A stretch of 53,716 bases of DNA from Candidatus Saganbacteria bacterium (GTDB lineage: Bacteria > Margulisbacteria > WOR-1 > O2-12-FULL-45-9 > XYB2-FULL-48-7), in assembly GCA_016939335.1 (NCBI GenBank), contig JAFGHC010000033.1, positions 1 through 53,716 on the forward strand, written 5' to 3'. Below the pieces are notes generated by a model. It did not search any database and was not told where the DNA came from. It saw only the letters and a program-made list of their open reading frames with translations. Each line of letters begins with the position of its first letter. Within the stretch, counting starts at the first letter, position 1. The position numbers and the translations under genes were made by a program. This document shows positions 1 through 53,716 of the stretch, one piece after another.

Positions 1-791
1 AAGCCGGCGCCGAAGCCGAACATCATGATGACGATGTTGAACGAATAGGTGTTGTAGATCAGCCCGAAGAGGATCAGGATGAACCAGACCGGCCGCAGCA
101 TCGGCCAGGTGATCGTCCAGAACTTGTACCAGGGGCCGGCGCCGTCGATCTCCGCCGCCTCGTAAAGCTCGTCGGGGATCGTCTGCAGGCCGGCCAAGAG
201 CATCAGCATCGAGAGCGGCCAGTAGCGCCAGATCGTCGGGATAATGATCGCCCAGATCGTGTTCGGGCCGGTCAGCCAGGAAAGTTTGTGCGGCATGAGG
301 TGCAGCCAGTCGACCAGGAGAACGTTGACCAGCCCGCCTTCCTTGAGCCACATGATCCCCCAGAGCAGGCCGGTCACGTAGGTCGGCACGATCCAGGGAA
401 AAAGGAAAAGCGTGCGGACGACCGGCCGGCCGAAAAACTTCCGGTTGACCATCAGCGCCACGACCATGCCGACGGCGAGCGTGCCGGCGGTCACGATCAC
501 GGTGTAGATGACCGTGTTGCGCACCGCCTCGAAGAGGCCGATGCGGATCGGGCTGCCCGGGTCGATCAGCACGGCGTGGTAATTCCCCAGGCCGATGAAG
601 GGGGCGAGCAGGTAGCGCTGCAGGGTCAGCTGGTTGAGGTTGAGCAGTGACATGTAGATCGACTGGGTGATCGGCGAGAGATGGAGGAAGAGCATGGCGA
701 TGAGCGTGGGCAAAATAAAATAGTACGCGATCCGGTACTGTTTTATCCTCGCCCAGAGACGTTTTTTTATTTTTTTATCTGAATTGCTCAA
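1..791 (-). CDS. Sugar ABC transporter permease, MalF/UgpA type (3' end cut by window edge)
   Basis: Inner-membrane permease subunit of a carbohydrate ABC importer. The translated minus strand begins MSNSDKKIKKRLWARIKQYR and continues with several hydrophobic segments. It carries the EAA signature that contacts the ATPase (EAAEIDGAGPWYKFWTITWP, about residues 208-227). This loop, with the G-A-G-x-x-x-x-F-x-x-I-x-x-P pattern, is diagnostic of the MalF/UgpA family. The start is a TTG at 791 with AGG six bases upstream; no upstream ATG or GTG fits better. About 263 codons are present and the last transmembrane part runs off the left edge. It lies about 120 bases downstream of the GH26 gene on the same strand, so the two probably act on the same sugar. 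The substrate cannot be read from the sequence. The family call is secure. Confidence 0.88.
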   Translation of the reverse strand, partial: MSNSDKKIKKRLWARIKQYRIAYYFILPTLIAMLFLHLSPITQSIYMSLLNLNQLTLQRYLLAPFIGLGNYHAVLIDPGSPIRIGLFEAVRNTVIYTVIVTAGTLAVGMVVALMVNRKFFGRPVVRTLFLFPWIVPTYVTGLLWGIMWLKEGGLVNVLLVDWLHLMPHKLSWLTGPNTIWAIIIPTIWRYWPLSMLMLLAGLQTIPDELYEAAEIDGAGPWYKFWTITWPMLRPVWFILILFGLIYNTYSFNIVIMMFGFGAG

Positions 792-910
792 AACGGACCT
801 ATCCCTATTTTCCTCACCGGGACTCGATCGCCAGATCATTCAGTAAACGGGCAAACAGCGGAAAAGCCGCGGAGAAAAAACACCGTCCGGGGAAAAGTCC
901 GCTCCCTTGC

Positions 911-1777
911 CTACGGTATTTTAGCCAAAAATAACGCGCTTTGCAAGGCGTTTTTCATTGCCTGCGCGGCCGCCGGCGAAGAGTCGATCCGCCAGTCGCG
1001 TTCCTTGTTGATGTTGAACCAGCAAAAGACTTTTATCCTGGGATAAGTTGAGATCATCTTCTGCAAAGCATCGGTGATCCAGGCCGCCTTGTCGCCCCCC
1101 GGCCCCGCCGACGCGAATTCGCCGATCATCAAGGGCTTGCCCGTCAGCGCGGTCAGCGTTCGATAAGCGCCGCCAAAGATCGCGTCGAAAGACTGCCAGC
1201 TGGAGTAGCCCCAGTTGTAGCCGTCCAGGCCGCCCCAGTCGACGTACCGGTCGCCCGGATAATAAGCGGCAAAATCGTTCCACGGCTCGTCCGGCAAGCC
1301 GGCGTTATTGGGGCACCAGACCAGAAAAACATTATCGGCCCCGACCGCTTGCCTTACATTATATATGTATTTCCATGCCTTTTTATACCTTGCCCCGCCC
1401 TCTGCCCCGCCATTGTGCGCCCCGTCCCATGGATACCAGTTGCCGTTCATCTCGTGGGCGAAACGGAGGAAGAGCGGCTTGCCCCAGCTCTTCGCGGCGA
1501 GGAAAAAACTCCTGACGTAAGCTTCGTAGCTCCCCGCCGCGATCGCTTCGAGCGTTCCCGCCGCGTCAGTGACCCACGGCTCCCAGGTGATGAGCGGCAC
1601 GCTGCAGTTGCGGTCAGCAGTTTCAACCTCGGCCAGGGGGAACGGCTCCGGCCAGTGAACGTACCAGAGGATAACGGCAAGTTTTTTACCGATGACGGCC
1701 TGGAAAGCCGGGAGATTTGCGAGGCCATTGACATAAGCGCCGACGGCGCAACCGGAAAAATCAGCGGAGGTGGACAT
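911..1777 (-). CDS. GH26 family glycoside hydrolase (endo-mannanase-like)
   Basis: Single-domain beta/alpha-barrel hydrolase of 288 aa. The acid/base glutamate is in FAHEMNGNWYPW (Glu109 from this start) and the nucleophile is in IGEFAS (Glu220). These are the two clan GH-A motifs as they appear in GH26. Family members cleave beta-1,4-mannans or mixed-linkage glucans; the substrate here is unknown. The start is uncertain: ATG 1777 overlaps the upstream gene by 17 bases, and an in-frame TTG at 1789 would add four residues; neither has a clear ribosome site. There is no signal peptide, so as written the enzyme is cytoplasmic or exported by another route. It sits between a possible sugar-binding protein and a sugar permease. 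A second, divergent GH26 domain occurs at 23294-26992. Confidence 0.85.
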   Translation of the reverse strand: MSTSADFSGCAVGAYVNGLANLPAFQAVIGKKLAVILWYVHWPEPFPLAEVETADRNCSVPLITWEPWVTDAAGTLEAIAAGSYEAYVRSFFLAAKSWGKPLFLRFAHEMNGNWYPWDGAHNGGAEGGARYKKAWKYIYNVRQAVGADNVFLVWCPNNAGLPDEPWNDFAAYYPGDRYVDWGGLDGYNWGYSSWQSFDAIFGGAYRTLTALTGKPLMIGEFASAGPGGDKAAWITDALQKMISTYPRIKVFCWFNINKERDWRIDSSPAAAQAMKNALQSALFLAKIP

Positions 1778-2165
1778 TGCGGATTTCAAGATTACTTTCG
1801 GACGGGCCGACCACCATGATCTGGACCTTGAACGGGTGTTTGACGATCCCGAGGATCGGGAAGGAATAGGGCTTGAAATAGTCGGTGGAGAGCTCTTCCA
1901 TCAGATAAGCGTCCTCGAACGAGGTCGCCGGCAGGTTAACGTTGCTCCGGTCAAAGACCTCGAAGCGGAGGCGCGTCCAGGGGGCGCCTTTCTCGATGCC
2001 GCCGCGGACCTCGACCTCGAGCAGCGACGGGTTCTTGATCTCTTCCCTTACTTCGAGAACGCAGCCGAGGTCGGTCCCCTTGCCGGAGAGAAAGTACGAC
2101 TCCTGTTTTTCCTCGGCCTTTTCGCCCGGCTTGCCGAAACCGGAGAAGAGCGGCTTCTTTTTCAT
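1761..2165 (-). CDS. Small beta-rich protein, possibly carbohydrate-binding
   Basis: A 134-aa protein starting MKKKPLFSGFGKPGEKAEEK. After a charged N-terminus it is mostly alternating beta-type sequence (for example TRLRFEVFDRSN) and ends NLEIRNVHLR. This resembles the last strand of jelly-roll carbohydrate-binding modules, but no family motif is decisive. It is the first gene of the minus-strand sugar unit and overlaps the GH26 gene. That context supports, but does not prove, a sugar-binding role. The start at 2165 is chosen because a possible sigma-70 -10 box ends seven bases upstream, which would make the message leaderless. A longer in-frame start at 2183 would lie upstream of that TSS. 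Confidence 0.6.
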   Translation of the reverse strand: MKKKPLFSGFGKPGEKAEEKQESYFLSGKGTDLGCVLEVREEIKNPSLLEVEVRGGIEKGAPWTRLRFEVFDRSNVNLPATSFEDAYLMEELSTDYFKPYSFPILGIVKHPFKVQIMVVGPSESNLEIRNVHLR

Positions 2166-2171
2166 AAAATA

Positions 2172-2199
2172 ATTGTAGCACAAAAAAAGAAAAAGTGAA
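2172..2199 (-). promoter_or_regulatory. Possible sigma-70-type promoter for the minus-strand sugar unit
   Basis: On the minus strand TTCACT (2194-2199), a 16-base spacer, then TACAAT (2172-2177). The -35 is a 4/6 match to TTGACA and the -10 is a 5/6 match to TATAAT. The -35 overlaps the -35 of the plus-strand sigma-28-like site at 2196. The expected transcription start falls on the ATG at 2165. The poly-A/T surroundings make chance matches easy, so confidence is low. Confidence 0.35.
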
Positions 2200-2223
2200 A
2201 TTTTAGGCGGGGCCGTTCGACAA
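2196..2223 (+). promoter_or_regulatory. Sigma-28-like promoter (TGAAATTT-N12-TTCGACAA)
   Basis: Copy 1 of 14. The -35 half is perfect; the -10 half is the weakest of the set (CGACAA rather than CGATAA). The start codon at 2241 lies 17 bases after the element. Confidence 0.6.
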
Positions 2224-2240
2224 ATAGGCGGGTAAATAAT

Positions 2241-3119
2241 ATGTTAGACAGTATCCGCTCAACCAGGTTTTCCATCAAAGCCGACACCGGCCGGCAGATC
2301 CCCTGCCACTGGGTCGTGAAGCCAAATGATAAACGTGATTTTTTCACTGACCGGGCGGGCTTGTCCGAGCTCCGGGAAAGTATCGCCCCGGCTTTCCGGG
2401 CAGCGGCCGGGATAGCCGATCTCAACCGGAGCGGTTTTCGCCTGACGGTCGATCTGCCTTGTCCGGAGCAAACCGAGATACATCTGGTCGCCGGCCAGGC
2501 CGCCCCCTGTCTTAACCCGCAGGACTGGCGCACAATAAAATCCACCACCTGGGACCCGCAAGCTCCCCTCTCTTTCCATGAAGCCTGGATCGAAGCGGCC
2601 GGCCGGCGTCAGGAGGCGCTCGCTCCCGGCGGCCGCCGCCTTTTCTATGCCGAAGGAGAATACGATTTTTTCGGTCTGCAGGACGGCGATCCCAAAAGCG
2701 AAACGCATTTCATTATGCTTTCGGCCAAGCCATTCATCAATCTGTTTGACGGCGGGGTCACTTCCGAGCACTGGGCCAGATACTTCGGTTCCGCCGGGCA
2801 AATACTGCAGCGGCTTGGCTTGGCCGGCCAACCGGCCCGTTTAACGGCCAATTCCGGTTTCGCGTACCAGGCGCTGGCCCGCCTTCACCTGCATGTCCAG
2901 ACCGCAGCCCGCCCGCTGCCGAAATTATTCCCGCAGGATTACGGCTTTTTGGTCGACGCGGAGGGCGTGATCGAAGCCCCGGCCGGATCAGGACCGCATG
3001 CCAGAATTATTGGGTTGATCGACCAGAGAAAAGCGGTTGCGGGGAACGACCCAAAGGCGCCGGCCAAAAGACAGGCTCTTGATCAGCAGATCTTTTCAGC
3101 GCTGGAAAATATCGGCTAA
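2241..3119 (+). CDS. HIT-superfamily-like protein (GalT/FHIT-type fold)
   Basis: A 292-aa soluble protein. Residues about 185-220 run EHWARYFGSAGQILQRLGLA, then a strand with TANSG, then LARLHLHVQTA. This is the HIT layout: a helix ending in LGL, a strand with N-x-G, then the His motif. The motif here is H-L-H-V-Q, with Gln in place of the third His. That also occurs in the GalT branch (HPHPQ), where the middle His is the nucleotidylated nucleophile. An earlier segment (THFIMLSAKPFINLFDG) resembles the preceding HIT strand. HIT proteins hydrolyse or transfer nucleoside monophosphates. The gene is first in the co-regulated block and converges on the 3116-3967 gene, the two stop codons overlapping by three bases. 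Fold call moderate, substrate unknown. Confidence 0.6.
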   Translation: MLDSIRSTRFSIKADTGRQIPCHWVVKPNDKRDFFTDRAGLSELRESIAPAFRAAAGIADLNRSGFRLTVDLPCPEQTEIHLVAGQAAPCLNPQDWRTIKSTTWDPQAPLSFHEAWIEAAGRRQEALAPGGRRLFYAEGEYDFFGLQDGDPKSETHFIMLSAKPFINLFDGGVTSEHWARYFGSAGQILQRLGLAGQPARLTANSGFAYQALARLHLHVQTAARPLPKLFPQDYGFLVDAEGVIEAPAGSGPHARIIGLIDQRKAVAGNDPKAPAKRQALDQQIFSALENIG

Positions 3120-3967
3120 AACAACGTTTCGATCGGTTCCAGGAAAGGCTGATAACCCCAGCTGGGATCAGCGACCCGCTGTCTGGCCTGCGGCTCGACG
3201 TTCAACTTCAGTTTTCCGGCGTAATAATCGGTAAACAGCTGACGGTACTGCTCCGGCTGGTCAACGCTTACCCAGTATCCATCGCCCACATCAAACCCGG
3301 CAAACCGATAGCCTTCGGTCAACAGGCGCGGAAAGATATTACGCATGAAATCGTTGATCTTGTTCTCGGGATCGGGGTCGCTGCTAAGCAGCGCGCAAAC
3401 CCGTTTAACCGCCCGCGACGAAAGCAGATAGATCGCGGCATTGAGCGCCCCCGCCACCGGGGTTGGGGAATTCAGGTACGGTTTCTCCGCGACCGCCGTG
3501 ATCCGGTCTCCCGCTAAAGTGATGACACCGCAGCTGCGCACATCGGCGGAGCGCTTATAAGCAATGGAAACGTCGGCTTGCGCGCGCTGGTGGGCAGTGA
3601 AAAAGTTTGGCCAGAGGAAATCGCCGTCCAGAACAATATCGCCGTAATAGACCAGAACGCTGCCGGGATAATTTTCCGAGGCCTTCAGGCAGTACGCCGT
3701 CCCTCTTAAAGTATCGGAAGACTGGAAGGTCAGCGTTGCAGCCGGCAAAGCCAGGCGCCGGAAATGTTCCTCGACCGCCCGCGCGTTCGCCGAGAGCGCG
3801 AATTCCATCTGCCTGATGCCGGCAGCCCACAGCGAGTCGACCGCATGCTGCAGCAACGGCTTCCCCAGGAGCGGCACCATCATTTTCGGCCGGTCCTGGG
3901 TGAACGGCACAAATCTTGTCCCCACTCCGGCGGCCAGGAATACTGCTTTGACACTTTCAAGGTTCAT
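3116..3967 (-). CDS. Sugar-phosphate nucleotidyltransferase (short form)
   Basis: A 283-aa NTP_transferase-family enzyme, which forms an NDP-sugar from a sugar-1-phosphate and NTP. The N-terminal signature is intact: LAAGVGTRFVPFTQDRPKMM, followed by VPLLGKPLLQHAVDSL. Later motifs VYYGDIVLDGDF and FDVGDGYWVSVDQPEQYRQL match the catalytic Asp region and the closing region of RmlA/GalU/ManC-like proteins. It lacks the left-handed beta-helix tail found in the three other copies in this window. The start at 3967 is chosen because a sigma-28-like element ends ten bases upstream, so the message is nearly leaderless; a longer reading to 4039 would run back through the promoter. It is the only minus-strand gene under this promoter type. 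Confidence 0.88.
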   Translation of the reverse strand: MNLESVKAVFLAAGVGTRFVPFTQDRPKMMVPLLGKPLLQHAVDSLWAAGIRQMEFALSANARAVEEHFRRLALPAATLTFQSSDTLRGTAYCLKASENYPGSVLVYYGDIVLDGDFLWPNFFTAHQRAQADVSIAYKRSADVRSCGVITLAGDRITAVAEKPYLNSPTPVAGALNAAIYLLSSRAVKRVCALLSSDPDPENKINDFMRNIFPRLLTEGYRFAGFDVGDGYWVSVDQPEQYRQLFTDYYAGKLKLNVEPQARQRVADPSWGYQPFLEPIETLF

Positions 3968-3977
3968 ATCTACATAT

Positions 3978-4005
3978 ATATCGCGAACTTTTCCGTAAGA
4001 TTTCA
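3978..4005 (-). promoter_or_regulatory. Sigma-28-like promoter, minus strand (TGAAATCT-N12-CGCGATAT)
   Basis: Copy 2 of 14 and the only one on the minus strand. It is back-to-back with copy 3, with two bases between the two -35 boxes. The start codon at 3967 follows after ten bases with no room for a Shine-Dalgarno site. Confidence 0.78.
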
Positions 4006-4007
4006 AG

Positions 4008-4035
4008 TGAAATGTCCGGGAAAAACAGCCGATAA
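4008..4035 (+). promoter_or_regulatory. Sigma-28-like promoter (TGAAATGT-N12-GCCGATAA)
   Basis: Copy 3 of 14. Its -10 half GCCGATAA is identical to the E. coli FliA consensus -10. Divergent from copy 2; together the two -35 boxes form a near-palindrome AGATTTCA-AG-TGAAATGT. The start at 4063 lies 27 bases downstream. Confidence 0.82.
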
Positions 4036-4062
4036 ACAAACAACGGGGGTCAGATAGTTACA

Positions 4063-5265
4063 GTGCATACGACAATCATAAATAATACAGCGAAGGCGGC
4101 AAGACTTAAGGCGCGGCTGGACCGGACTTGGTTCGGCCAAGCGGCCGCCCTGGCCGGCAGGAACGCCCCGCTGAAAGAACTGGCCCGGGCCGCCAAAAGC
4201 GACGTTTATTTTCTGCGGCTGATCGCACTGGCGCAGTTGGCTGACAGCCGGGAGGAGTTTGCTCTCCGTCGGGAATTGGGGCCAGAACACCTGGAATTGC
4301 TCAGGCTTTTCCAGGTCGCGCTGACCAACCGGGAGATCGACCCCCTCTCCGATGTTCATCGACAGGCCGCGCTCCATCCTTTTCAATTCGACCTGGTTAG
4401 GACAACCGAACAATATTTACAACGTACGCTGAATAGCCGTTACTTTCGTCGGGCAGCGGACGGCCGGAGCTACTGGGATTTTGTCGTCCCGGAGCCCAGC
4501 CACCAGGTTGCGTCGGGCCCAGAGATCATTAACAGGGTTGCCTGGGTCGCCAAAGAGGTCCCCCTGACCTTTTTATGGCAATCTCTCCACGACCTGAACA
4601 TCGTCTCCCGCAAGCTGGAACAGTGGCAAGACTCTCCGAGAAAAGTGCTGACCGATCTATGCGGACCTCATCTGGCCGAGTGGCGCACCAATCCGCGCGT
4701 GCAGGAGCTGTTGGCCGGGTTTTCCACCGCGACTGATGCGCAGAAAGTCAAGATCGCCGGCTCGCTGACTTCCTTGCCCGAATTCCCCAAGGACCGTCTA
4801 CCAGGAGTGGGGGCCATCATGGTCGATGCTGCGGGACAGATAATCGGTGTCGGGCACAATGCCGTCCCGCTGCCGACGGAATTCAGGCCGGACTGTGAAG
4901 TCTGGGGATTTTTCCCTTTCCTCATCAGCGGAAAAAGGGTCAGGACCGTGGAATTCGGCCTGCGACGGTCGATCTGCGCCGAACAACGGTCGCTTCTTTC
5001 CGCCGTCCTGAACGACGAACAACCGGCAGGCGCCACGGTCTATGCCAGCCTTGGCCCGCCCTGCTACCAGTGCCTCATTACGCTGGTGAACGCCGGCGTC
5101 AAGCGGATCATTTACCCCCTGTCGTCCGATCGAGGGCACGGCGCGACCGGCGCCTACGAGGACCGGCGGACCAGAGAACTCCTGTTCAAACTCAACGTCA
5201 AACCGACCAGCCAGGGTGCGGTTGGCGCGATCGATCTGGGGGGCATCCGGCAAGGGCGCCGATAA
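4063..5265 (+). CDS. Zinc-dependent nucleotide deaminase-fold protein with long N-terminal domain
   Basis: A 400-aa protein. The C-terminal half (about 245-375) has the cytidine/deoxycytidylate deaminase pattern: CAEQRSLLSAV (Cys305 as zinc ligand, Glu307 as proton shuttle) followed by LGPPCYQCLITL (Cys334 and Cys337). This C-A-E/P-C-x-x-C set is the three-Cys zinc site of tetrameric CDA-type enzymes. The first 240 residues are helical and not recognised. The start is a GTG at 4063 without a strong ribosome site (GGGGGT is 14 bases away), placed 27 bases after a sigma-28-like promoter. The HD-domain gene follows after five bases, so they are co-transcribed. The substrate could be a free base, nucleotide or nucleotide-sugar; nothing in the sequence decides. 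Confidence 0.75.
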   Translation: MHTTIINNTAKAARLKARLDRTWFGQAAALAGRNAPLKELARAAKSDVYFLRLIALAQLADSREEFALRRELGPEHLELLRLFQVALTNREIDPLSDVHRQAALHPFQFDLVRTTEQYLQRTLNSRYFRRAADGRSYWDFVVPEPSHQVASGPEIINRVAWVAKEVPLTFLWQSLHDLNIVSRKLEQWQDSPRKVLTDLCGPHLAEWRTNPRVQELLAGFSTATDAQKVKIAGSLTSLPEFPKDRLPGVGAIMVDAAGQIIGVGHNAVPLPTEFRPDCEVWGFFPFLISGKRVRTVEFGLRRSICAEQRSLLSAVLNDEQPAGATVYASLGPPCYQCLITLVNAGVKRIIYPLSSDRGHGATGAYEDRRTRELLFKLNVKPTSQGAVGAIDLGGIRQGRR

Positions 5266-5270
5266 CCATT

Positions 5271-6446
5271 ATGATCACTTATTCCAGCAACAACAATCGT
5301 CTCTCTGCCCGGCCGAACAGCCCCGTATTCCACCAGTTTGCCAGTCTGCTGGTAACCATGCCCGGCAACCGGATCGCCCACGTGGCCCGGGCGGTCAAGG
5401 CCTACGAATTTATCGGCGCCCGATCGTTCCAGCCTTTGTGGGACTCCCTCCCGCTCGACAGCGCGGGAGGCTATTTTGCCGCCGATGCCGGCCAGCGCGG
5501 CACTCAAGCGGCCTACGAAGAACAGCTGCTGCGCGTTCACCGGAGGATCGCCGGCTTGCTCCCCAAAGATCTCCCCACTTTAGAGACCGGCCTGGTGCTG
5601 CACGATATCGGCACGCTGCGCGACCAGGGCTGGGACCATGACAAGGCCGGCGCACCGATGGTGCCGGGGACCCTCAAAATTTACCCTGTCCCGGGGGCGG
5701 ACGCAGAAAGGGTCGCCACTCTGGTCGGCAGCCATGGCGCGATCCCCAATTTCGGAGTCGACATCTTCCCGGAAGATCTGGCCCGGCTTGACGCGGCGCT
5801 GCGCGACCAGCTTTTCATCTTAAGCTGCGCCGATGTCGCCGCCCGCCCCGGCAAAGGCGCCCAGATCGCAGAGGACGCCAGGATGAACGGCCTGACCCCG
5901 TCCACGCTGGCGACTTACGAGCTGATAGCCGACCCGAAGAACCTGTCGGACAAGAACTGGTTCATCGATTTCCGTTTAAGACATCTCTTGAGCCCCTGCG
6001 TCTACTCCAACCTCACCGATCCAGAGCTGGCTGAACTGAAAGGCCGCTTAAGGCTTAGTTTAAGCGCCAAAGCAGAAGCTGATCATGAATTCTTTCTGTC
6101 AAAATTCCTCTTCGGGCTGGAGAACCGCTGTTTTCCCGTCATCCGGGAGACCGCGCAAGGGCCGGATGGCAGGCTGCACTACACGGAATTCACTCAATTA
6201 TTGTCTTTTTTGAGCGAACGAGTGAAAAACTTTTTTGCCGCGCAGGGCGAAAGGCGGGTCATCCTTTTTTCCGAGCCGGACCTGTTCCGGTTTTTGCCCG
6301 GCGACCAGCAAAGGGGAAGCTATCTTTCTTCGCTGAAAACCGCCCTGGCCGCGGGCAAACTCAGCCAGGAGCATGCGACCATGACGGCTACGGCCGACGG
6401 CAAATACAAACTGACCTTGCGGCTTGATCGCCTGCCGCTTTCCTAA
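5271..6446 (+). CDS. HD-domain phosphohydrolase-like protein
   Basis: A 391-aa protein with the four metal-binding positions of the HD superfamily in order: His37 (RIAHVARAV), His111-Asp112 (LVLHDIGTL), His155 (GSHGA) and Asp188 (SCADVAA). HD proteins remove phosphate from nucleotides or cyclic nucleotides. The C-terminal 200 residues are unrecognised. The start at ATG 5271 is five bases after the deaminase stop. The reading frame is open further upstream to 5070, but that stretch lies inside the deaminase gene and is rejected. Co-transcription with a deaminase suggests a nucleotide-processing pair, but this is inference. Confidence 0.75.
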   Translation: MITYSSNNNRLSARPNSPVFHQFASLLVTMPGNRIAHVARAVKAYEFIGARSFQPLWDSLPLDSAGGYFAADAGQRGTQAAYEEQLLRVHRRIAGLLPKDLPTLETGLVLHDIGTLRDQGWDHDKAGAPMVPGTLKIYPVPGADAERVATLVGSHGAIPNFGVDIFPEDLARLDAALRDQLFILSCADVAARPGKGAQIAEDARMNGLTPSTLATYELIADPKNLSDKNWFIDFRLRHLLSPCVYSNLTDPELAELKGRLRLSLSAKAEADHEFFLSKFLFGLENRCFPVIRETAQGPDGRLHYTEFTQLLSFLSERVKNFFAAQGERRVILFSEPDLFRFLPGDQQRGSYLSSLKTALAAGKLSQEHATMTATADGKYKLTLRLDRLPLS

Positions 6447-6465
6447 CAACGCTAAACTACTCACC

Positions 6466-6493
6466 TGAAATTCTCCGCGGGAACTGACGATAT
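6466..6493 (+). promoter_or_regulatory. Sigma-28-like promoter (TGAAATTC-N12-GACGATAT)
   Basis: Copy 4 of 14. The -10 continues into TATATA. An ATG at 6496 lies too close to the -10 to be used, which moves the start of the next gene to 6511. Confidence 0.82.
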
Positions 6494-6510
6494 ATATGGT
6501 GAGAGAAACT

Positions 6511-7545
6511 ATGACCAACAATATTCTTGTCACCGGCCATAAAGGCTATTTGGGCAGCGTATTGACCAGCCTGCTGCTGAGGCGCAATTACCGCGTCAGC
6601 GGCGTGGACACGAACTACTTTCAAACAAGGCCGTTGCAGTGCCGGGGAGTGACGGAACAATTCAAGGACATCCGCAGCATCACGCCAAACAACTTCCGCG
6701 GGATCACGGCTGTCGCGCACTTCGCCGCCATTGCGGATGACTCCTCTTCCCAAATCGTGCCGGAAACGACCACTGACATTAATCTTGCCGCCACGCTGAA
6801 GCTGGCAACCATGGCCAAAAAAGCCGGGGTAGAAAGATTTGTTTTTTCCTCAACTTGCGGGGTTTATGGCAACACACTCGAAGGAACGCTTCTGACGGAA
6901 ACTTCACCCGTGCTTCCCAACAGCCCTTACACGGCCTCAAAACTGGAAGCAGAAAAAAGATTAACCGACCTGGCCGACAGCTCCTTTACCCCCATCTTCC
7001 TGCGCAACGCCACCGTCTTTGGCTGGTCCGACCGGAACCGTTTCGATTCGCCGGTGAACAACATGGCTTTCATGGCCGTCAGTCTGGGCAAGGTCAAACT
7101 GCGAACCAACGGCTTGTCCTGGCGGCCTGTAGTTCACGTGAACGATGTCGCCCGGGCTTTTTTGCTCGCTCTGGAAGCGCCCGCCGCCAGCGTCTGGAAC
7201 GAACTTTTCAACGTCGGCGCCAACGAACTCAATTTTCGCCTGATCGACATCGCCAACGCCGCCTGCACGGCAATCGGGGGCGGCACGCCGGAAACGGAGG
7301 AGGGCAAGGTTGCGACCTCGTCTTATGTCTGCGGCTTCTCCAAGATCAAGGACACACTCGGTTTTTCACCCCTCTGGTCACTGAATCGCGGCCTTGAAGA
7401 CATGATCAGGAAGATCAGAGAGAGCGGCAACCGCGCCACCCTCTTTAACCACAACAACAAGGCAATGAGGCACCTTCTGTCAACAGGAGAGATCGATTCT
7501 GGTTTTAGATGGCTCAAGGCCGGTGGAGAGGCAAGCGAAACGTGA
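6511..7545 (+). CDS. NAD-dependent nucleotide-sugar epimerase/dehydratase (extended SDR)
   Basis: A 344-aa extended short-chain dehydrogenase. Visible motifs in order: Rossmann glycine motif VTGHKGYLGS, active-site serine strand FSSTCGVYG, catalytic YTASK, then LRNATVFG and RPVVHVNDVA typical of GalE/RmlB-like enzymes. It would interconvert or dehydrate an NDP-sugar in the cytoplasm. The start is ATG 6511 (GAGAGA upstream), not ATG 6496, because the promoter -10 ends at 6493. Its stop overlaps the GTG start of the next gene (GTGA), so translation is coupled. The exact reaction cannot be read from motifs, but the context of four sugar nucleotidyltransferases supports sugar-nucleotide supply. 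Confidence 0.9.
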   Translation: MTNNILVTGHKGYLGSVLTSLLLRRNYRVSGVDTNYFQTRPLQCRGVTEQFKDIRSITPNNFRGITAVAHFAAIADDSSSQIVPETTTDINLAATLKLATMAKKAGVERFVFSSTCGVYGNTLEGTLLTETSPVLPNSPYTASKLEAEKRLTDLADSSFTPIFLRNATVFGWSDRNRFDSPVNNMAFMAVSLGKVKLRTNGLSWRPVVHVNDVARAFLLALEAPAASVWNELFNVGANELNFRLIDIANAACTAIGGGTPETEEGKVATSSYVCGFSKIKDTLGFSPLWSLNRGLEDMIRKIRESGNRATLFNHNNKAMRHLLSTGEIDSGFRWLKAGGEASET

Positions 7546-9878
7546 GAACAGCCACACCGAAGTTTTGCGTGGAGGTCGGCAAATTCGGCTTGATGAGCCA
7601 TCGAACGCCGGTCAGCCGGAGTCCGCTGGTCAAGCTGGCCGACGCCTTTGAGCTGAAGACCCCGCAGCGCCTGGCCCAGGTGCACGCCCTGCGGACCGGA
7701 ACAGCTGAAATGCGTGACAGCGAATCACGGCGACTGGCCGAGATCCTGGCCACGGGCAAAGAGATCACTTATCACGGCAACGGGATAATCGACGATCAAT
7801 TCACCGGGGATTTTGCCGCCGCCGGCCACGTGGCAAGGCTGGACCCGTCCGGGATCGGCTACACATCCTTCAGTATCGGTCCGTCTAACTTGAGAACGCT
7901 CCGGCGGAAGCATGATGAAATCGTTTTTGAAGGCGAGCCGCTCACGCGCGCCCAACTGTGGACGGAGATCGCCGACCGCCTGCGCACCCTGCGGTCGGGC
8001 TACCGCGGCCGGCTCGGCTTTGAGAACGAGGCTTACCAGCCGCGGGTCGCGCACGTGTTCGAGCCGGATTTCCTGACGGAGTTCTTCACCCGTCATCCCG
8101 ACACCCTCTTCCTGCTCGACCTCGCTCACGCCCGCGTCACCGCCAACTCCCTGGTGCTTGACCCGCTCGAATACTTCCGCGCCCTGCCGCTGAATAAGAT
8201 CGGTCATATACATTTGAGTCACCCCGCCTGGCTGATCGGCACCGGCCGGAACGAGCTTGCCTTACTTGACACGCACGAAGCCCCGCGCGAAGAGGACCTC
8301 GGCTACCTCGATCAGGTGCTCAGCCTGATGGGCCGGGTGCCGGAATATCTGACGATCGAATATTTCCGGAACGAGAGCCAGATGGTCGAGGCTTATCAGC
8401 GCGTCCGGCGGTTTTTCGAGCCGGCGCCAGGCAAAAGCCCGCTCGCCCGCGACTTCACCCTGCTGGAATTGAGCCTGCAGGCCGCGGAGGAGCGGATCGC
8501 CGCTCTGGGGCGCTACGACCGCGAACGGATCGCCGCGATCAACCGGGAACATATGACGGCCAAACAAGAAGCGATCTTCCAACGCTTGCTCGAAATTGAG
8601 GATAAACGCGGTCTTGTGACCGATTCTCCCAAAAACGTGGCGCTCCACACCACCAATGTCTTCACGGCGTACATTCAAGCCACGACCGCAACCTATGAGG
8701 ACCTGGCGGCGTCAAAAGATCATCATCAACTGGAAAGGTTATGCCTCTGCCAGGACCGTAAGAGGGTGGAAGCCAATCTGTCGCGGCTGAAAGCCAGCCT
8801 GACCCGCTACGCGCCGTCCATCTGGCATTTGCTCATCAGCCGCCACGACGACGGCAAAGTCATCAGCGCCCCGCTTCATGAACGCGAAACCGGAGCGCTG
8901 GACAGAAAATTCGGACTGCTGGACAAGCCGGCTTTCGCACGGTTAACCGCCAAAGAAAAAATCCTGCTGGCCGAACTGATGGAACACCATACCAATCTCG
9001 GGACCACTTATGTCGGAGATAATTCGATGCTGATCTTTAAAGAGGTCTTTGGCTGCCCGCGCCTGAGAAAGCTGCTGGAAGGGCCGAAAGGCAAGATCGA
9101 CCTTGCGGCGGTCCGAACGCTCCTGGATCTGTGGGCGGCTTTTACCTGCCTCGACGCCAGCGGATTGGGCCCGAAAGGGATGCTGACCAATTCCCGCCTG
9201 GAATACTATTATCAAACGACTGCTGATTTTTACGATGTCTTCGAAAGGAACGCGACCAATTATATTGCTGCGCTGACCGAAATAGAAACTTACGCTCAAG
9301 GCAGTTTCCTGGCGCGCTTGTGCGAGATCATGGTCTCTTTTGATGCCAACGGCGACAGCAAAGTCCTGCCCTGGGAAAAGGACCTTTCCCATTTTAGCTT
9401 CTATCTGCAAAATATTGAGGCCGCCCTGGCCGGGCTGACGACCCGGGGAGAGATCACCGGCGCCGATTGGGAAGAACTGCGGAATACGTTTCACCAGATC
9501 ATTGAATTGCCCTATATCGCGTCCTGGTATAGCATCGCCTGGTCTAACCCCGGGGTAGATAAAAATTCCCCGCAGGCCGACGCCACGCTCTATGACGGCT
9601 TCCTGAAATATTTGATGCTACTTAACAAAGCGGGGCGCGGCTGCCGGGAAATCTGCGTGATCAAAGGCAAAGGCGCAGAGGTCATCCGCTCGGCGGATGC
9701 GCTCGACGACTTTCTGCCGCAGCTCCGCCCGGTGATCGACCGGGCCCGGGGCTTAATCACCGAGACGGGAAAGACCTATTTTGCCGACGGCAGCGGGCGG
9801 GCGATCGGCCGCAGTCCGGTCATGTTCCGGCAGGGAACGACGCTGTTCGTCGACCTGTCGCCGGCCAGGCCGGCCTGA
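7542..9878 (+). CDS. DUF692/MNIO-like TIM barrel fused to an HD-like domain
   Basis: A 778-aa fusion. Residues about 5-285 follow the order of conserved residues of the DUF692 family (multinuclear non-heme iron oxidative enzymes such as MbnB and TglH): His78 in EITYHGNG, Glu161-Asn162 in LGFENEAYQP, Asp193 and His196 in LLDLAHARVTA, His222/His224 in GHIHLSHPAW, Asp243 and His245 in LLDTHEAP, Glu273 in LTIEYF. A sugar-phosphate isomerase of the xylose-isomerase-like superfamily is the alternative reading. Residues about 330-760 are helical and carry an HD-like set: His435-Asp436 (SRHDDGK), His482-His483 (MEHHTNLG), Asp538 (TCLDAS). The start is GTG 7542, overlapping the epimerase stop, with GGAGAGG upstream; ATG 7509 lies inside the epimerase gene and is less likely. 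No candidate RiPP precursor was identified beside it. Confidence 0.65.
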   Translation: MRTATPKFCVEVGKFGLMSHRTPVSRSPLVKLADAFELKTPQRLAQVHALRTGTAEMRDSESRRLAEILATGKEITYHGNGIIDDQFTGDFAAAGHVARLDPSGIGYTSFSIGPSNLRTLRRKHDEIVFEGEPLTRAQLWTEIADRLRTLRSGYRGRLGFENEAYQPRVAHVFEPDFLTEFFTRHPDTLFLLDLAHARVTANSLVLDPLEYFRALPLNKIGHIHLSHPAWLIGTGRNELALLDTHEAPREEDLGYLDQVLSLMGRVPEYLTIEYFRNESQMVEAYQRVRRFFEPAPGKSPLARDFTLLELSLQAAEERIAALGRYDRERIAAINREHMTAKQEAIFQRLLEIEDKRGLVTDSPKNVALHTTNVFTAYIQATTATYEDLAASKDHHQLERLCLCQDRKRVEANLSRLKASLTRYAPSIWHLLISRHDDGKVISAPLHERETGALDRKFGLLDKPAFARLTAKEKILLAELMEHHTNLGTTYVGDNSMLIFKEVFGCPRLRKLLEGPKGKIDLAAVRTLLDLWAAFTCLDASGLGPKGMLTNSRLEYYYQTTADFYDVFERNATNYIAALTEIETYAQGSFLARLCEIMVSFDANGDSKVLPWEKDLSHFSFYLQNIEAALAGLTTRGEITGADWEELRNTFHQIIELPYIASWYSIAWSNPGVDKNSPQADATLYDGFLKYLMLLNKAGRGCREICVIKGKGAEVIRSADALDDFLPQLRPVIDRARGLITETGKTYFADGSGRAIGRSPVMFRQGTTLFVDLSPARPA

Positions 9879-9900
9879 CCCAAAGTTACGGAAAATAAAC

Positions 9901-9928
9901 TGAAATTTTACAAACGGACCGTTGATAA
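9901..9928 (+). promoter_or_regulatory. Sigma-28-like promoter (TGAAATTT-N12-GTTGATAA)
   Basis: Copy 5 of 14. Perfect -35; the -10 has T in place of the usual C (TGATAA). It lies 42 bases before the start at 9971. Confidence 0.75.
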
Positions 9929-9970
9929 TAAGGCGGAACCGGAAACGGCCAAGAAAGGGGAATGATCTTT

Positions 9971-11257
9971 ATGGCAGGGACAGCAATGATCATGGCGGGG
10001 GGCTTTGGGGAAAGGATGCTACCGCTGACCACCCACATACCCAAACCGCTCCTGCCGCTCTGCAACAAGGCCCCGATCGTCCAAGCCATCGAACAGATCC
10101 ACACCAGCGCCGGCGTCAACCGCTTTTACGTTAAAATACACCATCTGGCGGGAATGGTCCAGTCCAGCCTCGGCTACGGCAACCAGTTCGGCGAAGACGT
10201 CCGCATCAACTATCTGGTCGAAAATCCCCAGCTCTACACGGCGGGCGGGGTCAGGCGGATGTTCCATGATTTCAAATTGCCGGCCGATCGTCCTTTCTGG
10301 GTCTTGAGCGGCGATATTTTCAGCCCGGAGACCGACCTGGGAGAGATGGCCGAAGCCCACGCACGGGCCTGCAAGTCCAACCCGAAAATCCTGGGGACCA
10401 TCTCATTGAAGCTGCTGCCCGTTGACGACGTGGTCGGGCGGTTCGGGGTGGCCGTGGTCAACAAAGACGGGCTGATAACCGAATTCACCGAAAAACCGAA
10501 GGACAGCATGGATGCCGGGGGAAATCTCATTTCCGGCCGAGAGAAAGCGCTGAAGATTCTCGAACGGATCGAAAATGAAGAGATCAGGCGGCTTAACGAT
10601 GAGGCCAAAACCCCTCTCCTGCCGGTCAACGCTTCACATTATCTGTTCCAGGGCGGCCTGTTCGATCAGGTCGAACAAACCAGGGACGATACGCAGTGGG
10701 ACTTTGGCTCTCATGTTTTTCCGCTGATCCTGGGCCGGCTGAACTCATATTTGTTAAAAGCGCCGTGGAGCGATGTCGGTTATCCGGAAGACTACTGGCG
10801 GGCGCAATGGTATTTCATGCGGGTGGCCAACAGTTCGCTGGCCGGCCAGTTCATCAAGAATTGGGGGCACATCGGACAGGGCGGCAATCGCGACGAGCAC
10901 ACCAACCAGAACATGAGGAATGTGGTGATCGGCAACAATGTCCGGCTGGAAAATTGCAATTTGGACCACGCCGTGATCGGCGAAGGATGTCATCTGAAGA
11001 ATGTGACGGTCAAGGGGAGCGTCCTCCTGCCTTATACTTATGTTAATTTGCGCGGCCAGCAGCCGGTCGGACTGATCGAGAACAGCGTGGTCGGCGGCCG
11101 GTTGTTCGGCGGAACTTTCATCGATCGCCTCTCGATGCCGCCGACGGCCGACGGCATCAGCCGCCAGCTGGCGGTCCCCGACCGCAACGGGCAAATAACG
11201 ATCCAAAGCCTTAACGTCGACGACAAAGACATTAGCGATGCTATGAGAGTCGCCTGA
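9971..11257 (+). CDS. NDP-sugar pyrophosphorylase with C-terminal left-handed beta-helix
   Basis: A 428-aa NTP_transferase protein. The signature is largely intact: MAGGFGERMLPLTTHIPKPL followed by LPLCNKAPI, with Gly-rich loop, Arg and PKPLLP lysine. Further on are FWVLSGDIFS (catalytic Asp), TEFTEKPKD, and APWSDVGYPEDYWRAQWY, as in GlgC and mannose-1-phosphate guanylyltransferase-like enzymes. The last 120 residues have hexapeptide-type repeats (NVVIGNNVRLENCNLDHAVI). The start is ATG 9971 because AAGGGG sits about nine bases upstream; ATG 9962 would be within two bases of it. It has its own promoter. Of the three tandem beta-helix copies, it is the one most likely to be active. Confidence 0.85.
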   Translation: MAGTAMIMAGGFGERMLPLTTHIPKPLLPLCNKAPIVQAIEQIHTSAGVNRFYVKIHHLAGMVQSSLGYGNQFGEDVRINYLVENPQLYTAGGVRRMFHDFKLPADRPFWVLSGDIFSPETDLGEMAEAHARACKSNPKILGTISLKLLPVDDVVGRFGVAVVNKDGLITEFTEKPKDSMDAGGNLISGREKALKILERIENEEIRRLNDEAKTPLLPVNASHYLFQGGLFDQVEQTRDDTQWDFGSHVFPLILGRLNSYLLKAPWSDVGYPEDYWRAQWYFMRVANSSLAGQFIKNWGHIGQGGNRDEHTNQNMRNVVIGNNVRLENCNLDHAVIGEGCHLKNVTVKGSVLLPYTYVNLRGQQPVGLIENSVVGGRLFGGTFIDRLSMPPTADGISRQLAVPDRNGQITIQSLNVDDKDISDAMRVA

Positions 11258-11264
11258 CCGGCCG

Positions 11265-11282
11265 CCCCCCCCCAAAAAAAAA
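11265..11282 (+). repeat. Homopolymer pair C9A9 between two transcription units
   Basis: Nine C followed by nine A directly between a gene end (11257) and the next promoter (-35 at 11294). No hairpin precedes the A run. Such runs are slippage-prone; it may also be an assembly weak point. Confidence 0.8.
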
Positions 11283-11293
11283 TTTGGCTAAAG

Positions 11294-11321
11294 TGAAATT
11301 TCTGCCATTTCCTGCCGAAAT
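11294..11321 (+). promoter_or_regulatory. Sigma-28-like promoter (TGAAATTT-N12-GCCGAAAT)
   Basis: Copy 6 of 14. Perfect -35, one mismatch in the -10 (CGAAAT). It lies 53 bases before the start at 11375, with AAGGGAGAG as ribosome site. Confidence 0.75.
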
Positions 11322-11374
11322 AGTATTAGGAGTGATAATGTTATCAATCGGACTAAGAAGGGAGAGCCAGTAAT

Positions 11375-12856
11375 ATGCCGAGCGCTATATTACCATCCAG
11401 GTGCGCGATCATGATGGCGCAGGGGTCCGCCACCCGTCTCTCGCCGGGGACCTGGTATAGAACCAAGGCCGTCTGGCCGATGGTCGGGACGCCGATGATC
11501 AGAAGGATCACCGATCACCTGTATCGGCCGCAGGGCTTCACCGACATCGCCATCAAGACCGCTCTCTTCCAGGGGCAGATCAAACAGCAATTTGATCGTG
11601 CCATTACTCCTATTCCGGAGGGAATGAAAGTGGAATTCTGTCTAGGCGAAGAAACCGACAATTATCTCAAGAAGACCAATACAGCGGCCGGCGCCCTGCT
11701 GGCCTATAAACAGCGCTGGAATATCTCCAGCATGGCTTCACTGGCCGGCGTTCCGAACAGTTCGGCTTTGCGCGACATCGCCGGGATCAAATATAAAGAA
11801 CTAAAAGCCAAGTTGAAAAAGGGGCCTTTGTCCGACGCTGATAGAAAGGAGCTGGATACTTTGGTGAAAGCGGCCGCCGACTTTGTATGCACGATCAAGC
11901 CGCTTCATCCCAGCAACGCTGCCGCCAAACCATTTCTGGTAACTGGCGTTGATGCCCTGACCACGGCCGATGTTGACGCCCTGGCCGCCTTCTACCTGGA
12001 TAAGAGCAGCAAGCCGCATCATGCGGAGGCCCTGGGCGCCATCCTGATCAAAGAATTCCCGCGCGGCGCTCAAGAGGCAGTGACGAATTACGGAGTCGTC
12101 CTGATGAAAGACCCCGTCGTCACCGGTTTCGAAGAAAAGTCAGACAGGCCGAAAGCTCACCACACGCCTCTTAATGACGGGACGACCAAAGTGTCCTTCC
12201 TGGTCAACCCCCAGCTTTATTATTTTGATCCGGCCGTGCTGGCGGTCGTCGAACTGCTGGAGAATAACGGCGAGACCACCGGCTTCAGCCCGGACTGGGG
12301 CAACGACATCCTGCCGATCCTGGCCAAATCGGGCCAGTTGCTTGGGAAGATCATGGGCGAGAATGAATACTGGAATGACGTTGGCGATTACGGGACCTTC
12401 CTGGATACCACGCAGGATATACTGAGAGGCAGTGTTAAAATCCCGATCAATGGGACACTCTGGGGGAAAGGTGGCGGCTGGAACGCGGGAGCGAACCTGG
12501 AGGGGGACCCTTGTTTCGAGGGAAATCTTTATCTGGGGCCGGGCGCCAAGATCGCCCGTACCGCACAGATCAAAAACTCGGTGATCGAAGCGGGAGCCGA
12601 GGTCGCCGGGCAGGTCGAGGGAAGCGTGATCTTTGGCGCCGCGGTGATCCCGCCCCAAGCGAAGATAATCAACAGCATTGTCCACGAAGGGGTAATTCTG
12701 CCTCCCGTACCGCTGAAAGTCGAAAATCAGGTCCTGATTGCGCACGATGAAATAATTTTAAGCACTGACATACCTTATGATTATGATGGGGGGATCAAAA
12801 GACCGAAGAACGCCAAACCGGGAGCGCCGGTCAGGGCAAATTTCCCAAACATCTAA
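11375..12856 (+). CDS. NDP-sugar pyrophosphorylase homologue with altered signature
   Basis: A 493-aa NTP_transferase-like protein with a C-terminal beta-helix. The signature reads MMAQGSATRLSPGTWYRTKA followed by VWPMVGTPMI. The loop keeps G-x-x-T-R-L-x-P, but the usual P-K before the phosphate site is T-K and the G-K-P is G-T-P. An insertion of about 100 mostly helical residues (about 110-210) separates the two halves of the catalytic domain. YWNDVGDYGTFLD and the hexapeptide tail (PGAKIARTAQIKNSVIEAGA) are family-typical. It is the first gene of a two-gene unit with the 12879 gene. It may be a divergent enzyme or a regulatory subunit paired with a catalytic partner, as GMPPA is with GMPPB. 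Confidence 0.78.
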   Translation: MPSAILPSRCAIMMAQGSATRLSPGTWYRTKAVWPMVGTPMIRRITDHLYRPQGFTDIAIKTALFQGQIKQQFDRAITPIPEGMKVEFCLGEETDNYLKKTNTAAGALLAYKQRWNISSMASLAGVPNSSALRDIAGIKYKELKAKLKKGPLSDADRKELDTLVKAAADFVCTIKPLHPSNAAAKPFLVTGVDALTTADVDALAAFYLDKSSKPHHAEALGAILIKEFPRGAQEAVTNYGVVLMKDPVVTGFEEKSDRPKAHHTPLNDGTTKVSFLVNPQLYYFDPAVLAVVELLENNGETTGFSPDWGNDILPILAKSGQLLGKIMGENEYWNDVGDYGTFLDTTQDILRGSVKIPINGTLWGKGGGWNAGANLEGDPCFEGNLYLGPGAKIARTAQIKNSVIEAGAEVAGQVEGSVIFGAAVIPPQAKIINSIVHEGVILPPVPLKVENQVLIAHDEIILSTDIPYDYDGGIKRPKNAKPGAPVRANFPNI

Positions 12857-12878
12857 AAATGAAAAGGGGGGATAAAAC

Positions 12879-14225
12879 ATGTCCGGTATGAGGGTCCCGG
12901 CAACAATAAATCAAGCGATCGTGATGGCCGCGGGCAAGGGGCCGAGGATGGGCATGCTTTCTTCCTTCGCCCTGCGTGATCATGAAGGCAATATGTCGCC
13001 CTGTACCCTTCCGATCGGCGGCCGCCGGATCATCAACCGGGTCATCGACCAGGCGGCCCATGCCAACGTAAACAATATTTCCGTCGTCAGCCACCACCTG
13101 GCCGGCGACGTCATTGCCGGCATCGGCCATGGCCATATCTTTGATAACAGCGAGAAACTGGTGATCCGCCACGTCGTCACTCCCAAATTTTATACATACA
13201 AATTAAGCATCGTGGAGGCTTTACGGCTCAACCCTTTTCCCGCAGACGAGCCGTTCTGGCTGCTGGGCGGCACGGCGCTGCATCCCCGCGCCGACCTGGA
13301 CGCCATGCGGGACGCGTTCGCCACTGCCCTGGCCAAAAATCAAAACCTGCTGGGCTGTCTCGGATTCGTGTTAAGGCCGGCGCACAAAGCCCTGGGCCGG
13401 TTCGGGATCGCGGTGCTGGATAAGCACAATTACGTCACGAAATTCATCGAAAAACCGGCCAACGAATCGGTCATCCGGGAAACGGTTGCGCTAAGCAAAA
13501 ATGCCGGGAACGAAACTGTCAATACGGCCTCAGAAAAATACGGCGACGCGCTGCTGCCCGTTTTTACTTCTTACGCTCTGATGTTTCTCGATGCTTTCGA
13601 ACAGACGGAAGGCGACAGCGACCATTCCTTTGGCGGAGAGATCTTCGCGCACCTGCCTTCTTCTCTCATCTATGGGCATATCATGCCAGAGCAGATCATG
13701 GGAAGAAAAATAAATGAAGAATTCTTTCACCTGGCCACGCCGCGCGATTACTGGCTGGCCCAGTGGCGGTTTCTGCGCGTGGCCATCAATCAGGTGCGCG
13801 GAATCTTCGACCAGTCAATCAATTCCTGGGTCGGCCGGGATGTCGTAATCCGTTCCGGCGCGCAGGTCACGAATTCCGTGATCGGCGACCGCGTTTATAT
13901 CGGGCCCGGCGCGGTGCTGAATGGCGCGATCGTCGGCACAGGCTCAAAAGTTTTGAGCACCGAAATCATCGATTCGGTCCTTTTGCCCTATACCTACGTT
14001 AACGATACCCTTTACACCACCAGGGTGAAAGCGATCACCGCCAGCGTGGCCGGCGGCCGGACCACCGGCGGCACGTTCATCGACGGCTATACGCTGAACG
14101 GGATGGACTCTCTGGACAACATGTTCGCGGTTCCGGCCAAAGACACGCTGATCAAGCCGACCCCCCTTGGCTTGAGCGACGCTGACCTGGCCGAAGCCGA
14201 GGAAGTAAAGAAGGACGTCTTTTAA
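12879..14225 (+). CDS. NDP-sugar pyrophosphorylase homologue with degenerate signature, probable pseudoenzyme
   Basis: A 448-aa protein clearly homologous to the one at 9971 (shared FGIAVLDK, TKFIEKPAN, ATPRDYWLAQWRFLRVA and a beta-helix with DSVLLPYTYVN). Its N-terminal signature is badly altered: MAAGKGPRMGMLSSFALRDH, then NMSPCTLPIGGRRIINRVID. The Gly-Thr-Arg is Gly-Pro-Arg, the segment with P-x-T is lost, and no P-K lysine remains. I infer weak or no catalysis and a possible regulatory or scaffold role. AAAAGGGGGG is a strong ribosome site before ATG 12879, and the gap to the previous gene is 22 bases, so the two are co-translated. A moderate alternative is a changed substrate rather than loss of activity. 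Confidence 0.75.
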   Translation: MSGMRVPATINQAIVMAAGKGPRMGMLSSFALRDHEGNMSPCTLPIGGRRIINRVIDQAAHANVNNISVVSHHLAGDVIAGIGHGHIFDNSEKLVIRHVVTPKFYTYKLSIVEALRLNPFPADEPFWLLGGTALHPRADLDAMRDAFATALAKNQNLLGCLGFVLRPAHKALGRFGIAVLDKHNYVTKFIEKPANESVIRETVALSKNAGNETVNTASEKYGDALLPVFTSYALMFLDAFEQTEGDSDHSFGGEIFAHLPSSLIYGHIMPEQIMGRKINEEFFHLATPRDYWLAQWRFLRVAINQVRGIFDQSINSWVGRDVVIRSGAQVTNSVIGDRVYIGPGAVLNGAIVGTGSKVLSTEIIDSVLLPYTYVNDTLYTTRVKAITASVAGGRTTGGTFIDGYTLNGMDSLDNMFAVPAKDTLIKPTPLGLSDADLAEAEEVKKDVF

Positions 14226-14311
14226 GTCCCCCCGTTTTCCGACGAGAAAATCCGGTCCGCCGCCCCGGCAGAAGGGCGGCCTCCCTTTCCCCGGGAATTC
14301 CACTAAAACCC

Positions 14312-14339
14312 TGAAATTTCTCCCCATTTTTGTCGATAT
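14312..14339 (+). promoter_or_regulatory. Sigma-28-like promoter (TGAAATTT-N12-GTCGATAT)
   Basis: Copy 7 of 14, among the best matches. The -10 runs on into TATATA. It lies 44 bases before the start at 14384. Confidence 0.85.
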
Positions 14340-14383
14340 ATATACGGAAGGGATGGTGAGCAAGATTCCCGAGAGGAAAATAT

Positions 14384-17300
14384 ATGGTTTACCGGTTAAA
14401 CAACGATCACAGATTATTTGATCTCCCGCGGCTGGCCGGGCCGCTTTGCCCGCCGCCCAACCGCGCCAGGTTGACCGCCGGGCAAAACATATTTTCGCGG
14501 CCGATCACGGCGGGCCCCATGCGGCCGCCGATCGTTCTGGTCGCTCCGGAAAGCCTGCTCCCCGCCGAGCGTCAACTGTCTCCGGCAATTATGCCCGCCC
14601 GGATCAGCTACCGGCCCAAACCCCGCCCGATCATGAAACTGGCGGCCGCAGCCGCCGGGGGCGCCGCGCTTCTGCTCCTCCCCGCCACCGCTCTCGCCGG
14701 CACCGGCCTGTTCGCTGCCACCGCTTCGCTCTTTGCCAGCATGGGACCGGCCGGCTGGATCGGCGCGGCGGCCGGCGCCTACCTGACCGGCAAACTGCTG
14801 ATCGGCAAATACCGCGAGGTCCAGCCGGCCAATTACCGGTCGAAGAACATGAAGCTCAACGTCGGCAATCCGACCCTGCGCAAACTGTTCAAGACCCTGG
14901 TCCTGCCGGCCTGGGGCGCCACGATGATTTTCGGCGGTCTGCTCTCTTACGCGCAGGTGATCGAAGGCGGGATCGGCATCTTTTCTTTGGGCCTCTGCGG
15001 CCTGGTGGCGGCCAAGCCGCTGATCACGATGCTTTTCCGCGCCGGCCGCGACATCAAGCAGGCGATCGAGTTCTGGAGAAGGGGTGTCCAGCGCCACCTG
15101 CCGAAACACAGCCTGATCGCCGAACTGGCAACTGATCTTATGGGCGCTCCCGCCTGGCTCGCTACCGTGGCTGTCGAAGTCCTCTTGGGCAAAACTTATG
15201 CCACGCAGACGATCGCGATGCTGCTCGATCTCCCGGGCCAACTGGTCGCCACCGTCACTTCGCTCGCCGGCTGGCTGCACATGGCTGAATACGTGCTGGC
15301 GGCCGGCGTGATCGTCGGCGCCGCCCGCTACCTTTACGGCTGGACCAAAGCCGTATTAGCCAAATTCCCCGACGAACTCCCGGCGCGCGCAACTTCTTCT
15401 CTCCGGTGGGGGGCGTGCGGCGCGCTCGCCGGCGCCGCGATCTTCCTGCTTAACCCGGGCCAGGTGGTCGCTAATCTTATAACCTTCGCCGTCACCCTCG
15501 CTTTCTCGCACATCACGATCCACTCGCTCCTCTCCCAGGAGGGCGGCATCAGGCAGGCGGCCAAGAAACAGCCGGTTTTCGATCTTGAGTCGCTCATCGC
15601 CGACGTGCGCGGCGCACGGGGAGCGACCCGCACGGTCTTAAGGCCGGCCATGGGTGACAGTATGATAGATTCTTGGATCTCGGGTTATCTCATGATGATC
15701 ATGTCCGAAGGCGCCAACTGGGTGCTTAAAGGGGTCGATGGAACAACTAACACAACCACCATCCTGCAGAAATCCCAGGAGATGATCGAACGCCTGCTCA
15801 AACGGGATGGGGCGATCATCAGGAAGATTATCAAAGACGGCTATACCAGCGTGAAAGCGGCCGCTTCGGCCCGGGAATCGGAAGACCGGCTGGCGGAAGT
15901 TTTTGACAATCTCGCCCGCCTGCTTGAAGACCCAACTTATCCGGAAGCTGGCGGCCATCCGCTCGCCTGGGGCGATCTGAAGACCCGGTCAGGCCTCTCA
16001 TACCTGAAAGACGGCGTTTTCTGCGCCGGGATGCCCGACGGCTCCGCTCCGAACGGGCGCGGCGACCAGGACGTGCGCGTGCACGGCGAACATATCCGCT
16101 TCACCGCCCGGATCTTCCGGGAAAAGGCCCGCCGGCTGCGCGCCCATCAGGTCAAGAACGCATCGCTCAAATCACAGCAGGGCAAAGACATCGACAAGCT
16201 GGAAGCGGCTTACCGGCGGGCCCATCCGCTGATCGATTCCCATCCCCGCTGTTTCTGGACGACCTTCTGGACCACATCGATGCCCGACCCTAACAACGTC
16301 AAGCAGTCGGGAGTCGACGAATTCCTGCAGATGCAGGCCGATTTCGTCGGCGTCTTTGATGTGGTGGTGATGACGGCCGACGGGCGGATACACGATTGGC
16401 CGGTCCCGCTGACGGTGGTCAAGGACTTCAAGCCGGACCACAAAAGCCTCCGGGCGCTCGACAGCCGCGAAGAGCTGGACGAGTACCTCTGCGTCGGCTG
16501 GTACCAGCGGGCGGTCCACGACATCGGCAATTCGCTCTGCCCGATCGCTTATATCGACAACTCGGCGCATTACAACAAATACAAACGCTTGCACGACAGC
16601 GGCGTGATCACCGACGGGGAGTTCCTCCATCTCTATCCCACCGCTGAGGTCACCCGGGTGCCGACCCTGAAAAGCGAGCCGCAGCTCGACGAGTATGGCG
16701 GGCAAGGTCTCTTTGAAGAGCAGGAATTCTACGATGTCGTCTACAAGAACGGCGCCCGCCTGCGGGTCTTCGCCGACGGCAGCCATAAGACTATCGGCGC
16801 AACAAGTTGCCCGCTGCCGCCCGACGCCCCCGCCCTGCTGATGCTGCCGGGAACGGAACGCCATAATTTTGTCGCGCGAACGCTGCGGGCCAATCGCGAC
16901 GGCGACATTTTCCGCGGTATCGCGCTGAACGGCGAGATCAGGAATTGCCTGGCCGACGGGACGGTCCCTCATCCGTTCGGCGGCAATTTTACCGACAACA
17001 AATACCTGATGCCGCGCTGGCACTTCATGTACCCGACCGAATATTTCAGCATCAGCGACGCCGACCAGACCGACATCATCGTCAGCAATCTGCGGCTCTT
17101 CCACACCCGCAAGGCCCCCCACCTGCGGGTCATGTTCACGCGGCCGCGGCGGGAAGAGCTCCCCTTCTCCGCCGACATGCTGGAAAAGCCGGAGGACTCG
17201 CTCCTCGAGGTCGGGATCGCCACCGGCTGGATGACGCTCAAGATCAAGCTGACGGAGAAAAACGCGGCGGGCAAGAACAAGATGCTCTACGTCCCGCTCA

Positions 17301-18124
17301 ACATGAACAAGGAAGACCCGCGCACTTTCGGCGGCGAGCTCTGGCGCTACATCGACGAAGATCAGCCGCTCGAGATCGTCAGGGACGCGAAAGGCAAAGC
17401 GCGCGCCCTGAAGATCCACTACAGAGGCAGCGCCATGTTCGACCCCGCCTTCGCCGAGGCGGTCAAAAACACCACCCTGATGGCGGGGGGCAAGTACAAC
17501 CGCCGCGAGTCGGTCGAAGAGGTCCCGCTGCCGCTCGAGATGGGCGACCTGGCCGACGGGATCGAAGAGATCAGGATCAACCCGGAACGCTTCGGCGAAG
17601 TCGGCGGCCCCCGCCCCTTTGCCGATTACTTCTTTACCCGGCGGGCACAGGCAGGCGATGAACTGCTGGTGACCGACAAGAAACGCGAGCGCTTCCTGAC
17701 CGAACGGGTCGCCGATATGCTGACGTTCGGCAAGATCGCGCTGATGAGCCGCACCGAGATCGAACACTGGCAGATGGTCATGCCGAAGGGGGCGCCCACC
17801 GCCAAGGACGAATACCCCTGGACCGACGATAACGGCTATGTCCACATGAAGATGTCAAGTGAGGAAGCCGAACAGCTCATGGGCAGTAAATTCATGGGCA
17901 AAGAAAAGGGGGGAATCATAGGCTGGAGCCCCTTATGGCAAGGCAAAGAACAACCCACTTATCGGGAGCTGGATAAAGAGTTAATTATATATGTCAAGCA
18001 CTTCGAGCTGTTGTGCCAGGAGGCTTACGATCAGTACGCTTACCGCCGGTTCATGCCCGACAAGTTCCGCAACTATTTCGACCCGAACGAAGTGGCTTTT
18101 GCCGCGCCGAGGAAAAAACAATGA
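14384..18124 (+). CDS. Large polytopic membrane protein of unknown family, with GT2-like DAD motif
   Basis: A 1,246-aa protein. Roughly residues 85-385 hold about eight hydrophobic segments in Ala/Gly/Leu-rich sequence, so the N-terminal third is in the inner membrane. The remaining 860 residues are soluble-type. Near residue 887 the sequence EYFSISDADQTDIIVSNLRL has the spacing of the D-x-D strand of GT2 glycosyltransferases (Asp892, Asp894). I see no clear partner motifs (TED, QxxRW) in this protein. GAGAGGA is the ribosome site for ATG 14384. The stop overlaps the ATG of the next gene (ATGA), and the two products are almost the same length, which suggests a stoichiometric complex. No named family is recognised; a membrane glycan synthase subunit is the favoured inference. 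Confidence 0.7.
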   Translation: MVYRLNNDHRLFDLPRLAGPLCPPPNRARLTAGQNIFSRPITAGPMRPPIVLVAPESLLPAERQLSPAIMPARISYRPKPRPIMKLAAAAAGGAALLLLPATALAGTGLFAATASLFASMGPAGWIGAAAGAYLTGKLLIGKYREVQPANYRSKNMKLNVGNPTLRKLFKTLVLPAWGATMIFGGLLSYAQVIEGGIGIFSLGLCGLVAAKPLITMLFRAGRDIKQAIEFWRRGVQRHLPKHSLIAELATDLMGAPAWLATVAVEVLLGKTYATQTIAMLLDLPGQLVATVTSLAGWLHMAEYVLAAGVIVGAARYLYGWTKAVLAKFPDELPARATSSLRWGACGALAGAAIFLLNPGQVVANLITFAVTLAFSHITIHSLLSQEGGIRQAAKKQPVFDLESLIADVRGARGATRTVLRPAMGDSMIDSWISGYLMMIMSEGANWVLKGVDGTTNTTTILQKSQEMIERLLKRDGAIIRKIIKDGYTSVKAAASARESEDRLAEVFDNLARLLEDPTYPEAGGHPLAWGDLKTRSGLSYLKDGVFCAGMPDGSAPNGRGDQDVRVHGEHIRFTARIFREKARRLRAHQVKNASLKSQQGKDIDKLEAAYRRAHPLIDSHPRCFWTTFWTTSMPDPNNVKQSGVDEFLQMQADFVGVFDVVVMTADGRIHDWPVPLTVVKDFKPDHKSLRALDSREELDEYLCVGWYQRAVHDIGNSLCPIAYIDNSAHYNKYKRLHDSGVITDGEFLHLYPTAEVTRVPTLKSEPQLDEYGGQGLFEEQEFYDVVYKNGARLRVFADGSHKTIGATSCPLPPDAPALLMLPGTERHNFVARTLRANRDGDIFRGIALNGEIRNCLADGTVPHPFGGNFTDNKYLMPRWHFMYPTEYFSISDADQTDIIVSNLRLFHTRKAPHLRVMFTRPRREELPFSADMLEKPEDSLLEVGIATGWMTLKIKLTEKNAAGKNKMLYVPLNMNKEDPRTFGGELWRYIDEDQPLEIVRDAKGKARALKIHYRGSAMFDPAFAEAVKNTTLMAGGKYNRRESVEEVPLPLEMGDLADGIEEIRINPERFGEVGGPRPFADYFFTRRAQAGDELLVTDKKRERFLTERVADMLTFGKIALMSRTEIEHWQMVMPKGAPTAKDEYPWTDDNGYVHMKMSSEEAEQLMGSKFMGKEKGGIIGWSPLWQGKEQPTYRELDKELIIYVKHFELLCQEAYDQYAYRRFMPDKFRNYFDPNEVAFAAPRKKQ

Positions 18125-21100
18125 GCGCGTTACCAGTTGAACGCATCGGTCGGATGAGCGTTTACAACCCGGCTCGGGTCGGCCGGCGGGCGGGCATCCC
18201 CGCGCACGCGATCGATCACGCGATCGGTGGCGACCGCCTCCTGCTCGACGTCGTTCACTGGGGGGCGGAAACCTTCAAGGCCGATCCCCACCACGTCGGC
18301 CTGCTTCTCTCGCACGGCAACGACGCCCACGTCCATGTCAGCGAGACCGACACCACACCGAAGATGTTCTATGAAAGCTTAGCGGTTGGACGGACATCAA
18401 TAGCCAGAGAAAAAGTCTTAAAGATCTTTGGCAATTCGACGGTCTGGGAATCGTACTTTACGGACCCGAAAGCCAAGGACCTGTTCTTCAAACCGGGCGT
18501 CGCTTCCCTGATCGAAAATGATCAGGCGATCCCTGACGATAAAAAGCAAGCGTTCCAGGCCGTGTTATCGGAAACACATCGCGGCGATCCCGGCTGGGTG
18601 ATGGGAAGGTTTAAGGGCAAACCGGGCAAGCCGGAGGGGCCGATCACCTGGACCCCGCTGGATGACAACCAGGTCCCCAGCAAGCTCGATGGCCGTCTGG
18701 CCAGATGGAGTTCGAGGCTAGGTTCGGAACGGGGTATGGAGAATATCGTCGGCGTCCGGGACGAGGGCCTGGACCTCGTCGTGACCCACATCTCGGAAGG
18801 GGCCGACCGCCGCTTCGTCGTGGTCAACGCCGATAACTTAAGAGGGAAAAAGAAGAAAGGGACGGACGAGCTGACCGAGCGCGCCAGACTGATCGAGCGG
18901 CTGGACAGACTGATGATCGAAGAGAGCGAACAGCAGAAACTGACCGTCACGGATGACGGCCGGGTCATCCTGACACTCTACTCCGTCGTCCACGATGACC
19001 AGAACCGGCCGGTTGAACACGAAGTTGACGTGACCTGCCTGCACCTTGACGTAGACAAGATGTACCGCAACCCGGCGGACGGCAAATTCACCGTCAAGCT
19101 GATCGTGCCGGACGAGCGGATCGATTTCGAATGCCTCAAGCGTGAGCACGTCATCACCATCACCAACGAAGTGGAGGAGCCCACCGACACCGCCCTGCTC
19201 AAGGCCTCCCGCGACCGGAACGGGTTTACCCTGGTGATCGAGCCCAAGGGCAACAATGGCCAACGCGCTGTGATCCCGGCCCGGTCGATCCACCGCCTCA
19301 AGAAAGATCCCGCCTTTAAGGCCCTGAGCCGCAGTGATAAACGGGCGGCGATCACTGCCTTGATCAAGACATTTGACGTCGACAACATGGAAATGGAACG
19401 GGTCAAAGATATGCGCCAGCGCTACGTCCTGCAATATCATCACTACCGTGAGGAGCGGTTGGAGAATGTCCTCGACAAGCCGCTGGAGAAGGACGCAGAG
19501 GGCAATGCCCTGGAATCGGTCGTCGTGACCAAGGCAGTCTCGTCGCTCGAGGTCGTCCATCTCGATGATTGGAACGGCCGCGCCCCGGGCGACCGCGAGG
19601 TCGTGCCGCTCCCCTTCCAGATCCCGCCCCACTGCCGGCTCGATCCCCGGCCCCACGCCATGCACACCAGCCGCTTCATCGATCCGACCGGCACCGCGCT
19701 CGCCCCCCAGCACCTGATCGATCCTTACGTGATGGGGACCGAGGTCATGGCAGCGGTCTGGCCCAAGGTCGACCAGCTCGGTTTCTTCGGCGTCTTTATG
19801 CTGGCGGCTATGTCGTTCCCGCACGGCAACGTCTTCACCGACCCGGCCAGGAACCCGTGGTTCGTCCGGTCGTTCGGCACTGTCTCCCACTCGATCTTCG
19901 ACGCCAAAGGCGACGCCGGCAAGCGCTATTACTGGCTGACCGGCAACCCGACCCTCGACAGCATGCTGATCTCGCGCGGCGCCGCGATGGTGACCGGGCC
20001 GAACACCGATGCCGCCAATCCCGTCCGCGAAGGCCATCTCTTCCTGCAGCGCATCCCGGGCCGGGCGCCGCACCAGTACAAGACCGCCATGCCGGGCTTC
20101 TATATCTCGGTCGTCGAGGACGCGCAGGTCTCGTACATGGACATGACGATGTTCGGCCTCAAGACCGAGACCACCATCCTACCCTTGAGCGCCGGCGGCG
20201 GCCTCGACCATTACCAGACCGCCTGGACGGTCCAGCGGTCGCAGCGCTGGAACGGCGGCAAATGCATCTTTACCTGGGACGGCGCGCAAGAGATGTGGAT
20301 CGACCTGACGCGCGGCTCTTTTAATATTAATCGCACCGAGAGCGGTCGCCTCTACAATGCCAGCCGGACCAGCCTGCTCACCAGCCCGCGCCTCGACGGC
20401 CTGAGCCGGACCCAGCCGGCGGACGCCGCCCAGGAGGCCCGGGTCAGCGAGACTTTCGACCACACTCGGCCGGTCACGCCCAAATACACGATGAACGAGG
20501 CCCGGGAGTGGATCAACGTCGGCACCTGGTACTGGGTCTCGTTCCAGAAACTAGCCCTCAATCTCTCCGTGCCGGCCATGATCATCCTGACGGTCCTGCC
20601 GATCCCGGTCGCCGGTTCGATGTTCCTGGTCGCCTGCCTGGCGGCGACCTGTTTCGCCTGGCCGTTCTGGGCGATCCAGATGATGAAGGTCGGCGTCAAT
20701 CCCAAGAAGATACTTTCCCTCAACCCGATCCATCTCTTCTGGGGCGACATGCCGATGCGGACGATGTTCAAGTCGGGGCTCGATATCGAACGGATGGGGG
20801 TCGGCAAGTTCCGCGTCAGCGACCGGACGAAAGGGAACCGCCTGCCGACCAAGGACAAGCGGGTAGCTTTCTGGGTCGGCGCCGTCCTGCCGACGGTGGC
20901 CGGCGCCCTGCTGACCGGCAGCGCCGCCGCCGTCACGCTGGGGGTCGGCGCCCTGCCGATCGTCACCACCGCCCTGCCGTTCCTGGCCGGCTATCTCGTT
21001 TCTTCCGTGCTGTCGCGCCTGGTCAGACGCTTCGTGCCGAATGCGAATAGCCACAGTTTCCTGCTCAGTCTCGTCCGCTGGGGCGCCAGCGCCCTGCCGC

Positions 21101-21858
21101 TGACCGTGGGGATCGTGGCTTCAGCCATGACTTTTGGCACCATGTCGGTTTTCGCCATCCCGCTGGTCACCGCGATCATGGCCGGCGGCTGGTCGCTCTT
21201 CAACGGAATTAATATAACTCGCGCCTTCCGGCGTTATTTCAAGGAACAGAGAGAAGCTTATTCGAAGTCCGCGCCGAACCCGGTCTGCGGCACGATCCCG
21301 AAACACCTGGCCGACACCGGACGGAACGCGGTGCGCGAAGCGTTCGGCAAAGTCTCCCCGCTCTATGAGGCGGATGAATTTGTCATCCCGGAGATCAATC
21401 CGGCCCACTTAACGAATGAGATCGCCAGCAATTTCCCGCAGTGGACCAGCTTGTTGAATAGCAATGACGGTCCGATCGCCAACCTCAACAAGCTGGTCGG
21501 CGCCTACGAACCGGTCAAAGATTCAAAAGAATTTTTCATGACCGACCTGGCCAGGGAAATGAGCGGCGCGCGCCCGACCCTCCGGCAGGCCTGCCAGGCC
21601 GAAACCAATCTGCTCGACCCGCTCTCCCGCCGAGCCAAGATCTGGTGGCTGTCGCGCAAGACGCAAGCGGTCCGCGACAGCCTGCGTGAGAATATCGCCG
21701 GCACGGGCGCGCCAGATAACTTCAAGATCAGGATCACCAGACGCGGCAATGAACAATACGACCGGCTCGAGCCGGAAATGTACGACCGGATCTGCGAGCT
21801 GAACCGGCTGGTGATCGAGGAATGCGCTGGTTCACTCTCGCCCAGGAAGGACATCTAA
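18121..21858 (+). CDS. Large membrane protein with processive GT2 (cellulose-synthase-like) features
   Basis: A 1,245-aa protein, ATG 18121 overlapping the upstream stop. The N-terminal 500 residues are soluble, unrecognised and partly beta-rich. Residues about 515-715 run in the order of a BcsA-type GT2 core. There is an Asp-containing strand (RFIDPTG, Asp521) followed by APQHL, and a phenylalanine-proline segment (SFPHGNVFTDPARNP) that resembles the QTPxxFxNPDP gating region. A strand with ISRGAAMVTG follows, then VVEDAQVSY (Glu666-Asp667, like TED), then VQRSQRW (705-710, like QxxRW with one extra residue). The Asp667-to-Gln705 distance of 38 is close to the 36 in BcsA as I recall it. About six hydrophobic segments follow (810-1030), as expected of a processive synthase. 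The resemblance is by eye; the family call is tentative. Confidence 0.5.
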   Translation: MSALPVERIGRMSVYNPARVGRRAGIPAHAIDHAIGGDRLLLDVVHWGAETFKADPHHVGLLLSHGNDAHVHVSETDTTPKMFYESLAVGRTSIAREKVLKIFGNSTVWESYFTDPKAKDLFFKPGVASLIENDQAIPDDKKQAFQAVLSETHRGDPGWVMGRFKGKPGKPEGPITWTPLDDNQVPSKLDGRLARWSSRLGSERGMENIVGVRDEGLDLVVTHISEGADRRFVVVNADNLRGKKKKGTDELTERARLIERLDRLMIEESEQQKLTVTDDGRVILTLYSVVHDDQNRPVEHEVDVTCLHLDVDKMYRNPADGKFTVKLIVPDERIDFECLKREHVITITNEVEEPTDTALLKASRDRNGFTLVIEPKGNNGQRAVIPARSIHRLKKDPAFKALSRSDKRAAITALIKTFDVDNMEMERVKDMRQRYVLQYHHYREERLENVLDKPLEKDAEGNALESVVVTKAVSSLEVVHLDDWNGRAPGDREVVPLPFQIPPHCRLDPRPHAMHTSRFIDPTGTALAPQHLIDPYVMGTEVMAAVWPKVDQLGFFGVFMLAAMSFPHGNVFTDPARNPWFVRSFGTVSHSIFDAKGDAGKRYYWLTGNPTLDSMLISRGAAMVTGPNTDAANPVREGHLFLQRIPGRAPHQYKTAMPGFYISVVEDAQVSYMDMTMFGLKTETTILPLSAGGGLDHYQTAWTVQRSQRWNGGKCIFTWDGAQEMWIDLTRGSFNINRTESGRLYNASRTSLLTSPRLDGLSRTQPADAAQEARVSETFDHTRPVTPKYTMNEAREWINVGTWYWVSFQKLALNLSVPAMIILTVLPIPVAGSMFLVACLAATCFAWPFWAIQMMKVGVNPKKILSLNPIHLFWGDMPMRTMFKSGLDIERMGVGKFRVSDRTKGNRLPTKDKRVAFWVGAVLPTVAGALLTGSAAAVTLGVGALPIVTTALPFLAGYLVSSVLSRLVRRFVPNANSHSFLLSLVRWGASALPLTVGIVASAMTFGTMSVFAIPLVTAIMAGGWSLFNGINITRAFRRYFKEQREAYSKSAPNPVCGTIPKHLADTGRNAVREAFGKVSPLYEADEFVIPEINPAHLTNEIASNFPQWTSLLNSNDGPIANLNKLVGAYEPVKDSKEFFMTDLAREMSGARPTLRQACQAETNLLDPLSRRAKIWWLSRKTQAVRDSLRENIAGTGAPDNFKIRITRRGNEQYDRLEPEMYDRICELNRLVIEECAGSLSPRKDI

Positions 21859-21863
21859 CATGA

Positions 21864-21891
21864 TGAAATTGACGTCGGTTTTTGCCGATAT
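21864..21891 (+). promoter_or_regulatory. Sigma-28-like promoter (TGAAATTG-N12-GCCGATAT)
   Basis: Copy 8 of 14. It begins six bases after the previous stop codon. The -10 GCCGATAT is identical to the B. subtilis SigD -10. The start at 21912 lies 20 bases downstream. Confidence 0.83.
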
Positions 21892-21911
21892 ATATAGGGA
21901 GAGTCAGTGAC

Positions 21912-23297
21912 ATGACTATTAGCATTAATCCGCTTTATCCCGGACTGTTCGCGGCCGCGCCGGCCGGCGGGAAAACCGCCCCGAACTACTGCGGCCCGGA
22001 CGAGCGGGAGCATTTCCGCCGGCTCGAAGAGAACTGGCAAAAACGGGAAGAGGTCAGGCAGTCGGCCTTCACCGATTCGCTCGGCCTGATCGATCAGGGG
22101 CTGCATCTGGTCGACAAAGAACCAAAGGGAGCGGGCGAATACATCCAGGGAACGGTCTTCAACGCGGGGCGCCGGGCCAACTTCCAGACCAAAAATTCGC
22201 TGCTGCTGGAAGCCTCCCGGATGAGCCTCGATATGTACTTCCGCAGCCAGGGCGAGACCTCTTACCTGACCAAAGCGCTGAAGTACCTCGACACCGCCCT
22301 GGCCAACGCCGACACCAGCCAGTCCCACGACATTTGGCGTCTCCCCCTTACGAAAGCTATCCATCCGGTCGATGAATATTTCGAGCTGCAGCTCGCCCGC
22401 TTCCAGGTCTTGAGCCTGATCGATCCGGGAGCGGCAGTCAGCAAAGATCCGGTCAAAAAGCCTGGCTACGACGAAAAGATCAAAGCGGACTTGGCCAGCC
22501 GGCGCGTCCTGACGGCCCAGCGCTCCGACTTCGATCACGCCGGCGGTTATCTTAACCGGCTGCGCATCCTCTACGGGTTCGCCGGCCTCTACAACCCGGC
22601 CATGGACCTGAACAAAGCGATCGCGTCGGTCAGGGAAGGACGCGACTGGGCGCTAATGACCCATAAAAGAAATCTGATCGCCGTGGAAGGCCTGGGGATG
22701 AACAAAAAGGACCTGCGCTACGACTCCCTGCTCGCCCGCGTCATCGAGGGGCGCCTGCTGATCAAGGCCGGCCGGTATGGAGAAGCCGTGACCATTTTCC
22801 AGTCGCTGCTGAAGGAGCCGGCAGCGGTCAAGAAATACGGCGGTTTTCTCGACGTCGGCCAGCAGGCGTTCTTCGGCCTTATGCAGATCTCGCTGGCGAC
22901 CGCCGGCACGCTCAATCAGGCGGCGGCCAATTTTGCCAAGAACATCGACTGGCAGGCGCTGGCGGGAGAAAACATGGCCGACCTGCGCGAATCGCTCGGC
23001 CTGGTGATCCGCGGCCTGAACTGGAGAGACAAAACGAAAATGCTGCTGGAGCAGGGCGTCAAAAGGGAAGTCACTGGCATTCTCGAGAACGAGGGGAAGA
23101 TCGCCCTCCGGCTTGACTGGCCCGGACTGGCCGGGCCCGAGAATTCCCCCGTCAAATACGAGCTGCAGTTGACTAACTGCAAGACGCCGCTCGACAAGCT
23201 TAGCCTGTTCATCAAACTGCTCGATTACATTGATTTCCCCTTTGACCAGAAAGCTGCGCTCGTCAACCTTTACAACATGCGGGGAGGGAGAAAATGA
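21912..23297 (+). CDS. Helical-repeat (TPR-like) protein of unknown function
   Basis: A 461-aa, mostly alpha-helical protein starting MTISINPLYPGLFAAAPAGG. One segment (ARVIEGRLLIKAGRYGEAVT, about residues 280-299, followed by IFQSLLKEP) fits a TPR repeat; other helices are consistent with degenerate repeats. The short Pro/Ala-rich N-terminus is not a Sec signal peptide. The start at 21912 is chosen because the promoter -10 ends at 21891 and AGGGAGAG lies before it. Its stop overlaps the ATG of the GH26-TPR gene (ATGA), so the two are translated together. A scaffold or adaptor role next to the TPR export proteins is inferred from context only. Confidence 0.7.
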   Translation: MTISINPLYPGLFAAAPAGGKTAPNYCGPDEREHFRRLEENWQKREEVRQSAFTDSLGLIDQGLHLVDKEPKGAGEYIQGTVFNAGRRANFQTKNSLLLEASRMSLDMYFRSQGETSYLTKALKYLDTALANADTSQSHDIWRLPLTKAIHPVDEYFELQLARFQVLSLIDPGAAVSKDPVKKPGYDEKIKADLASRRVLTAQRSDFDHAGGYLNRLRILYGFAGLYNPAMDLNKAIASVREGRDWALMTHKRNLIAVEGLGMNKKDLRYDSLLARVIEGRLLIKAGRYGEAVTIFQSLLKEPAAVKKYGGFLDVGQQAFFGLMQISLATAGTLNQAAANFAKNIDWQALAGENMADLRESLGLVIRGLNWRDKTKMLLEQGVKREVTGILENEGKIALRLDWPGLAGPENSPVKYELQLTNCKTPLDKLSLFIKLLDYIDFPFDQKAALVNLYNMRGGRK

Positions 23298-26200
23298 GCG
23301 GCGTTAACCTTATTAATCCGCTCTCTTTTGCCGGTGCGCCGCCGGCCCCGGCCCAGCCGGTCAATACGGAAGAGGTCAACTGCTTCGGGCTCAAAGCGCC
23401 GCTCAAGGGAAGCTACAGCGGCGTTTTTGTCGAGGATAACGCGGGCGGCGAGAAAAGCCGGGCCTTTGAAAGAGAGGTCGGCAAGACCGACATCGTGCTC
23501 AAGTTCCTCAACCTGGAAGGCGGCTGGGTCTTTCCCGGGATCGAGACTGGGCGCCTGAATCAGGACGACCGGGCGATCTTCATTAAGCTGGAACCGCACA
23601 TCCCGGGCTGTAAGAACGACCCTGTTCCTTATCTCGACAAAGTCATCAATGGTGACTACGACGCGCTTCTGATCAAGTTTGCGGAGGAAGCTAAGCGTTC
23701 GGGTAGACCGATCTTCCTCTCCTTCGGCCACGAAATGAATGGACACTCCCCTGATAAAGGATTTTTCTATTCCTGGGCCGGCGACCCGGCCAAATACATC
23801 AAGGCCTGGCGGCGCGTCCACGACGTCATCAAACGGGCGGGCGCCGCCAATGTCAAATTCGTCTGGAACCCGCACGTCATGCGCCCGGGCAAGGATATGG
23901 ACAAGGACTTCACTCCATACTATCCCGGCAACGACCAGGTCGACATCATTGCCTTTGATGTTTATGGCGGTCAAATGGACGAGTTGCTGACGAATGCGAT
24001 GGCCCATATGGACAAATTCCTCGGCCGCCCGTACCAGAACTACGCCATCGGCGAATGGGGAGCCAAGAATGGCCAGGAAAATGAATTTAAAAAGGTCCTC
24101 CGGCTGGCCAGGACCGATCCTCGGCTCAAATTCGAGATCTATTTCAACGCCGAGGGCAATAGCGGCAATTTTGTCATGAGCCCGGAAATGAAGCATCTGT
24201 ATCGTCAATACCTGATCGAGCGGGCGGGCGATAAATACGATCTCTCGCCTCGGGGCCAAGACGTCAAAAAAAACAAATGTCTCCTGCCGATCGTCCCCGA
24301 TCCCTGGCAGGTCCTCCGGCCGATCGACCCGAGCGAGGTCCTGGCCGCCGACAAATTGCTCCAGCAGTACTGCCCGGCCGACGAGATAAAGTTCCAGCCG
24401 GTCTGCCTGCCGCAGATCACTCCTGGCTGGGATCCCGTCTTTGGAAACCAACCCAGCCGTTCGCTGACGCGCGGCGAGCTTTATCCGGCCGAACGCAGTA
24501 ATCTCGACGACTTCTGGGGACATGTTTACGATTATGGCTCGCACGTCTACCTGCTGAGCGCAGCCAAGATCATGACCGGATTGGACATCCAGAGGATCGG
24601 GCCGGCCCTCCTGAAAAAGTCAATCCTCTCGGAGCTCGAGAAGCACTCCGCGCCGTTTGACCCGCATACCATCTCGCCCGAAAGTTTCCGCGTCCTGCAT
24701 CCGGAATTCGCCGAGATCAGGAAGCAGGCGCCCGGTTTCGCAACTTACCTTGAACAGCCGGCTTATTTCTGGGAGAACATCGTCATCATGCTCTCGGCCT
24801 ACACGCAGAAAGCGATCGAGCGGAACGACGAAAAGGAGATCGCCGAAGCCATCCGGTTGGGCAAGCGGTTCCACGCCCGGCTCGACAACTGGCTGGACTA
24901 TGAAAAAGCCAATGCGACGACCCAGACTTTCATCCCCTTCAACTACCGCAAAGCGGTGCTGGCGCTGACGCTGGCCGAAGCCTATTCGCAGACGCGCGAT
25001 CCGCAGTACGCGTCCTACTCCGAGAAAGCCGCCTTTTACCGCCAGGGGCTGGCTTACGTTAAAGAAGCGCTCGAGAAGTTCCGGGCGCTTTCCGACCTTT
25101 CGCCTCCCGACTATTTCTCGCTCACCAAAGCGGCGCTAATCGCCGCCGATCTGCACACCAAGCTGGGACAGTTGCATCTCAGGTATAACTCGGAAAAAAT
25201 GCCGACCGAAAAAGAAGCGCGGGCCGAATACGACAGCGCGAAGGCCTTGTACGACGGCGTGGCCGCGCTCGACTACAAGAACGGGACCGGGCTCAACGTC
25301 AAGGTCGAGGGGATCGAGATCAAAGCCCCCGCCGCGGAGATCGCCCGGGCCCTGACCCGGAACGAGGAGCTTTATTATCTCAATCACGACGAAGCGGTCG
25401 CCAGCGCCCAGGGCATTTTCCGTTTCCTGCGCGGCTCGGCGCTCATCAAGCAAGCAAGTTTCTATCTTGAATACCCCTTCAAACCCTTCGACCAGCAGGG
25501 GTATAAAGACATCGTTCAGCAAATGGTCCTGGTCAAGGCCGGGCTGGCCGAGATCGAGGCCGGCTCCCCGTTCGCCGATCTCCGCTATTTCCGCGCGCTG
25601 GGGAACCTGCTGATGGCCAAGCTGGCCGTCACGTTCGCCGACAGCCTGGCTTACAGCACCTCGGAAATAAAAGACGACAAAAAAGCAAGGTTGCTCGCCG
25701 GGCGGGGCGTCGCATACCTGAAAAAGCACCTCCCCGGCCTGCTGCCGCCGGCCGAGTGGGCCGAACTGCTCGCCATCGTCAAAAAAGATAACAGCGCCGA
25801 TCCGGACGCGGTCAGAAAAGATTATGCGCATATAACCGGCCTCATGAAAGACGCCACTCCCGACTTTTTGGCCGATGCGAAACGGCTGCTCGCGCAAACC
25901 CACACCACCTTCAATTACCGGCTGGAATTTGCCGGCAAGATGGTCGCTCTCTCCCAGAGCTTCCTGGACCAGGCCAAAAAGACCATGAACGACCGGAACA
26001 GCAAATGGCGGGACCTGTGCGAAGAGAAGCCGGCCGTTACCGCCGAATTGCGCCGGCAGGACGCGGTGCTCGAGCAGCGCCCCGATTGCAAGAATAAGCC
26101 CGATCCGCTCAAGAAAAACACCCCCGCCCTTTACGCCGAACTCCTCCTGCAGGAGGTCGCGCTCGATCTGCGGCGGTCGGCGGTCGTTGCTTTCAAGAAC

Positions 26201-26992
26201 GGGAACAGTTATCTCGAAAACAACAAAATAGAATACAACCCGAAGGTGCGTAAAACCATCCTGGACAAGATCGCGGCAGCCGAGGCCCTGCTGCCGGAAA
26301 CCTCATATCTTAAGATCGAGGCGGCCTCTGCCCGCGCCACGCTGGAGCTTAGCGAAAAGCTGCCGGCGGGCAACCGGGCCCTGCTTTTCCGCCTGATCGG
26401 CCACCTGACCAAAAACACGCCGCTCCAGCCCGGCGACGAAAAAGACCAGACTTTCGGAACGATCGCCTTGCTGGATAAGCAACTCCTCAAACGGATCGAA
26501 GCGCAGCCCGAACCCAACCGGACAATGCTGTTAATCCAGTTCAACACCAAGCTGGCCCTGGCTTACATCATCCTGGGGGCCCGTCTGGAAAAAACGGTCC
26601 AGGGCGGAATGACCCATCTTATCGCCTCCAAAGACAAGGAGACCATCGGCCGTATCAACGCCGCCATGGGCCGGGCCAAGGAGCTCCTGCTCTCACTCGA
26701 TAAACGGATCGGCAGAAAGATCGAGACCAAGGCCGAGCCCCTGCTCTTTGACCTGCACGATATCCGCGCCGAGGTCTATCACCTGCTGGCGATCACCTAC
26801 GCTGTCGGGGGCGACCAGCCGCTGATGCAGCACTACCTGACGCTGGCCCGGCGGGAAAATATCAGCTCCAATTCCCGCTTCAACGTCCTCTTCCGCAGCT
26901 GGGGCCTGAACAAGTTTGTCCTGCGCCGCTCGCGCAACAGCGGTAAGCGGTCCGGCGGTACTAGCTCTATCGGGGACGGTTTAGGCTTATAG
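23294..26992 (+). CDS. GH26-like glycoside hydrolase fused to a long TPR-like helical region
   Basis: A 1,232-aa protein. Residues about 40-310 are a GH26-like barrel with FLSFGHEMNGH (acid/base Glu147) and YAIGEWGAKN (nucleophile Glu254), plus VKFVWNPHVM between them. Residues about 350-1200 are helical with TPR-like hairpins. The layout recalls periplasmic hydrolase or scaffold subunits of synthase-dependent polysaccharide exporters, where a hydrolase and TPR superhelices guide the chain. Here they are one polypeptide. The N-terminus MSGVNLINPLSFAGAPPAPA is Pro/Ala-rich without a hydrophobic core, so Sec export is not evident. The ribosome site GGGAGGGAGA precedes ATG 23294, which overlaps the upstream stop. 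The GH26 fold is well supported; the substrate is unknown. Confidence 0.8.
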   Translation: MSGVNLINPLSFAGAPPAPAQPVNTEEVNCFGLKAPLKGSYSGVFVEDNAGGEKSRAFEREVGKTDIVLKFLNLEGGWVFPGIETGRLNQDDRAIFIKLEPHIPGCKNDPVPYLDKVINGDYDALLIKFAEEAKRSGRPIFLSFGHEMNGHSPDKGFFYSWAGDPAKYIKAWRRVHDVIKRAGAANVKFVWNPHVMRPGKDMDKDFTPYYPGNDQVDIIAFDVYGGQMDELLTNAMAHMDKFLGRPYQNYAIGEWGAKNGQENEFKKVLRLARTDPRLKFEIYFNAEGNSGNFVMSPEMKHLYRQYLIERAGDKYDLSPRGQDVKKNKCLLPIVPDPWQVLRPIDPSEVLAADKLLQQYCPADEIKFQPVCLPQITPGWDPVFGNQPSRSLTRGELYPAERSNLDDFWGHVYDYGSHVYLLSAAKIMTGLDIQRIGPALLKKSILSELEKHSAPFDPHTISPESFRVLHPEFAEIRKQAPGFATYLEQPAYFWENIVIMLSAYTQKAIERNDEKEIAEAIRLGKRFHARLDNWLDYEKANATTQTFIPFNYRKAVLALTLAEAYSQTRDPQYASYSEKAAFYRQGLAYVKEALEKFRALSDLSPPDYFSLTKAALIAADLHTKLGQLHLRYNSEKMPTEKEARAEYDSAKALYDGVAALDYKNGTGLNVKVEGIEIKAPAAEIARALTRNEELYYLNHDEAVASAQGIFRFLRGSALIKQASFYLEYPFKPFDQQGYKDIVQQMVLVKAGLAEIEAGSPFADLRYFRALGNLLMAKLAVTFADSLAYSTSEIKDDKKARLLAGRGVAYLKKHLPGLLPPAEWAELLAIVKKDNSADPDAVRKDYAHITGLMKDATPDFLADAKRLLAQTHTTFNYRLEFAGKMVALSQSFLDQAKKTMNDRNSKWRDLCEEKPAVTAELRRQDAVLEQRPDCKNKPDPLKKNTPALYAELLLQEVALDLRRSAVVAFKNGNSYLENNKIEYNPKVRKTILDKIAAAEALLPETSYLKIEAASARATLELSEKLPAGNRALLFRLIGHLTKNTPLQPGDEKDQTFGTIALLDKQLLKRIEAQPEPNRTMLLIQFNTKLALAYIILGARLEKTVQGGMTHLIASKDKETIGRINAAMGRAKELLLSLDKRIGRKIETKAEPLLFDLHDIRAEVYHLLAITYAVGGDQPLMQHYLTLARRENISSNSRFNVLFRSWGLNKFVLRRSRNSGKRSGGTSSIGDGLGL

Positions 26993-27022
26993 TATAACAA
27001 GAGAGAACCTGGCAGAATTCAC

Positions 27023-27050
27023 TGAAATTTATCCTCATTTTTAACGATAT
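27023..27050 (+). promoter_or_regulatory. Sigma-28-like promoter (TGAAATTT-N12-AACGATAT)
   Basis: Copy 9 of 14. The -10 continues as ATATATATA. It lies 26 bases before the start at 27077. Confidence 0.83.
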
Positions 27051-27076
27051 ATATATAGAGAATAAGGGAAAATCAT

Positions 27077-30000
27077 ATGATATATATCCAGACCAACGGC
27101 TATTTGCTGCCTACTTTGCTGGCCGCGCACAGGCCGTCGGCCAGGCCAGTCTCTGCTCCAGCCAATGATATTTTCACTGATCTTGAGATCGAGCCAGAGG
27201 AATATATTCAAACCAAAAAAGGCCTGACCCGCTTTATGAAAATCCTGGGCCAGAAAGACACTTCCACCGAAGACCTGGCGCTGGAAGGAGAGACTATTTC
27301 CTGGCTGACCAGCCGCGAGCTCGGCTACCAAATCATGGCCGATCGTGACATGTTCGGTGTTTTCCAGGAAGATTTTCAGAACTTTCTCACTTACGAGCAG
27401 GCCCAGCGGCAAATTGCGGAAATACCGGATGCGCCTGATATTTCCGAGAAAGAGATCCGCGCCATGGTCGCCCGCACGCATTTCTGGCTCGCCAAAGTCG
27501 CCCTGATCCTGGCCAGCGACCTGGGCAACCCGGTCTCCCGCCTCTTCCTCAACCTGAAGTTCAAGGGGACGGAGCAGTTTGTTTTTGGGCTCGATGAAGC
27601 TATTCCGGACAAGGCCATCTTCAGCAATGAAGAAAAGCTGAGGATTCTTATGGCCATCTACAAAAATTTGATCAACAACGACAAACTAAATTCAGAGCGT
27701 GTTAAAGATCCCCGCCTGGAAGCCGAGTGCCTCCTGGCGCAGCATGAACTGCGCTCACTCGACCCGAAATTGCTTCCCGCCGCCGACCTGGCGGCAGTCG
27801 AGGCCAAATTGGACAAAGTTATTTACGACAATCGTCTCGGGGTGAAAGGCAAAGACAAGGAACTGCCAGAGTATATTAGCAAAAGGATCGCCGACCAGGG
27901 CTATAGCAAAAAGCTTAGGGGCCCCGACTGGCGGGGCGATAAGATGCGCCTCAAGGAATCGGCCCGCTATCTGGCAGAGGCCAAGCAGCTGAAAGCCCGG
28001 CTGATCCTGCTCAAAACCAATTACAATCAAGCCGATTTCGGCCAGAAGATGCTGGAGGCGCGGAAATTGCTGGAAGACGCGCAGAAGCTTGCGGGCGATT
28101 ATGCCGGTGATCCAGCGCCGATCAATGCCGCCCTGCGCAGCCTTGGCAAACGCCTCCATCTCGATCTCCGGATCAATCCTGACCACTACAGCACTACGAG
28201 CGACGCGCTCAACCTCCTCTCACTGGAACATATGAAAGCCGAGATAGATTACAAGCTGGGGCTCTTTTATCTCCCTTCACAGCCCGAGCTGGGCAAGACC
28301 AAGCTGGCCGCCGCCGCGCGCTCCCAGCAGAAGATCAATCGAATGCTCTCCGCCATCCAGGCTAAATACTTGTTGAAGAAGGAAAATCATAAAAGGGATG
28401 CATGCCCCGATCTCACCGGCAACCGCTCCGATGCGGCCTGCTGGGCAAGCAATACGTATCTCTTCCGGAACACGCAGCTTGGCGCGGGCAAAATGCTCCT
28501 GGCGGACATTTATCTCGCCCGGCCGGACAACCAGAGACAGAACACCGAGCAAGCGGTCGCTCTCCTGCAGGAAGTGCTCGATTCTATCGCGCCCGGCCAA
28601 GATTTGTCCGTCCACCAGGCGCGCGGCCTCGACACCGTCCGCCTCCGCCTCAAGCTGACCAACGCACTGCTCCGCCTGCGGCCGTCGGACCCGCAGGGGG
28701 AGAGAGACAAGATCGCGCGGGCAAGGCGGGCTCTCACCCCGCTGCTGACCAACAATTCACCTTATGCCCAACGGCTGGCGGGTTCAATCCAGCTGGCGCA
28801 CGCCAAACTGCTCCTGGCCGAATACAATTTGGCCGAGACCGACGAAGGGAAAGCCAGAAAGGCCCTCAAATTGCTCGACGATATCATCACGCGCGCCCGG
28901 CCGCATGGCGAAACCGGCCCCACCCCGCCCAACCTGCCGCCCGGCCAGCTGCCCAACCACGGCGCCGTGGAAGACTACGAACTCTCGAGCGCCTATCAGC
29001 TCCGGGCCGAAATTTATTACAACGTCTTCGACGACCAAGAAAAGGCGGCCGCTGATTACCAGGCGGCGCTTGATGTTAATGCCCAGCCGAATTATTTTGC
29101 AGGGCTCGGACTGGCCGACATGGACAACTGGCGCGGCCTCTACCCCCGGGCAGATGAGAATTACGTCCGGTTGATCGACCCGCTGGTCCCGAGCAACGTC
29201 AGATTGCGCGCCGAACTCGGCCGGGCCGAAGCCGCCCTGCGCGCCAAGACGCTGCAGCAGGGCGCGGATACGGCCAGGGAAGCGGCCACGGTCATCGCCA
29301 AGGCCAGCGAAATACTTAAGAACTCGGACGAGACCTATCTGATCGAGCGCGCCCTCGAGTCGATCATCGAAGCGATCATCGCCAGCGAGAAAGAGAGCAA
29401 ATCGTTCGCGGCCGGCGATCCCCGGCTGCCCAAGCTGGCCGAGTTCCGTGACAGTTTTCTGAACGGCGACTTCGACCTCAATAAGTATCTGGGAGAAGGG
29501 ACCGCCCTCGGCCGGGTCGGCTTGAAAGAGAAAGACCGGATGGACCTGCTGCTTACGCTGGCTGACGGCTTCCTCTTTACCAACAACTATGATGAAGCTC
29601 AAAAAGATGAAGCTCAAAAACTGCTGGAGCGGGTGGACCGCCAGGGCAAAGGGAAAAAGCTCCTGGCCGCCTACCCGGCCCTCAAGGCCCACTACCTGCT
29701 GACCGAGGCGGAACTCCACCTGCGCCAGAACGATGAGAAATTCCCCGTCATCCAGCAGCTGCGCGACGCCGGCCGGATCCTTTTCTCGCTCCAGGGGCGC
29801 AAGCGCGACTCTTACCTGTGCGCCCGGGTGGTCCAATCGCTGGTTGACGCTTATATTGACGCGACCGAGTTTGAGAACGCGCTGGCGCTGATCTTCACCG
29901 CGCAGGGAGGAAAGGCCGCCGCCGAACTTGACCAGCTCAAGACCGGCGTGCTCGACGCGGACCTGTGCCGGACGGCCGTCCGGCAGGCCGAAGAGATCGT

Positions 30001-31456
30001 TCAGGGAGCCGACCTCCGGGCGATCTACAAGAGCAAACGGCTGGAGCCGAAATGGGCGCGCTTGAACCTTGACCTGCAGATCAAACTGGCCGAACTGCTC
30101 GTCTGGACGAAGAATTTCAGCGAAGCGGCGGCACTGGTCAAGATCAGCTTAAGGCCGGCGCAGAACAAACTCAACAAGCTTCAGCAAGCCAAATTACTGC
30201 TCGTCCAGGGCAATATCGCTGCGCGATCCAATGACGATGAATTAGTCCAATCATTGTGGCTCCAGGAGAACATAGCCGAGGAGCTCAAAGACGAATTCAA
30301 ACTGGCCAAGTATTTTTATCTTGCTGCCCAGGACAAACTCAATGATCTGCCCGAAAAAAAGGAGACGATCATGGTCCGCGCCGAACTCCTGTACAACCTG
30401 GGCAATATCCACCGCTACGGCCCCTCGATCAAGAACTTTGACACGGCGCGCGCGTATTATAAAGATGCCGAAAAAGCGGCCAAAAAGATCGAAGGGAACT
30501 ACAAACTGCGGAACTATTACCTGGGCGGCATCAAGCTCGGCCTGACCAAGATCTCCGAGGAAGAGGACGAGAACAAGCTGGCGACCTGGGACAAACTGCA
30601 AAAGGCCAAAGAAATAATCGATCCCGCGCTCGCTGCCGGCAAGCTCCTCAAGGAACCGGAACTCCCTGCCGAACTCGACGCCACCTACGCGAAACTCGCC
30701 CCTTACGCGCTGGCTTCCGTCAAAGTCAGCGGCGACACTTTCCGCGGCGGCGACAACCGCACCGAGTCCCAGCTCAAGATTGAGGGCGAAGTGCCGCTGA
30801 CGCGTCATCTGCACCTGCTGGTCAACGAGCAGATAGACGCGGCGGACGGGACCCTGCTCTATTCCACCTATGCCGGGGTCAAAGGTCTCCTGGGCGCGGC
30901 AACCCTCTCCGGGCAATTGAAACTCAGCACCGGCGGCGACGGCCAAAGCATGCTTTATTACCGCCGGCCGGAATTGATGCTCGACTTCTCGATCTGGCGG
31001 AAATCGATGACCGCAGGATTGGCCGTCAAGCTCAACCGTCTCGGCCAGGACACCGACCTCGCCGATCCTCTGAATTCCGTTTACGGGTCTCTGGCGTACA
31101 ACGTAAACGCGTTCGGCCTCGACCAGCTGCAGCTCATCTGCAAATTAAATTACTTCCACTATTTCTATTTCGGCGACCCCCAGCCGCGCTTCTCGTCCAG
31201 TCTCGGCGTTGACAAGGTCTGGAACGTCAGCAATTGGTTCCAGCTTCAGGCGAGCGCCGGCTGGCTGATGTATTCATCCCAGCAGGGGGGCGGCGACCGG
31301 AAATGGACCGAGTGGAAGGCCGACGGCGGCGAGGGTAAGATCGGCCTGCGCATGAGTCTCGGCCGCCACATTAACCTCGAGGCCGCCGGCTCGTACCAGT
31401 ATACGCCGGAATACCCGATCTGGCTGTTCACGCTCGGGATTACCGGGACAAGATAA
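27077..31456 (+). CDS. TPR protein with C-terminal beta-barrel (BcsC/PgaA-like architecture)
   Basis: A 1,459-aa protein. Residues about 170-1,190 are almost wholly helical with many TPR-like pairs, for example SSAYQLRAEIYYNVFDDQEK. From about 1,205 to the end the sequence switches to alternating polar/hydrophobic strands (SQLKIEGEVPLTRHLHLLVN, TAGLAVKLNRLGQ, GSLAYNVNAFG, LFTLGITGTR). This is consistent with an outer-membrane barrel of perhaps 10-16 strands. TPR plus barrel in one chain is the layout of BcsC, PgaA and similar exopolysaccharide outer-membrane exporters, though sequence identity to them is not visible. There is no hydrophobic signal peptide at the N-terminus (MIYIQTNGYLLPTLLAAHRP), which is unexpected. 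The ribosome site is AAGGGAAA. It is a single-gene unit ended by tandem hairpins at 31461. Confidence 0.7.
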   Translation: MIYIQTNGYLLPTLLAAHRPSARPVSAPANDIFTDLEIEPEEYIQTKKGLTRFMKILGQKDTSTEDLALEGETISWLTSRELGYQIMADRDMFGVFQEDFQNFLTYEQAQRQIAEIPDAPDISEKEIRAMVARTHFWLAKVALILASDLGNPVSRLFLNLKFKGTEQFVFGLDEAIPDKAIFSNEEKLRILMAIYKNLINNDKLNSERVKDPRLEAECLLAQHELRSLDPKLLPAADLAAVEAKLDKVIYDNRLGVKGKDKELPEYISKRIADQGYSKKLRGPDWRGDKMRLKESARYLAEAKQLKARLILLKTNYNQADFGQKMLEARKLLEDAQKLAGDYAGDPAPINAALRSLGKRLHLDLRINPDHYSTTSDALNLLSLEHMKAEIDYKLGLFYLPSQPELGKTKLAAAARSQQKINRMLSAIQAKYLLKKENHKRDACPDLTGNRSDAACWASNTYLFRNTQLGAGKMLLADIYLARPDNQRQNTEQAVALLQEVLDSIAPGQDLSVHQARGLDTVRLRLKLTNALLRLRPSDPQGERDKIARARRALTPLLTNNSPYAQRLAGSIQLAHAKLLLAEYNLAETDEGKARKALKLLDDIITRARPHGETGPTPPNLPPGQLPNHGAVEDYELSSAYQLRAEIYYNVFDDQEKAAADYQAALDVNAQPNYFAGLGLADMDNWRGLYPRADENYVRLIDPLVPSNVRLRAELGRAEAALRAKTLQQGADTAREAATVIAKASEILKNSDETYLIERALESIIEAIIASEKESKSFAAGDPRLPKLAEFRDSFLNGDFDLNKYLGEGTALGRVGLKEKDRMDLLLTLADGFLFTNNYDEAQKDEAQKLLERVDRQGKGKKLLAAYPALKAHYLLTEAELHLRQNDEKFPVIQQLRDAGRILFSLQGRKRDSYLCARVVQSLVDAYIDATEFENALALIFTAQGGKAAAELDQLKTGVLDADLCRTAVRQAEEIVQGADLRAIYKSKRLEPKWARLNLDLQIKLAELLVWTKNFSEAAALVKISLRPAQNKLNKLQQAKLLLVQGNIAARSNDDELVQSLWLQENIAEELKDEFKLAKYFYLAAQDKLNDLPEKKETIMVRAELLYNLGNIHRYGPSIKNFDTARAYYKDAEKAAKKIEGNYKLRNYYLGGIKLGLTKISEEEDENKLATWDKLQKAKEIIDPALAAGKLLKEPELPAELDATYAKLAPYALASVKVSGDTFRGGDNRTESQLKIEGEVPLTRHLHLLVNEQIDAADGTLLYSTYAGVKGLLGAATLSGQLKLSTGGDGQSMLYYRRPELMLDFSIWRKSMTAGLAVKLNRLGQDTDLADPLNSVYGSLAYNVNAFGLDQLQLICKLNYFHYFYFGDPQPRFSSSLGVDKVWNVSNWFQLQASAGWLMYSSQQGGGDRKWTEWKADGGEGKIGLRMSLGRHINLEAAGSYQYTPEYPIWLFTLGITGTR

Positions 31457-31460
31457 AGTG

Positions 31461-31497
31461 TCCGCCGAAGGCGGATCCGCCTCTGGCGGAAAATTTT
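31461..31497 (+). terminator. Tandem hairpin terminator-like element
   Basis: Two adjacent perfect 15-base hairpins, TCCGCC-GAA-GGCGGA (31461-31475) and TCCGCC-TCT-GGCGGA (31476-31490), followed by AAATTTT. They begin four bases after the stop codon at 31456. The arms are identical, so alternative pairing across the pair is possible. The T run is short; a processing or stabilising element is the alternative. Confidence 0.6.
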
Positions 31498-31514
31498 CAT
31501 AATGAGAAATATAA

Positions 31515-31542
31515 TGAAATTTATTATAAAACCTGACGATAT
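31515..31542 (+). promoter_or_regulatory. Sigma-28-like promoter (TGAAATTT-N12-GACGATAT)
   Basis: Copy 10 of 14, with the -10 running into ATATATAT. It lies 39 bases before the start at 31582. Confidence 0.83.
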
Positions 31543-31581
31543 ATATATGGAAGAAAGGCCTGTGCAACAGGAGAAACGATC

Positions 31582-31956
31582 ATGAACGTCGAGAGAACTC
31601 CAAGAGTTTCACTTCTGCCGAATTTGAGGACGGTGCAGGGTATCCCTGATGCCGTCGCGAATTATAAAATGACGGCTCTGCCGCATTTTTATTCTCTCGG
31701 CCGTCACCAGGGGTCTCGTTTTATGCTTGCCGCCGGCTTGGCCTGGCTCGGCGGCGTGTTTTGCTTGGCCACCGGCATAAGTTTTTACACCATTGCCAGG
31801 GTGGCCGGCATGAGGCTGGAAAAAGCGAGCGTCAACGCGTTGGCCAGGCTGGTCAAAGGTGAGGAAGATAAGCAAATGATCCGCACGAGCATGGCGGAAT
31901 CACCGTTGCGGCCGAGGCTGGAATATCTTTTAGAAAAAAAGGGGGTCGTGATCTAA
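31582..31956 (+). CDS. Small single-pass membrane protein, unknown
   Basis: A 124-aa protein with one transmembrane helix at about residues 47-73 (FMLAAGLAWLGGVFCLATGI). A basic segment and an Arg/Lys-rich C-terminal tail follow. The N-terminus MNVERTPRV resembles MSVERSGRV of the 36457 protein and VERIGRM near the start of the 18121 protein. CAACAGGAGAAACG is the ribosome site. It ends one base before the ATG of the large five-repeat protein, so the two are co-translated; a membrane anchor or export helper for that protein is possible but unproven. Confidence 0.65.
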   Translation: MNVERTPRVSLLPNLRTVQGIPDAVANYKMTALPHFYSLGRHQGSRFMLAAGLAWLGGVFCLATGISFYTIARVAGMRLEKASVNALARLVKGEEDKQMIRTSMAESPLRPRLEYLLEKKGVVI

Positions 31957-31957
31957 A

Positions 31958-34900
31958 ATGGATATCTTAGGTGTCGCAAAAAAAATCTTATTTACTCCGG
32001 CGCCCAGTCCGTTCGGCTGTTCTGCGCCGCCCGATTCCTGCCTGAACAAAGAAGGGGCCCCGACCTTCGGGCAGACCAAGCGGGTGCCCGACACTTATGA
32101 TTACAGCGACCCGAACCGCGGGCCGGTGACCTATTACATCTACGCCAACAACTGCGACGGCTCGCCCGACGGGATGACCGCGACCGCCGACTTCGCGGCC
32201 GAGGGCGGCAAGGTGACCGTGCCATTCCACAAAGACCAGGACGGCAACAACGCCGCCGTCATCACCCATACGTTCAACTCCGGTTCCGGCGGCAACATCC
32301 CGCTGACGATCACCGGCAAGAACGGCGTGATCTTCTCGACCTATCTTTATCCCCCGACGCCTGCCACCGCCACCCCGGTCACCCATGGGCCGTGTTACTA
32401 TAACCAAGGCAATCCCTCGCTCTCCGGGGCGATCGAAATGGAGCCCAAGCAGCCGGTCGCCGGCCAGCCGGTGACCTTTTCGTACAAGAAACACAACATC
32501 ATCCAGTGCGACGGAAAAACTTACGGCGACGACCCGGCCAGCGCCGTGAAAGCCTATATCATCACCGACCTGTCGGAGCCGGACGCGCAGGCGGCCGGCG
32601 CCACGTCCGACCAGAACGGCGTGATCAGCCGCGCGGTGACTTTTCCCAAAGGGTTCGCCGCCCCGGTTTACGTCAAGGTCATCGATCCGGCGCAGGAAAA
32701 CAGCACGCCGCAGCTCCTGGCCGCCTTCAGCCCGAACTCCGTCTACGTGACCGACAACAGCGCTTGCCAGAACAGCGGCCAATCGGCGGCTCTGACCGCC
32801 GCCGCTTCAACCGGCTCGATCATCCGGGGGGCCGACACCGCGGTCACCTACACCGCCGCCGTCCACGACAGCTGCAACCAGCCGGTGACGATCGACTACG
32901 CCAAGCTCGACCAGTTCTTCCTGCCCGGCTACACCAAAAATTACGACCTTAATTCCCTTACCCTGACCGTCACCGGCATCGTCAGGGACGATCTTTCCCT
33001 GCCCGTTCCGGTGGAAATTCCTTACACCGATTCAACCGGCACCGCCAGCGGCGTCATCAGTTTTTACCCGCCGGTCAGGACCACCCCTTCGCTCATCGTT
33101 CCGCCTGACGGTTCGATCCATATCCAAGAAGAGTTTGTGGTCCTGCTCGACAAGCCGCCCTCCGGCGCCGCCGTCAAAGTGACCGTGACCGACAAACTCG
33201 ACGGCGGCAGCGTTCTGTCCAGTTTCGACGGCGCTTCGGGCCTGCTCCGCGTGGCGCAAAGCGGCGTTTATTTCGTCAAGGCGACCGTCACGCCGGCCGG
33301 CGACCTCCCCTATGACCTGGAACCGGTCAAAATAACGGCTTACCAGCAAAGCACCTGCCAGAATGGCGGACAGCCGATCGCTTTGGCCGCCGCACGCTCG
33401 CTCGACACGATCACCCGGGGGACCAGCGCGCCGGTCACTTTCACCGCCACTGCCGTCCACGACAGCTGCAACCAACCGGTTGTGTTCGACGCCGCCAAGC
33501 TCGACGAAAAACTCGCCCAGCTCTTTTTACCCGGCTACAAATTTAATTACGACAAGACCAACATGACCGTGACCGTGACCGGCGTCATCAAAAATACCCT
33601 CCCCCTCCCCAGCCCGGTGGAGATCCCTTTCACCGACGCAGCGGGCGCCGCCGCCGGCACCATCAAGTTCTATCCGCCGGCCGTCAATTCGCCGAAGATC
33701 GTCCTCCCGTCCAGCCCGGTCCACACCGGCGAAACTTTTGTCGTCTCCATCAGCCCGGAGATGACCGACGCCGATGCCCGCCTGACGCTGACCGACCGGA
33801 ACGGCAATCAGTTAGCCGACCCGGTCGAGGCTTTTTCCGCCAGCTTCGCCGCGGAGCAGAGCGGGACCTTCAAGATCAAGGCGACCATTACCCCGAGAAA
33901 CGGCGACGCGCCGTACGAGCTGTCGGACGAGATCACCGTTTACGACAGCGCCTGCACGAATAACAGTCAGCTGGGGACGCTGACCGCCGCGCGCTCGGCC
34001 GAGACGATCGTCCGGGGGGCCAACACCACGGTCGCTTACACCGCCACCGGCGTCCACGACAGCTGCGGCCAGCCGGTTGTGTTCGACGCCGCCAAGCTCG
34101 ACGAAAAACTCGCCCAGCTCTTTTTACCCGGCTACGAATTTAATTACGACATGACCAACATGACCGTGACCGTTACCGGCATGATCAGGGACGGCGCTTC
34201 GCTCCCCAACCCCCTGGAACTCCCCTTCAGCGACCAGGCAGGCAAAGCCACCGGCGCCATCAATTTCTACCCGCCGACCCGGCTCACTCCCGTGATCAAG
34301 GCCCCGGCCGACCCGCTCTATATCAATCAGGCCTTCACGGTCTTCACCGAGCCGGCAATTGACAGCGGCGACGCCGCCATCGTCCTGAACGTGATCGACC
34401 CGAACGATCCCGGCAAAGTCCCGCTGGCGACCCTCGGCTCTTCCTCGGGCCAGTTCACTATCGCCAAAAGCGGCAATTACAAGATCACCGGCACCGTGAC
34501 CCCGGCAAACGGCGACATCCCCTACGACCTGGAGGGGGTCAACATCACCATATACGACAACACCTGCAAGAATAGCAGCCAGCTCGGGACGCTGACCGCC
34601 GCGCGCTCGGCCGACACGATCGCCCGGGGGGCCAACACTCCGGTCACTTACACCGCCACCGGCGTCCACGACAGCTGCAACCAGCCGGTCACGATCGACT
34701 ACCCCAGGCTTGACCAGCTCTTCCTGCCCGGCTACGCGTATGCTTACGAAGAGAGCGCCATGACCTTTACCGTGACCGGCGTCATCAGAGACAGCGTTTC
34801 ACTGCCCAGCCCCCTGGAAATCCCTTTCACCGACCGGGCAGGCACAGCCACCGGCGCCATCGCTCTTTATCCGCCGACCGTGATCACTCCCAAGATCGTA

Positions 34901-36082
34901 ACCCCCGCCGGCGCCCTTTATGTTGAGCAGGTCTTTACCCTCTCGATCAATCCGGTCGTGGCCGGCGCCGCCCCGCTGCTCTCGATCACCGATCTGGCGG
35001 GGAACGAGATCAGCAGCCTTGACGTGTTCTCCGGCAATTTCATCATCCACCAGAGCGGCAATTTCAAGGTCACCGGAAAGATCTCTCCCGCCAACGATTC
35101 GCCCTACGACCTGGCGCCCGTCAATATAACCGTCTACGACAACACCTGCAAGAACAACGGCCAGCTGGTCAGCTTGACCGCTTCACGCTCGGCCGACACG
35201 ATCGTCCGGGGAACCAACTCCCCGGTCACTTACACTGCCACCGCCGTCCACGACAGCTGCAATCAGGCAGTGGTGTTCGACCCGGCCGATCTTGCCAAAT
35301 TCAACCAACTCTTCCTGTCCGGCTACGCGCAACCGGCCTATAACACGACCGAGATGACCTTTAACGTCAGCGGGGTGGTCAGGGCCGCCCAAACCCTGCC
35401 CAATCCGCTGGAGCTTCCCTTCAAAGACCAGGCGGGCGCCGCCGCCGGCACGATCAGCTTCTATCCGCCGGCCAGGACGATGCCCAAGATCATCGTGCCG
35501 ACCAGCCCGCTTTACGTCGGTCAGGCGTTCGCCATCTCGATCGACCCGGCCGTCGCCGGCGCCTCGCCGCTGCTTTCGGTCCTGGAACTGTCAGGGGACG
35601 AGCTCGCCAGCTTCACCAATTTCTCGAACAACTATTTATCCCTGCCGTACAGCGGGACGTTCAAAGCGACCGGCTCGATCAAGCCGCAGAGCGACGACCC
35701 CTACGACCTCGATCTCGTCTATCTGTCGACTTACGGTTCGCCGCCGGCGGTCGAGAGTTTTGTCCTTTCGCCCGACGGCTGCACGCGCGGCGCGCCTCAA
35801 AGCGAGACCGACCCGATACAAACTTGCGCTGCGCCTTTCATCGTCAATTTTAAACTCCGGGCGGCTTCCACGCTCGGCCTCGCCGGCATCAAGATCAATT
35901 TTGGCGACGGACCGGACGTTAACTACGATCCCGCCGATCTTTTCGACGCGGCAGCGAACGCCTATTTGTTTTCTCACGAGTTCGCTACGGCCAACGCGGC
36001 CACTTATAACGTGACCGGTTCCGTGACCGACATCAATAACCAGAGCGCGCCCATTCCGAGCAAGCCGGTCACGATTTATTAA
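31958..36082 (+). CDS. Large five-repeat Ig-like protein with FTPxPSPxxC N-terminal motif
   Basis: A 1,374-aa protein. It begins MDILGVAKKILFTPAPSPFG then C; the motif FTPxPSPxxC recurs in the 41445 protein. After a beta-rich N-terminal region come five tandem repeats of about 194-204 residues. Each opens with C-x-N-x-x-Q and contains TITRG/TIVRG, VHDSC-x-Q, FLPGY and a closing I-x-(V/A)-Y strand, with two Cys that could form a disulfide. The last 110 residues look like a PKD-type domain (IKINFGDGPDVNYDPADLFD). Predicted role: extracellular structural or adhesive protein. No classical Sec signal peptide is seen; the first 20 residues are only weakly hydrophobic. No catalytic motif is visible. 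It is followed by a strong terminator. Confidence 0.75.
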   Translation: MDILGVAKKILFTPAPSPFGCSAPPDSCLNKEGAPTFGQTKRVPDTYDYSDPNRGPVTYYIYANNCDGSPDGMTATADFAAEGGKVTVPFHKDQDGNNAAVITHTFNSGSGGNIPLTITGKNGVIFSTYLYPPTPATATPVTHGPCYYNQGNPSLSGAIEMEPKQPVAGQPVTFSYKKHNIIQCDGKTYGDDPASAVKAYIITDLSEPDAQAAGATSDQNGVISRAVTFPKGFAAPVYVKVIDPAQENSTPQLLAAFSPNSVYVTDNSACQNSGQSAALTAAASTGSIIRGADTAVTYTAAVHDSCNQPVTIDYAKLDQFFLPGYTKNYDLNSLTLTVTGIVRDDLSLPVPVEIPYTDSTGTASGVISFYPPVRTTPSLIVPPDGSIHIQEEFVVLLDKPPSGAAVKVTVTDKLDGGSVLSSFDGASGLLRVAQSGVYFVKATVTPAGDLPYDLEPVKITAYQQSTCQNGGQPIALAAARSLDTITRGTSAPVTFTATAVHDSCNQPVVFDAAKLDEKLAQLFLPGYKFNYDKTNMTVTVTGVIKNTLPLPSPVEIPFTDAAGAAAGTIKFYPPAVNSPKIVLPSSPVHTGETFVVSISPEMTDADARLTLTDRNGNQLADPVEAFSASFAAEQSGTFKIKATITPRNGDAPYELSDEITVYDSACTNNSQLGTLTAARSAETIVRGANTTVAYTATGVHDSCGQPVVFDAAKLDEKLAQLFLPGYEFNYDMTNMTVTVTGMIRDGASLPNPLELPFSDQAGKATGAINFYPPTRLTPVIKAPADPLYINQAFTVFTEPAIDSGDAAIVLNVIDPNDPGKVPLATLGSSSGQFTIAKSGNYKITGTVTPANGDIPYDLEGVNITIYDNTCKNSSQLGTLTAARSADTIARGANTPVTYTATGVHDSCNQPVTIDYPRLDQLFLPGYAYAYEESAMTFTVTGVIRDSVSLPSPLEIPFTDRAGTATGAIALYPPTVITPKIVTPAGALYVEQVFTLSINPVVAGAAPLLSITDLAGNEISSLDVFSGNFIIHQSGNFKVTGKISPANDSPYDLAPVNITVYDNTCKNNGQLVSLTASRSADTIVRGTNSPVTYTATAVHDSCNQAVVFDPADLAKFNQLFLSGYAQPAYNTTEMTFNVSGVVRAAQTLPNPLELPFKDQAGAAAGTISFYPPARTMPKIIVPTSPLYVGQAFAISIDPAVAGASPLLSVLELSGDELASFTNFSNNYLSLPYSGTFKATGSIKPQSDDPYDLDLVYLSTYGSPPAVESFVLSPDGCTRGAPQSETDPIQTCAAPFIVNFKLRAASTLGLAGIKINFGDGPDVNYDPADLFDAAANAYLFSHEFATANAATYNVTGSVTDINNQSAPIPSKPVTIY
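32765..35738 (+). repeat. Five tandem coding repeats (582-612 bases per unit)
   Basis: Repeat-opening Cys codons lie at 32765, 33356, 33953, 34565 and 35147, giving units of 591, 597, 612 and 582 bases. Repeats 2 and 3 share a nearly identical DNA stretch of about 75 bases (around 33482 and 34079), a sign of recent duplication or gene conversion inside the gene. Confidence 0.85.
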
Positions 36083-36102
36083 CTACTGTTAGTCTGGCCT
36101 GT

Positions 36103-36135
36103 TAAGCCCTCGGGATTTTCCCGGGGGCTTTTTAT
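36103..36135 (+). terminator. Rho-independent terminator
   Basis: AAGCCCTCGGGA, a short TTT loop, TCCCGGGGGCTT, then TTT. The GC-rich stem with its T run lies 20 bases after the stop of the five-repeat gene. Confidence 0.85.
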
Positions 36136-36144
36136 TTCCAATAT

Positions 36145-36365
36145 TAAGGGGCGATGAGGGCCAATGAAGGCCCGTAAAGGCTATTAATGGCTGATGGCTA
36201 AAAGGAGAAAGAAGGCTTATGGCAGAGAAGGCAAATACGTATCTCCGCCTTTAAATGCCTTCAGCCTTCTCTGCCTCCAAAGCCTTAAGCCCCCAAAGCC
36301 CTCTTTGCCCTAAGCCTTCTTCCCACTTCATGGGCCGTCATGGGCCCTTCTTAGCCCTCTCCCAT
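36145..36365. repeat. Intergenic degenerate GGC-word inverted repeat
   Basis: A 220-base gene-free stretch whose left half is rich in GGC-NNA-type words on the plus strand and whose right half is rich in the complementary GCC words. A perfect 12-base inverted pair, GGCAGAGAAGGC (36221-36232) and GCCTTCTCTGCC (36264-36275), is extended outward by AAGGCTT/AAAGCCTT. The whole could fold as a long imperfect hairpin. No open reading frame or tRNA-like fold is seen. Confidence 0.7.
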
Positions 36366-36381
36366 AAATCCCAAAAAAAAG

Positions 36382-36409
36382 TGAAATTTCCGCCAGGACC
36401 TGCCGATAT
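36382..36409 (+). promoter_or_regulatory. Sigma-28-like promoter (TGAAATTT-N12-GCCGATAT)
   Basis: Copy 11 of 14 and the best match to the set. It is preceded by an A8 run. The start at 36457 lies 47 bases downstream with AGGAGG. Confidence 0.87.
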
Positions 36410-36456
36410 ATTAATGTAGGGGAGTATCCCCTTGCATAACCATAGGAGGAAGCAAA

Positions 36457-37368
36457 ATGAGCGTTGAAAGAAGCGGCAGAGTGGCCCCATTTTTGAGACA
36501 GCATGTCGGCCGGCCGGTTTTGAAGTTGGCCGATCGCGCCGGAGAAAAATTATTCGGTAACTACGTACAGAAAATTGGCGCGCGGAATGTCTTTGGCGGA
36601 GCAACCCCGGTTTTGGGTGAATTCCGCCCCAGGATCGAACCAAGGCCGGTCATCGCCAACATCATGATGATGGCTGACAATTCCCAAAATGGGGGCGGCG
36701 CCAACGGAGGCGGCAACGGGATTGGAACTCGTCCGAACGTTGAAGTTAAGCTGGAAGAATGGCTGAACAAAGCACTGCCCAAACCCAGCAAACTCCGCAC
36801 CGGCGTTATCATAGCCGGTTACGCGACTGGCTTTGCGATCGCCGGGACCGTCCTGGGCGGACTGCTTACCTTTGGGCCGCTTTATGCGGCGATCGGGCCC
36901 GTCGTCCACTACTTTGTTAAAAGAGGCGCCTTTAAGGCCAGGAATCTAGTTCGTAAATATATGGACGATCCGCGAACGAAAGAGGTGCTGGTCAAGCAGC
37001 TGGCCAGTATGGATGACGAGAAACCGGCGCTGGCCTTGTTCCCCAAAAAGCAGCGGGCGGAGCTGGAACCTCTGATCAAGGCCCAAAAAGCGGCTCAAAC
37101 GTCCGTGCTCGATAAATTGCTCTCGGCCGCCGGTTTAAAGGCTTTTAATGTTCCGGCGTTCCTTGAAACGGTCGACGCGCTGCGCGCCGCGGCCGTAGCG
37201 CAACAGTACCCCTTTCCTGCCAGCGAGCCGGACCGCCAGGCGATCATTTCTCTGCTTGAATTAGGCAAGCTCAAATTGGAGAGGAACGAACTGCCCGGGG
37301 CTCCGGCAGAGCTTGAGCAAACTCTCCGTGGCCTGCAGCGGATCGCCGATCGCGGGCCGTCGGTATAA
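36457..37368 (+). CDS. Membrane protein with Gly/Asn-rich linker and one hydrophobic hairpin, unknown
   Basis: A 303-aa protein starting MSVERSGRVAPFLRQHVGRP. A low-complexity Asn/Gly linker (about residues 73-90) is followed by a hydrophobic region (about 116-150, GVIIAGYATGFAIAGTVLGG and onwards) long enough for two helices. A helical C-terminal half follows. AGGAGG lies eight bases before ATG 36457. It heads the unit with the Ser/Thr kinase and PP2C phosphatase genes, with only five bases to the kinase start. A membrane partner or substrate of that pair is a reasonable inference; no family is recognised. Confidence 0.68.
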   Translation: MSVERSGRVAPFLRQHVGRPVLKLADRAGEKLFGNYVQKIGARNVFGGATPVLGEFRPRIEPRPVIANIMMMADNSQNGGGANGGGNGIGTRPNVEVKLEEWLNKALPKPSKLRTGVIIAGYATGFAIAGTVLGGLLTFGPLYAAIGPVVHYFVKRGAFKARNLVRKYMDDPRTKEVLVKQLASMDDEKPALALFPKKQRAELEPLIKAQKAAQTSVLDKLLSAAGLKAFNVPAFLETVDALRAAAVAQQYPFPASEPDRQAIISLLELGKLKLERNELPGAPAELEQTLRGLQRIADRGPSV

Positions 37369-37373
37369 CTCAA

Positions 37374-39275
37374 ATGCGAGCGGCAGGCGCAGGGACGCCA
37401 ATCGGTTTAAAGCAACGCAGGTGGCGGGCTGATTTTCGCGACCTGACGCCGGCCGCCACCGCGGCCACGGCGCAGCTTTCATTCATGGCGCTGAAGTGCG
37501 CCCTCGCCTCGATCAGGGCCGGCGAGATCACCTCCGCGGAAGGCCTGGAGTTCGTGGCCGAAACCCGCTCGTTCGTCAGTTCCCATCTGCGCCACTCCAA
37601 TGACACGATCAGAACGCTCGCCTCGGACGCTCTGCGGCGGATCAATCATGAACTTATCCAATCGATCACGGACCTGTCCACCAAGGTCAGTGACCGCTTC
37701 GATCTCAACCTCGACCTGTTAAAATCATTGGCCCGCGACAACCAGGCGGAGGGCAAAAAGGCGGCCCAGACGGCGCTGCGCTGGTTCGTCGAGAGAAAAA
37801 TGGTCGATCCGGCCGAAGTCAATGACCTCATGACCGACAATTTAACCCAGTCCAGGATCAACGAGATCATAGACCTCCCCCTGCCGCCGCCCTACTCTTT
37901 TGAGGGCGTGAGAGCGGTCATCGCCTTAAGGAAAGAGCTGAAGGCGCTCTCGGAGAGCGAAGCCGCCTATCGCGCGGAAAATGTGAGGGCCAAACAGGCG
38001 CAGCTTGACGGTTATATCAGCGGGGCCAGGGGAACGGCCAAACTGCCGGAAGAGGCCTTTATCGAAAAGACCTTATCCGTCGAGGTCAAAACCGACGGCG
38101 GCACCGTTTGGCACCAATACGAACTGGTCGGTTATCTGGGGAAGGATGGCGGCATGGGCCGTGTCTTTACCTCCCGCCGGCTGGGCGACGAAGTCGCGGG
38201 GCGCCTTTTTGTCATCAAGATACTGAAGCTGGACCAGCTCGAAGATATGGAAGCCCTTTTCCTGAAAGAAGGGGCCAGGATCACGGAACTCGAACACAAA
38301 GGGATCGTCAAGGGCTACGGCACCGGCCATGTCCTGGTGACCGAGGGCAAACCGCCGCAGCCTTTCATGGTCATGGAAAAACACCAGATGTCCCTCCAGC
38401 AAGCGCTCGATGATAACCTGCTAAATCCCGAGCAAAAATTATTCGTCCTCCGGGAAGTCATTGACGCTTTGCGCTACACCTGGGAGACCAGGCATTTCCT
38501 GCACCGCGATATCAAGCCGGACAACATCCTGCTTGATATTGACACCGACGGCCAGATCGTTGCCGTCAAAGTGGCCGACTTCGGTCTCTCCAAATCGCTG
38601 GACGAGATCGACAAGGATGGTCTGACCAAAACGGCGCGCGTGATGGGAACAGCCAGCTTTTTGGCCCCCGAAGTGGCGGAGATCACCAGCGCGAAGCGCG
38701 AAGGCGGCGCGCGCGAAGCCAAGTTGCGGGCGTCGGCCGAGAGGACCGACATCTACCAGCTGGGGAACCTGGCCTACCGCCTGGCGTTCAATTCCGCCCC
38801 GCCCCAGCGCGACTTCAGCGGGGATACCAATCTCTGGTGGAAATTCGCGTACGCGAAAGGCGCCGATCTCGCGCAATACACTCTGGTCAAGCCCGCGGAC
38901 GCGACCCATGTGACGAGCGCGATGTGGGATTTTATCCTCCGGACAATGGAGATCGATCCGGCCAGGCGGCTCCAGACCTGGGCCGCGGTCGCCGAAGCTG
39001 CCAGCAAAATAGATCTGCCGAAGCCGGAGGAAGAGGAACCGACTGAAGTGACCCCGCCGCCCCAACCGACCTTTGCGAGCGAAGACGAAGCGCTCAAGGC
39101 TTTGAGGGTCATGAGAGCGCATCTCTGGGGCGAAGCATCGCCGGACCGTGAAACGCTGGGGCACTATAATGCCGACCTCCTCGCGATGCTCGCCGGGCTT
39201 CCCCAGAGCCGCGACGTCGCCGATTGGGCCGCGCCCGCGCTGGCGCAGATCAATCTGTTGCTGGGGGGGGAATAA
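37374..39275 (+). CDS. Hanks-type Ser/Thr protein kinase with helical N-terminal domain
   Basis: A 633-aa cytoplasmic kinase. Residues about 1-230 are helical and unrecognised. Residues about 250-560 hold the full kinase set: Gly-rich loop GKDGGMGRVF, ATP-anchoring Lys282 (VIKIL), HRDIKPDNILLD (catalytic Asp379), VADFGLSK (Asp402) and the activation-loop end GTASFLAPEVAE. All catalytic residues are present, so activity is expected. No transmembrane helix or PASTA domain follows, unlike PknB/PrkC. ATG 37374 lacks a good ribosome site and probably relies on coupling with the gene that stops at 37368. The PP2C phosphatase gene follows after six bases, the common kinase-phosphatase arrangement. 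Confidence 0.93.
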   Translation: MRAAGAGTPIGLKQRRWRADFRDLTPAATAATAQLSFMALKCALASIRAGEITSAEGLEFVAETRSFVSSHLRHSNDTIRTLASDALRRINHELIQSITDLSTKVSDRFDLNLDLLKSLARDNQAEGKKAAQTALRWFVERKMVDPAEVNDLMTDNLTQSRINEIIDLPLPPPYSFEGVRAVIALRKELKALSESEAAYRAENVRAKQAQLDGYISGARGTAKLPEEAFIEKTLSVEVKTDGGTVWHQYELVGYLGKDGGMGRVFTSRRLGDEVAGRLFVIKILKLDQLEDMEALFLKEGARITELEHKGIVKGYGTGHVLVTEGKPPQPFMVMEKHQMSLQQALDDNLLNPEQKLFVLREVIDALRYTWETRHFLHRDIKPDNILLDIDTDGQIVAVKVADFGLSKSLDEIDKDGLTKTARVMGTASFLAPEVAEITSAKREGGAREAKLRASAERTDIYQLGNLAYRLAFNSAPPQRDFSGDTNLWWKFAYAKGADLAQYTLVKPADATHVTSAMWDFILRTMEIDPARRLQTWAAVAEAASKIDLPKPEEEEPTEVTPPPQPTFASEDEALKALRVMRAHLWGEASPDRETLGHYNADLLAMLAGLPQSRDVADWAAPALAQINLLLGGE

Positions 39276-39281
39276 ATTTAT

Positions 39282-41351
39282 ATGCCACTCGCACTTGCTA
39301 ACATCAAATTGACGGATCTTCGATCGGCTTTCTCAACCATGGTCGGGGCCAGACCGACCAGAGCGATCTTGCGGCAAGCCAGCCAGGAACTATTGAAGCC
39401 GATCATCGAGAGAAGGGTCAGCGTCGCTGCGGAAGTCTTCAGGGAAGCCGCAACGTTAATGGGGCAACTCAACATACAACTCCTGAAACTGCCCGTTTCC
39501 TTTTCCCTGACCGGCGGCAAGGACGGCTCGATCGACGGCAAAAAACTCCTGGGCGACGGGCGGCTGGGCGGCCTGACCTGGAAGACGGACGCCCGGGACA
39601 ACAACGAAGACGGCATCCTGTTCGCCATCGATAAGGGTGCGGCGGAGGAAGAAAGCATCCTGTTCGGGATCGCCGACGGGATGGGTGGGCACGCGGCCGG
39701 CGAGGTGGCTTCCGAAGAAATTTTGCTGAATATCGCGGCGTCTTTCGACGACAACGCCGCCGGCTTTGATCTGCCGGCCGCGGCAGTCGCCGCCAACGAC
39801 GCTTTTATAGCGCTGAAAGCTTCCAGAGCGGAATTGGCGGGGGCCGGTGCCACCCTGGCCGCCGCGCTGATCAAATCGGACAAGGCCCAAATAATCCATG
39901 CCGGCGATACACGGTTCTACCGGTTGCGGGCCAGGACCGGCAGCAAACTGGAGATCCTCACCTGCGATGACAATCTGGCAGGTGTTATTATTAGGAAAGT
40001 TGATCAGAAGGCTTTTCCTTTAGCAGGGGAGGAGGCCCGCGCTTACTATGAAGAAATAAACACCGGGAGCAAGAAAAAGAACATAGTCACCCGTTCGGTC
40101 GGGATGGAAAAACTGAAAAAAGAGCATTTTTCCCCGATCCCTGTCGAACTCGAAGAGGGGGACCTGCTGATCGGGGCGAGCGACGGCTTGAATTTCCTCC
40201 CCTGGAATTATCTGGAAGAAATGATCGTCGCCAACCGTGACAAAGCCCCGGTGGAGATCGCCGAGGCGCTGAAAGCGGCGCTGGCCGGGCTGACCGGGGA
40301 CAACGTGACCGTCGGGGGCTACCGGCACGGCAAACCGCCGGCCGCGGAAAATGCTCCCGAGCCGCCCACCGACAAAAAAGTAAAAGGGGTCGCTGATGAA
40401 CCGACGACCACGATCTGGAACGCTTCGCCGGATGTCAAAGCGGCCTTCATCGAAGAGGCAACCCGGGTCCTGGAGCTGCCGGCGGAACTGCACGATCGTT
40501 TTGCCCAACTGCTCGAAGAGAATGTGGAGTTCCGGGAAATGGCGATGCGCGACGCCAAGCTCGCCCTCGAGCGGACCGAAGAGCGCGACGCGGCCCGCGA
40601 GGAGGTCCGCCGGGTATTGGCGCGGGTCAAAAAGCTCGAGGCGGCAAACTTGAGGCTGCAAGCCAGTCTGGCAAAAAGACCGTCCGCTTCAATGACGGCA
40701 GTGATCGATATGGGTTCGAACGTTAAGCAGCTCCTGGCCGAATGGCAGAAGATCAAGTCCGCCCTCGATGCCAACTTCGAAAGTTCGGTTTTTGCCGCAG
40801 CCGACAAAAAACTGGCCGGGCAACTGGCCGGTAAATACCAGGCCACGATCGATCAGGCGACCGCCGCGATCGATGCCAGGTTAAGGGCCGAGGATGCCGC
40901 CTACGCGGCAAGAAAATTGGAATTTTTGGAGCCGATCGAGCTCGGCATCACGATGACGGAGGGGCTCTTGCCGACCGCCAGGACGCCTCAAATTGAACAA
41001 ATGATCAGAGCCTCGATCACCGAACAACAGCGCGAAGCCGCCGGCATGGAAAAAGAATTGGCTGAAGAGCATCACAAGCTCGAAGCGGGCCTCGAGGCCG
41101 AAAAAGATGCCAGCCCCTTCCCCCGCTTAAGGAGCTATGCCGCCGAGAAGCAAGCAAGAGTGAAAGAAGCTGAAGCGATTCTTACCCAGCTGGCCGGCGA
41201 ACGGGCCGCGCTTGAAGAGCGGCTGGCTTCATTGAACGATAGATTGTCGTCGCTAAAAGCCACCGCCGCCGAAACGGCAGGTGCGGTTTCCGCGCTCGCC
41301 GGGCAGATCGCCCGCCGCGGCCAGTTAGACCTCACCTTTAAATCAAAATAA
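39282..41351 (+). CDS. PP2C-family Ser/Thr phosphatase with C-terminal coiled coil
   Basis: A 689-aa protein. The PP2C domain (about residues 95-350) shows TDARDNNEDG (Asp106, Asp110), GIADGMGGHAAGE (metal-binding Asp132 and Gly), an AGDTRFYRLR strand, LLIGASDGL and GDNVTVGGY (last metal Asp). This is the full PPM metal set. A region of about 290 residues after it is rich in Glu, Ala, Arg and Lys with long helices (ERTEERDAAREEVRRVLARV), consistent with coiled coil. It would dephosphorylate targets of the adjacent kinase. The start at ATG 39282 follows a G8 run by about ten bases. It is the last gene of this unit. Confidence 0.93.
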   Translation: MPLALANIKLTDLRSAFSTMVGARPTRAILRQASQELLKPIIERRVSVAAEVFREAATLMGQLNIQLLKLPVSFSLTGGKDGSIDGKKLLGDGRLGGLTWKTDARDNNEDGILFAIDKGAAEEESILFGIADGMGGHAAGEVASEEILLNIAASFDDNAAGFDLPAAAVAANDAFIALKASRAELAGAGATLAAALIKSDKAQIIHAGDTRFYRLRARTGSKLEILTCDDNLAGVIIRKVDQKAFPLAGEEARAYYEEINTGSKKKNIVTRSVGMEKLKKEHFSPIPVELEEGDLLIGASDGLNFLPWNYLEEMIVANRDKAPVEIAEALKAALAGLTGDNVTVGGYRHGKPPAAENAPEPPTDKKVKGVADEPTTTIWNASPDVKAAFIEEATRVLELPAELHDRFAQLLEENVEFREMAMRDAKLALERTEERDAAREEVRRVLARVKKLEAANLRLQASLAKRPSASMTAVIDMGSNVKQLLAEWQKIKSALDANFESSVFAAADKKLAGQLAGKYQATIDQATAAIDARLRAEDAAYAARKLEFLEPIELGITMTEGLLPTARTPQIEQMIRASITEQQREAAGMEKELAEEHHKLEAGLEAEKDASPFPRLRSYAAEKQARVKEAEAILTQLAGERAALEERLASLNDRLSSLKATAAETAGAVSALAGQIARRGQLDLTFKSK

Positions 41352-41353
41352 AG

Positions 41354-41381
41354 TGAAATTTCCGGCCAGAGGTGTCGATAA
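41354..41381 (+). promoter_or_regulatory. Sigma-28-like promoter (TGAAATTT-N12-GTCGATAA)
   Basis: Copy 12 of 14. It starts two bases after the phosphatase stop. It has the longest distance to its gene, 63 bases, with CAGGAGGC as ribosome site. Confidence 0.84.
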
Positions 41382-41444
41382 TTATATAGAGGGGAAAAGA
41401 GCGCGTTTTAGCGACTATACCACCCCCGCAACCAGGAGGCAAAT

Positions 41445-42524
41445 ATGGACGGAATGAATTCAGTTTCTTCGAGCAAAGTGACTAATTTCTACAACCAGCC
41501 GAGCAACCGAGTGGAATGGGAGACAAAACCGGCGGTCGCGGAAGCGAAATCTAAACCTACCGCCAAAAGCCAGAACTTCCTGTCAAAGCTGTTTTTCACT
41601 CCGGTCCCTTCACCCGTCGCCTGCATGCCCTCGCCCACCAACAAGCCGACGCTGACCGAAACGCTCAAGCAAGACGGCGGCGAACTGCCGCTGACGCAGC
41701 CGACGGTCAAAGACAACGCCGGCCAGATCGATCCGGTAAAAGTTGACGCGCTCGTTCCCGGCGGCCAGGTCATGCCGCTTGACAGCGGCGCCATCGTTAT
41801 CGTCCCCCCGCCCCCGCCGGGGATCGACGGCGGTGATCCGACCCAGGGCGTGGTGATCCTGCCGACCAACGACGCCGGCGTCCCGCAAATACCCGAAGAC
41901 GTGTGGTTCCTCACCGGAACAGGCAAGCATTTTCAGGCGACCCCGGCAATCCCGCACAGCAGCTCGTTCCAGTTCGGCTCCGGCCTGCAAACCATTGACC
42001 TGGCAGTCAGGATCGGCCTCGACTCGACCCAGGTCCCGGGCATGCCGGCTGGCGGCTGTTTTGACGGGCTGGTCAGGATGAACCAGCTTAGCGCGGACGA
42101 CATCGCCAACGAGCTCCCCGGCTGCACGCTGCCCGGTTACACTTCCTTTGTCATCTGCCCCGGAACGCCCGGCACTGACTTGAAAGTTTACCTCGCCGAC
42201 TACACGCTTCAAGGCTACCGGCATCAGGACGGCCAGAGGATCCCACTTGCTCCGGCAACGGACACACTCTCCAATCGAGCCGATCTATACCTGGGTAAGG
42301 GGCTGCTGTTAGGCAGTGTCTGCGGCGCCTCTCCCAACCCCTATTACATTAATATACCCAAGGGATATAACAGTGACGGGACGCTTGATCTGGACGTCTC
42401 CCTTCACCTTTACGTTGAGGCCATGGGCAAGGACCCTAACGGCAACTTCACCTCGGCGTTGAGAACAAGCATCGTTGCCAGTCCTAACCCCAATAACACC
42501 GCGATCGACGGAGGGACCAAATGA
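41445..42524 (+). CDS. Surface-type protein with FTPxPSPxxC motif, unknown
   Basis: A 359-aa protein. The N-terminus carries a polar stretch, then SQNFLSKLFFTPVPSPVACM (about residues 43-62), the same FTPxPSPxxC motif as at the start of the 31958 protein. A Pro/Gly-rich linker (IVIVPPPPPGIDGG, about 122-135) leads to a beta-rich C-terminal domain. No classical signal peptide and no catalytic motif are visible. Its stop overlaps the ATG of the 1,933-aa IPT/TIG protein (ATGA), so the two are translated together. Function unknown; the shared motif suggests a common anchoring or sorting step. Confidence 0.68.
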   Translation: MDGMNSVSSSKVTNFYNQPSNRVEWETKPAVAEAKSKPTAKSQNFLSKLFFTPVPSPVACMPSPTNKPTLTETLKQDGGELPLTQPTVKDNAGQIDPVKVDALVPGGQVMPLDSGAIVIVPPPPPGIDGGDPTQGVVILPTNDAGVPQIPEDVWFLTGTGKHFQATPAIPHSSSFQFGSGLQTIDLAVRIGLDSTQVPGMPAGGCFDGLVRMNQLSADDIANELPGCTLPGYTSFVICPGTPGTDLKVYLADYTLQGYRHQDGQRIPLAPATDTLSNRADLYLGKGLLLGSVCGASPNPYYINIPKGYNSDGTLDLDVSLHLYVEAMGKDPNGNFTSALRTSIVASPNPNNTAIDGGTK

Positions 42525-45500
42525 GAAGCAAGAAGTTAGAAGTGAGAAGTAAGAAATTCATAGCTTTGGTCATCGCCCTTTTAGGGCTGGTCGTTCTGGC
42601 CGGTGCGGCCCAGGCGATCACCACCGATGTGCCGGCCAACTCCGTCGTTAACCCGGTCAGCAACACTCTCTACGTCGTCAATAACGGCGCGCCGCGGATC
42701 GACGTTTACAAGGCGAGCGGCAACTGGACGAACAGCGGGACCACCCCGATCACTATCCCGGCCGGCTCCCAGTGCTACGGCCTGGCCGTTTCGGCCGACG
42801 GGACCAAGCTCTACGTCAGCCTCGCCGCCGGCTCTTTATCCAAGACCAGCGTTTACAGTTTGGACAGCAACGGCCTCCCCACCGGTTCCGTCGACCTGAC
42901 CAAGCCCGACGGCAGCGCCGTCTACTGGTCGAGTTCTTCCGCGCCGGGCGGCCTCGCGCTGGGCGGCGACAACAAACTCTTCGTCGCCGACCAGGGCGTC
43001 AGCTGGTTCCGCGTCTTTGACACCGCCAGCAATACCTGGCTGAAAAACGTGAACGTGATCGATCCCGGGACCGGACAGGGGGTAAACAACCTTTACTCGA
43101 TCGCGGTCACGCCGGGGACTACCTCATATAAGATCTACGTCGCCCGCCGGTCAAGTGCGGGCGCGATCTACGTTTACACCTACAACGCCGGAACGATCAG
43201 TTATCTTAGGACGATCACCGGGTTAACCTATCCGACTTACATGAAAGTGGTTAACGGCGAGTTGTTCGTGGCGGTCAACGGGACTAACGGGATCGATGTT
43301 CAGGTCTACAATACCAGCAACGATACTCTGGTCGGCAACGTGATGAGCGGCACCGTCGGCAGCTACGGCTGGACGGCGTTCGACGTCAGCGCCGACGGGG
43401 CCTGGCTCCTCTTCAAGAAGGCGGCCGACCCGAATGAAGCCAACAACTACGTCTACAAGATCATGGTCTCCGCCATCAGCGGCAACGTGACCGCCACCAA
43501 GGTCACGCAGATCGACAATATCATCAACCCGCCCAATCCCGGCAACGTGATCGCCTGCGACGGCCTGATGATCTCGACCACGCAAGCCAATGTCGGCCTG
43601 GCCAACAGCCCGAACGGCAATTTCCTGCAGATCTACAGCAACATCGTCGACCAAGCGCCCAACCCGCCGTCCAATCTCCAGCAGTACAAGCTCGACGGGG
43701 TCACCCCGATCGCCAAGGGAGGCGGCACCTACGAAAACGGGATCGTCTGCAAATTCACCGTTACCGACCCCGACAGCCCCACCATCATCCCCAGTGTTTT
43801 TTACGGCCCGGTCGGCGGGGTGGGAACGCGGGTGACCGGTCCGGCGGCCGCTTCGGGCAGCACCGTCTCGATCACGATCCCGGCCTCCGGCAGTCTCGCC
43901 GCGGGCGCGTATGAATGGTCGGCCCGGGCCGATGACGGCACCTACGTCAAGGATACCGCTTTCGGCGCCGACAGCGGCGCGGCCGACTTTGTGGTCAACA
44001 TCCCCGCGCCGACCGTTGCCTCTATCACACCGAACACCGGCGCCCAGAACACGCTGGTCACGATCGACAACCTCGCCGGGACCAATTTTGTCTCCGCCAC
44101 CACCGTCAAGCTGACCCGCGCGGGGCAGTCCGACATCACCGCGACCGGCGTCAACGCCGTGTCCGCAAACAAGATCACCTGCTCGTTCAACCTGTCCGGC
44201 GCGCAGCTCGGCGCCTGGAACGTCGTTGCCACCAATCCCGACGGCCAGTCGGGGACGCTGACCAACGGCTTTACGGTCACCGCCCAGGCGCCGATCATCA
44301 CCGGCATTACGCCGAACTCCGGCACGCAGGGAACAACTGTCGCCATCACCAATCTTTCCGGCCTTTATTTCGCCGCCGGCGCGGCCGTCAAGCTGGCCAA
44401 CGGCGGCAGCGTCATCAATATGTCGGGGATCAACGTCGTCAGCGCGACGCGGATCACCGGCTCGTTCGCCATCCCGGCCAGCGCCACGCCCGGCTACTGG
44501 GCCGTCGTCGTCACTAACCCCGACGGCCAGTCGTTCACCTATAGCGGCGGTTTTATTGTCAACGCCACCACCCCGGCGCCGGCCGTCAGCGGCCTGACGC
44601 CGAATTTCGGCGCCCAGGGCTCGACCGTCAGCATCACCAATTTGGCCGGGTCGGGCTTCGTTTCCGGGGCGACCGTCAAACTGACCAACGGGTCAAGCGT
44701 GATCAACGCGACCAACGTCACCGTGGCCAGTTCGATCAAGATCACCTGTTCGCTGGCCATCCCGGCGAGCGCTCCGGCCGGCTACTGGACCGCCGTCGTC
44801 ACTAACCCCGACGGCCAGACCGGCTCTTTGGCTGGCGCCTTCAACGTCACCGCCACGCCTCCGCCGGCGATCACCACCACCAGCCTCCCTAACGGGACCG
44901 TCGGCTCCGCCTACGGCCAGACGCTGGCGGCCAGCGGCGGCACCGCCCCTTACACCTGGTCGATCACCGCCGGCTCGCTGCCGGCCGGCCTCACGCTTAA
45001 CGCCGCGACCGGCACGATCGGCGGTGTGCCGACGACCGCCCAGACGGCCAACTTTACCGTCCAGGTAACCGACGCCGCCGGCCGGACCGCTTCCACAACT
45101 TTATCGCTGACGATCCTCGGCCTGCCGCCGGCGGTCTCCGGAATTACGCCGAACAGCGGCGCCCAGGGCGCCACCGTCAATATCACCAACCTGGCGGGGT
45201 CGAATTTCGTCCCCGGCGCCGCCGTCAAACTGACCAAAAACGGCAGCATGATCGCCGCGACCGGCGTCAGCGTGGTGTCGCCAGCCCAGATCACCTGTTC
45301 GCTCACTATACCGGCCGACGCCGTGATCGGTTACTGGAATGTCACCGTCACCAATCCCGACGGGCAGTCGGGCACCCTGGGCGGGCTCTTCAAAATCACC
45401 GCCAAGGTCTCTGCCCCGACGGTCACCGGCATCACACCGAACAGCACCAACGAGGGCTCGACCGTCAATATCACCAACCTGGCGGGAACTGGCTTTGTTA

Positions 45501-48322
45501 CCGGCTGCGCCGTCAGTCTGACCAAGAACGGTGCCACGATCGCCGCGACCGGCGTCAGCGTCGTGTCTCCGGCCCAGATCACCTGTTCGTTCGCCATTCC
45601 GCTGGCGGCGGAGGGCGGCGCCTGGGACGTCACCGTCACTAACCCGGACGGCCAGTCCGGCACCCTGCCCGGCGGTTTCACCGTCAATAAAGCGCCCGCG
45701 CCGGCGGTCACCGGCATTACGCCGAACAGCACCAACGAGGGCTTCACTGTCAGCATCAGCAACCTGGCGGGGACAAATTTCGCTGCCGGCGCCACCGTCA
45801 AGCTGACCAAGAACAGCGCCACAATTGACGCGACCGGCGTCAACGTGGTTTCCCCGGCCAAGATCACCTGTTCGCTGGCCGTTCCCCTGACGGCGGAGGT
45901 CGGCGCCTGGGACGTCACCGTCACCAATCCCAACGGCCTGCCCGGCACCCTGCCCGGCGGTTTCACCATCAACCCCAAGCTGCCCGGCCCCACCATTGCC
46001 AGTATTGATCCGAACAACGCGGTGGCCGGCGGCAACGTCAAGGTCATCAATCTGGTCGGCACGAATTTCCTGGGCGGCGCGTCCGTCACGCTGACCAACG
46101 GCAGCAACAAGATCACCGCGACCGGCGTCAACGTGGCTTCGTCCTCATACATTTCCTGTAATCTGGCGATCCCGGCCGGCGCGGTACCCGGCAAGTGGAA
46201 CGTCACGGTGACCAACCCCGACACCCAGGCGGCGACCTTGAACAACGGCTTCACCGTCTACTCTCCGGGAACAGCGCCGACGATCTCGTCGATCACCCCC
46301 AGCACCGGCAAAACCGGCGAAGCTCTTACCGTCACGATCAACGGGACCTATTTCAGCTCCGGCGCGACGGCCAAGCTCGCGATGACCGGCCAGGCCGACG
46401 TGCCGATCACCATCACCAACGTCCTGGCGGCAAAGATCACCGGTACACTGGCGATCCCGGCGGGAACGCAGGCCGGCGCCTGGACGGTGCTGGTCACCAA
46501 TCTCGACGGGCAGACCGGCGAACTGGTCGACGGCTTCACGGTGACGGCGGGCGGAGTCAACACGATCACGCTGGTCTCGCCGAGCGGCGGCGAAAGCTGG
46601 GACACCCTTTCGCAGCACAATATCGCCTGGACCACGACCGGCGCGATCGCCAACGTGAAGATCGAACTTTCCACTGACGGCGGTTCCACCTGGTCGACGC
46701 TCCCCGGCGCCGCCAGCGTTGCCAACACCGGCTCCTGGCTCTGGACCCTGCCCAGCACGCCGACCACGCAGGGGCGCATCCGGATCAGCGATGTGGCGGA
46801 TCCGGCCGTTTCCGGCACCTCGGGCAATTTCACGATCGTCAGCAATCTCCCGGCGCCGACGATCGCCAGCATCGACCCGGACAACGGCATCGCGGGTAAC
46901 ACCGTGACCGTCGTCAACCTGATCGGCTCGAACTTTGTCACCGGCACGTCCGTCAAGCTGGTCAAAGGGGCGGCCGTTATCAACGCGATCAACGAGGTGA
47001 CCTACTCTCCGACCTACATCACCTGCCAGCTGGCGCTCCCGGCCACCGCCGAGATCGGCGACTGGAACGTGGTCGTAACCAACCCCGACGCCAAGTCGGC
47101 CACCAAGGCCAACGGCTTCCATATCTACGCTCCGTCGGCGCTGCCGCCGACGATCAGCTTGATCGCGCCGAACAGCGGCGCCCAGGGTGCGACGGTCGCA
47201 GTAACGCTGACCGGCACCAATTTCAACGCGGGCGCCACGGCCAAGATCGCCAAGACCGGGCAAACCGACATTCCGATCGTCATCTCGAACATCACGGCGA
47301 CCCAGATCACCGGTTCGCTGCAGATCCTGGCGGGAGCGCAGACCGGCACCTGGACGGTAATGGTCACCAATCCCGACACGCAGACCGGCCAGCTGGTCAA
47401 CGGGTTCACTGTGACGGGGGGCGGCACGGGCGCGGTCTCCAACGTCAATATCGTCCGCGACGGCGACACGTACGGTTCTTCGGTCACCGTGACCTGGCAG
47501 ACCGATCCGGCCAATACGGCGGTGGACGTCTACGCCAGGACCGGAGATTTCTCCACGACCGCGGGCAGCTGGACGAAAGCGGCGTCGGGTATTACAATAG
47601 GCACCTACACCGACAGCAACCAGGTGGGTAATGGCACCGCGAAGTACTACAAGATCATTCCGGCGGGTGCAACTTTGCAAAACAGCGATCTAACACAAGA
47701 TGTGGTTGGGAAGTTTGACCTCAACGCCGGAGGGAGCCCTGAACAATTCTTTATCTCCCTGCCGCTTATACCGAACTCATCCTCGCCAAATTCAGTTATA
47801 GGCGCCCAAGCAACAAACGGCGATGGTATTATGATCTTTGATATAAACAAAAGTGTTACTCAGGCCGTTCAGTGGAACGGAACAGCTTGGGTCGATTTCT
47901 TTAGCGGCGCTCCGTCAGACATGGAAATCTTCCCGGGTTATGCCTATGGGTATTTAACAACCACTAATAGATTTATCTCAATCGTTGGAGTTGTGCGCAA
48001 TGAAGCATCTTATTCCCGCACAATTACGGGCGGAGCAAATATGAGCAAAAACGATTGGATAGCTGCTCCCTATCCTGTCAGCATTCTTGTCACCAATGCT
48101 GGCTTAAACGATTCGACAGTCGGGTCAGATCCGACCAATGCCGGAACCCTCTATTTATTCGATATAAATGCAACCTGGTTGGAAGGAGCCGTTCATGATG
48201 GGGCTTCAACCTGGAAAGATGCGTTTACCGGCAATCCTTCTACAATGGTCTTGCAGCCTGGTAAAGGGTACATGTTTACAAATCCAGTGGATTTTACCTG
48301 GACAGTAAACAAGCCTTACTAA
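42521..48322 (+). CDS. Giant secreted protein: beta-propeller-like region, ten IPT/TIG repeats, Ig-like domains
   Basis: A 1,933-aa protein with a clear Sec signal peptide (LVIALLGLVVLAGAAQA, cleavage after AQA near residue 32). Residues about 35-400 are WD/NHL-like propeller repeats (SNTLYVVNNG, LYVSLAAGS, LFVADQGVSWF). About 500-1,640 hold ten IPT/TIG repeats, each opening with a variant of ITGITPNSG. They are interrupted by a putative Ig domain (LPNGTVGSAYGQTLAASGGT) and a domain opening with VSPSGGESW that resembles Kre9/KNH-type modules. A fibronectin-III-like segment and a lower-GC C-terminal module follow. Role inferred: cell-surface or extracellular adhesin/structural protein. It is the second gene of the 41445 unit. 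No cell-wall or T9SS sorting motif was identified at its own C-terminus. Confidence 0.85.
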   Translation: MRSKKLEVRSKKFIALVIALLGLVVLAGAAQAITTDVPANSVVNPVSNTLYVVNNGAPRIDVYKASGNWTNSGTTPITIPAGSQCYGLAVSADGTKLYVSLAAGSLSKTSVYSLDSNGLPTGSVDLTKPDGSAVYWSSSSAPGGLALGGDNKLFVADQGVSWFRVFDTASNTWLKNVNVIDPGTGQGVNNLYSIAVTPGTTSYKIYVARRSSAGAIYVYTYNAGTISYLRTITGLTYPTYMKVVNGELFVAVNGTNGIDVQVYNTSNDTLVGNVMSGTVGSYGWTAFDVSADGAWLLFKKAADPNEANNYVYKIMVSAISGNVTATKVTQIDNIINPPNPGNVIACDGLMISTTQANVGLANSPNGNFLQIYSNIVDQAPNPPSNLQQYKLDGVTPIAKGGGTYENGIVCKFTVTDPDSPTIIPSVFYGPVGGVGTRVTGPAAASGSTVSITIPASGSLAAGAYEWSARADDGTYVKDTAFGADSGAADFVVNIPAPTVASITPNTGAQNTLVTIDNLAGTNFVSATTVKLTRAGQSDITATGVNAVSANKITCSFNLSGAQLGAWNVVATNPDGQSGTLTNGFTVTAQAPIITGITPNSGTQGTTVAITNLSGLYFAAGAAVKLANGGSVINMSGINVVSATRITGSFAIPASATPGYWAVVVTNPDGQSFTYSGGFIVNATTPAPAVSGLTPNFGAQGSTVSITNLAGSGFVSGATVKLTNGSSVINATNVTVASSIKITCSLAIPASAPAGYWTAVVTNPDGQTGSLAGAFNVTATPPPAITTTSLPNGTVGSAYGQTLAASGGTAPYTWSITAGSLPAGLTLNAATGTIGGVPTTAQTANFTVQVTDAAGRTASTTLSLTILGLPPAVSGITPNSGAQGATVNITNLAGSNFVPGAAVKLTKNGSMIAATGVSVVSPAQITCSLTIPADAVIGYWNVTVTNPDGQSGTLGGLFKITAKVSAPTVTGITPNSTNEGSTVNITNLAGTGFVTGCAVSLTKNGATIAATGVSVVSPAQITCSFAIPLAAEGGAWDVTVTNPDGQSGTLPGGFTVNKAPAPAVTGITPNSTNEGFTVSISNLAGTNFAAGATVKLTKNSATIDATGVNVVSPAKITCSLAVPLTAEVGAWDVTVTNPNGLPGTLPGGFTINPKLPGPTIASIDPNNAVAGGNVKVINLVGTNFLGGASVTLTNGSNKITATGVNVASSSYISCNLAIPAGAVPGKWNVTVTNPDTQAATLNNGFTVYSPGTAPTISSITPSTGKTGEALTVTINGTYFSSGATAKLAMTGQADVPITITNVLAAKITGTLAIPAGTQAGAWTVLVTNLDGQTGELVDGFTVTAGGVNTITLVSPSGGESWDTLSQHNIAWTTTGAIANVKIELSTDGGSTWSTLPGAASVANTGSWLWTLPSTPTTQGRIRISDVADPAVSGTSGNFTIVSNLPAPTIASIDPDNGIAGNTVTVVNLIGSNFVTGTSVKLVKGAAVINAINEVTYSPTYITCQLALPATAEIGDWNVVVTNPDAKSATKANGFHIYAPSALPPTISLIAPNSGAQGATVAVTLTGTNFNAGATAKIAKTGQTDIPIVISNITATQITGSLQILAGAQTGTWTVMVTNPDTQTGQLVNGFTVTGGGTGAVSNVNIVRDGDTYGSSVTVTWQTDPANTAVDVYARTGDFSTTAGSWTKAASGITIGTYTDSNQVGNGTAKYYKIIPAGATLQNSDLTQDVVGKFDLNAGGSPEQFFISLPLIPNSSSPNSVIGAQATNGDGIMIFDINKSVTQAVQWNGTAWVDFFSGAPSDMEIFPGYAYGYLTTTNRFISIVGVVRNEASYSRTITGGANMSKNDWIAAPYPVSILVTNAGLNDSTVGSDPTNAGTLYLFDINATWLEGAVHDGASTWKDAFTGNPSTMVLQPGKGYMFTNPVDFTWTVNKPY
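44008..47420 (+). repeat. Ten IPT/TIG coding repeats (about 275 bases each)
   Basis: Units open near 44008, 44289, 44571, 45127, 45415, 45700, 45985, 46273, 46852 and 47140. Two non-TIG domains are inserted near 44860-45120 and 46560-46845. Repeats 4-6 are very alike at DNA level (GCGACCGGCGTCA followed by CAGATCACCTGTTC). Confidence 0.85.
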
Positions 48323-48850
48323 TAGAGGGGGAATGAAAATGATAAAAGTCAATCTACATAAGGGGGGAATGAGAAGCTGGAGCAAGCTATTTGCAATAGG
48401 CCTTGTATTGCTAATGGCAGCTGCGCCGGCTTTTGCTACTGCTGTAACCACTAATGCTTCACCAATCTATAATCATTTGGGCGCTCCTAATAATATTGGT
48501 GTTAATACTTTCTACCAAGTAATCCAGTCAACCAATGCTACAATTGACCCGCCTGATGCAAACGGCAATCCCACTGGAGACGATACTTTAGCAAACGTTG
48601 TCTATGGGGTCGCTACAGGTATAGGCCAGATTGCTATCGCAGGCCAGATTAGTGGAAAAAATTCTGATATCACTGCTGGCAAATATGTGTACATTAGAGT
48701 TTGGGAAGGGGCAACCTCCGCAGCTACAATTCCCACTAATGCAACTTATTATATCCAATCCACTCCGGCAAACGTTGGTACTGGATTTGTTATGACAGGA
48801 GGTTATAATCCAACCACTTTTACAGTTAATCCTGTTGGTAATACTCTAAC
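47640..48850 (+). other. Low-GC segment spanning a gene boundary
   Basis: Hand counts of five 60-base lines give 37-52% G+C (for example 22/60 at 48481-48540), against 63% at 46081-46140 and 65% at 49501-49560. Codon choice also shifts (AAT, ATT, TTA, GCT appear). The segment covers the C-terminal module of the 1,933-aa protein and the N-terminal module of the next. Confidence 0.75.
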
Positions 48851-50546
48851 CATCACCACGACCAGCTTGCCAAATGGCACGGCCGGCTCTTTCTACAGCG
48901 CGACTTTGCATGCCACTGGCGGGACAACGCCGTACACTTGGTCCTTGGCTTCTGGCGATTCGCTGGGGGCGGTTGGCTTGACGCTTAACGTAGCTACCGG
49001 TGTCATCTCCGGGACGCCGACAAGCGCGACTACTTTGAACTTTACAGTCCAGGTGGACGACTCGGCTTCTCATACCGCAACTAGACCTTTGTCGATTACC
49101 ATCAACACCCCCGGCACCAACAACCCGCCGGTGGCCGAGAGCCTTAATGTGACAGCTACTTCGGGAGTGACGACAACGATCACGCTCAAAGCAACTGATC
49201 CCGACGCTGGCGATACAATCGCCTCCTACGCAATTGTCGATCATCCGATCTACGGGACCGTCACGGTCAGCGGCAATCAGGCTACTTATACGCCGCCGAC
49301 TAACGGCTACACGGGCCTCGATCCATTCACCTATAAGGCGATAGACAACCACGGCGCTGAATCAACCCCCGCGACCGTGAACATTACCGTCACCGCCCCG
49401 ACCGCCATCGTCATCGACGACTTCGAGGGGGGCTGCGTCAAAACCAATGGTTACTATGTCTTCGAAAATTGCCAGGACATCACGCCGACCAACGAAAGCA
49501 TCAACTCGCAGCTCCGCAAGGGCGAGGCCAAGGACAACGGCAACTTCGGCGCCAAGGTCCGCTACTCTTACGTCGGCACCGACGGCTCCGACTGGGGCGG
49601 CGGCTGGGGCGCCCAGCTGATCAAGACGCTCGACCTCGAGCAGGCCAAGAGTATCACCATGAACGTGAAGTGGGACGGCTCGGACAACGACATGATCTTC
49701 TCGCTCAAGGACAGCGACGGCACAACGGTCAACGGCACCGTCGCCAACGCCACGCTGAAGGCCCTCGGCGGCTACGGCCAGATCACCATCGACCGGGCTA
49801 ACTTTGCCATCAACGACGCCGGCGCCGACAGCAGCTTCGACTGGGCCCAGGTCATCTCTTACAACTTTATCTTCAATACCAAGCTGACGACCAGCAACTA
49901 TATGTACCTCGACGACATCACCGCCCAGCTCGGCCAGGTCATCCCGCCGCTCTCGGGCAACACCATCTCGGTCTCGCCGAAGTCGGGCCCGGTCGGCACG
50001 GTCCTGACGATCAGCTGGGTCAAGGGAAATACTTTCGGCTCGTACCAGGGGAACAGCATAGTGATGTTCACCAATAAAGCGACCGGCGTGACTTCGGCCA
50101 ACGGCACGATCCTTTCCTGGAGCGAGACGCAGATCAAGGTCGTCGTCCCGCAGCTCGCCGCCGGCCAGTACGACGTCGCCGTCCGCGTCGCGCAGAGCGC
50201 CAGCGGCACGGTCCAGCCGTTCACCACCGACCCCGACACCTTCCAGGTGTACGCGGGCGGCGGGGCGGATACGCCGAGCATCTACCCGAACCCGTTCGAT
50301 CCGGGCAAGGAAACGGTGACGATCGCTTTGACCGACACCAAGGGGGCGAGCAACATCGATTACTACATCTATGATATGACGGCCCGGCTGGCCCATCGCG
50401 TGACGGGCGGCGGCACCCAGATCACCTGGGACGGCAGGGACCTCCAGGGAGGCCTGGCCGCTAACGGCGCCTATCTCGTCAGGATCGTTAACGCGGACAC
50501 CAGGTCGCTGATCGCCAGGGGCAAGCTCCTGGTCATCAGGCATTAA
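48339..50546 (+). CDS. Secreted multidomain protein ending in a FlgD-Ig-like C-terminal domain
   Basis: A 735-aa protein. The signal peptide is LFAIGLVLLMAAAPAFA, near residue 32. Then come an unrecognised low-GC domain, a putative Ig domain (LPNGTAGSFYSATLHATGGT), and a cadherin-like/Big domain (YTPPTNGYTGLDPFTYKAID). A CBM11/CIA30-like beta-sandwich follows (VIDDFEGGCVKTNGYYVFEN, later FSLKDSDG and YMYLDDITAQ), then an IPT-like domain. The C-terminus is YPNPFDPGKETVTIALTDTK continuing to ITWDGRDLQGG and ending LLVIRH, the FlgD-Ig layout used as a sorting domain by some surface proteins. The start at 48339 fits AGAGGGGGA at seven bases; ATG 48333 would be too close. Third gene of the unit. 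Confidence 0.8.
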   Translation: MIKVNLHKGGMRSWSKLFAIGLVLLMAAAPAFATAVTTNASPIYNHLGAPNNIGVNTFYQVIQSTNATIDPPDANGNPTGDDTLANVVYGVATGIGQIAIAGQISGKNSDITAGKYVYIRVWEGATSAATIPTNATYYIQSTPANVGTGFVMTGGYNPTTFTVNPVGNTLTITTTSLPNGTAGSFYSATLHATGGTTPYTWSLASGDSLGAVGLTLNVATGVISGTPTSATTLNFTVQVDDSASHTATRPLSITINTPGTNNPPVAESLNVTATSGVTTTITLKATDPDAGDTIASYAIVDHPIYGTVTVSGNQATYTPPTNGYTGLDPFTYKAIDNHGAESTPATVNITVTAPTAIVIDDFEGGCVKTNGYYVFENCQDITPTNESINSQLRKGEAKDNGNFGAKVRYSYVGTDGSDWGGGWGAQLIKTLDLEQAKSITMNVKWDGSDNDMIFSLKDSDGTTVNGTVANATLKALGGYGQITIDRANFAINDAGADSSFDWAQVISYNFIFNTKLTTSNYMYLDDITAQLGQVIPPLSGNTISVSPKSGPVGTVLTISWVKGNTFGSYQGNSIVMFTNKATGVTSANGTILSWSETQIKVVVPQLAAGQYDVAVRVAQSASGTVQPFTTDPDTFQVYAGGGADTPSIYPNPFDPGKETVTIALTDTKGASNIDYYIYDMTARLAHRVTGGGTQITWDGRDLQGGLAANGAYLVRIVNADTRSLIARGKLLVIRH

Positions 50547-50549
50547 AGG

Positions 50550-50577
50550 TGAAATCAATGAAAAAACTTAACGATAA
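50550..50577 (+). promoter_or_regulatory. Sigma-28-like promoter (TGAAATCA-N12-AACGATAA)
   Basis: Copy 13 of 14. It begins four bases after the previous stop. Its spacer contains an in-frame ATG (50558) that would otherwise be taken as the next gene's start. Confidence 0.75.
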
Positions 50578-50596
50578 ATATACGGGGCAGGAAACA

Positions 50597-52543
50597 ATGT
50601 CAAAATCCGAAACACGAAATACGAAATACGAAATCCTCTCTTTGGCAATTGGAATTATATTTGTCATTTGCCATTTGTCATTTGTCATTGCGCCGGCAGG
50701 CGCTGACACCGGCACGCTCTCCGACCCGATGACGATCGGCGTCGGCGCCCGCCCGCTCGGCATGGGGAAGGCCTACACCGCGGTGGCCGAGGACGGCGAC
50801 GCCATTTTCACCAACCCGGCCGGCCTGGCCCGCTCCGCCAGCCCGAAACTGACCAGCATGTACGCCTCGCTGATGGGCGACGTCAGCTACGTCGTGGTCG
50901 GCGGCGTCTATCCCTACGGCGAGAAGTCGGCGATCGGCGCCGGCTACATCGGCTCCGCGCTCGACGGCATCCCCCTGACCGACGCGAGCGGCGCGTCGCT
51001 GGGGAGCGGCCGCTGGGGAAGCAACGTCATGTTCCTCTCCTACGGCACTTACTTGAACGAACTCGGCATCATCAAGCTCGATCAGGACATCCTGATCGGC
51101 GCCAATCTGAAGTACTTCAGTTTGAGCGGCGGGGGCGGCTCGAACGAGGCGAACGGGACCGGCTATGACCTCGACCTCGGCGTCCTCTACCCGGTCAATC
51201 CTTACGTGATGGTGGGCGCCAATCTGCAGAACGCCCTGCCCGGCTCAATGGGGAAGATCACCTACGCCTCCGGGGCCGAGGACGCCATCCAGCACACGCT
51301 CAAGGTCGGCGCCAAGGTCAACCTGATCGGCGACGAGAACGCCCTGACCGCCTCCGAGGGCCGCCGGCTCTACGGCACCGCCGACTACGACTACAACTTC
51401 TCCCGGCCGAGCGCGACCCACTTCGGCCTTGAGTTCTGGCCGACCGCCAACCTGGCGCTGCGCGGCGGCATGGACGGCAGCGACCCGACCGCCGGCCTCG
51501 GCCTGCGCGTCTCGGGCGTCGAGTTCAATTACGCCTACCATCCCTATTCGCAGATCAGCGAGAACACCACCCATTACTTCTCGCTCGGCTACCTGGGCGA
51601 AGCGCGGAAGCGGCAGATCAATATCACGCTCGACGAGCCGAAAGACAAAGCGGTCATTTACGAGGACCATGTCAGGGTCAAGGGCCGGGTCCAGATCAAG
51701 GAAGGGGACGAGCCGGCGCCGAAGGGCCCGCTCTCGCTCAAGGTCAACGGCATTGACGTCGCCGTCGCTCCCGACGGCAGCTTCGCGATCGAAACGCCGG
51801 TCCAGAATTACGGCAAGAAGCTGGTGCAGGCCACGGCCGTTGACGCCGCCGGCAACTCCGCGCAGCGGGACGCGCGCATCGTCCGCCTGATCTCGTTCGC
51901 CGACGTCCCCGACGGCTACTGGGCCAAGATGCCGATCGAGAACAACGCCACCGTCGGTCTGGTCCAGGGATACCCCGACGGCAACTTCAAGCCGGACCGC
52001 GCCTTGAGCCGCGCCGAGCTGGCCACTCTGCTCGTACGCGCCAAGGGGATCAAGCTCCCCGAAGGGCGGGCGCGCCAGTCGTTCAAGGACGTCAAGCCCG
52101 ACTTCTGGGCGGCCAAATACATCGACGCGGCGCAGCGCGAAGGGCTGGTCCTCGGTTATCCCGACAAGACCTTCCGCCCCAACAACAAGATCAACAAAGT
52201 CGAAGGGATCGCCATCATGGTCCGTTTCGACCAGCTCAAGCTGGCGGAAGTCGACTCCAAGCCGTACTGGGACATCGCGACCAACCACTGGGGGGCCAAG
52301 TATGTCCAGGCGGCCAAGGAAGCCGGCATGTTGAGCTTCATCGAGCGCAACCGCCTGCGGCCGAAAGAGCAGCTGGCCCGCTCGGAATCGGTCGAGATGC
52401 TCGGCAAGACGGCGCTGGCCGGCGGCAAGATCAAGGACCTTTACACCTGGGAGAAGGGCTTCAAGCCGGAGCTGGAAAAACAGCCGACGATCAGAGGGAG
52501 TCTCGACAATTTGGCTGAAATTTCGGCCGGAAATTACCGATAA
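50597..52543 (+). CDS. PorV-like outer-membrane barrel with Ig-like domain and three SLH domains
   Basis: A 648-aa protein. The signal peptide is YEILSLAIGIIFVICHLSFV to about residue 38. Residues about 40-340 follow the PorV/UPF0164 pattern, opening with IGVGARPLGMGKAYTAVAED and then FTNPAGLARS, and continue as beta-strands. An Ig-like domain (about 350-430) follows. Then come three S-layer homology domains: FADVPDGYWA (near 433), FKDVKPDFWAAKYIDAAQRE (near 495) and YWDIATNHWGAKYVQAAKEA (near 555). SLH domains bind peptidoglycan-linked polymers in the periplasm, so the protein may tie the outer membrane to the wall. The start is ATG 50597: ATG 50558 lies inside the promoter spacer. The last ten codons double as the promoter of the next gene. 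Confidence 0.88.
   Translation: MSKSETRNTKYEILSLAIGIIFVICHLSFVIAPAGADTGTLSDPMTIGVGARPLGMGKAYTAVAEDGDAIFTNPAGLARSASPKLTSMYASLMGDVSYVVVGGVYPYGEKSAIGAGYIGSALDGIPLTDASGASLGSGRWGSNVMFLSYGTYLNELGIIKLDQDILIGANLKYFSLSGGGGSNEANGTGYDLDLGVLYPVNPYVMVGANLQNALPGSMGKITYASGAEDAIQHTLKVGAKVNLIGDENALTASEGRRLYGTADYDYNFSRPSATHFGLEFWPTANLALRGGMDGSDPTAGLGLRVSGVEFNYAYHPYSQISENTTHYFSLGYLGEARKRQINITLDEPKDKAVIYEDHVRVKGRVQIKEGDEPAPKGPLSLKVNGIDVAVAPDGSFAIETPVQNYGKKLVQATAVDAAGNSAQRDARIVRLISFADVPDGYWAKMPIENNATVGLVQGYPDGNFKPDRALSRAELATLLVRAKGIKLPEGRARQSFKDVKPDFWAAKYIDAAQREGLVLGYPDKTFRPNNKINKVEGIAIMVRFDQLKLAEVDSKPYWDIATNHWGAKYVQAAKEAGMLSFIERNRLRPKEQLARSESVEMLGKTALAGGKIKDLYTWEKGFKPELEKQPTIRGSLDNLAEISAGNYR
52516..52543 (+). 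promoter_or_regulatory. Sigma-28-like promoter inside the end of a gene (TGAAATTT-N12-ACCGATAA)
   Basis: Copy 14 of 14. The whole element lies within the last codons of the PorV-SLH gene; the final TAA of the -10 is that gene's stop codon. It lies 36 bases before the start at 52580, with GAGGAGG as ribosome site. Confidence 0.84.
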
Positions 52544-52579
52544 TAATATAGATAGAGTTCACAGAGGAGGAAATTAACT

Positions 52580-53563
52580 ATGGTGGCACCACTCGGTCCG
52601 ATCGTTCCAAGCCTGACCCTGGCGGCAGGCGGCTGCGGCTGGGACACCCGGCGCGGTAAATCGCCGGCTCCGGCGGCCGACAGCGAACCGATTGTCCTTG
52701 ACAAGCTCGACATCTACGCCGTGGTCGACGCGCTGCAGCAGGACGGTGCGAATGTCGGCCAGTGCTCCCTTGACGAGATCAAATTCACTGCCGCCGACGG
52801 CGGCGACCTGACGGTCAAGAGCGCTGAACTGACCAGACTGGCGATCGCCCAGCGGATCCTGATCAAATTTGATGATTACAACAAACTGCCCGATCTCACC
52901 AAGCTCGGCGTGATAAAGCTGATGTCGGACGAGCTCAAAAAAGAGGGGCCCGCCTCGCTGGAGTCTCTGATGACCTGGCGGCAGGGGATGAGTTACGGCG
53001 CTTATTGCAAAACCCACTACACCTGGTACGCCCCTGCCACTTACGGCCAGCTCCCCGAGGCGCTCGCGCTCAAGAATCTGAAGGTGAGCGATGTTAAGGC
53101 GTTGCTCGAAAAATGTAAACTGACCATCACTCCCACTCCCCTCAGCGTAAGCGTCGGCGAGAGGCGAACCGTCACGCTGAACAGTAAACTGCTGCCGCGC
53201 GACGCCAGTGCGCTCAAAATCGATTTCGGCAAAGGTATCGATACACCTGATCTCCCGGAGGCGGCCGCCGAACCGGGCAAGGTCACTGTCAAGATCGTCA
53301 TTAATGAAAAAGCGGAACCCGGTTTCCGCGATATAGTCGTGGAGCAGTCCGGCAGGGAGCTGATCAGCGGCAAAGGCCTTTTTGATGTTATCGCCGAAAA
53401 GCACCCGGCCCCTCTCTTAGAAAAAACAGGTGAAAAGCCCGCCCCGTCCGCCGTCGAAAAACCGGCGGAGGAGCCGGAGGAAGCGCCCAGGGTCCGTCAT
53501 GTCCGGAAAACTAAGTCTACGCCGCCCCCGGCAACAAAAAGAGAATCGGATTCTGAGTTATAA
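52580..53563 (+). CDS. Unknown protein with Pro/Glu/Lys-rich C-terminal tail
   Basis: A 327-aa protein starting MVAPLGPIVPSLTLAAGGCG. The N-terminal 25 residues are Pro/Ala/Gly-rich and not a clear signal peptide. Residues about 35-180 are helical with four cysteines in the first 165 residues. Residues about 190-270 are beta-rich and Ig-like (LSVSVGERRTVTLNSKLLPR). The tail after 275 is disordered-type (EKPAEEPEEAPR, then RHVRKTKSTPPPATKRESD). AGGAGG lies eight bases before ATG 52580, and the promoter is inside the preceding gene. The next gene starts 15 bases after the stop, so they share a unit. No family is recognised. Confidence 0.68.
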   Translation: MVAPLGPIVPSLTLAAGGCGWDTRRGKSPAPAADSEPIVLDKLDIYAVVDALQQDGANVGQCSLDEIKFTAADGGDLTVKSAELTRLAIAQRILIKFDDYNKLPDLTKLGVIKLMSDELKKEGPASLESLMTWRQGMSYGAYCKTHYTWYAPATYGQLPEALALKNLKVSDVKALLEKCKLTITPTPLSVSVGERRTVTLNSKLLPRDASALKIDFGKGIDTPDLPEAAAEPGKVTVKIVINEKAEPGFRDIVVEQSGRELISGKGLFDVIAEKHPAPLLEKTGEKPAPSAVEKPAEEPEEAPRVRHVRKTKSTPPPATKRESDSEL

Positions 53564-53578
53564 CGGAGGCAAATAAAT

Positions 53579-53716
53579 ATGGTGACCTTGGCTCCCGTCA
53601 ATACATCAGTCATTAAGCCTCGCCCCACGCTGGCGAAGGATATCTATCCCGGGATAGCGGAATCGGAAGACCTGACCAAGCTCCAGATTGACGGCCAACC
53701 CCTCGCCGCCCCGGAG
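53579..53716 (+). CDS. Unknown protein, 5' end only
   Basis: Forty-six codons before the window ends, beginning MVTLAPVNTSVIKPRPTLAK. GGAGGC lies eight bases before ATG 53579, and the gap from the previous gene is 15 bases. The Pro/Val-rich start resembles other short leaders in this block (for example MVAPLGPIVPSL). Nothing further can be said. Confidence 0.65.
   Translation, partial: MVTLAPVNTSVIKPRPTLAKDIYPGIAESEDLTKLQIDGQPLAAPE

What the first reader, a model, noticed from the sequence alone, without database searches (positions are those of the whole stretch)
2196..52543. One sigma-28-type regulon covering about 50 kb: 14 promoters with an invariant 12-base spacer
Fourteen 28-bp elements match TGAAA(T/A/G/C)xx-N12-nnCGATAT/CGATAA, and the spacer is exactly 12 in all. 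Start positions: 2196, 3978 (minus), 4008, 6466, 9901, 11294, 14312, 21864, 27023, 31515, 36382, 41354, 50550, 52516. Each sits 10-63 bases before a gene, and every transcription unit right of 2.2 kb has one. Seven have a -10 running on into TATATA. Read as GAAA-N15-GCCGATAT this is the FliA/SigD promoter, yet none of the genes is flagellar. Using a motility-type sigma factor for a surface or polysaccharide programme this large would be notable.
Basis: partly seen in the sequence, partly recalled or inferred. Interest (0 to 1): 0.92.

Follow-up and report, generated by a model that had tools for sequence, protein, structure and literature searches.

The report
Sigma-28-like regulon beside filamentless flagellum genes
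Fourteen near-identical gene switches in this stretch of DNA belong to a genome-wide set of about sixty, apparently read by a flagellum-type control protein in a group of uncultured bacteria that keep flagellar export genes but show no gene for the filament protein or the motor's torque domain, so the machine may serve something other than swimming.

Summary
The core TGAAAT-N16-CGATA occurs 57 times in the 1.53-Mb genome (control 1), with 57 of 76 spacing variants at 16. The genome is a Margulisbacteria/WOR-1 (Saganbacteria) MAG; all 31 class genomes searched have 9-189 sites (control 0-3). The -10 and register match sigma28; the -35 is GAAATTT instead of TAAAGTTT. The best candidate reader is a short (~195-aa) FliA-like sigma lacking a region-3 match, often just downstream of flhA, whose own operon carries the element in two lineages. 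The element also precedes rpoD in 19 of 21 class genomes examined. The class keeps FlhA (30 of 31), but Flagellin_N and FliG_C are in 0 of 31. Regulon first genes are mostly orphans (29 of 40 without Pfam; controls 2 of 20), and few were found shared with the nearest relative searched. Most likely this is a flagellum-linked sigma28-family regulon serving a non-motility programme, possibly export substrates. No transcript start, sigma binding or export has been measured; a second FliA-like sigma is not excluded.

The parts
2196..2223 (+). promoter element, degenerate -10 (CGACAA), 17 bp before the 2241 CDS
   Evidence: (29.1 bits)
3978..4005 (-). promoter element, strict; 10 bp before a sugar nucleotidyltransferase-like CDS starting at 3967
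   Evidence: (35.1 bits)
4008..4035 (+). promoter element, strict; back to back with the 3978 element; unit 4063 (deaminase-like) and 5271
   Evidence: (36.9 bits)
6466..6493 (+). promoter element, strict; epimerase-like unit 6511-9878
   Evidence: 34.0 bits
9901..9928 (+). promoter element, degenerate -10 (TGATAA); nucleotidyltransferase-like 9962-11257
   Evidence: (31.1 bits)
11294..11321 (+). promoter element, degenerate -10 (CGAAAT); nucleotidyltransferase-like 11375-14225
   Evidence: (32.8 bits)
14312..14339 (+). promoter element, strict; two ~1245-aa proteins without Pfam match 14384-21858
   Evidence: 46.2 bits
21864..21891 (+). promoter element, strict; 21912-26992 (orphan, then GH26-like)
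   Evidence: 29.5 bits
27023..27050 (+). promoter element, strict; 1459-aa orphan 27077-31456
   Evidence: 43.2 bits
31515..31542 (+). promoter element, strict; 31582-36082 (124-aa and 1374-aa orphans)
   Evidence: 44.2 bits
36382..36409 (+). promoter element, strict, best match in the window; orphan, protein-kinase-like and PP2C-like genes 36457-41351
   Evidence: 51.5 bits
41354..41381 (+). promoter element, strict; 41445-50546 (orphan, then two Ig-type surface proteins with signal-peptide-like N-termini)
   Evidence: 49.2 bits
50550..50577 (+). promoter element, strict; SLH-domain protein 50597-52543; an element also precedes its homologue in relative G003
   Evidence: 41.0 bits
52516..52543 (+). 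promoter element, strict, overlapping the 3' end of the SLH gene; orphan 52580-53563
   Evidence: 46.4 bits

Best explanation
The elements are promoters (extended -35 TGAAATTT; -10 tGcCGATAa with an A/T tail; fixed register) of a sigma28-family RNA polymerase sigma factor. The most likely factor is the short (~195-aa) FliA-like sigma without a region-3 match, encoded at C35:101-688(-) of this genome and just downstream of flhA in about half of its class and in nearly all other phylum loci examined. It autoregulates its operon where it has a promoter of its own; that operon also encodes small conserved proteins, one of them (~70 aa, next to the sigma) in the place where an anti-sigma factor would sit. 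It also transcribes rpoD and some sixty scattered genes, mostly of unknown family. The class retains flagellar export and rod genes but shows no flagellin and no FliG torque domain, so the regulon is a non-motility programme linked to that apparatus. SHOWN by sequence: the element, its excess, spacing and placement; its conservation at rpoD and at part of the sigma operons; the flhA linkage; the two family absences. INFERRED: that this sigma reads it; that the small protein is an anti-sigma; that products are exported.
For: 57 strict genome hits against 1 control; 57 of 76 at spacing 16; logo with positions outside the search pattern T68 G66 C45 before CGATA and an A/T-rich upstream flank. E. 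coli sigma28 consensus TAAAGTTT-n11-GCCGATAA (passages of PMC2859248) has the same register. Two FliA/WhiG-like sigmas among four region-2 hits. All 31 class genomes have 9-189 sites, control 0-3; short sigma in 29 of 31, one of them a 51-residue piece. It lies 283-792 nt downstream of flhA on the same strand in 15 of 28 class genomes with both and 307-889 nt downstream in 11 of 12 loci from other families of the phylum (the twelfth stretch shows no flhA). Element upstream of the sigma: strict in 5 and TGAAAT-N16-CGA in 3 of 20 distinct class loci; strict in 4 and TGAAAC in 1 of 12 other-phylum loci, all five in family f14, between flhA and the first small ORF. In 5 of the 16 flagellin-type upstream regions printed, from G032, G037, G039, G045 and G047, I read TAAA-N15-ACCGA promoters; G037 and G047 (strict) and G045 (TGAAAC) have the other class at the sigma operon, so both classes coexist there. 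Element before rpoD in 19 of 21 loci; leaving out the one that came through a site search, 18 of 20. Flagellin_N 0 of 31, FliG_C 0 of 31, FlhA 30 of 31.
Against: No transcript starts, binding or in-vitro data. The classical FliA-like sigma (L011) is in 30 of 31 class genomes and is not excluded. G029 has the most sites (189) but no short-sigma hit, although its flhA ends 656 bp from a contig end; G008 (69% complete) has 28 sites and no hit. Family f10 has the short sigma with little excess of the element (1-10 hits, control 0-2). 12 of 20 class sigma loci show no element within the sequence held upstream (900 nt; 229 nt in L053); 8 of these 12 sit behind flhA and could be read through, but G005, G010, G011 and G013 do not. 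No element in the flagellar stretch C4:62001-82000, so those apparatus genes are not in the regulon. The other flagellin-type upstream regions do not show a TAAA-type promoter to my eye. The 70-aa protein has no FlgM match among solved structures.
Confidence: 0.7

Rival explanations
1. The classical FliA-like sigma (L011, between flgJ and flgB in the flagellar operon) reads the element after its -35 preference drifted from TAAA to GAAA.
For: FliA/WhiG-type sigma (131.9 bits to TIGR02479, under its cut-off of 189.6), in 30 of 31 class genomes; canonical TAAA promoters are at background in this genome, leaving L011 without a known regulon.
Against: No element near its operon. In the region-4 helix the short sigma has SESQVSRI, like the ESRVSQ of solved FliA and WhiG-type sigmas, and L011 has SRPKVCRL. 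In three f14 genomes TAAA-type flagellin promoters and a TGAAAT/C element at the short-sigma operon coexist.
Confidence: 0.18
2. An ECF sigma reads the element; TGAAAT-N16-CGATA also resembles SigW-type promoters (recalled from memory).
For: One ECF sigma in the genome (L010); the geometry is compatible.
Against: No element in the 3.2-kb L010 locus; the -10 extends to tGcCGATAa, the sigma28 form; the element sits at flhA-linked sigma28-like operons. Class-wide presence of L010 was not tested.
Confidence: 0.06
3. Same sigma, but a general growth-phase or stress regulon: rpoD control is the point, the orphan products act inside the cell or leave by Sec, and nothing is exported through the flagellar apparatus.
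For: rpoD is the most conserved target seen; epimerase- and nucleotidyltransferase-like enzymes are in the set, LacI-like proteins in G003 by eye; three window products carry signal-peptide-like N-termini; the apparatus cluster lacks the element.
Against: 29 of 40 first genes have no Pfam match against 2 of 20 controls; only 4 of 56 first-gene proteins have a homologue at the 30 G003 sites held; acid-poor N-termini; the sigma is tied to flhA across the phylum.
Confidence: 0.5
4. A dispersed repeat or transcription-factor operator rather than a promoter.
For: Many near-identical copies.
Against: Only the two boxes and A/T flanks are conserved, the middle varies freely; fixed spacing; orientation towards the gene in the window; spacer diverged but boxes kept at orthologous rpoD promoters.
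Confidence: 0.03

Closest known systems
E. coli FliA (sigma28) promoters, TAAAGTTT-n11-GCCGATAA (PMC2859248, passages)
   Same: -10 sequence and exact register; fixed spacer
   Different: -35 GAAATTT instead of TAAAGTTT; canonical TAAA form at background here; no flagellin found in the class
WhiG, a flagellar-clade sigma of actinobacteria; in Rubrobacter its predicted targets include a type IV pilus cluster (PMC8325347, passages)
   Same: sigma28-family factor working on non-flagellar genes, same -10 consensus
   Different: canonical -35 TAAA; the passages report 20 matches (12 shown) in one genome and 11 in another, found with up to two mismatches
Campylobacter jejuni Feds: proteins dependent on sigma28 for production and secretion (PMC5223770, passages)
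   Same: sigma28-dependent proteins that are not flagellar parts, leaving by the flagellar export system
   Different: a group of four in a bacterium with flagella; here dozens of genes, with no flagellin or FliG_C found, and export unproven
Lysobacter enzymogenes OH11, non-flagellated with a working flagellar export system without FliG (PMC9927559, passages)
   Same: retained export genes without filament or FliG
   Different: rod genes flgB and fliE lost there, flgB- and fliE-like genes kept here (by eye); the paper's text holds no mention of FliA

Membership tests
sigma28 (FliA) promoters | -10 GCCGATAA | tested here: met
   G66 C45 before CGATA and A59/T36 after, positions outside the search pattern; CGATA itself was in the pattern
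sigma28 (FliA) promoters | -35 TAAA at N15 | tested here: not met
   GAAA at N15 in all strict sites by construction of the search; TAAA-N15-GNCGATA 3 hits, control 5. Therefore described as sigma28-like, not filed as canonical
sigma28 (FliA) promoters | flagellin or motility genes among the targets | tested here: not met
   no Flagellin_N in 31 class genomes; no element in C4:62001-82000
FliA/WhiG sigma family (short sigma L012) | match to the FliA/WhiG model over its cut-off | tested here: not met
   best of 30 NCBIfam matches is TIGR02479, 69.7 bits, cut-off 189.6
FliA/WhiG sigma family (short sigma L012) | regions 2, 3 and 4 | tested here: not met
   Pfam regions 2 and 4 only, 195 aa; the L011 sigma also lacks a Pfam region-3 match
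FliA/WhiG sigma family (short sigma L012) | linked to flagellar export genes | tested here: met
   directly downstream of flhA in 15 of 28 class genomes and 11 of 12 other-phylum loci
flagellar type III export apparatus | FlhA, FlhB, FliPQR, FliI, FliF, rod | tested here: met
   FlhA 30 of 31; FliF and FliI over NCBIfam cut-offs and an FlgEFG-type protein in the own genome; rod/hook-type protein by PDB match in G002; FlhB, FliN, FliOPQR named by eye in L084/L086; the FliM-like protein had no PDB match at E 0.1
rotating flagellum | flagellin filament | tested here: not met
   Flagellin_N 0 of 31
rotating flagellum | FliG torque domain | tested here: not met
   FliG_C 0 of 31; a 155-159-aa FliG-like protein matches mainly the FliG N-terminal domain, E 1.8e-4 and 0.0014
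rotating flagellum | MotA/MotB stator | not tested
ECF sigma regulon | autoregulation of the ECF gene | tested here: not met
   no element in the L010 locus
type III secretion substrates | N-terminal export signal shown by secretion | not testable with these tools
   only composition: acid-poor first 30 residues

The most novel reading that the evidence does not exclude
A whole class of uncultured bacteria has turned its flagellum into a stationary protein-delivery machine, with neither filament nor torque domain. A short flhA-linked sigma28-like factor, gated by its own small anti-sigma, switches on rpoD together with dozens of fast-evolving exported proteins, the window being the densest cluster of them.
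Probability: 0.33. Interest if true: 0.92.

Novelty: new variant of a known kind. Interest (0 to 1): 0.78.

Why it matters
If right, it gives a sequence handle (a promoter of very high information content) on the whole regulon of a flagellum-linked sigma in an uncultured class related to the Cyanobacteria. It names testable substrates for a flagellar export system that probably cannot build a swimming organelle, and suggests how a flagellum can become a secretion device outside the known injectisomes. It also places the housekeeping sigma gene rpoD behind an alternative-sigma type promoter across a class.

Tried and rejected
Chance or repeat: rejected by spacing, control counts and the out-of-window matrix. 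ECF reading: considered first because of TGAAAC-N16-type promoters (recalled), disfavoured. Co-occurrence of sigma and element across the class does not discriminate, since both FliA-like sigmas are nearly universal. TGAAAT element before flagellin genes of relatives: not found in 24 loci (which listed only two weak CAAA/AAAA-type matches). FlgM match of the 70-aa protein: none (11 of the 15 sequences found were used). FliM-like protein against solved structures: none at E 0.1. All-against-all of regulon first genes: one weak paralogue pair. Rfam at gathering thresholds: no hits in the window. Literature on Margulisbacteria or Saganbacteria with flagella, type III secretion or related words: I saw listings only and nothing on this system in them; the genome paper PMC6349859 holds none of 'flagell', 'secretion', 'motil', 'sigma', 'pili', 'effector' in its main text (find only).

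Weak points of my own tests. Gene starts were chosen by script, and its gene caller missed genes. The N-terminal comparison tried 8 features in 3 windows; D+E in residues 2-31 was 0.068 (n=35) vs 0.110 (n=70), p=0.0039, which does not survive correction for 24 tests. It was lower again in proteins without a hydrophobic N-terminus (0.069, n=33, vs 0.122, n=61, p=0.0002) and in relative G003 (0.071, n=24, vs the same 70 control genes of the own genome, p=0.017). Kept there: 35 of 56 regulon genes (ATG start, clear ribosome-binding site, at least 100 aa). In the Pfam scan 40 of 45 non-window first ORFs were used; left out were rpoD (which would match), three ORFs of 58-74 aa and one implausible 77-aa ORF. 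The 11 matches include one ORF inside rpoB and one weak match at E 0.0045. The 20 Pfam controls were drawn at random from 49 non-window genes near the sites; downstream genes of regulon operons were not excluded, and one of the 20 is the short sigma itself. The window first genes were scanned at E 0.001, not 0.01. Only part of G003 (30 of 47 site loci) was compared. The 5 extra sites were scored with a matrix trained on the 46 strict sites of the same stretches.
Full report
WHAT IS THERE. The 14 elements exist as stated, each 10-63 bases before a coding sequence. A matrix trained on 46 strict sites outside the window recovers those 14 and nothing else above 12 bits; the reversed window gives none at 9 bits or more. 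Genome-wide the core TGAAAT-N16-CGATA has 57 hits against 1 for the reversed pattern, and the spacing is sharp: 57 of 76 hits with spacers from 8 to 30 are at 16. In 250 kb of stretches fetched round the sites the matrix adds 5 non-strict sites to the 46 strict ones, with none in the reversed control; with the three degenerate window sites this suggests a regulon of very roughly 60-75 promoters (inference). By my script's gene of 57 sites lie within a called gene, one of them only at its 3' end, and 55 of the 56 sites with an ORF pick have a start 0-100 bases downstream. The aligned sites show an A/T-rich flank, TGAAATTT, a free middle, and TGcCGATAw followed by A/T.

WHERE IT IS. The short sigma of this genome is 92, 87, 84 and 82% identical to proteins in four named WOR-1 / Margulisiibacteriota contigs, so the genome is a Saganbacteria (WOR-1) MAG (NCBI lineage), 94.9% complete by the tool's value. 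All 31 genomes labelled as its class have 9-189 sites against 0-3 control hits; the 43 other genomes of the phylum vary from 0 to 79; the 69 outside the phylum have at most 8.

WHICH SIGMA. Four sigma-70 region-2 proteins were found: RpoD, one ECF, a FliA-like protein in a flagellar operon (L011), and a short FliA-like protein with Pfam regions 2 and 4 only (L012). The -10 and the register are those of sigma28 (TAAAGTTT-n11-GCCGATAA, PMC2859248); the -35 differs, and the canonical TAAA form is at background here. L012 is in 29 of 31 class genomes (in G006 a 51-residue piece), L011 in 30 of 31, so presence alone does not decide. Three things favour L012. It lies 283-792 nt downstream of flhA in 15 of 28 class genomes with both and 307-889 nt downstream in 11 of 12 stretches from other families. 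The element stands upstream of it in 8 of 20 distinct class loci (5 strict, 3 with a reduced -10) and in 5 of 12 other-phylum loci, all of family f14 (4 strict, 1 TGAAAC). And in flagellated relatives 5 of 16 printed flagellin-type upstream regions show TAAA-N15-ACCGA promoters to my eye, none of 24 loci the TGAAAT form. Of the 12 class loci without the element, 8 sit behind flhA and 4 do not (one with only 229 nt held). In this genome the sigma operon's element overlaps TTGCCC-N17-TAAGCT, which looks like an RpoD promoter. Between flhA and the sigma lie small proteins; the one next to the sigma (~70 aa, invariant P-G-P-LR-W-F residues) was recognised in 15 of 20 class loci, in 7 of them overlapping the sigma start by 4 nt (alignment of 11). 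It is a candidate anti-sigma by position only (no FlgM match).

A CONSERVED TARGET. The element precedes rpoD in 19 of 21 class genomes examined, with boxes kept and spacer diverged; of the other two, one has a one-base change in the -35 and one a 17-base spacer. Nineteen of the 21 were taken from the RpoD-length matches listed without regard to sites (17 strict), the own genome came, and one (G003) came through a site search. Ten class genomes were not looked at.

THE APPARATUS. The own genome has FliF and FliI over NCBIfam cut-offs and an FlgF-type rod protein. Relatives have a block that I read as FliM-FliN-FliO-FliP-FliQ-FliR-FlhB-FlhA and one that I read as flgF-G-A-H-I-J-fliA-flgB-C-fliE-fliF-fliG-H-I-J (names by eye from order and sequence except where a call is cited; the FliM-like protein had no PDB match). 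FlhA is in 30 of 31. Flagellin_N is in 0 of 31, and in 8 of 70 when other phylum genomes are added, all outside the class. FliG_C is in 0 of 31; what remains is a 155-159-aa FliG-like protein matching the N-terminal domain (one also weakly the middle domain). MotA/MotB, hook and cap proteins were not searched.

THE TARGETS. Of 40 first genes outside the window 29 have no Pfam match at E 0.01; of 20 control genes 2 (Fisher p=5e-6). In the window 7 of 11 first genes at strict sites have none at E 0.001. The rest include kinase-like and PP2C-like genes, a deaminase-like protein, GGDEF, glycosyltransferase, AAA, LRR, ROK, phosphoribosyl-synthetase and PEP-utilising domains, several behind long N-terminal stretches. 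Only 4 of 56 first-gene proteins have a homologue within the loci of 30 of the 47 sites of G003, though its RpoD is 92% identical; the rest of G003 was not searched. N-termini are poor in acidic residues, and a hydrophobic, signal-like N-terminus is no more common than in controls (2 of 35 against 9 of 70). Against an export role: rpoD and metabolic enzymes are in the set, and three window proteins carry signal-peptide-like N-termini.

MECHANISM. Shown: a specific, conserved promoter-like class. Inferred with fair support: a flagellum-linked sigma28-family factor reads it and, in part of the lineages, autoregulates. Inferred with weak support: an anti-sigma gate, and export of products by a flagellum without filament and torque domain. 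The nearest precedents are WhiG, the Campylobacter Feds and the Lysobacter export system (passages only). No paper describing this in Saganbacteria appeared in the listings; the library holds open-licence papers only.

Noticed in passing
G000 C39:1182-1208 (L046) and G003 L140:1501-1527: A strict element followed within about 60-80 bases by a terminator-like hairpin and T run, without a plausible ORF between: possible sigma-dependent small RNA. The G003 locus aligns by DNA with own L013, where a protein gene follows the element instead.
   Followed up: partly
window 3978-4035: Two elements back to back, -35 boxes two bases apart, facing divergent genes.
   Followed up: no
window 7509-9878: 789-aa protein with an MbnB/TglH/ChrH (RiPP modification) match, E 8.6e-8.
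   Followed up: no
window 911-1789 (-) and 23294-26992: Two GH26-like proteins related to each other (27.5% over 247 aa); both match a protein in the G003 site locus L132.
   Followed up: partly
window 31958-36082 and 41445-42524: Both hold a short N-terminal stretch of the form FTP-x-PSP-x-x-C; another pair (52580 and L015:1591) shares PSLTLAAG near the N-terminus: possible short targeting signals.
   Followed up: no
G000 C13:4429-4455, at the 3' end of the gene before rpoD (dnaG by eye): rpoD is preceded by the element across the class; E. coli rpoD is recalled to have a heat-shock promoter inside dnaG, an analogous position.
   Followed up: yes
G029: 189 strict elements in 2.2 Mb, the largest set seen.
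   Followed up: no
G000 C23:17179-17205 (L027): A strict element inside the 3' part of an rpoB-like gene: chance, or an internal promoter.
   Followed up: no
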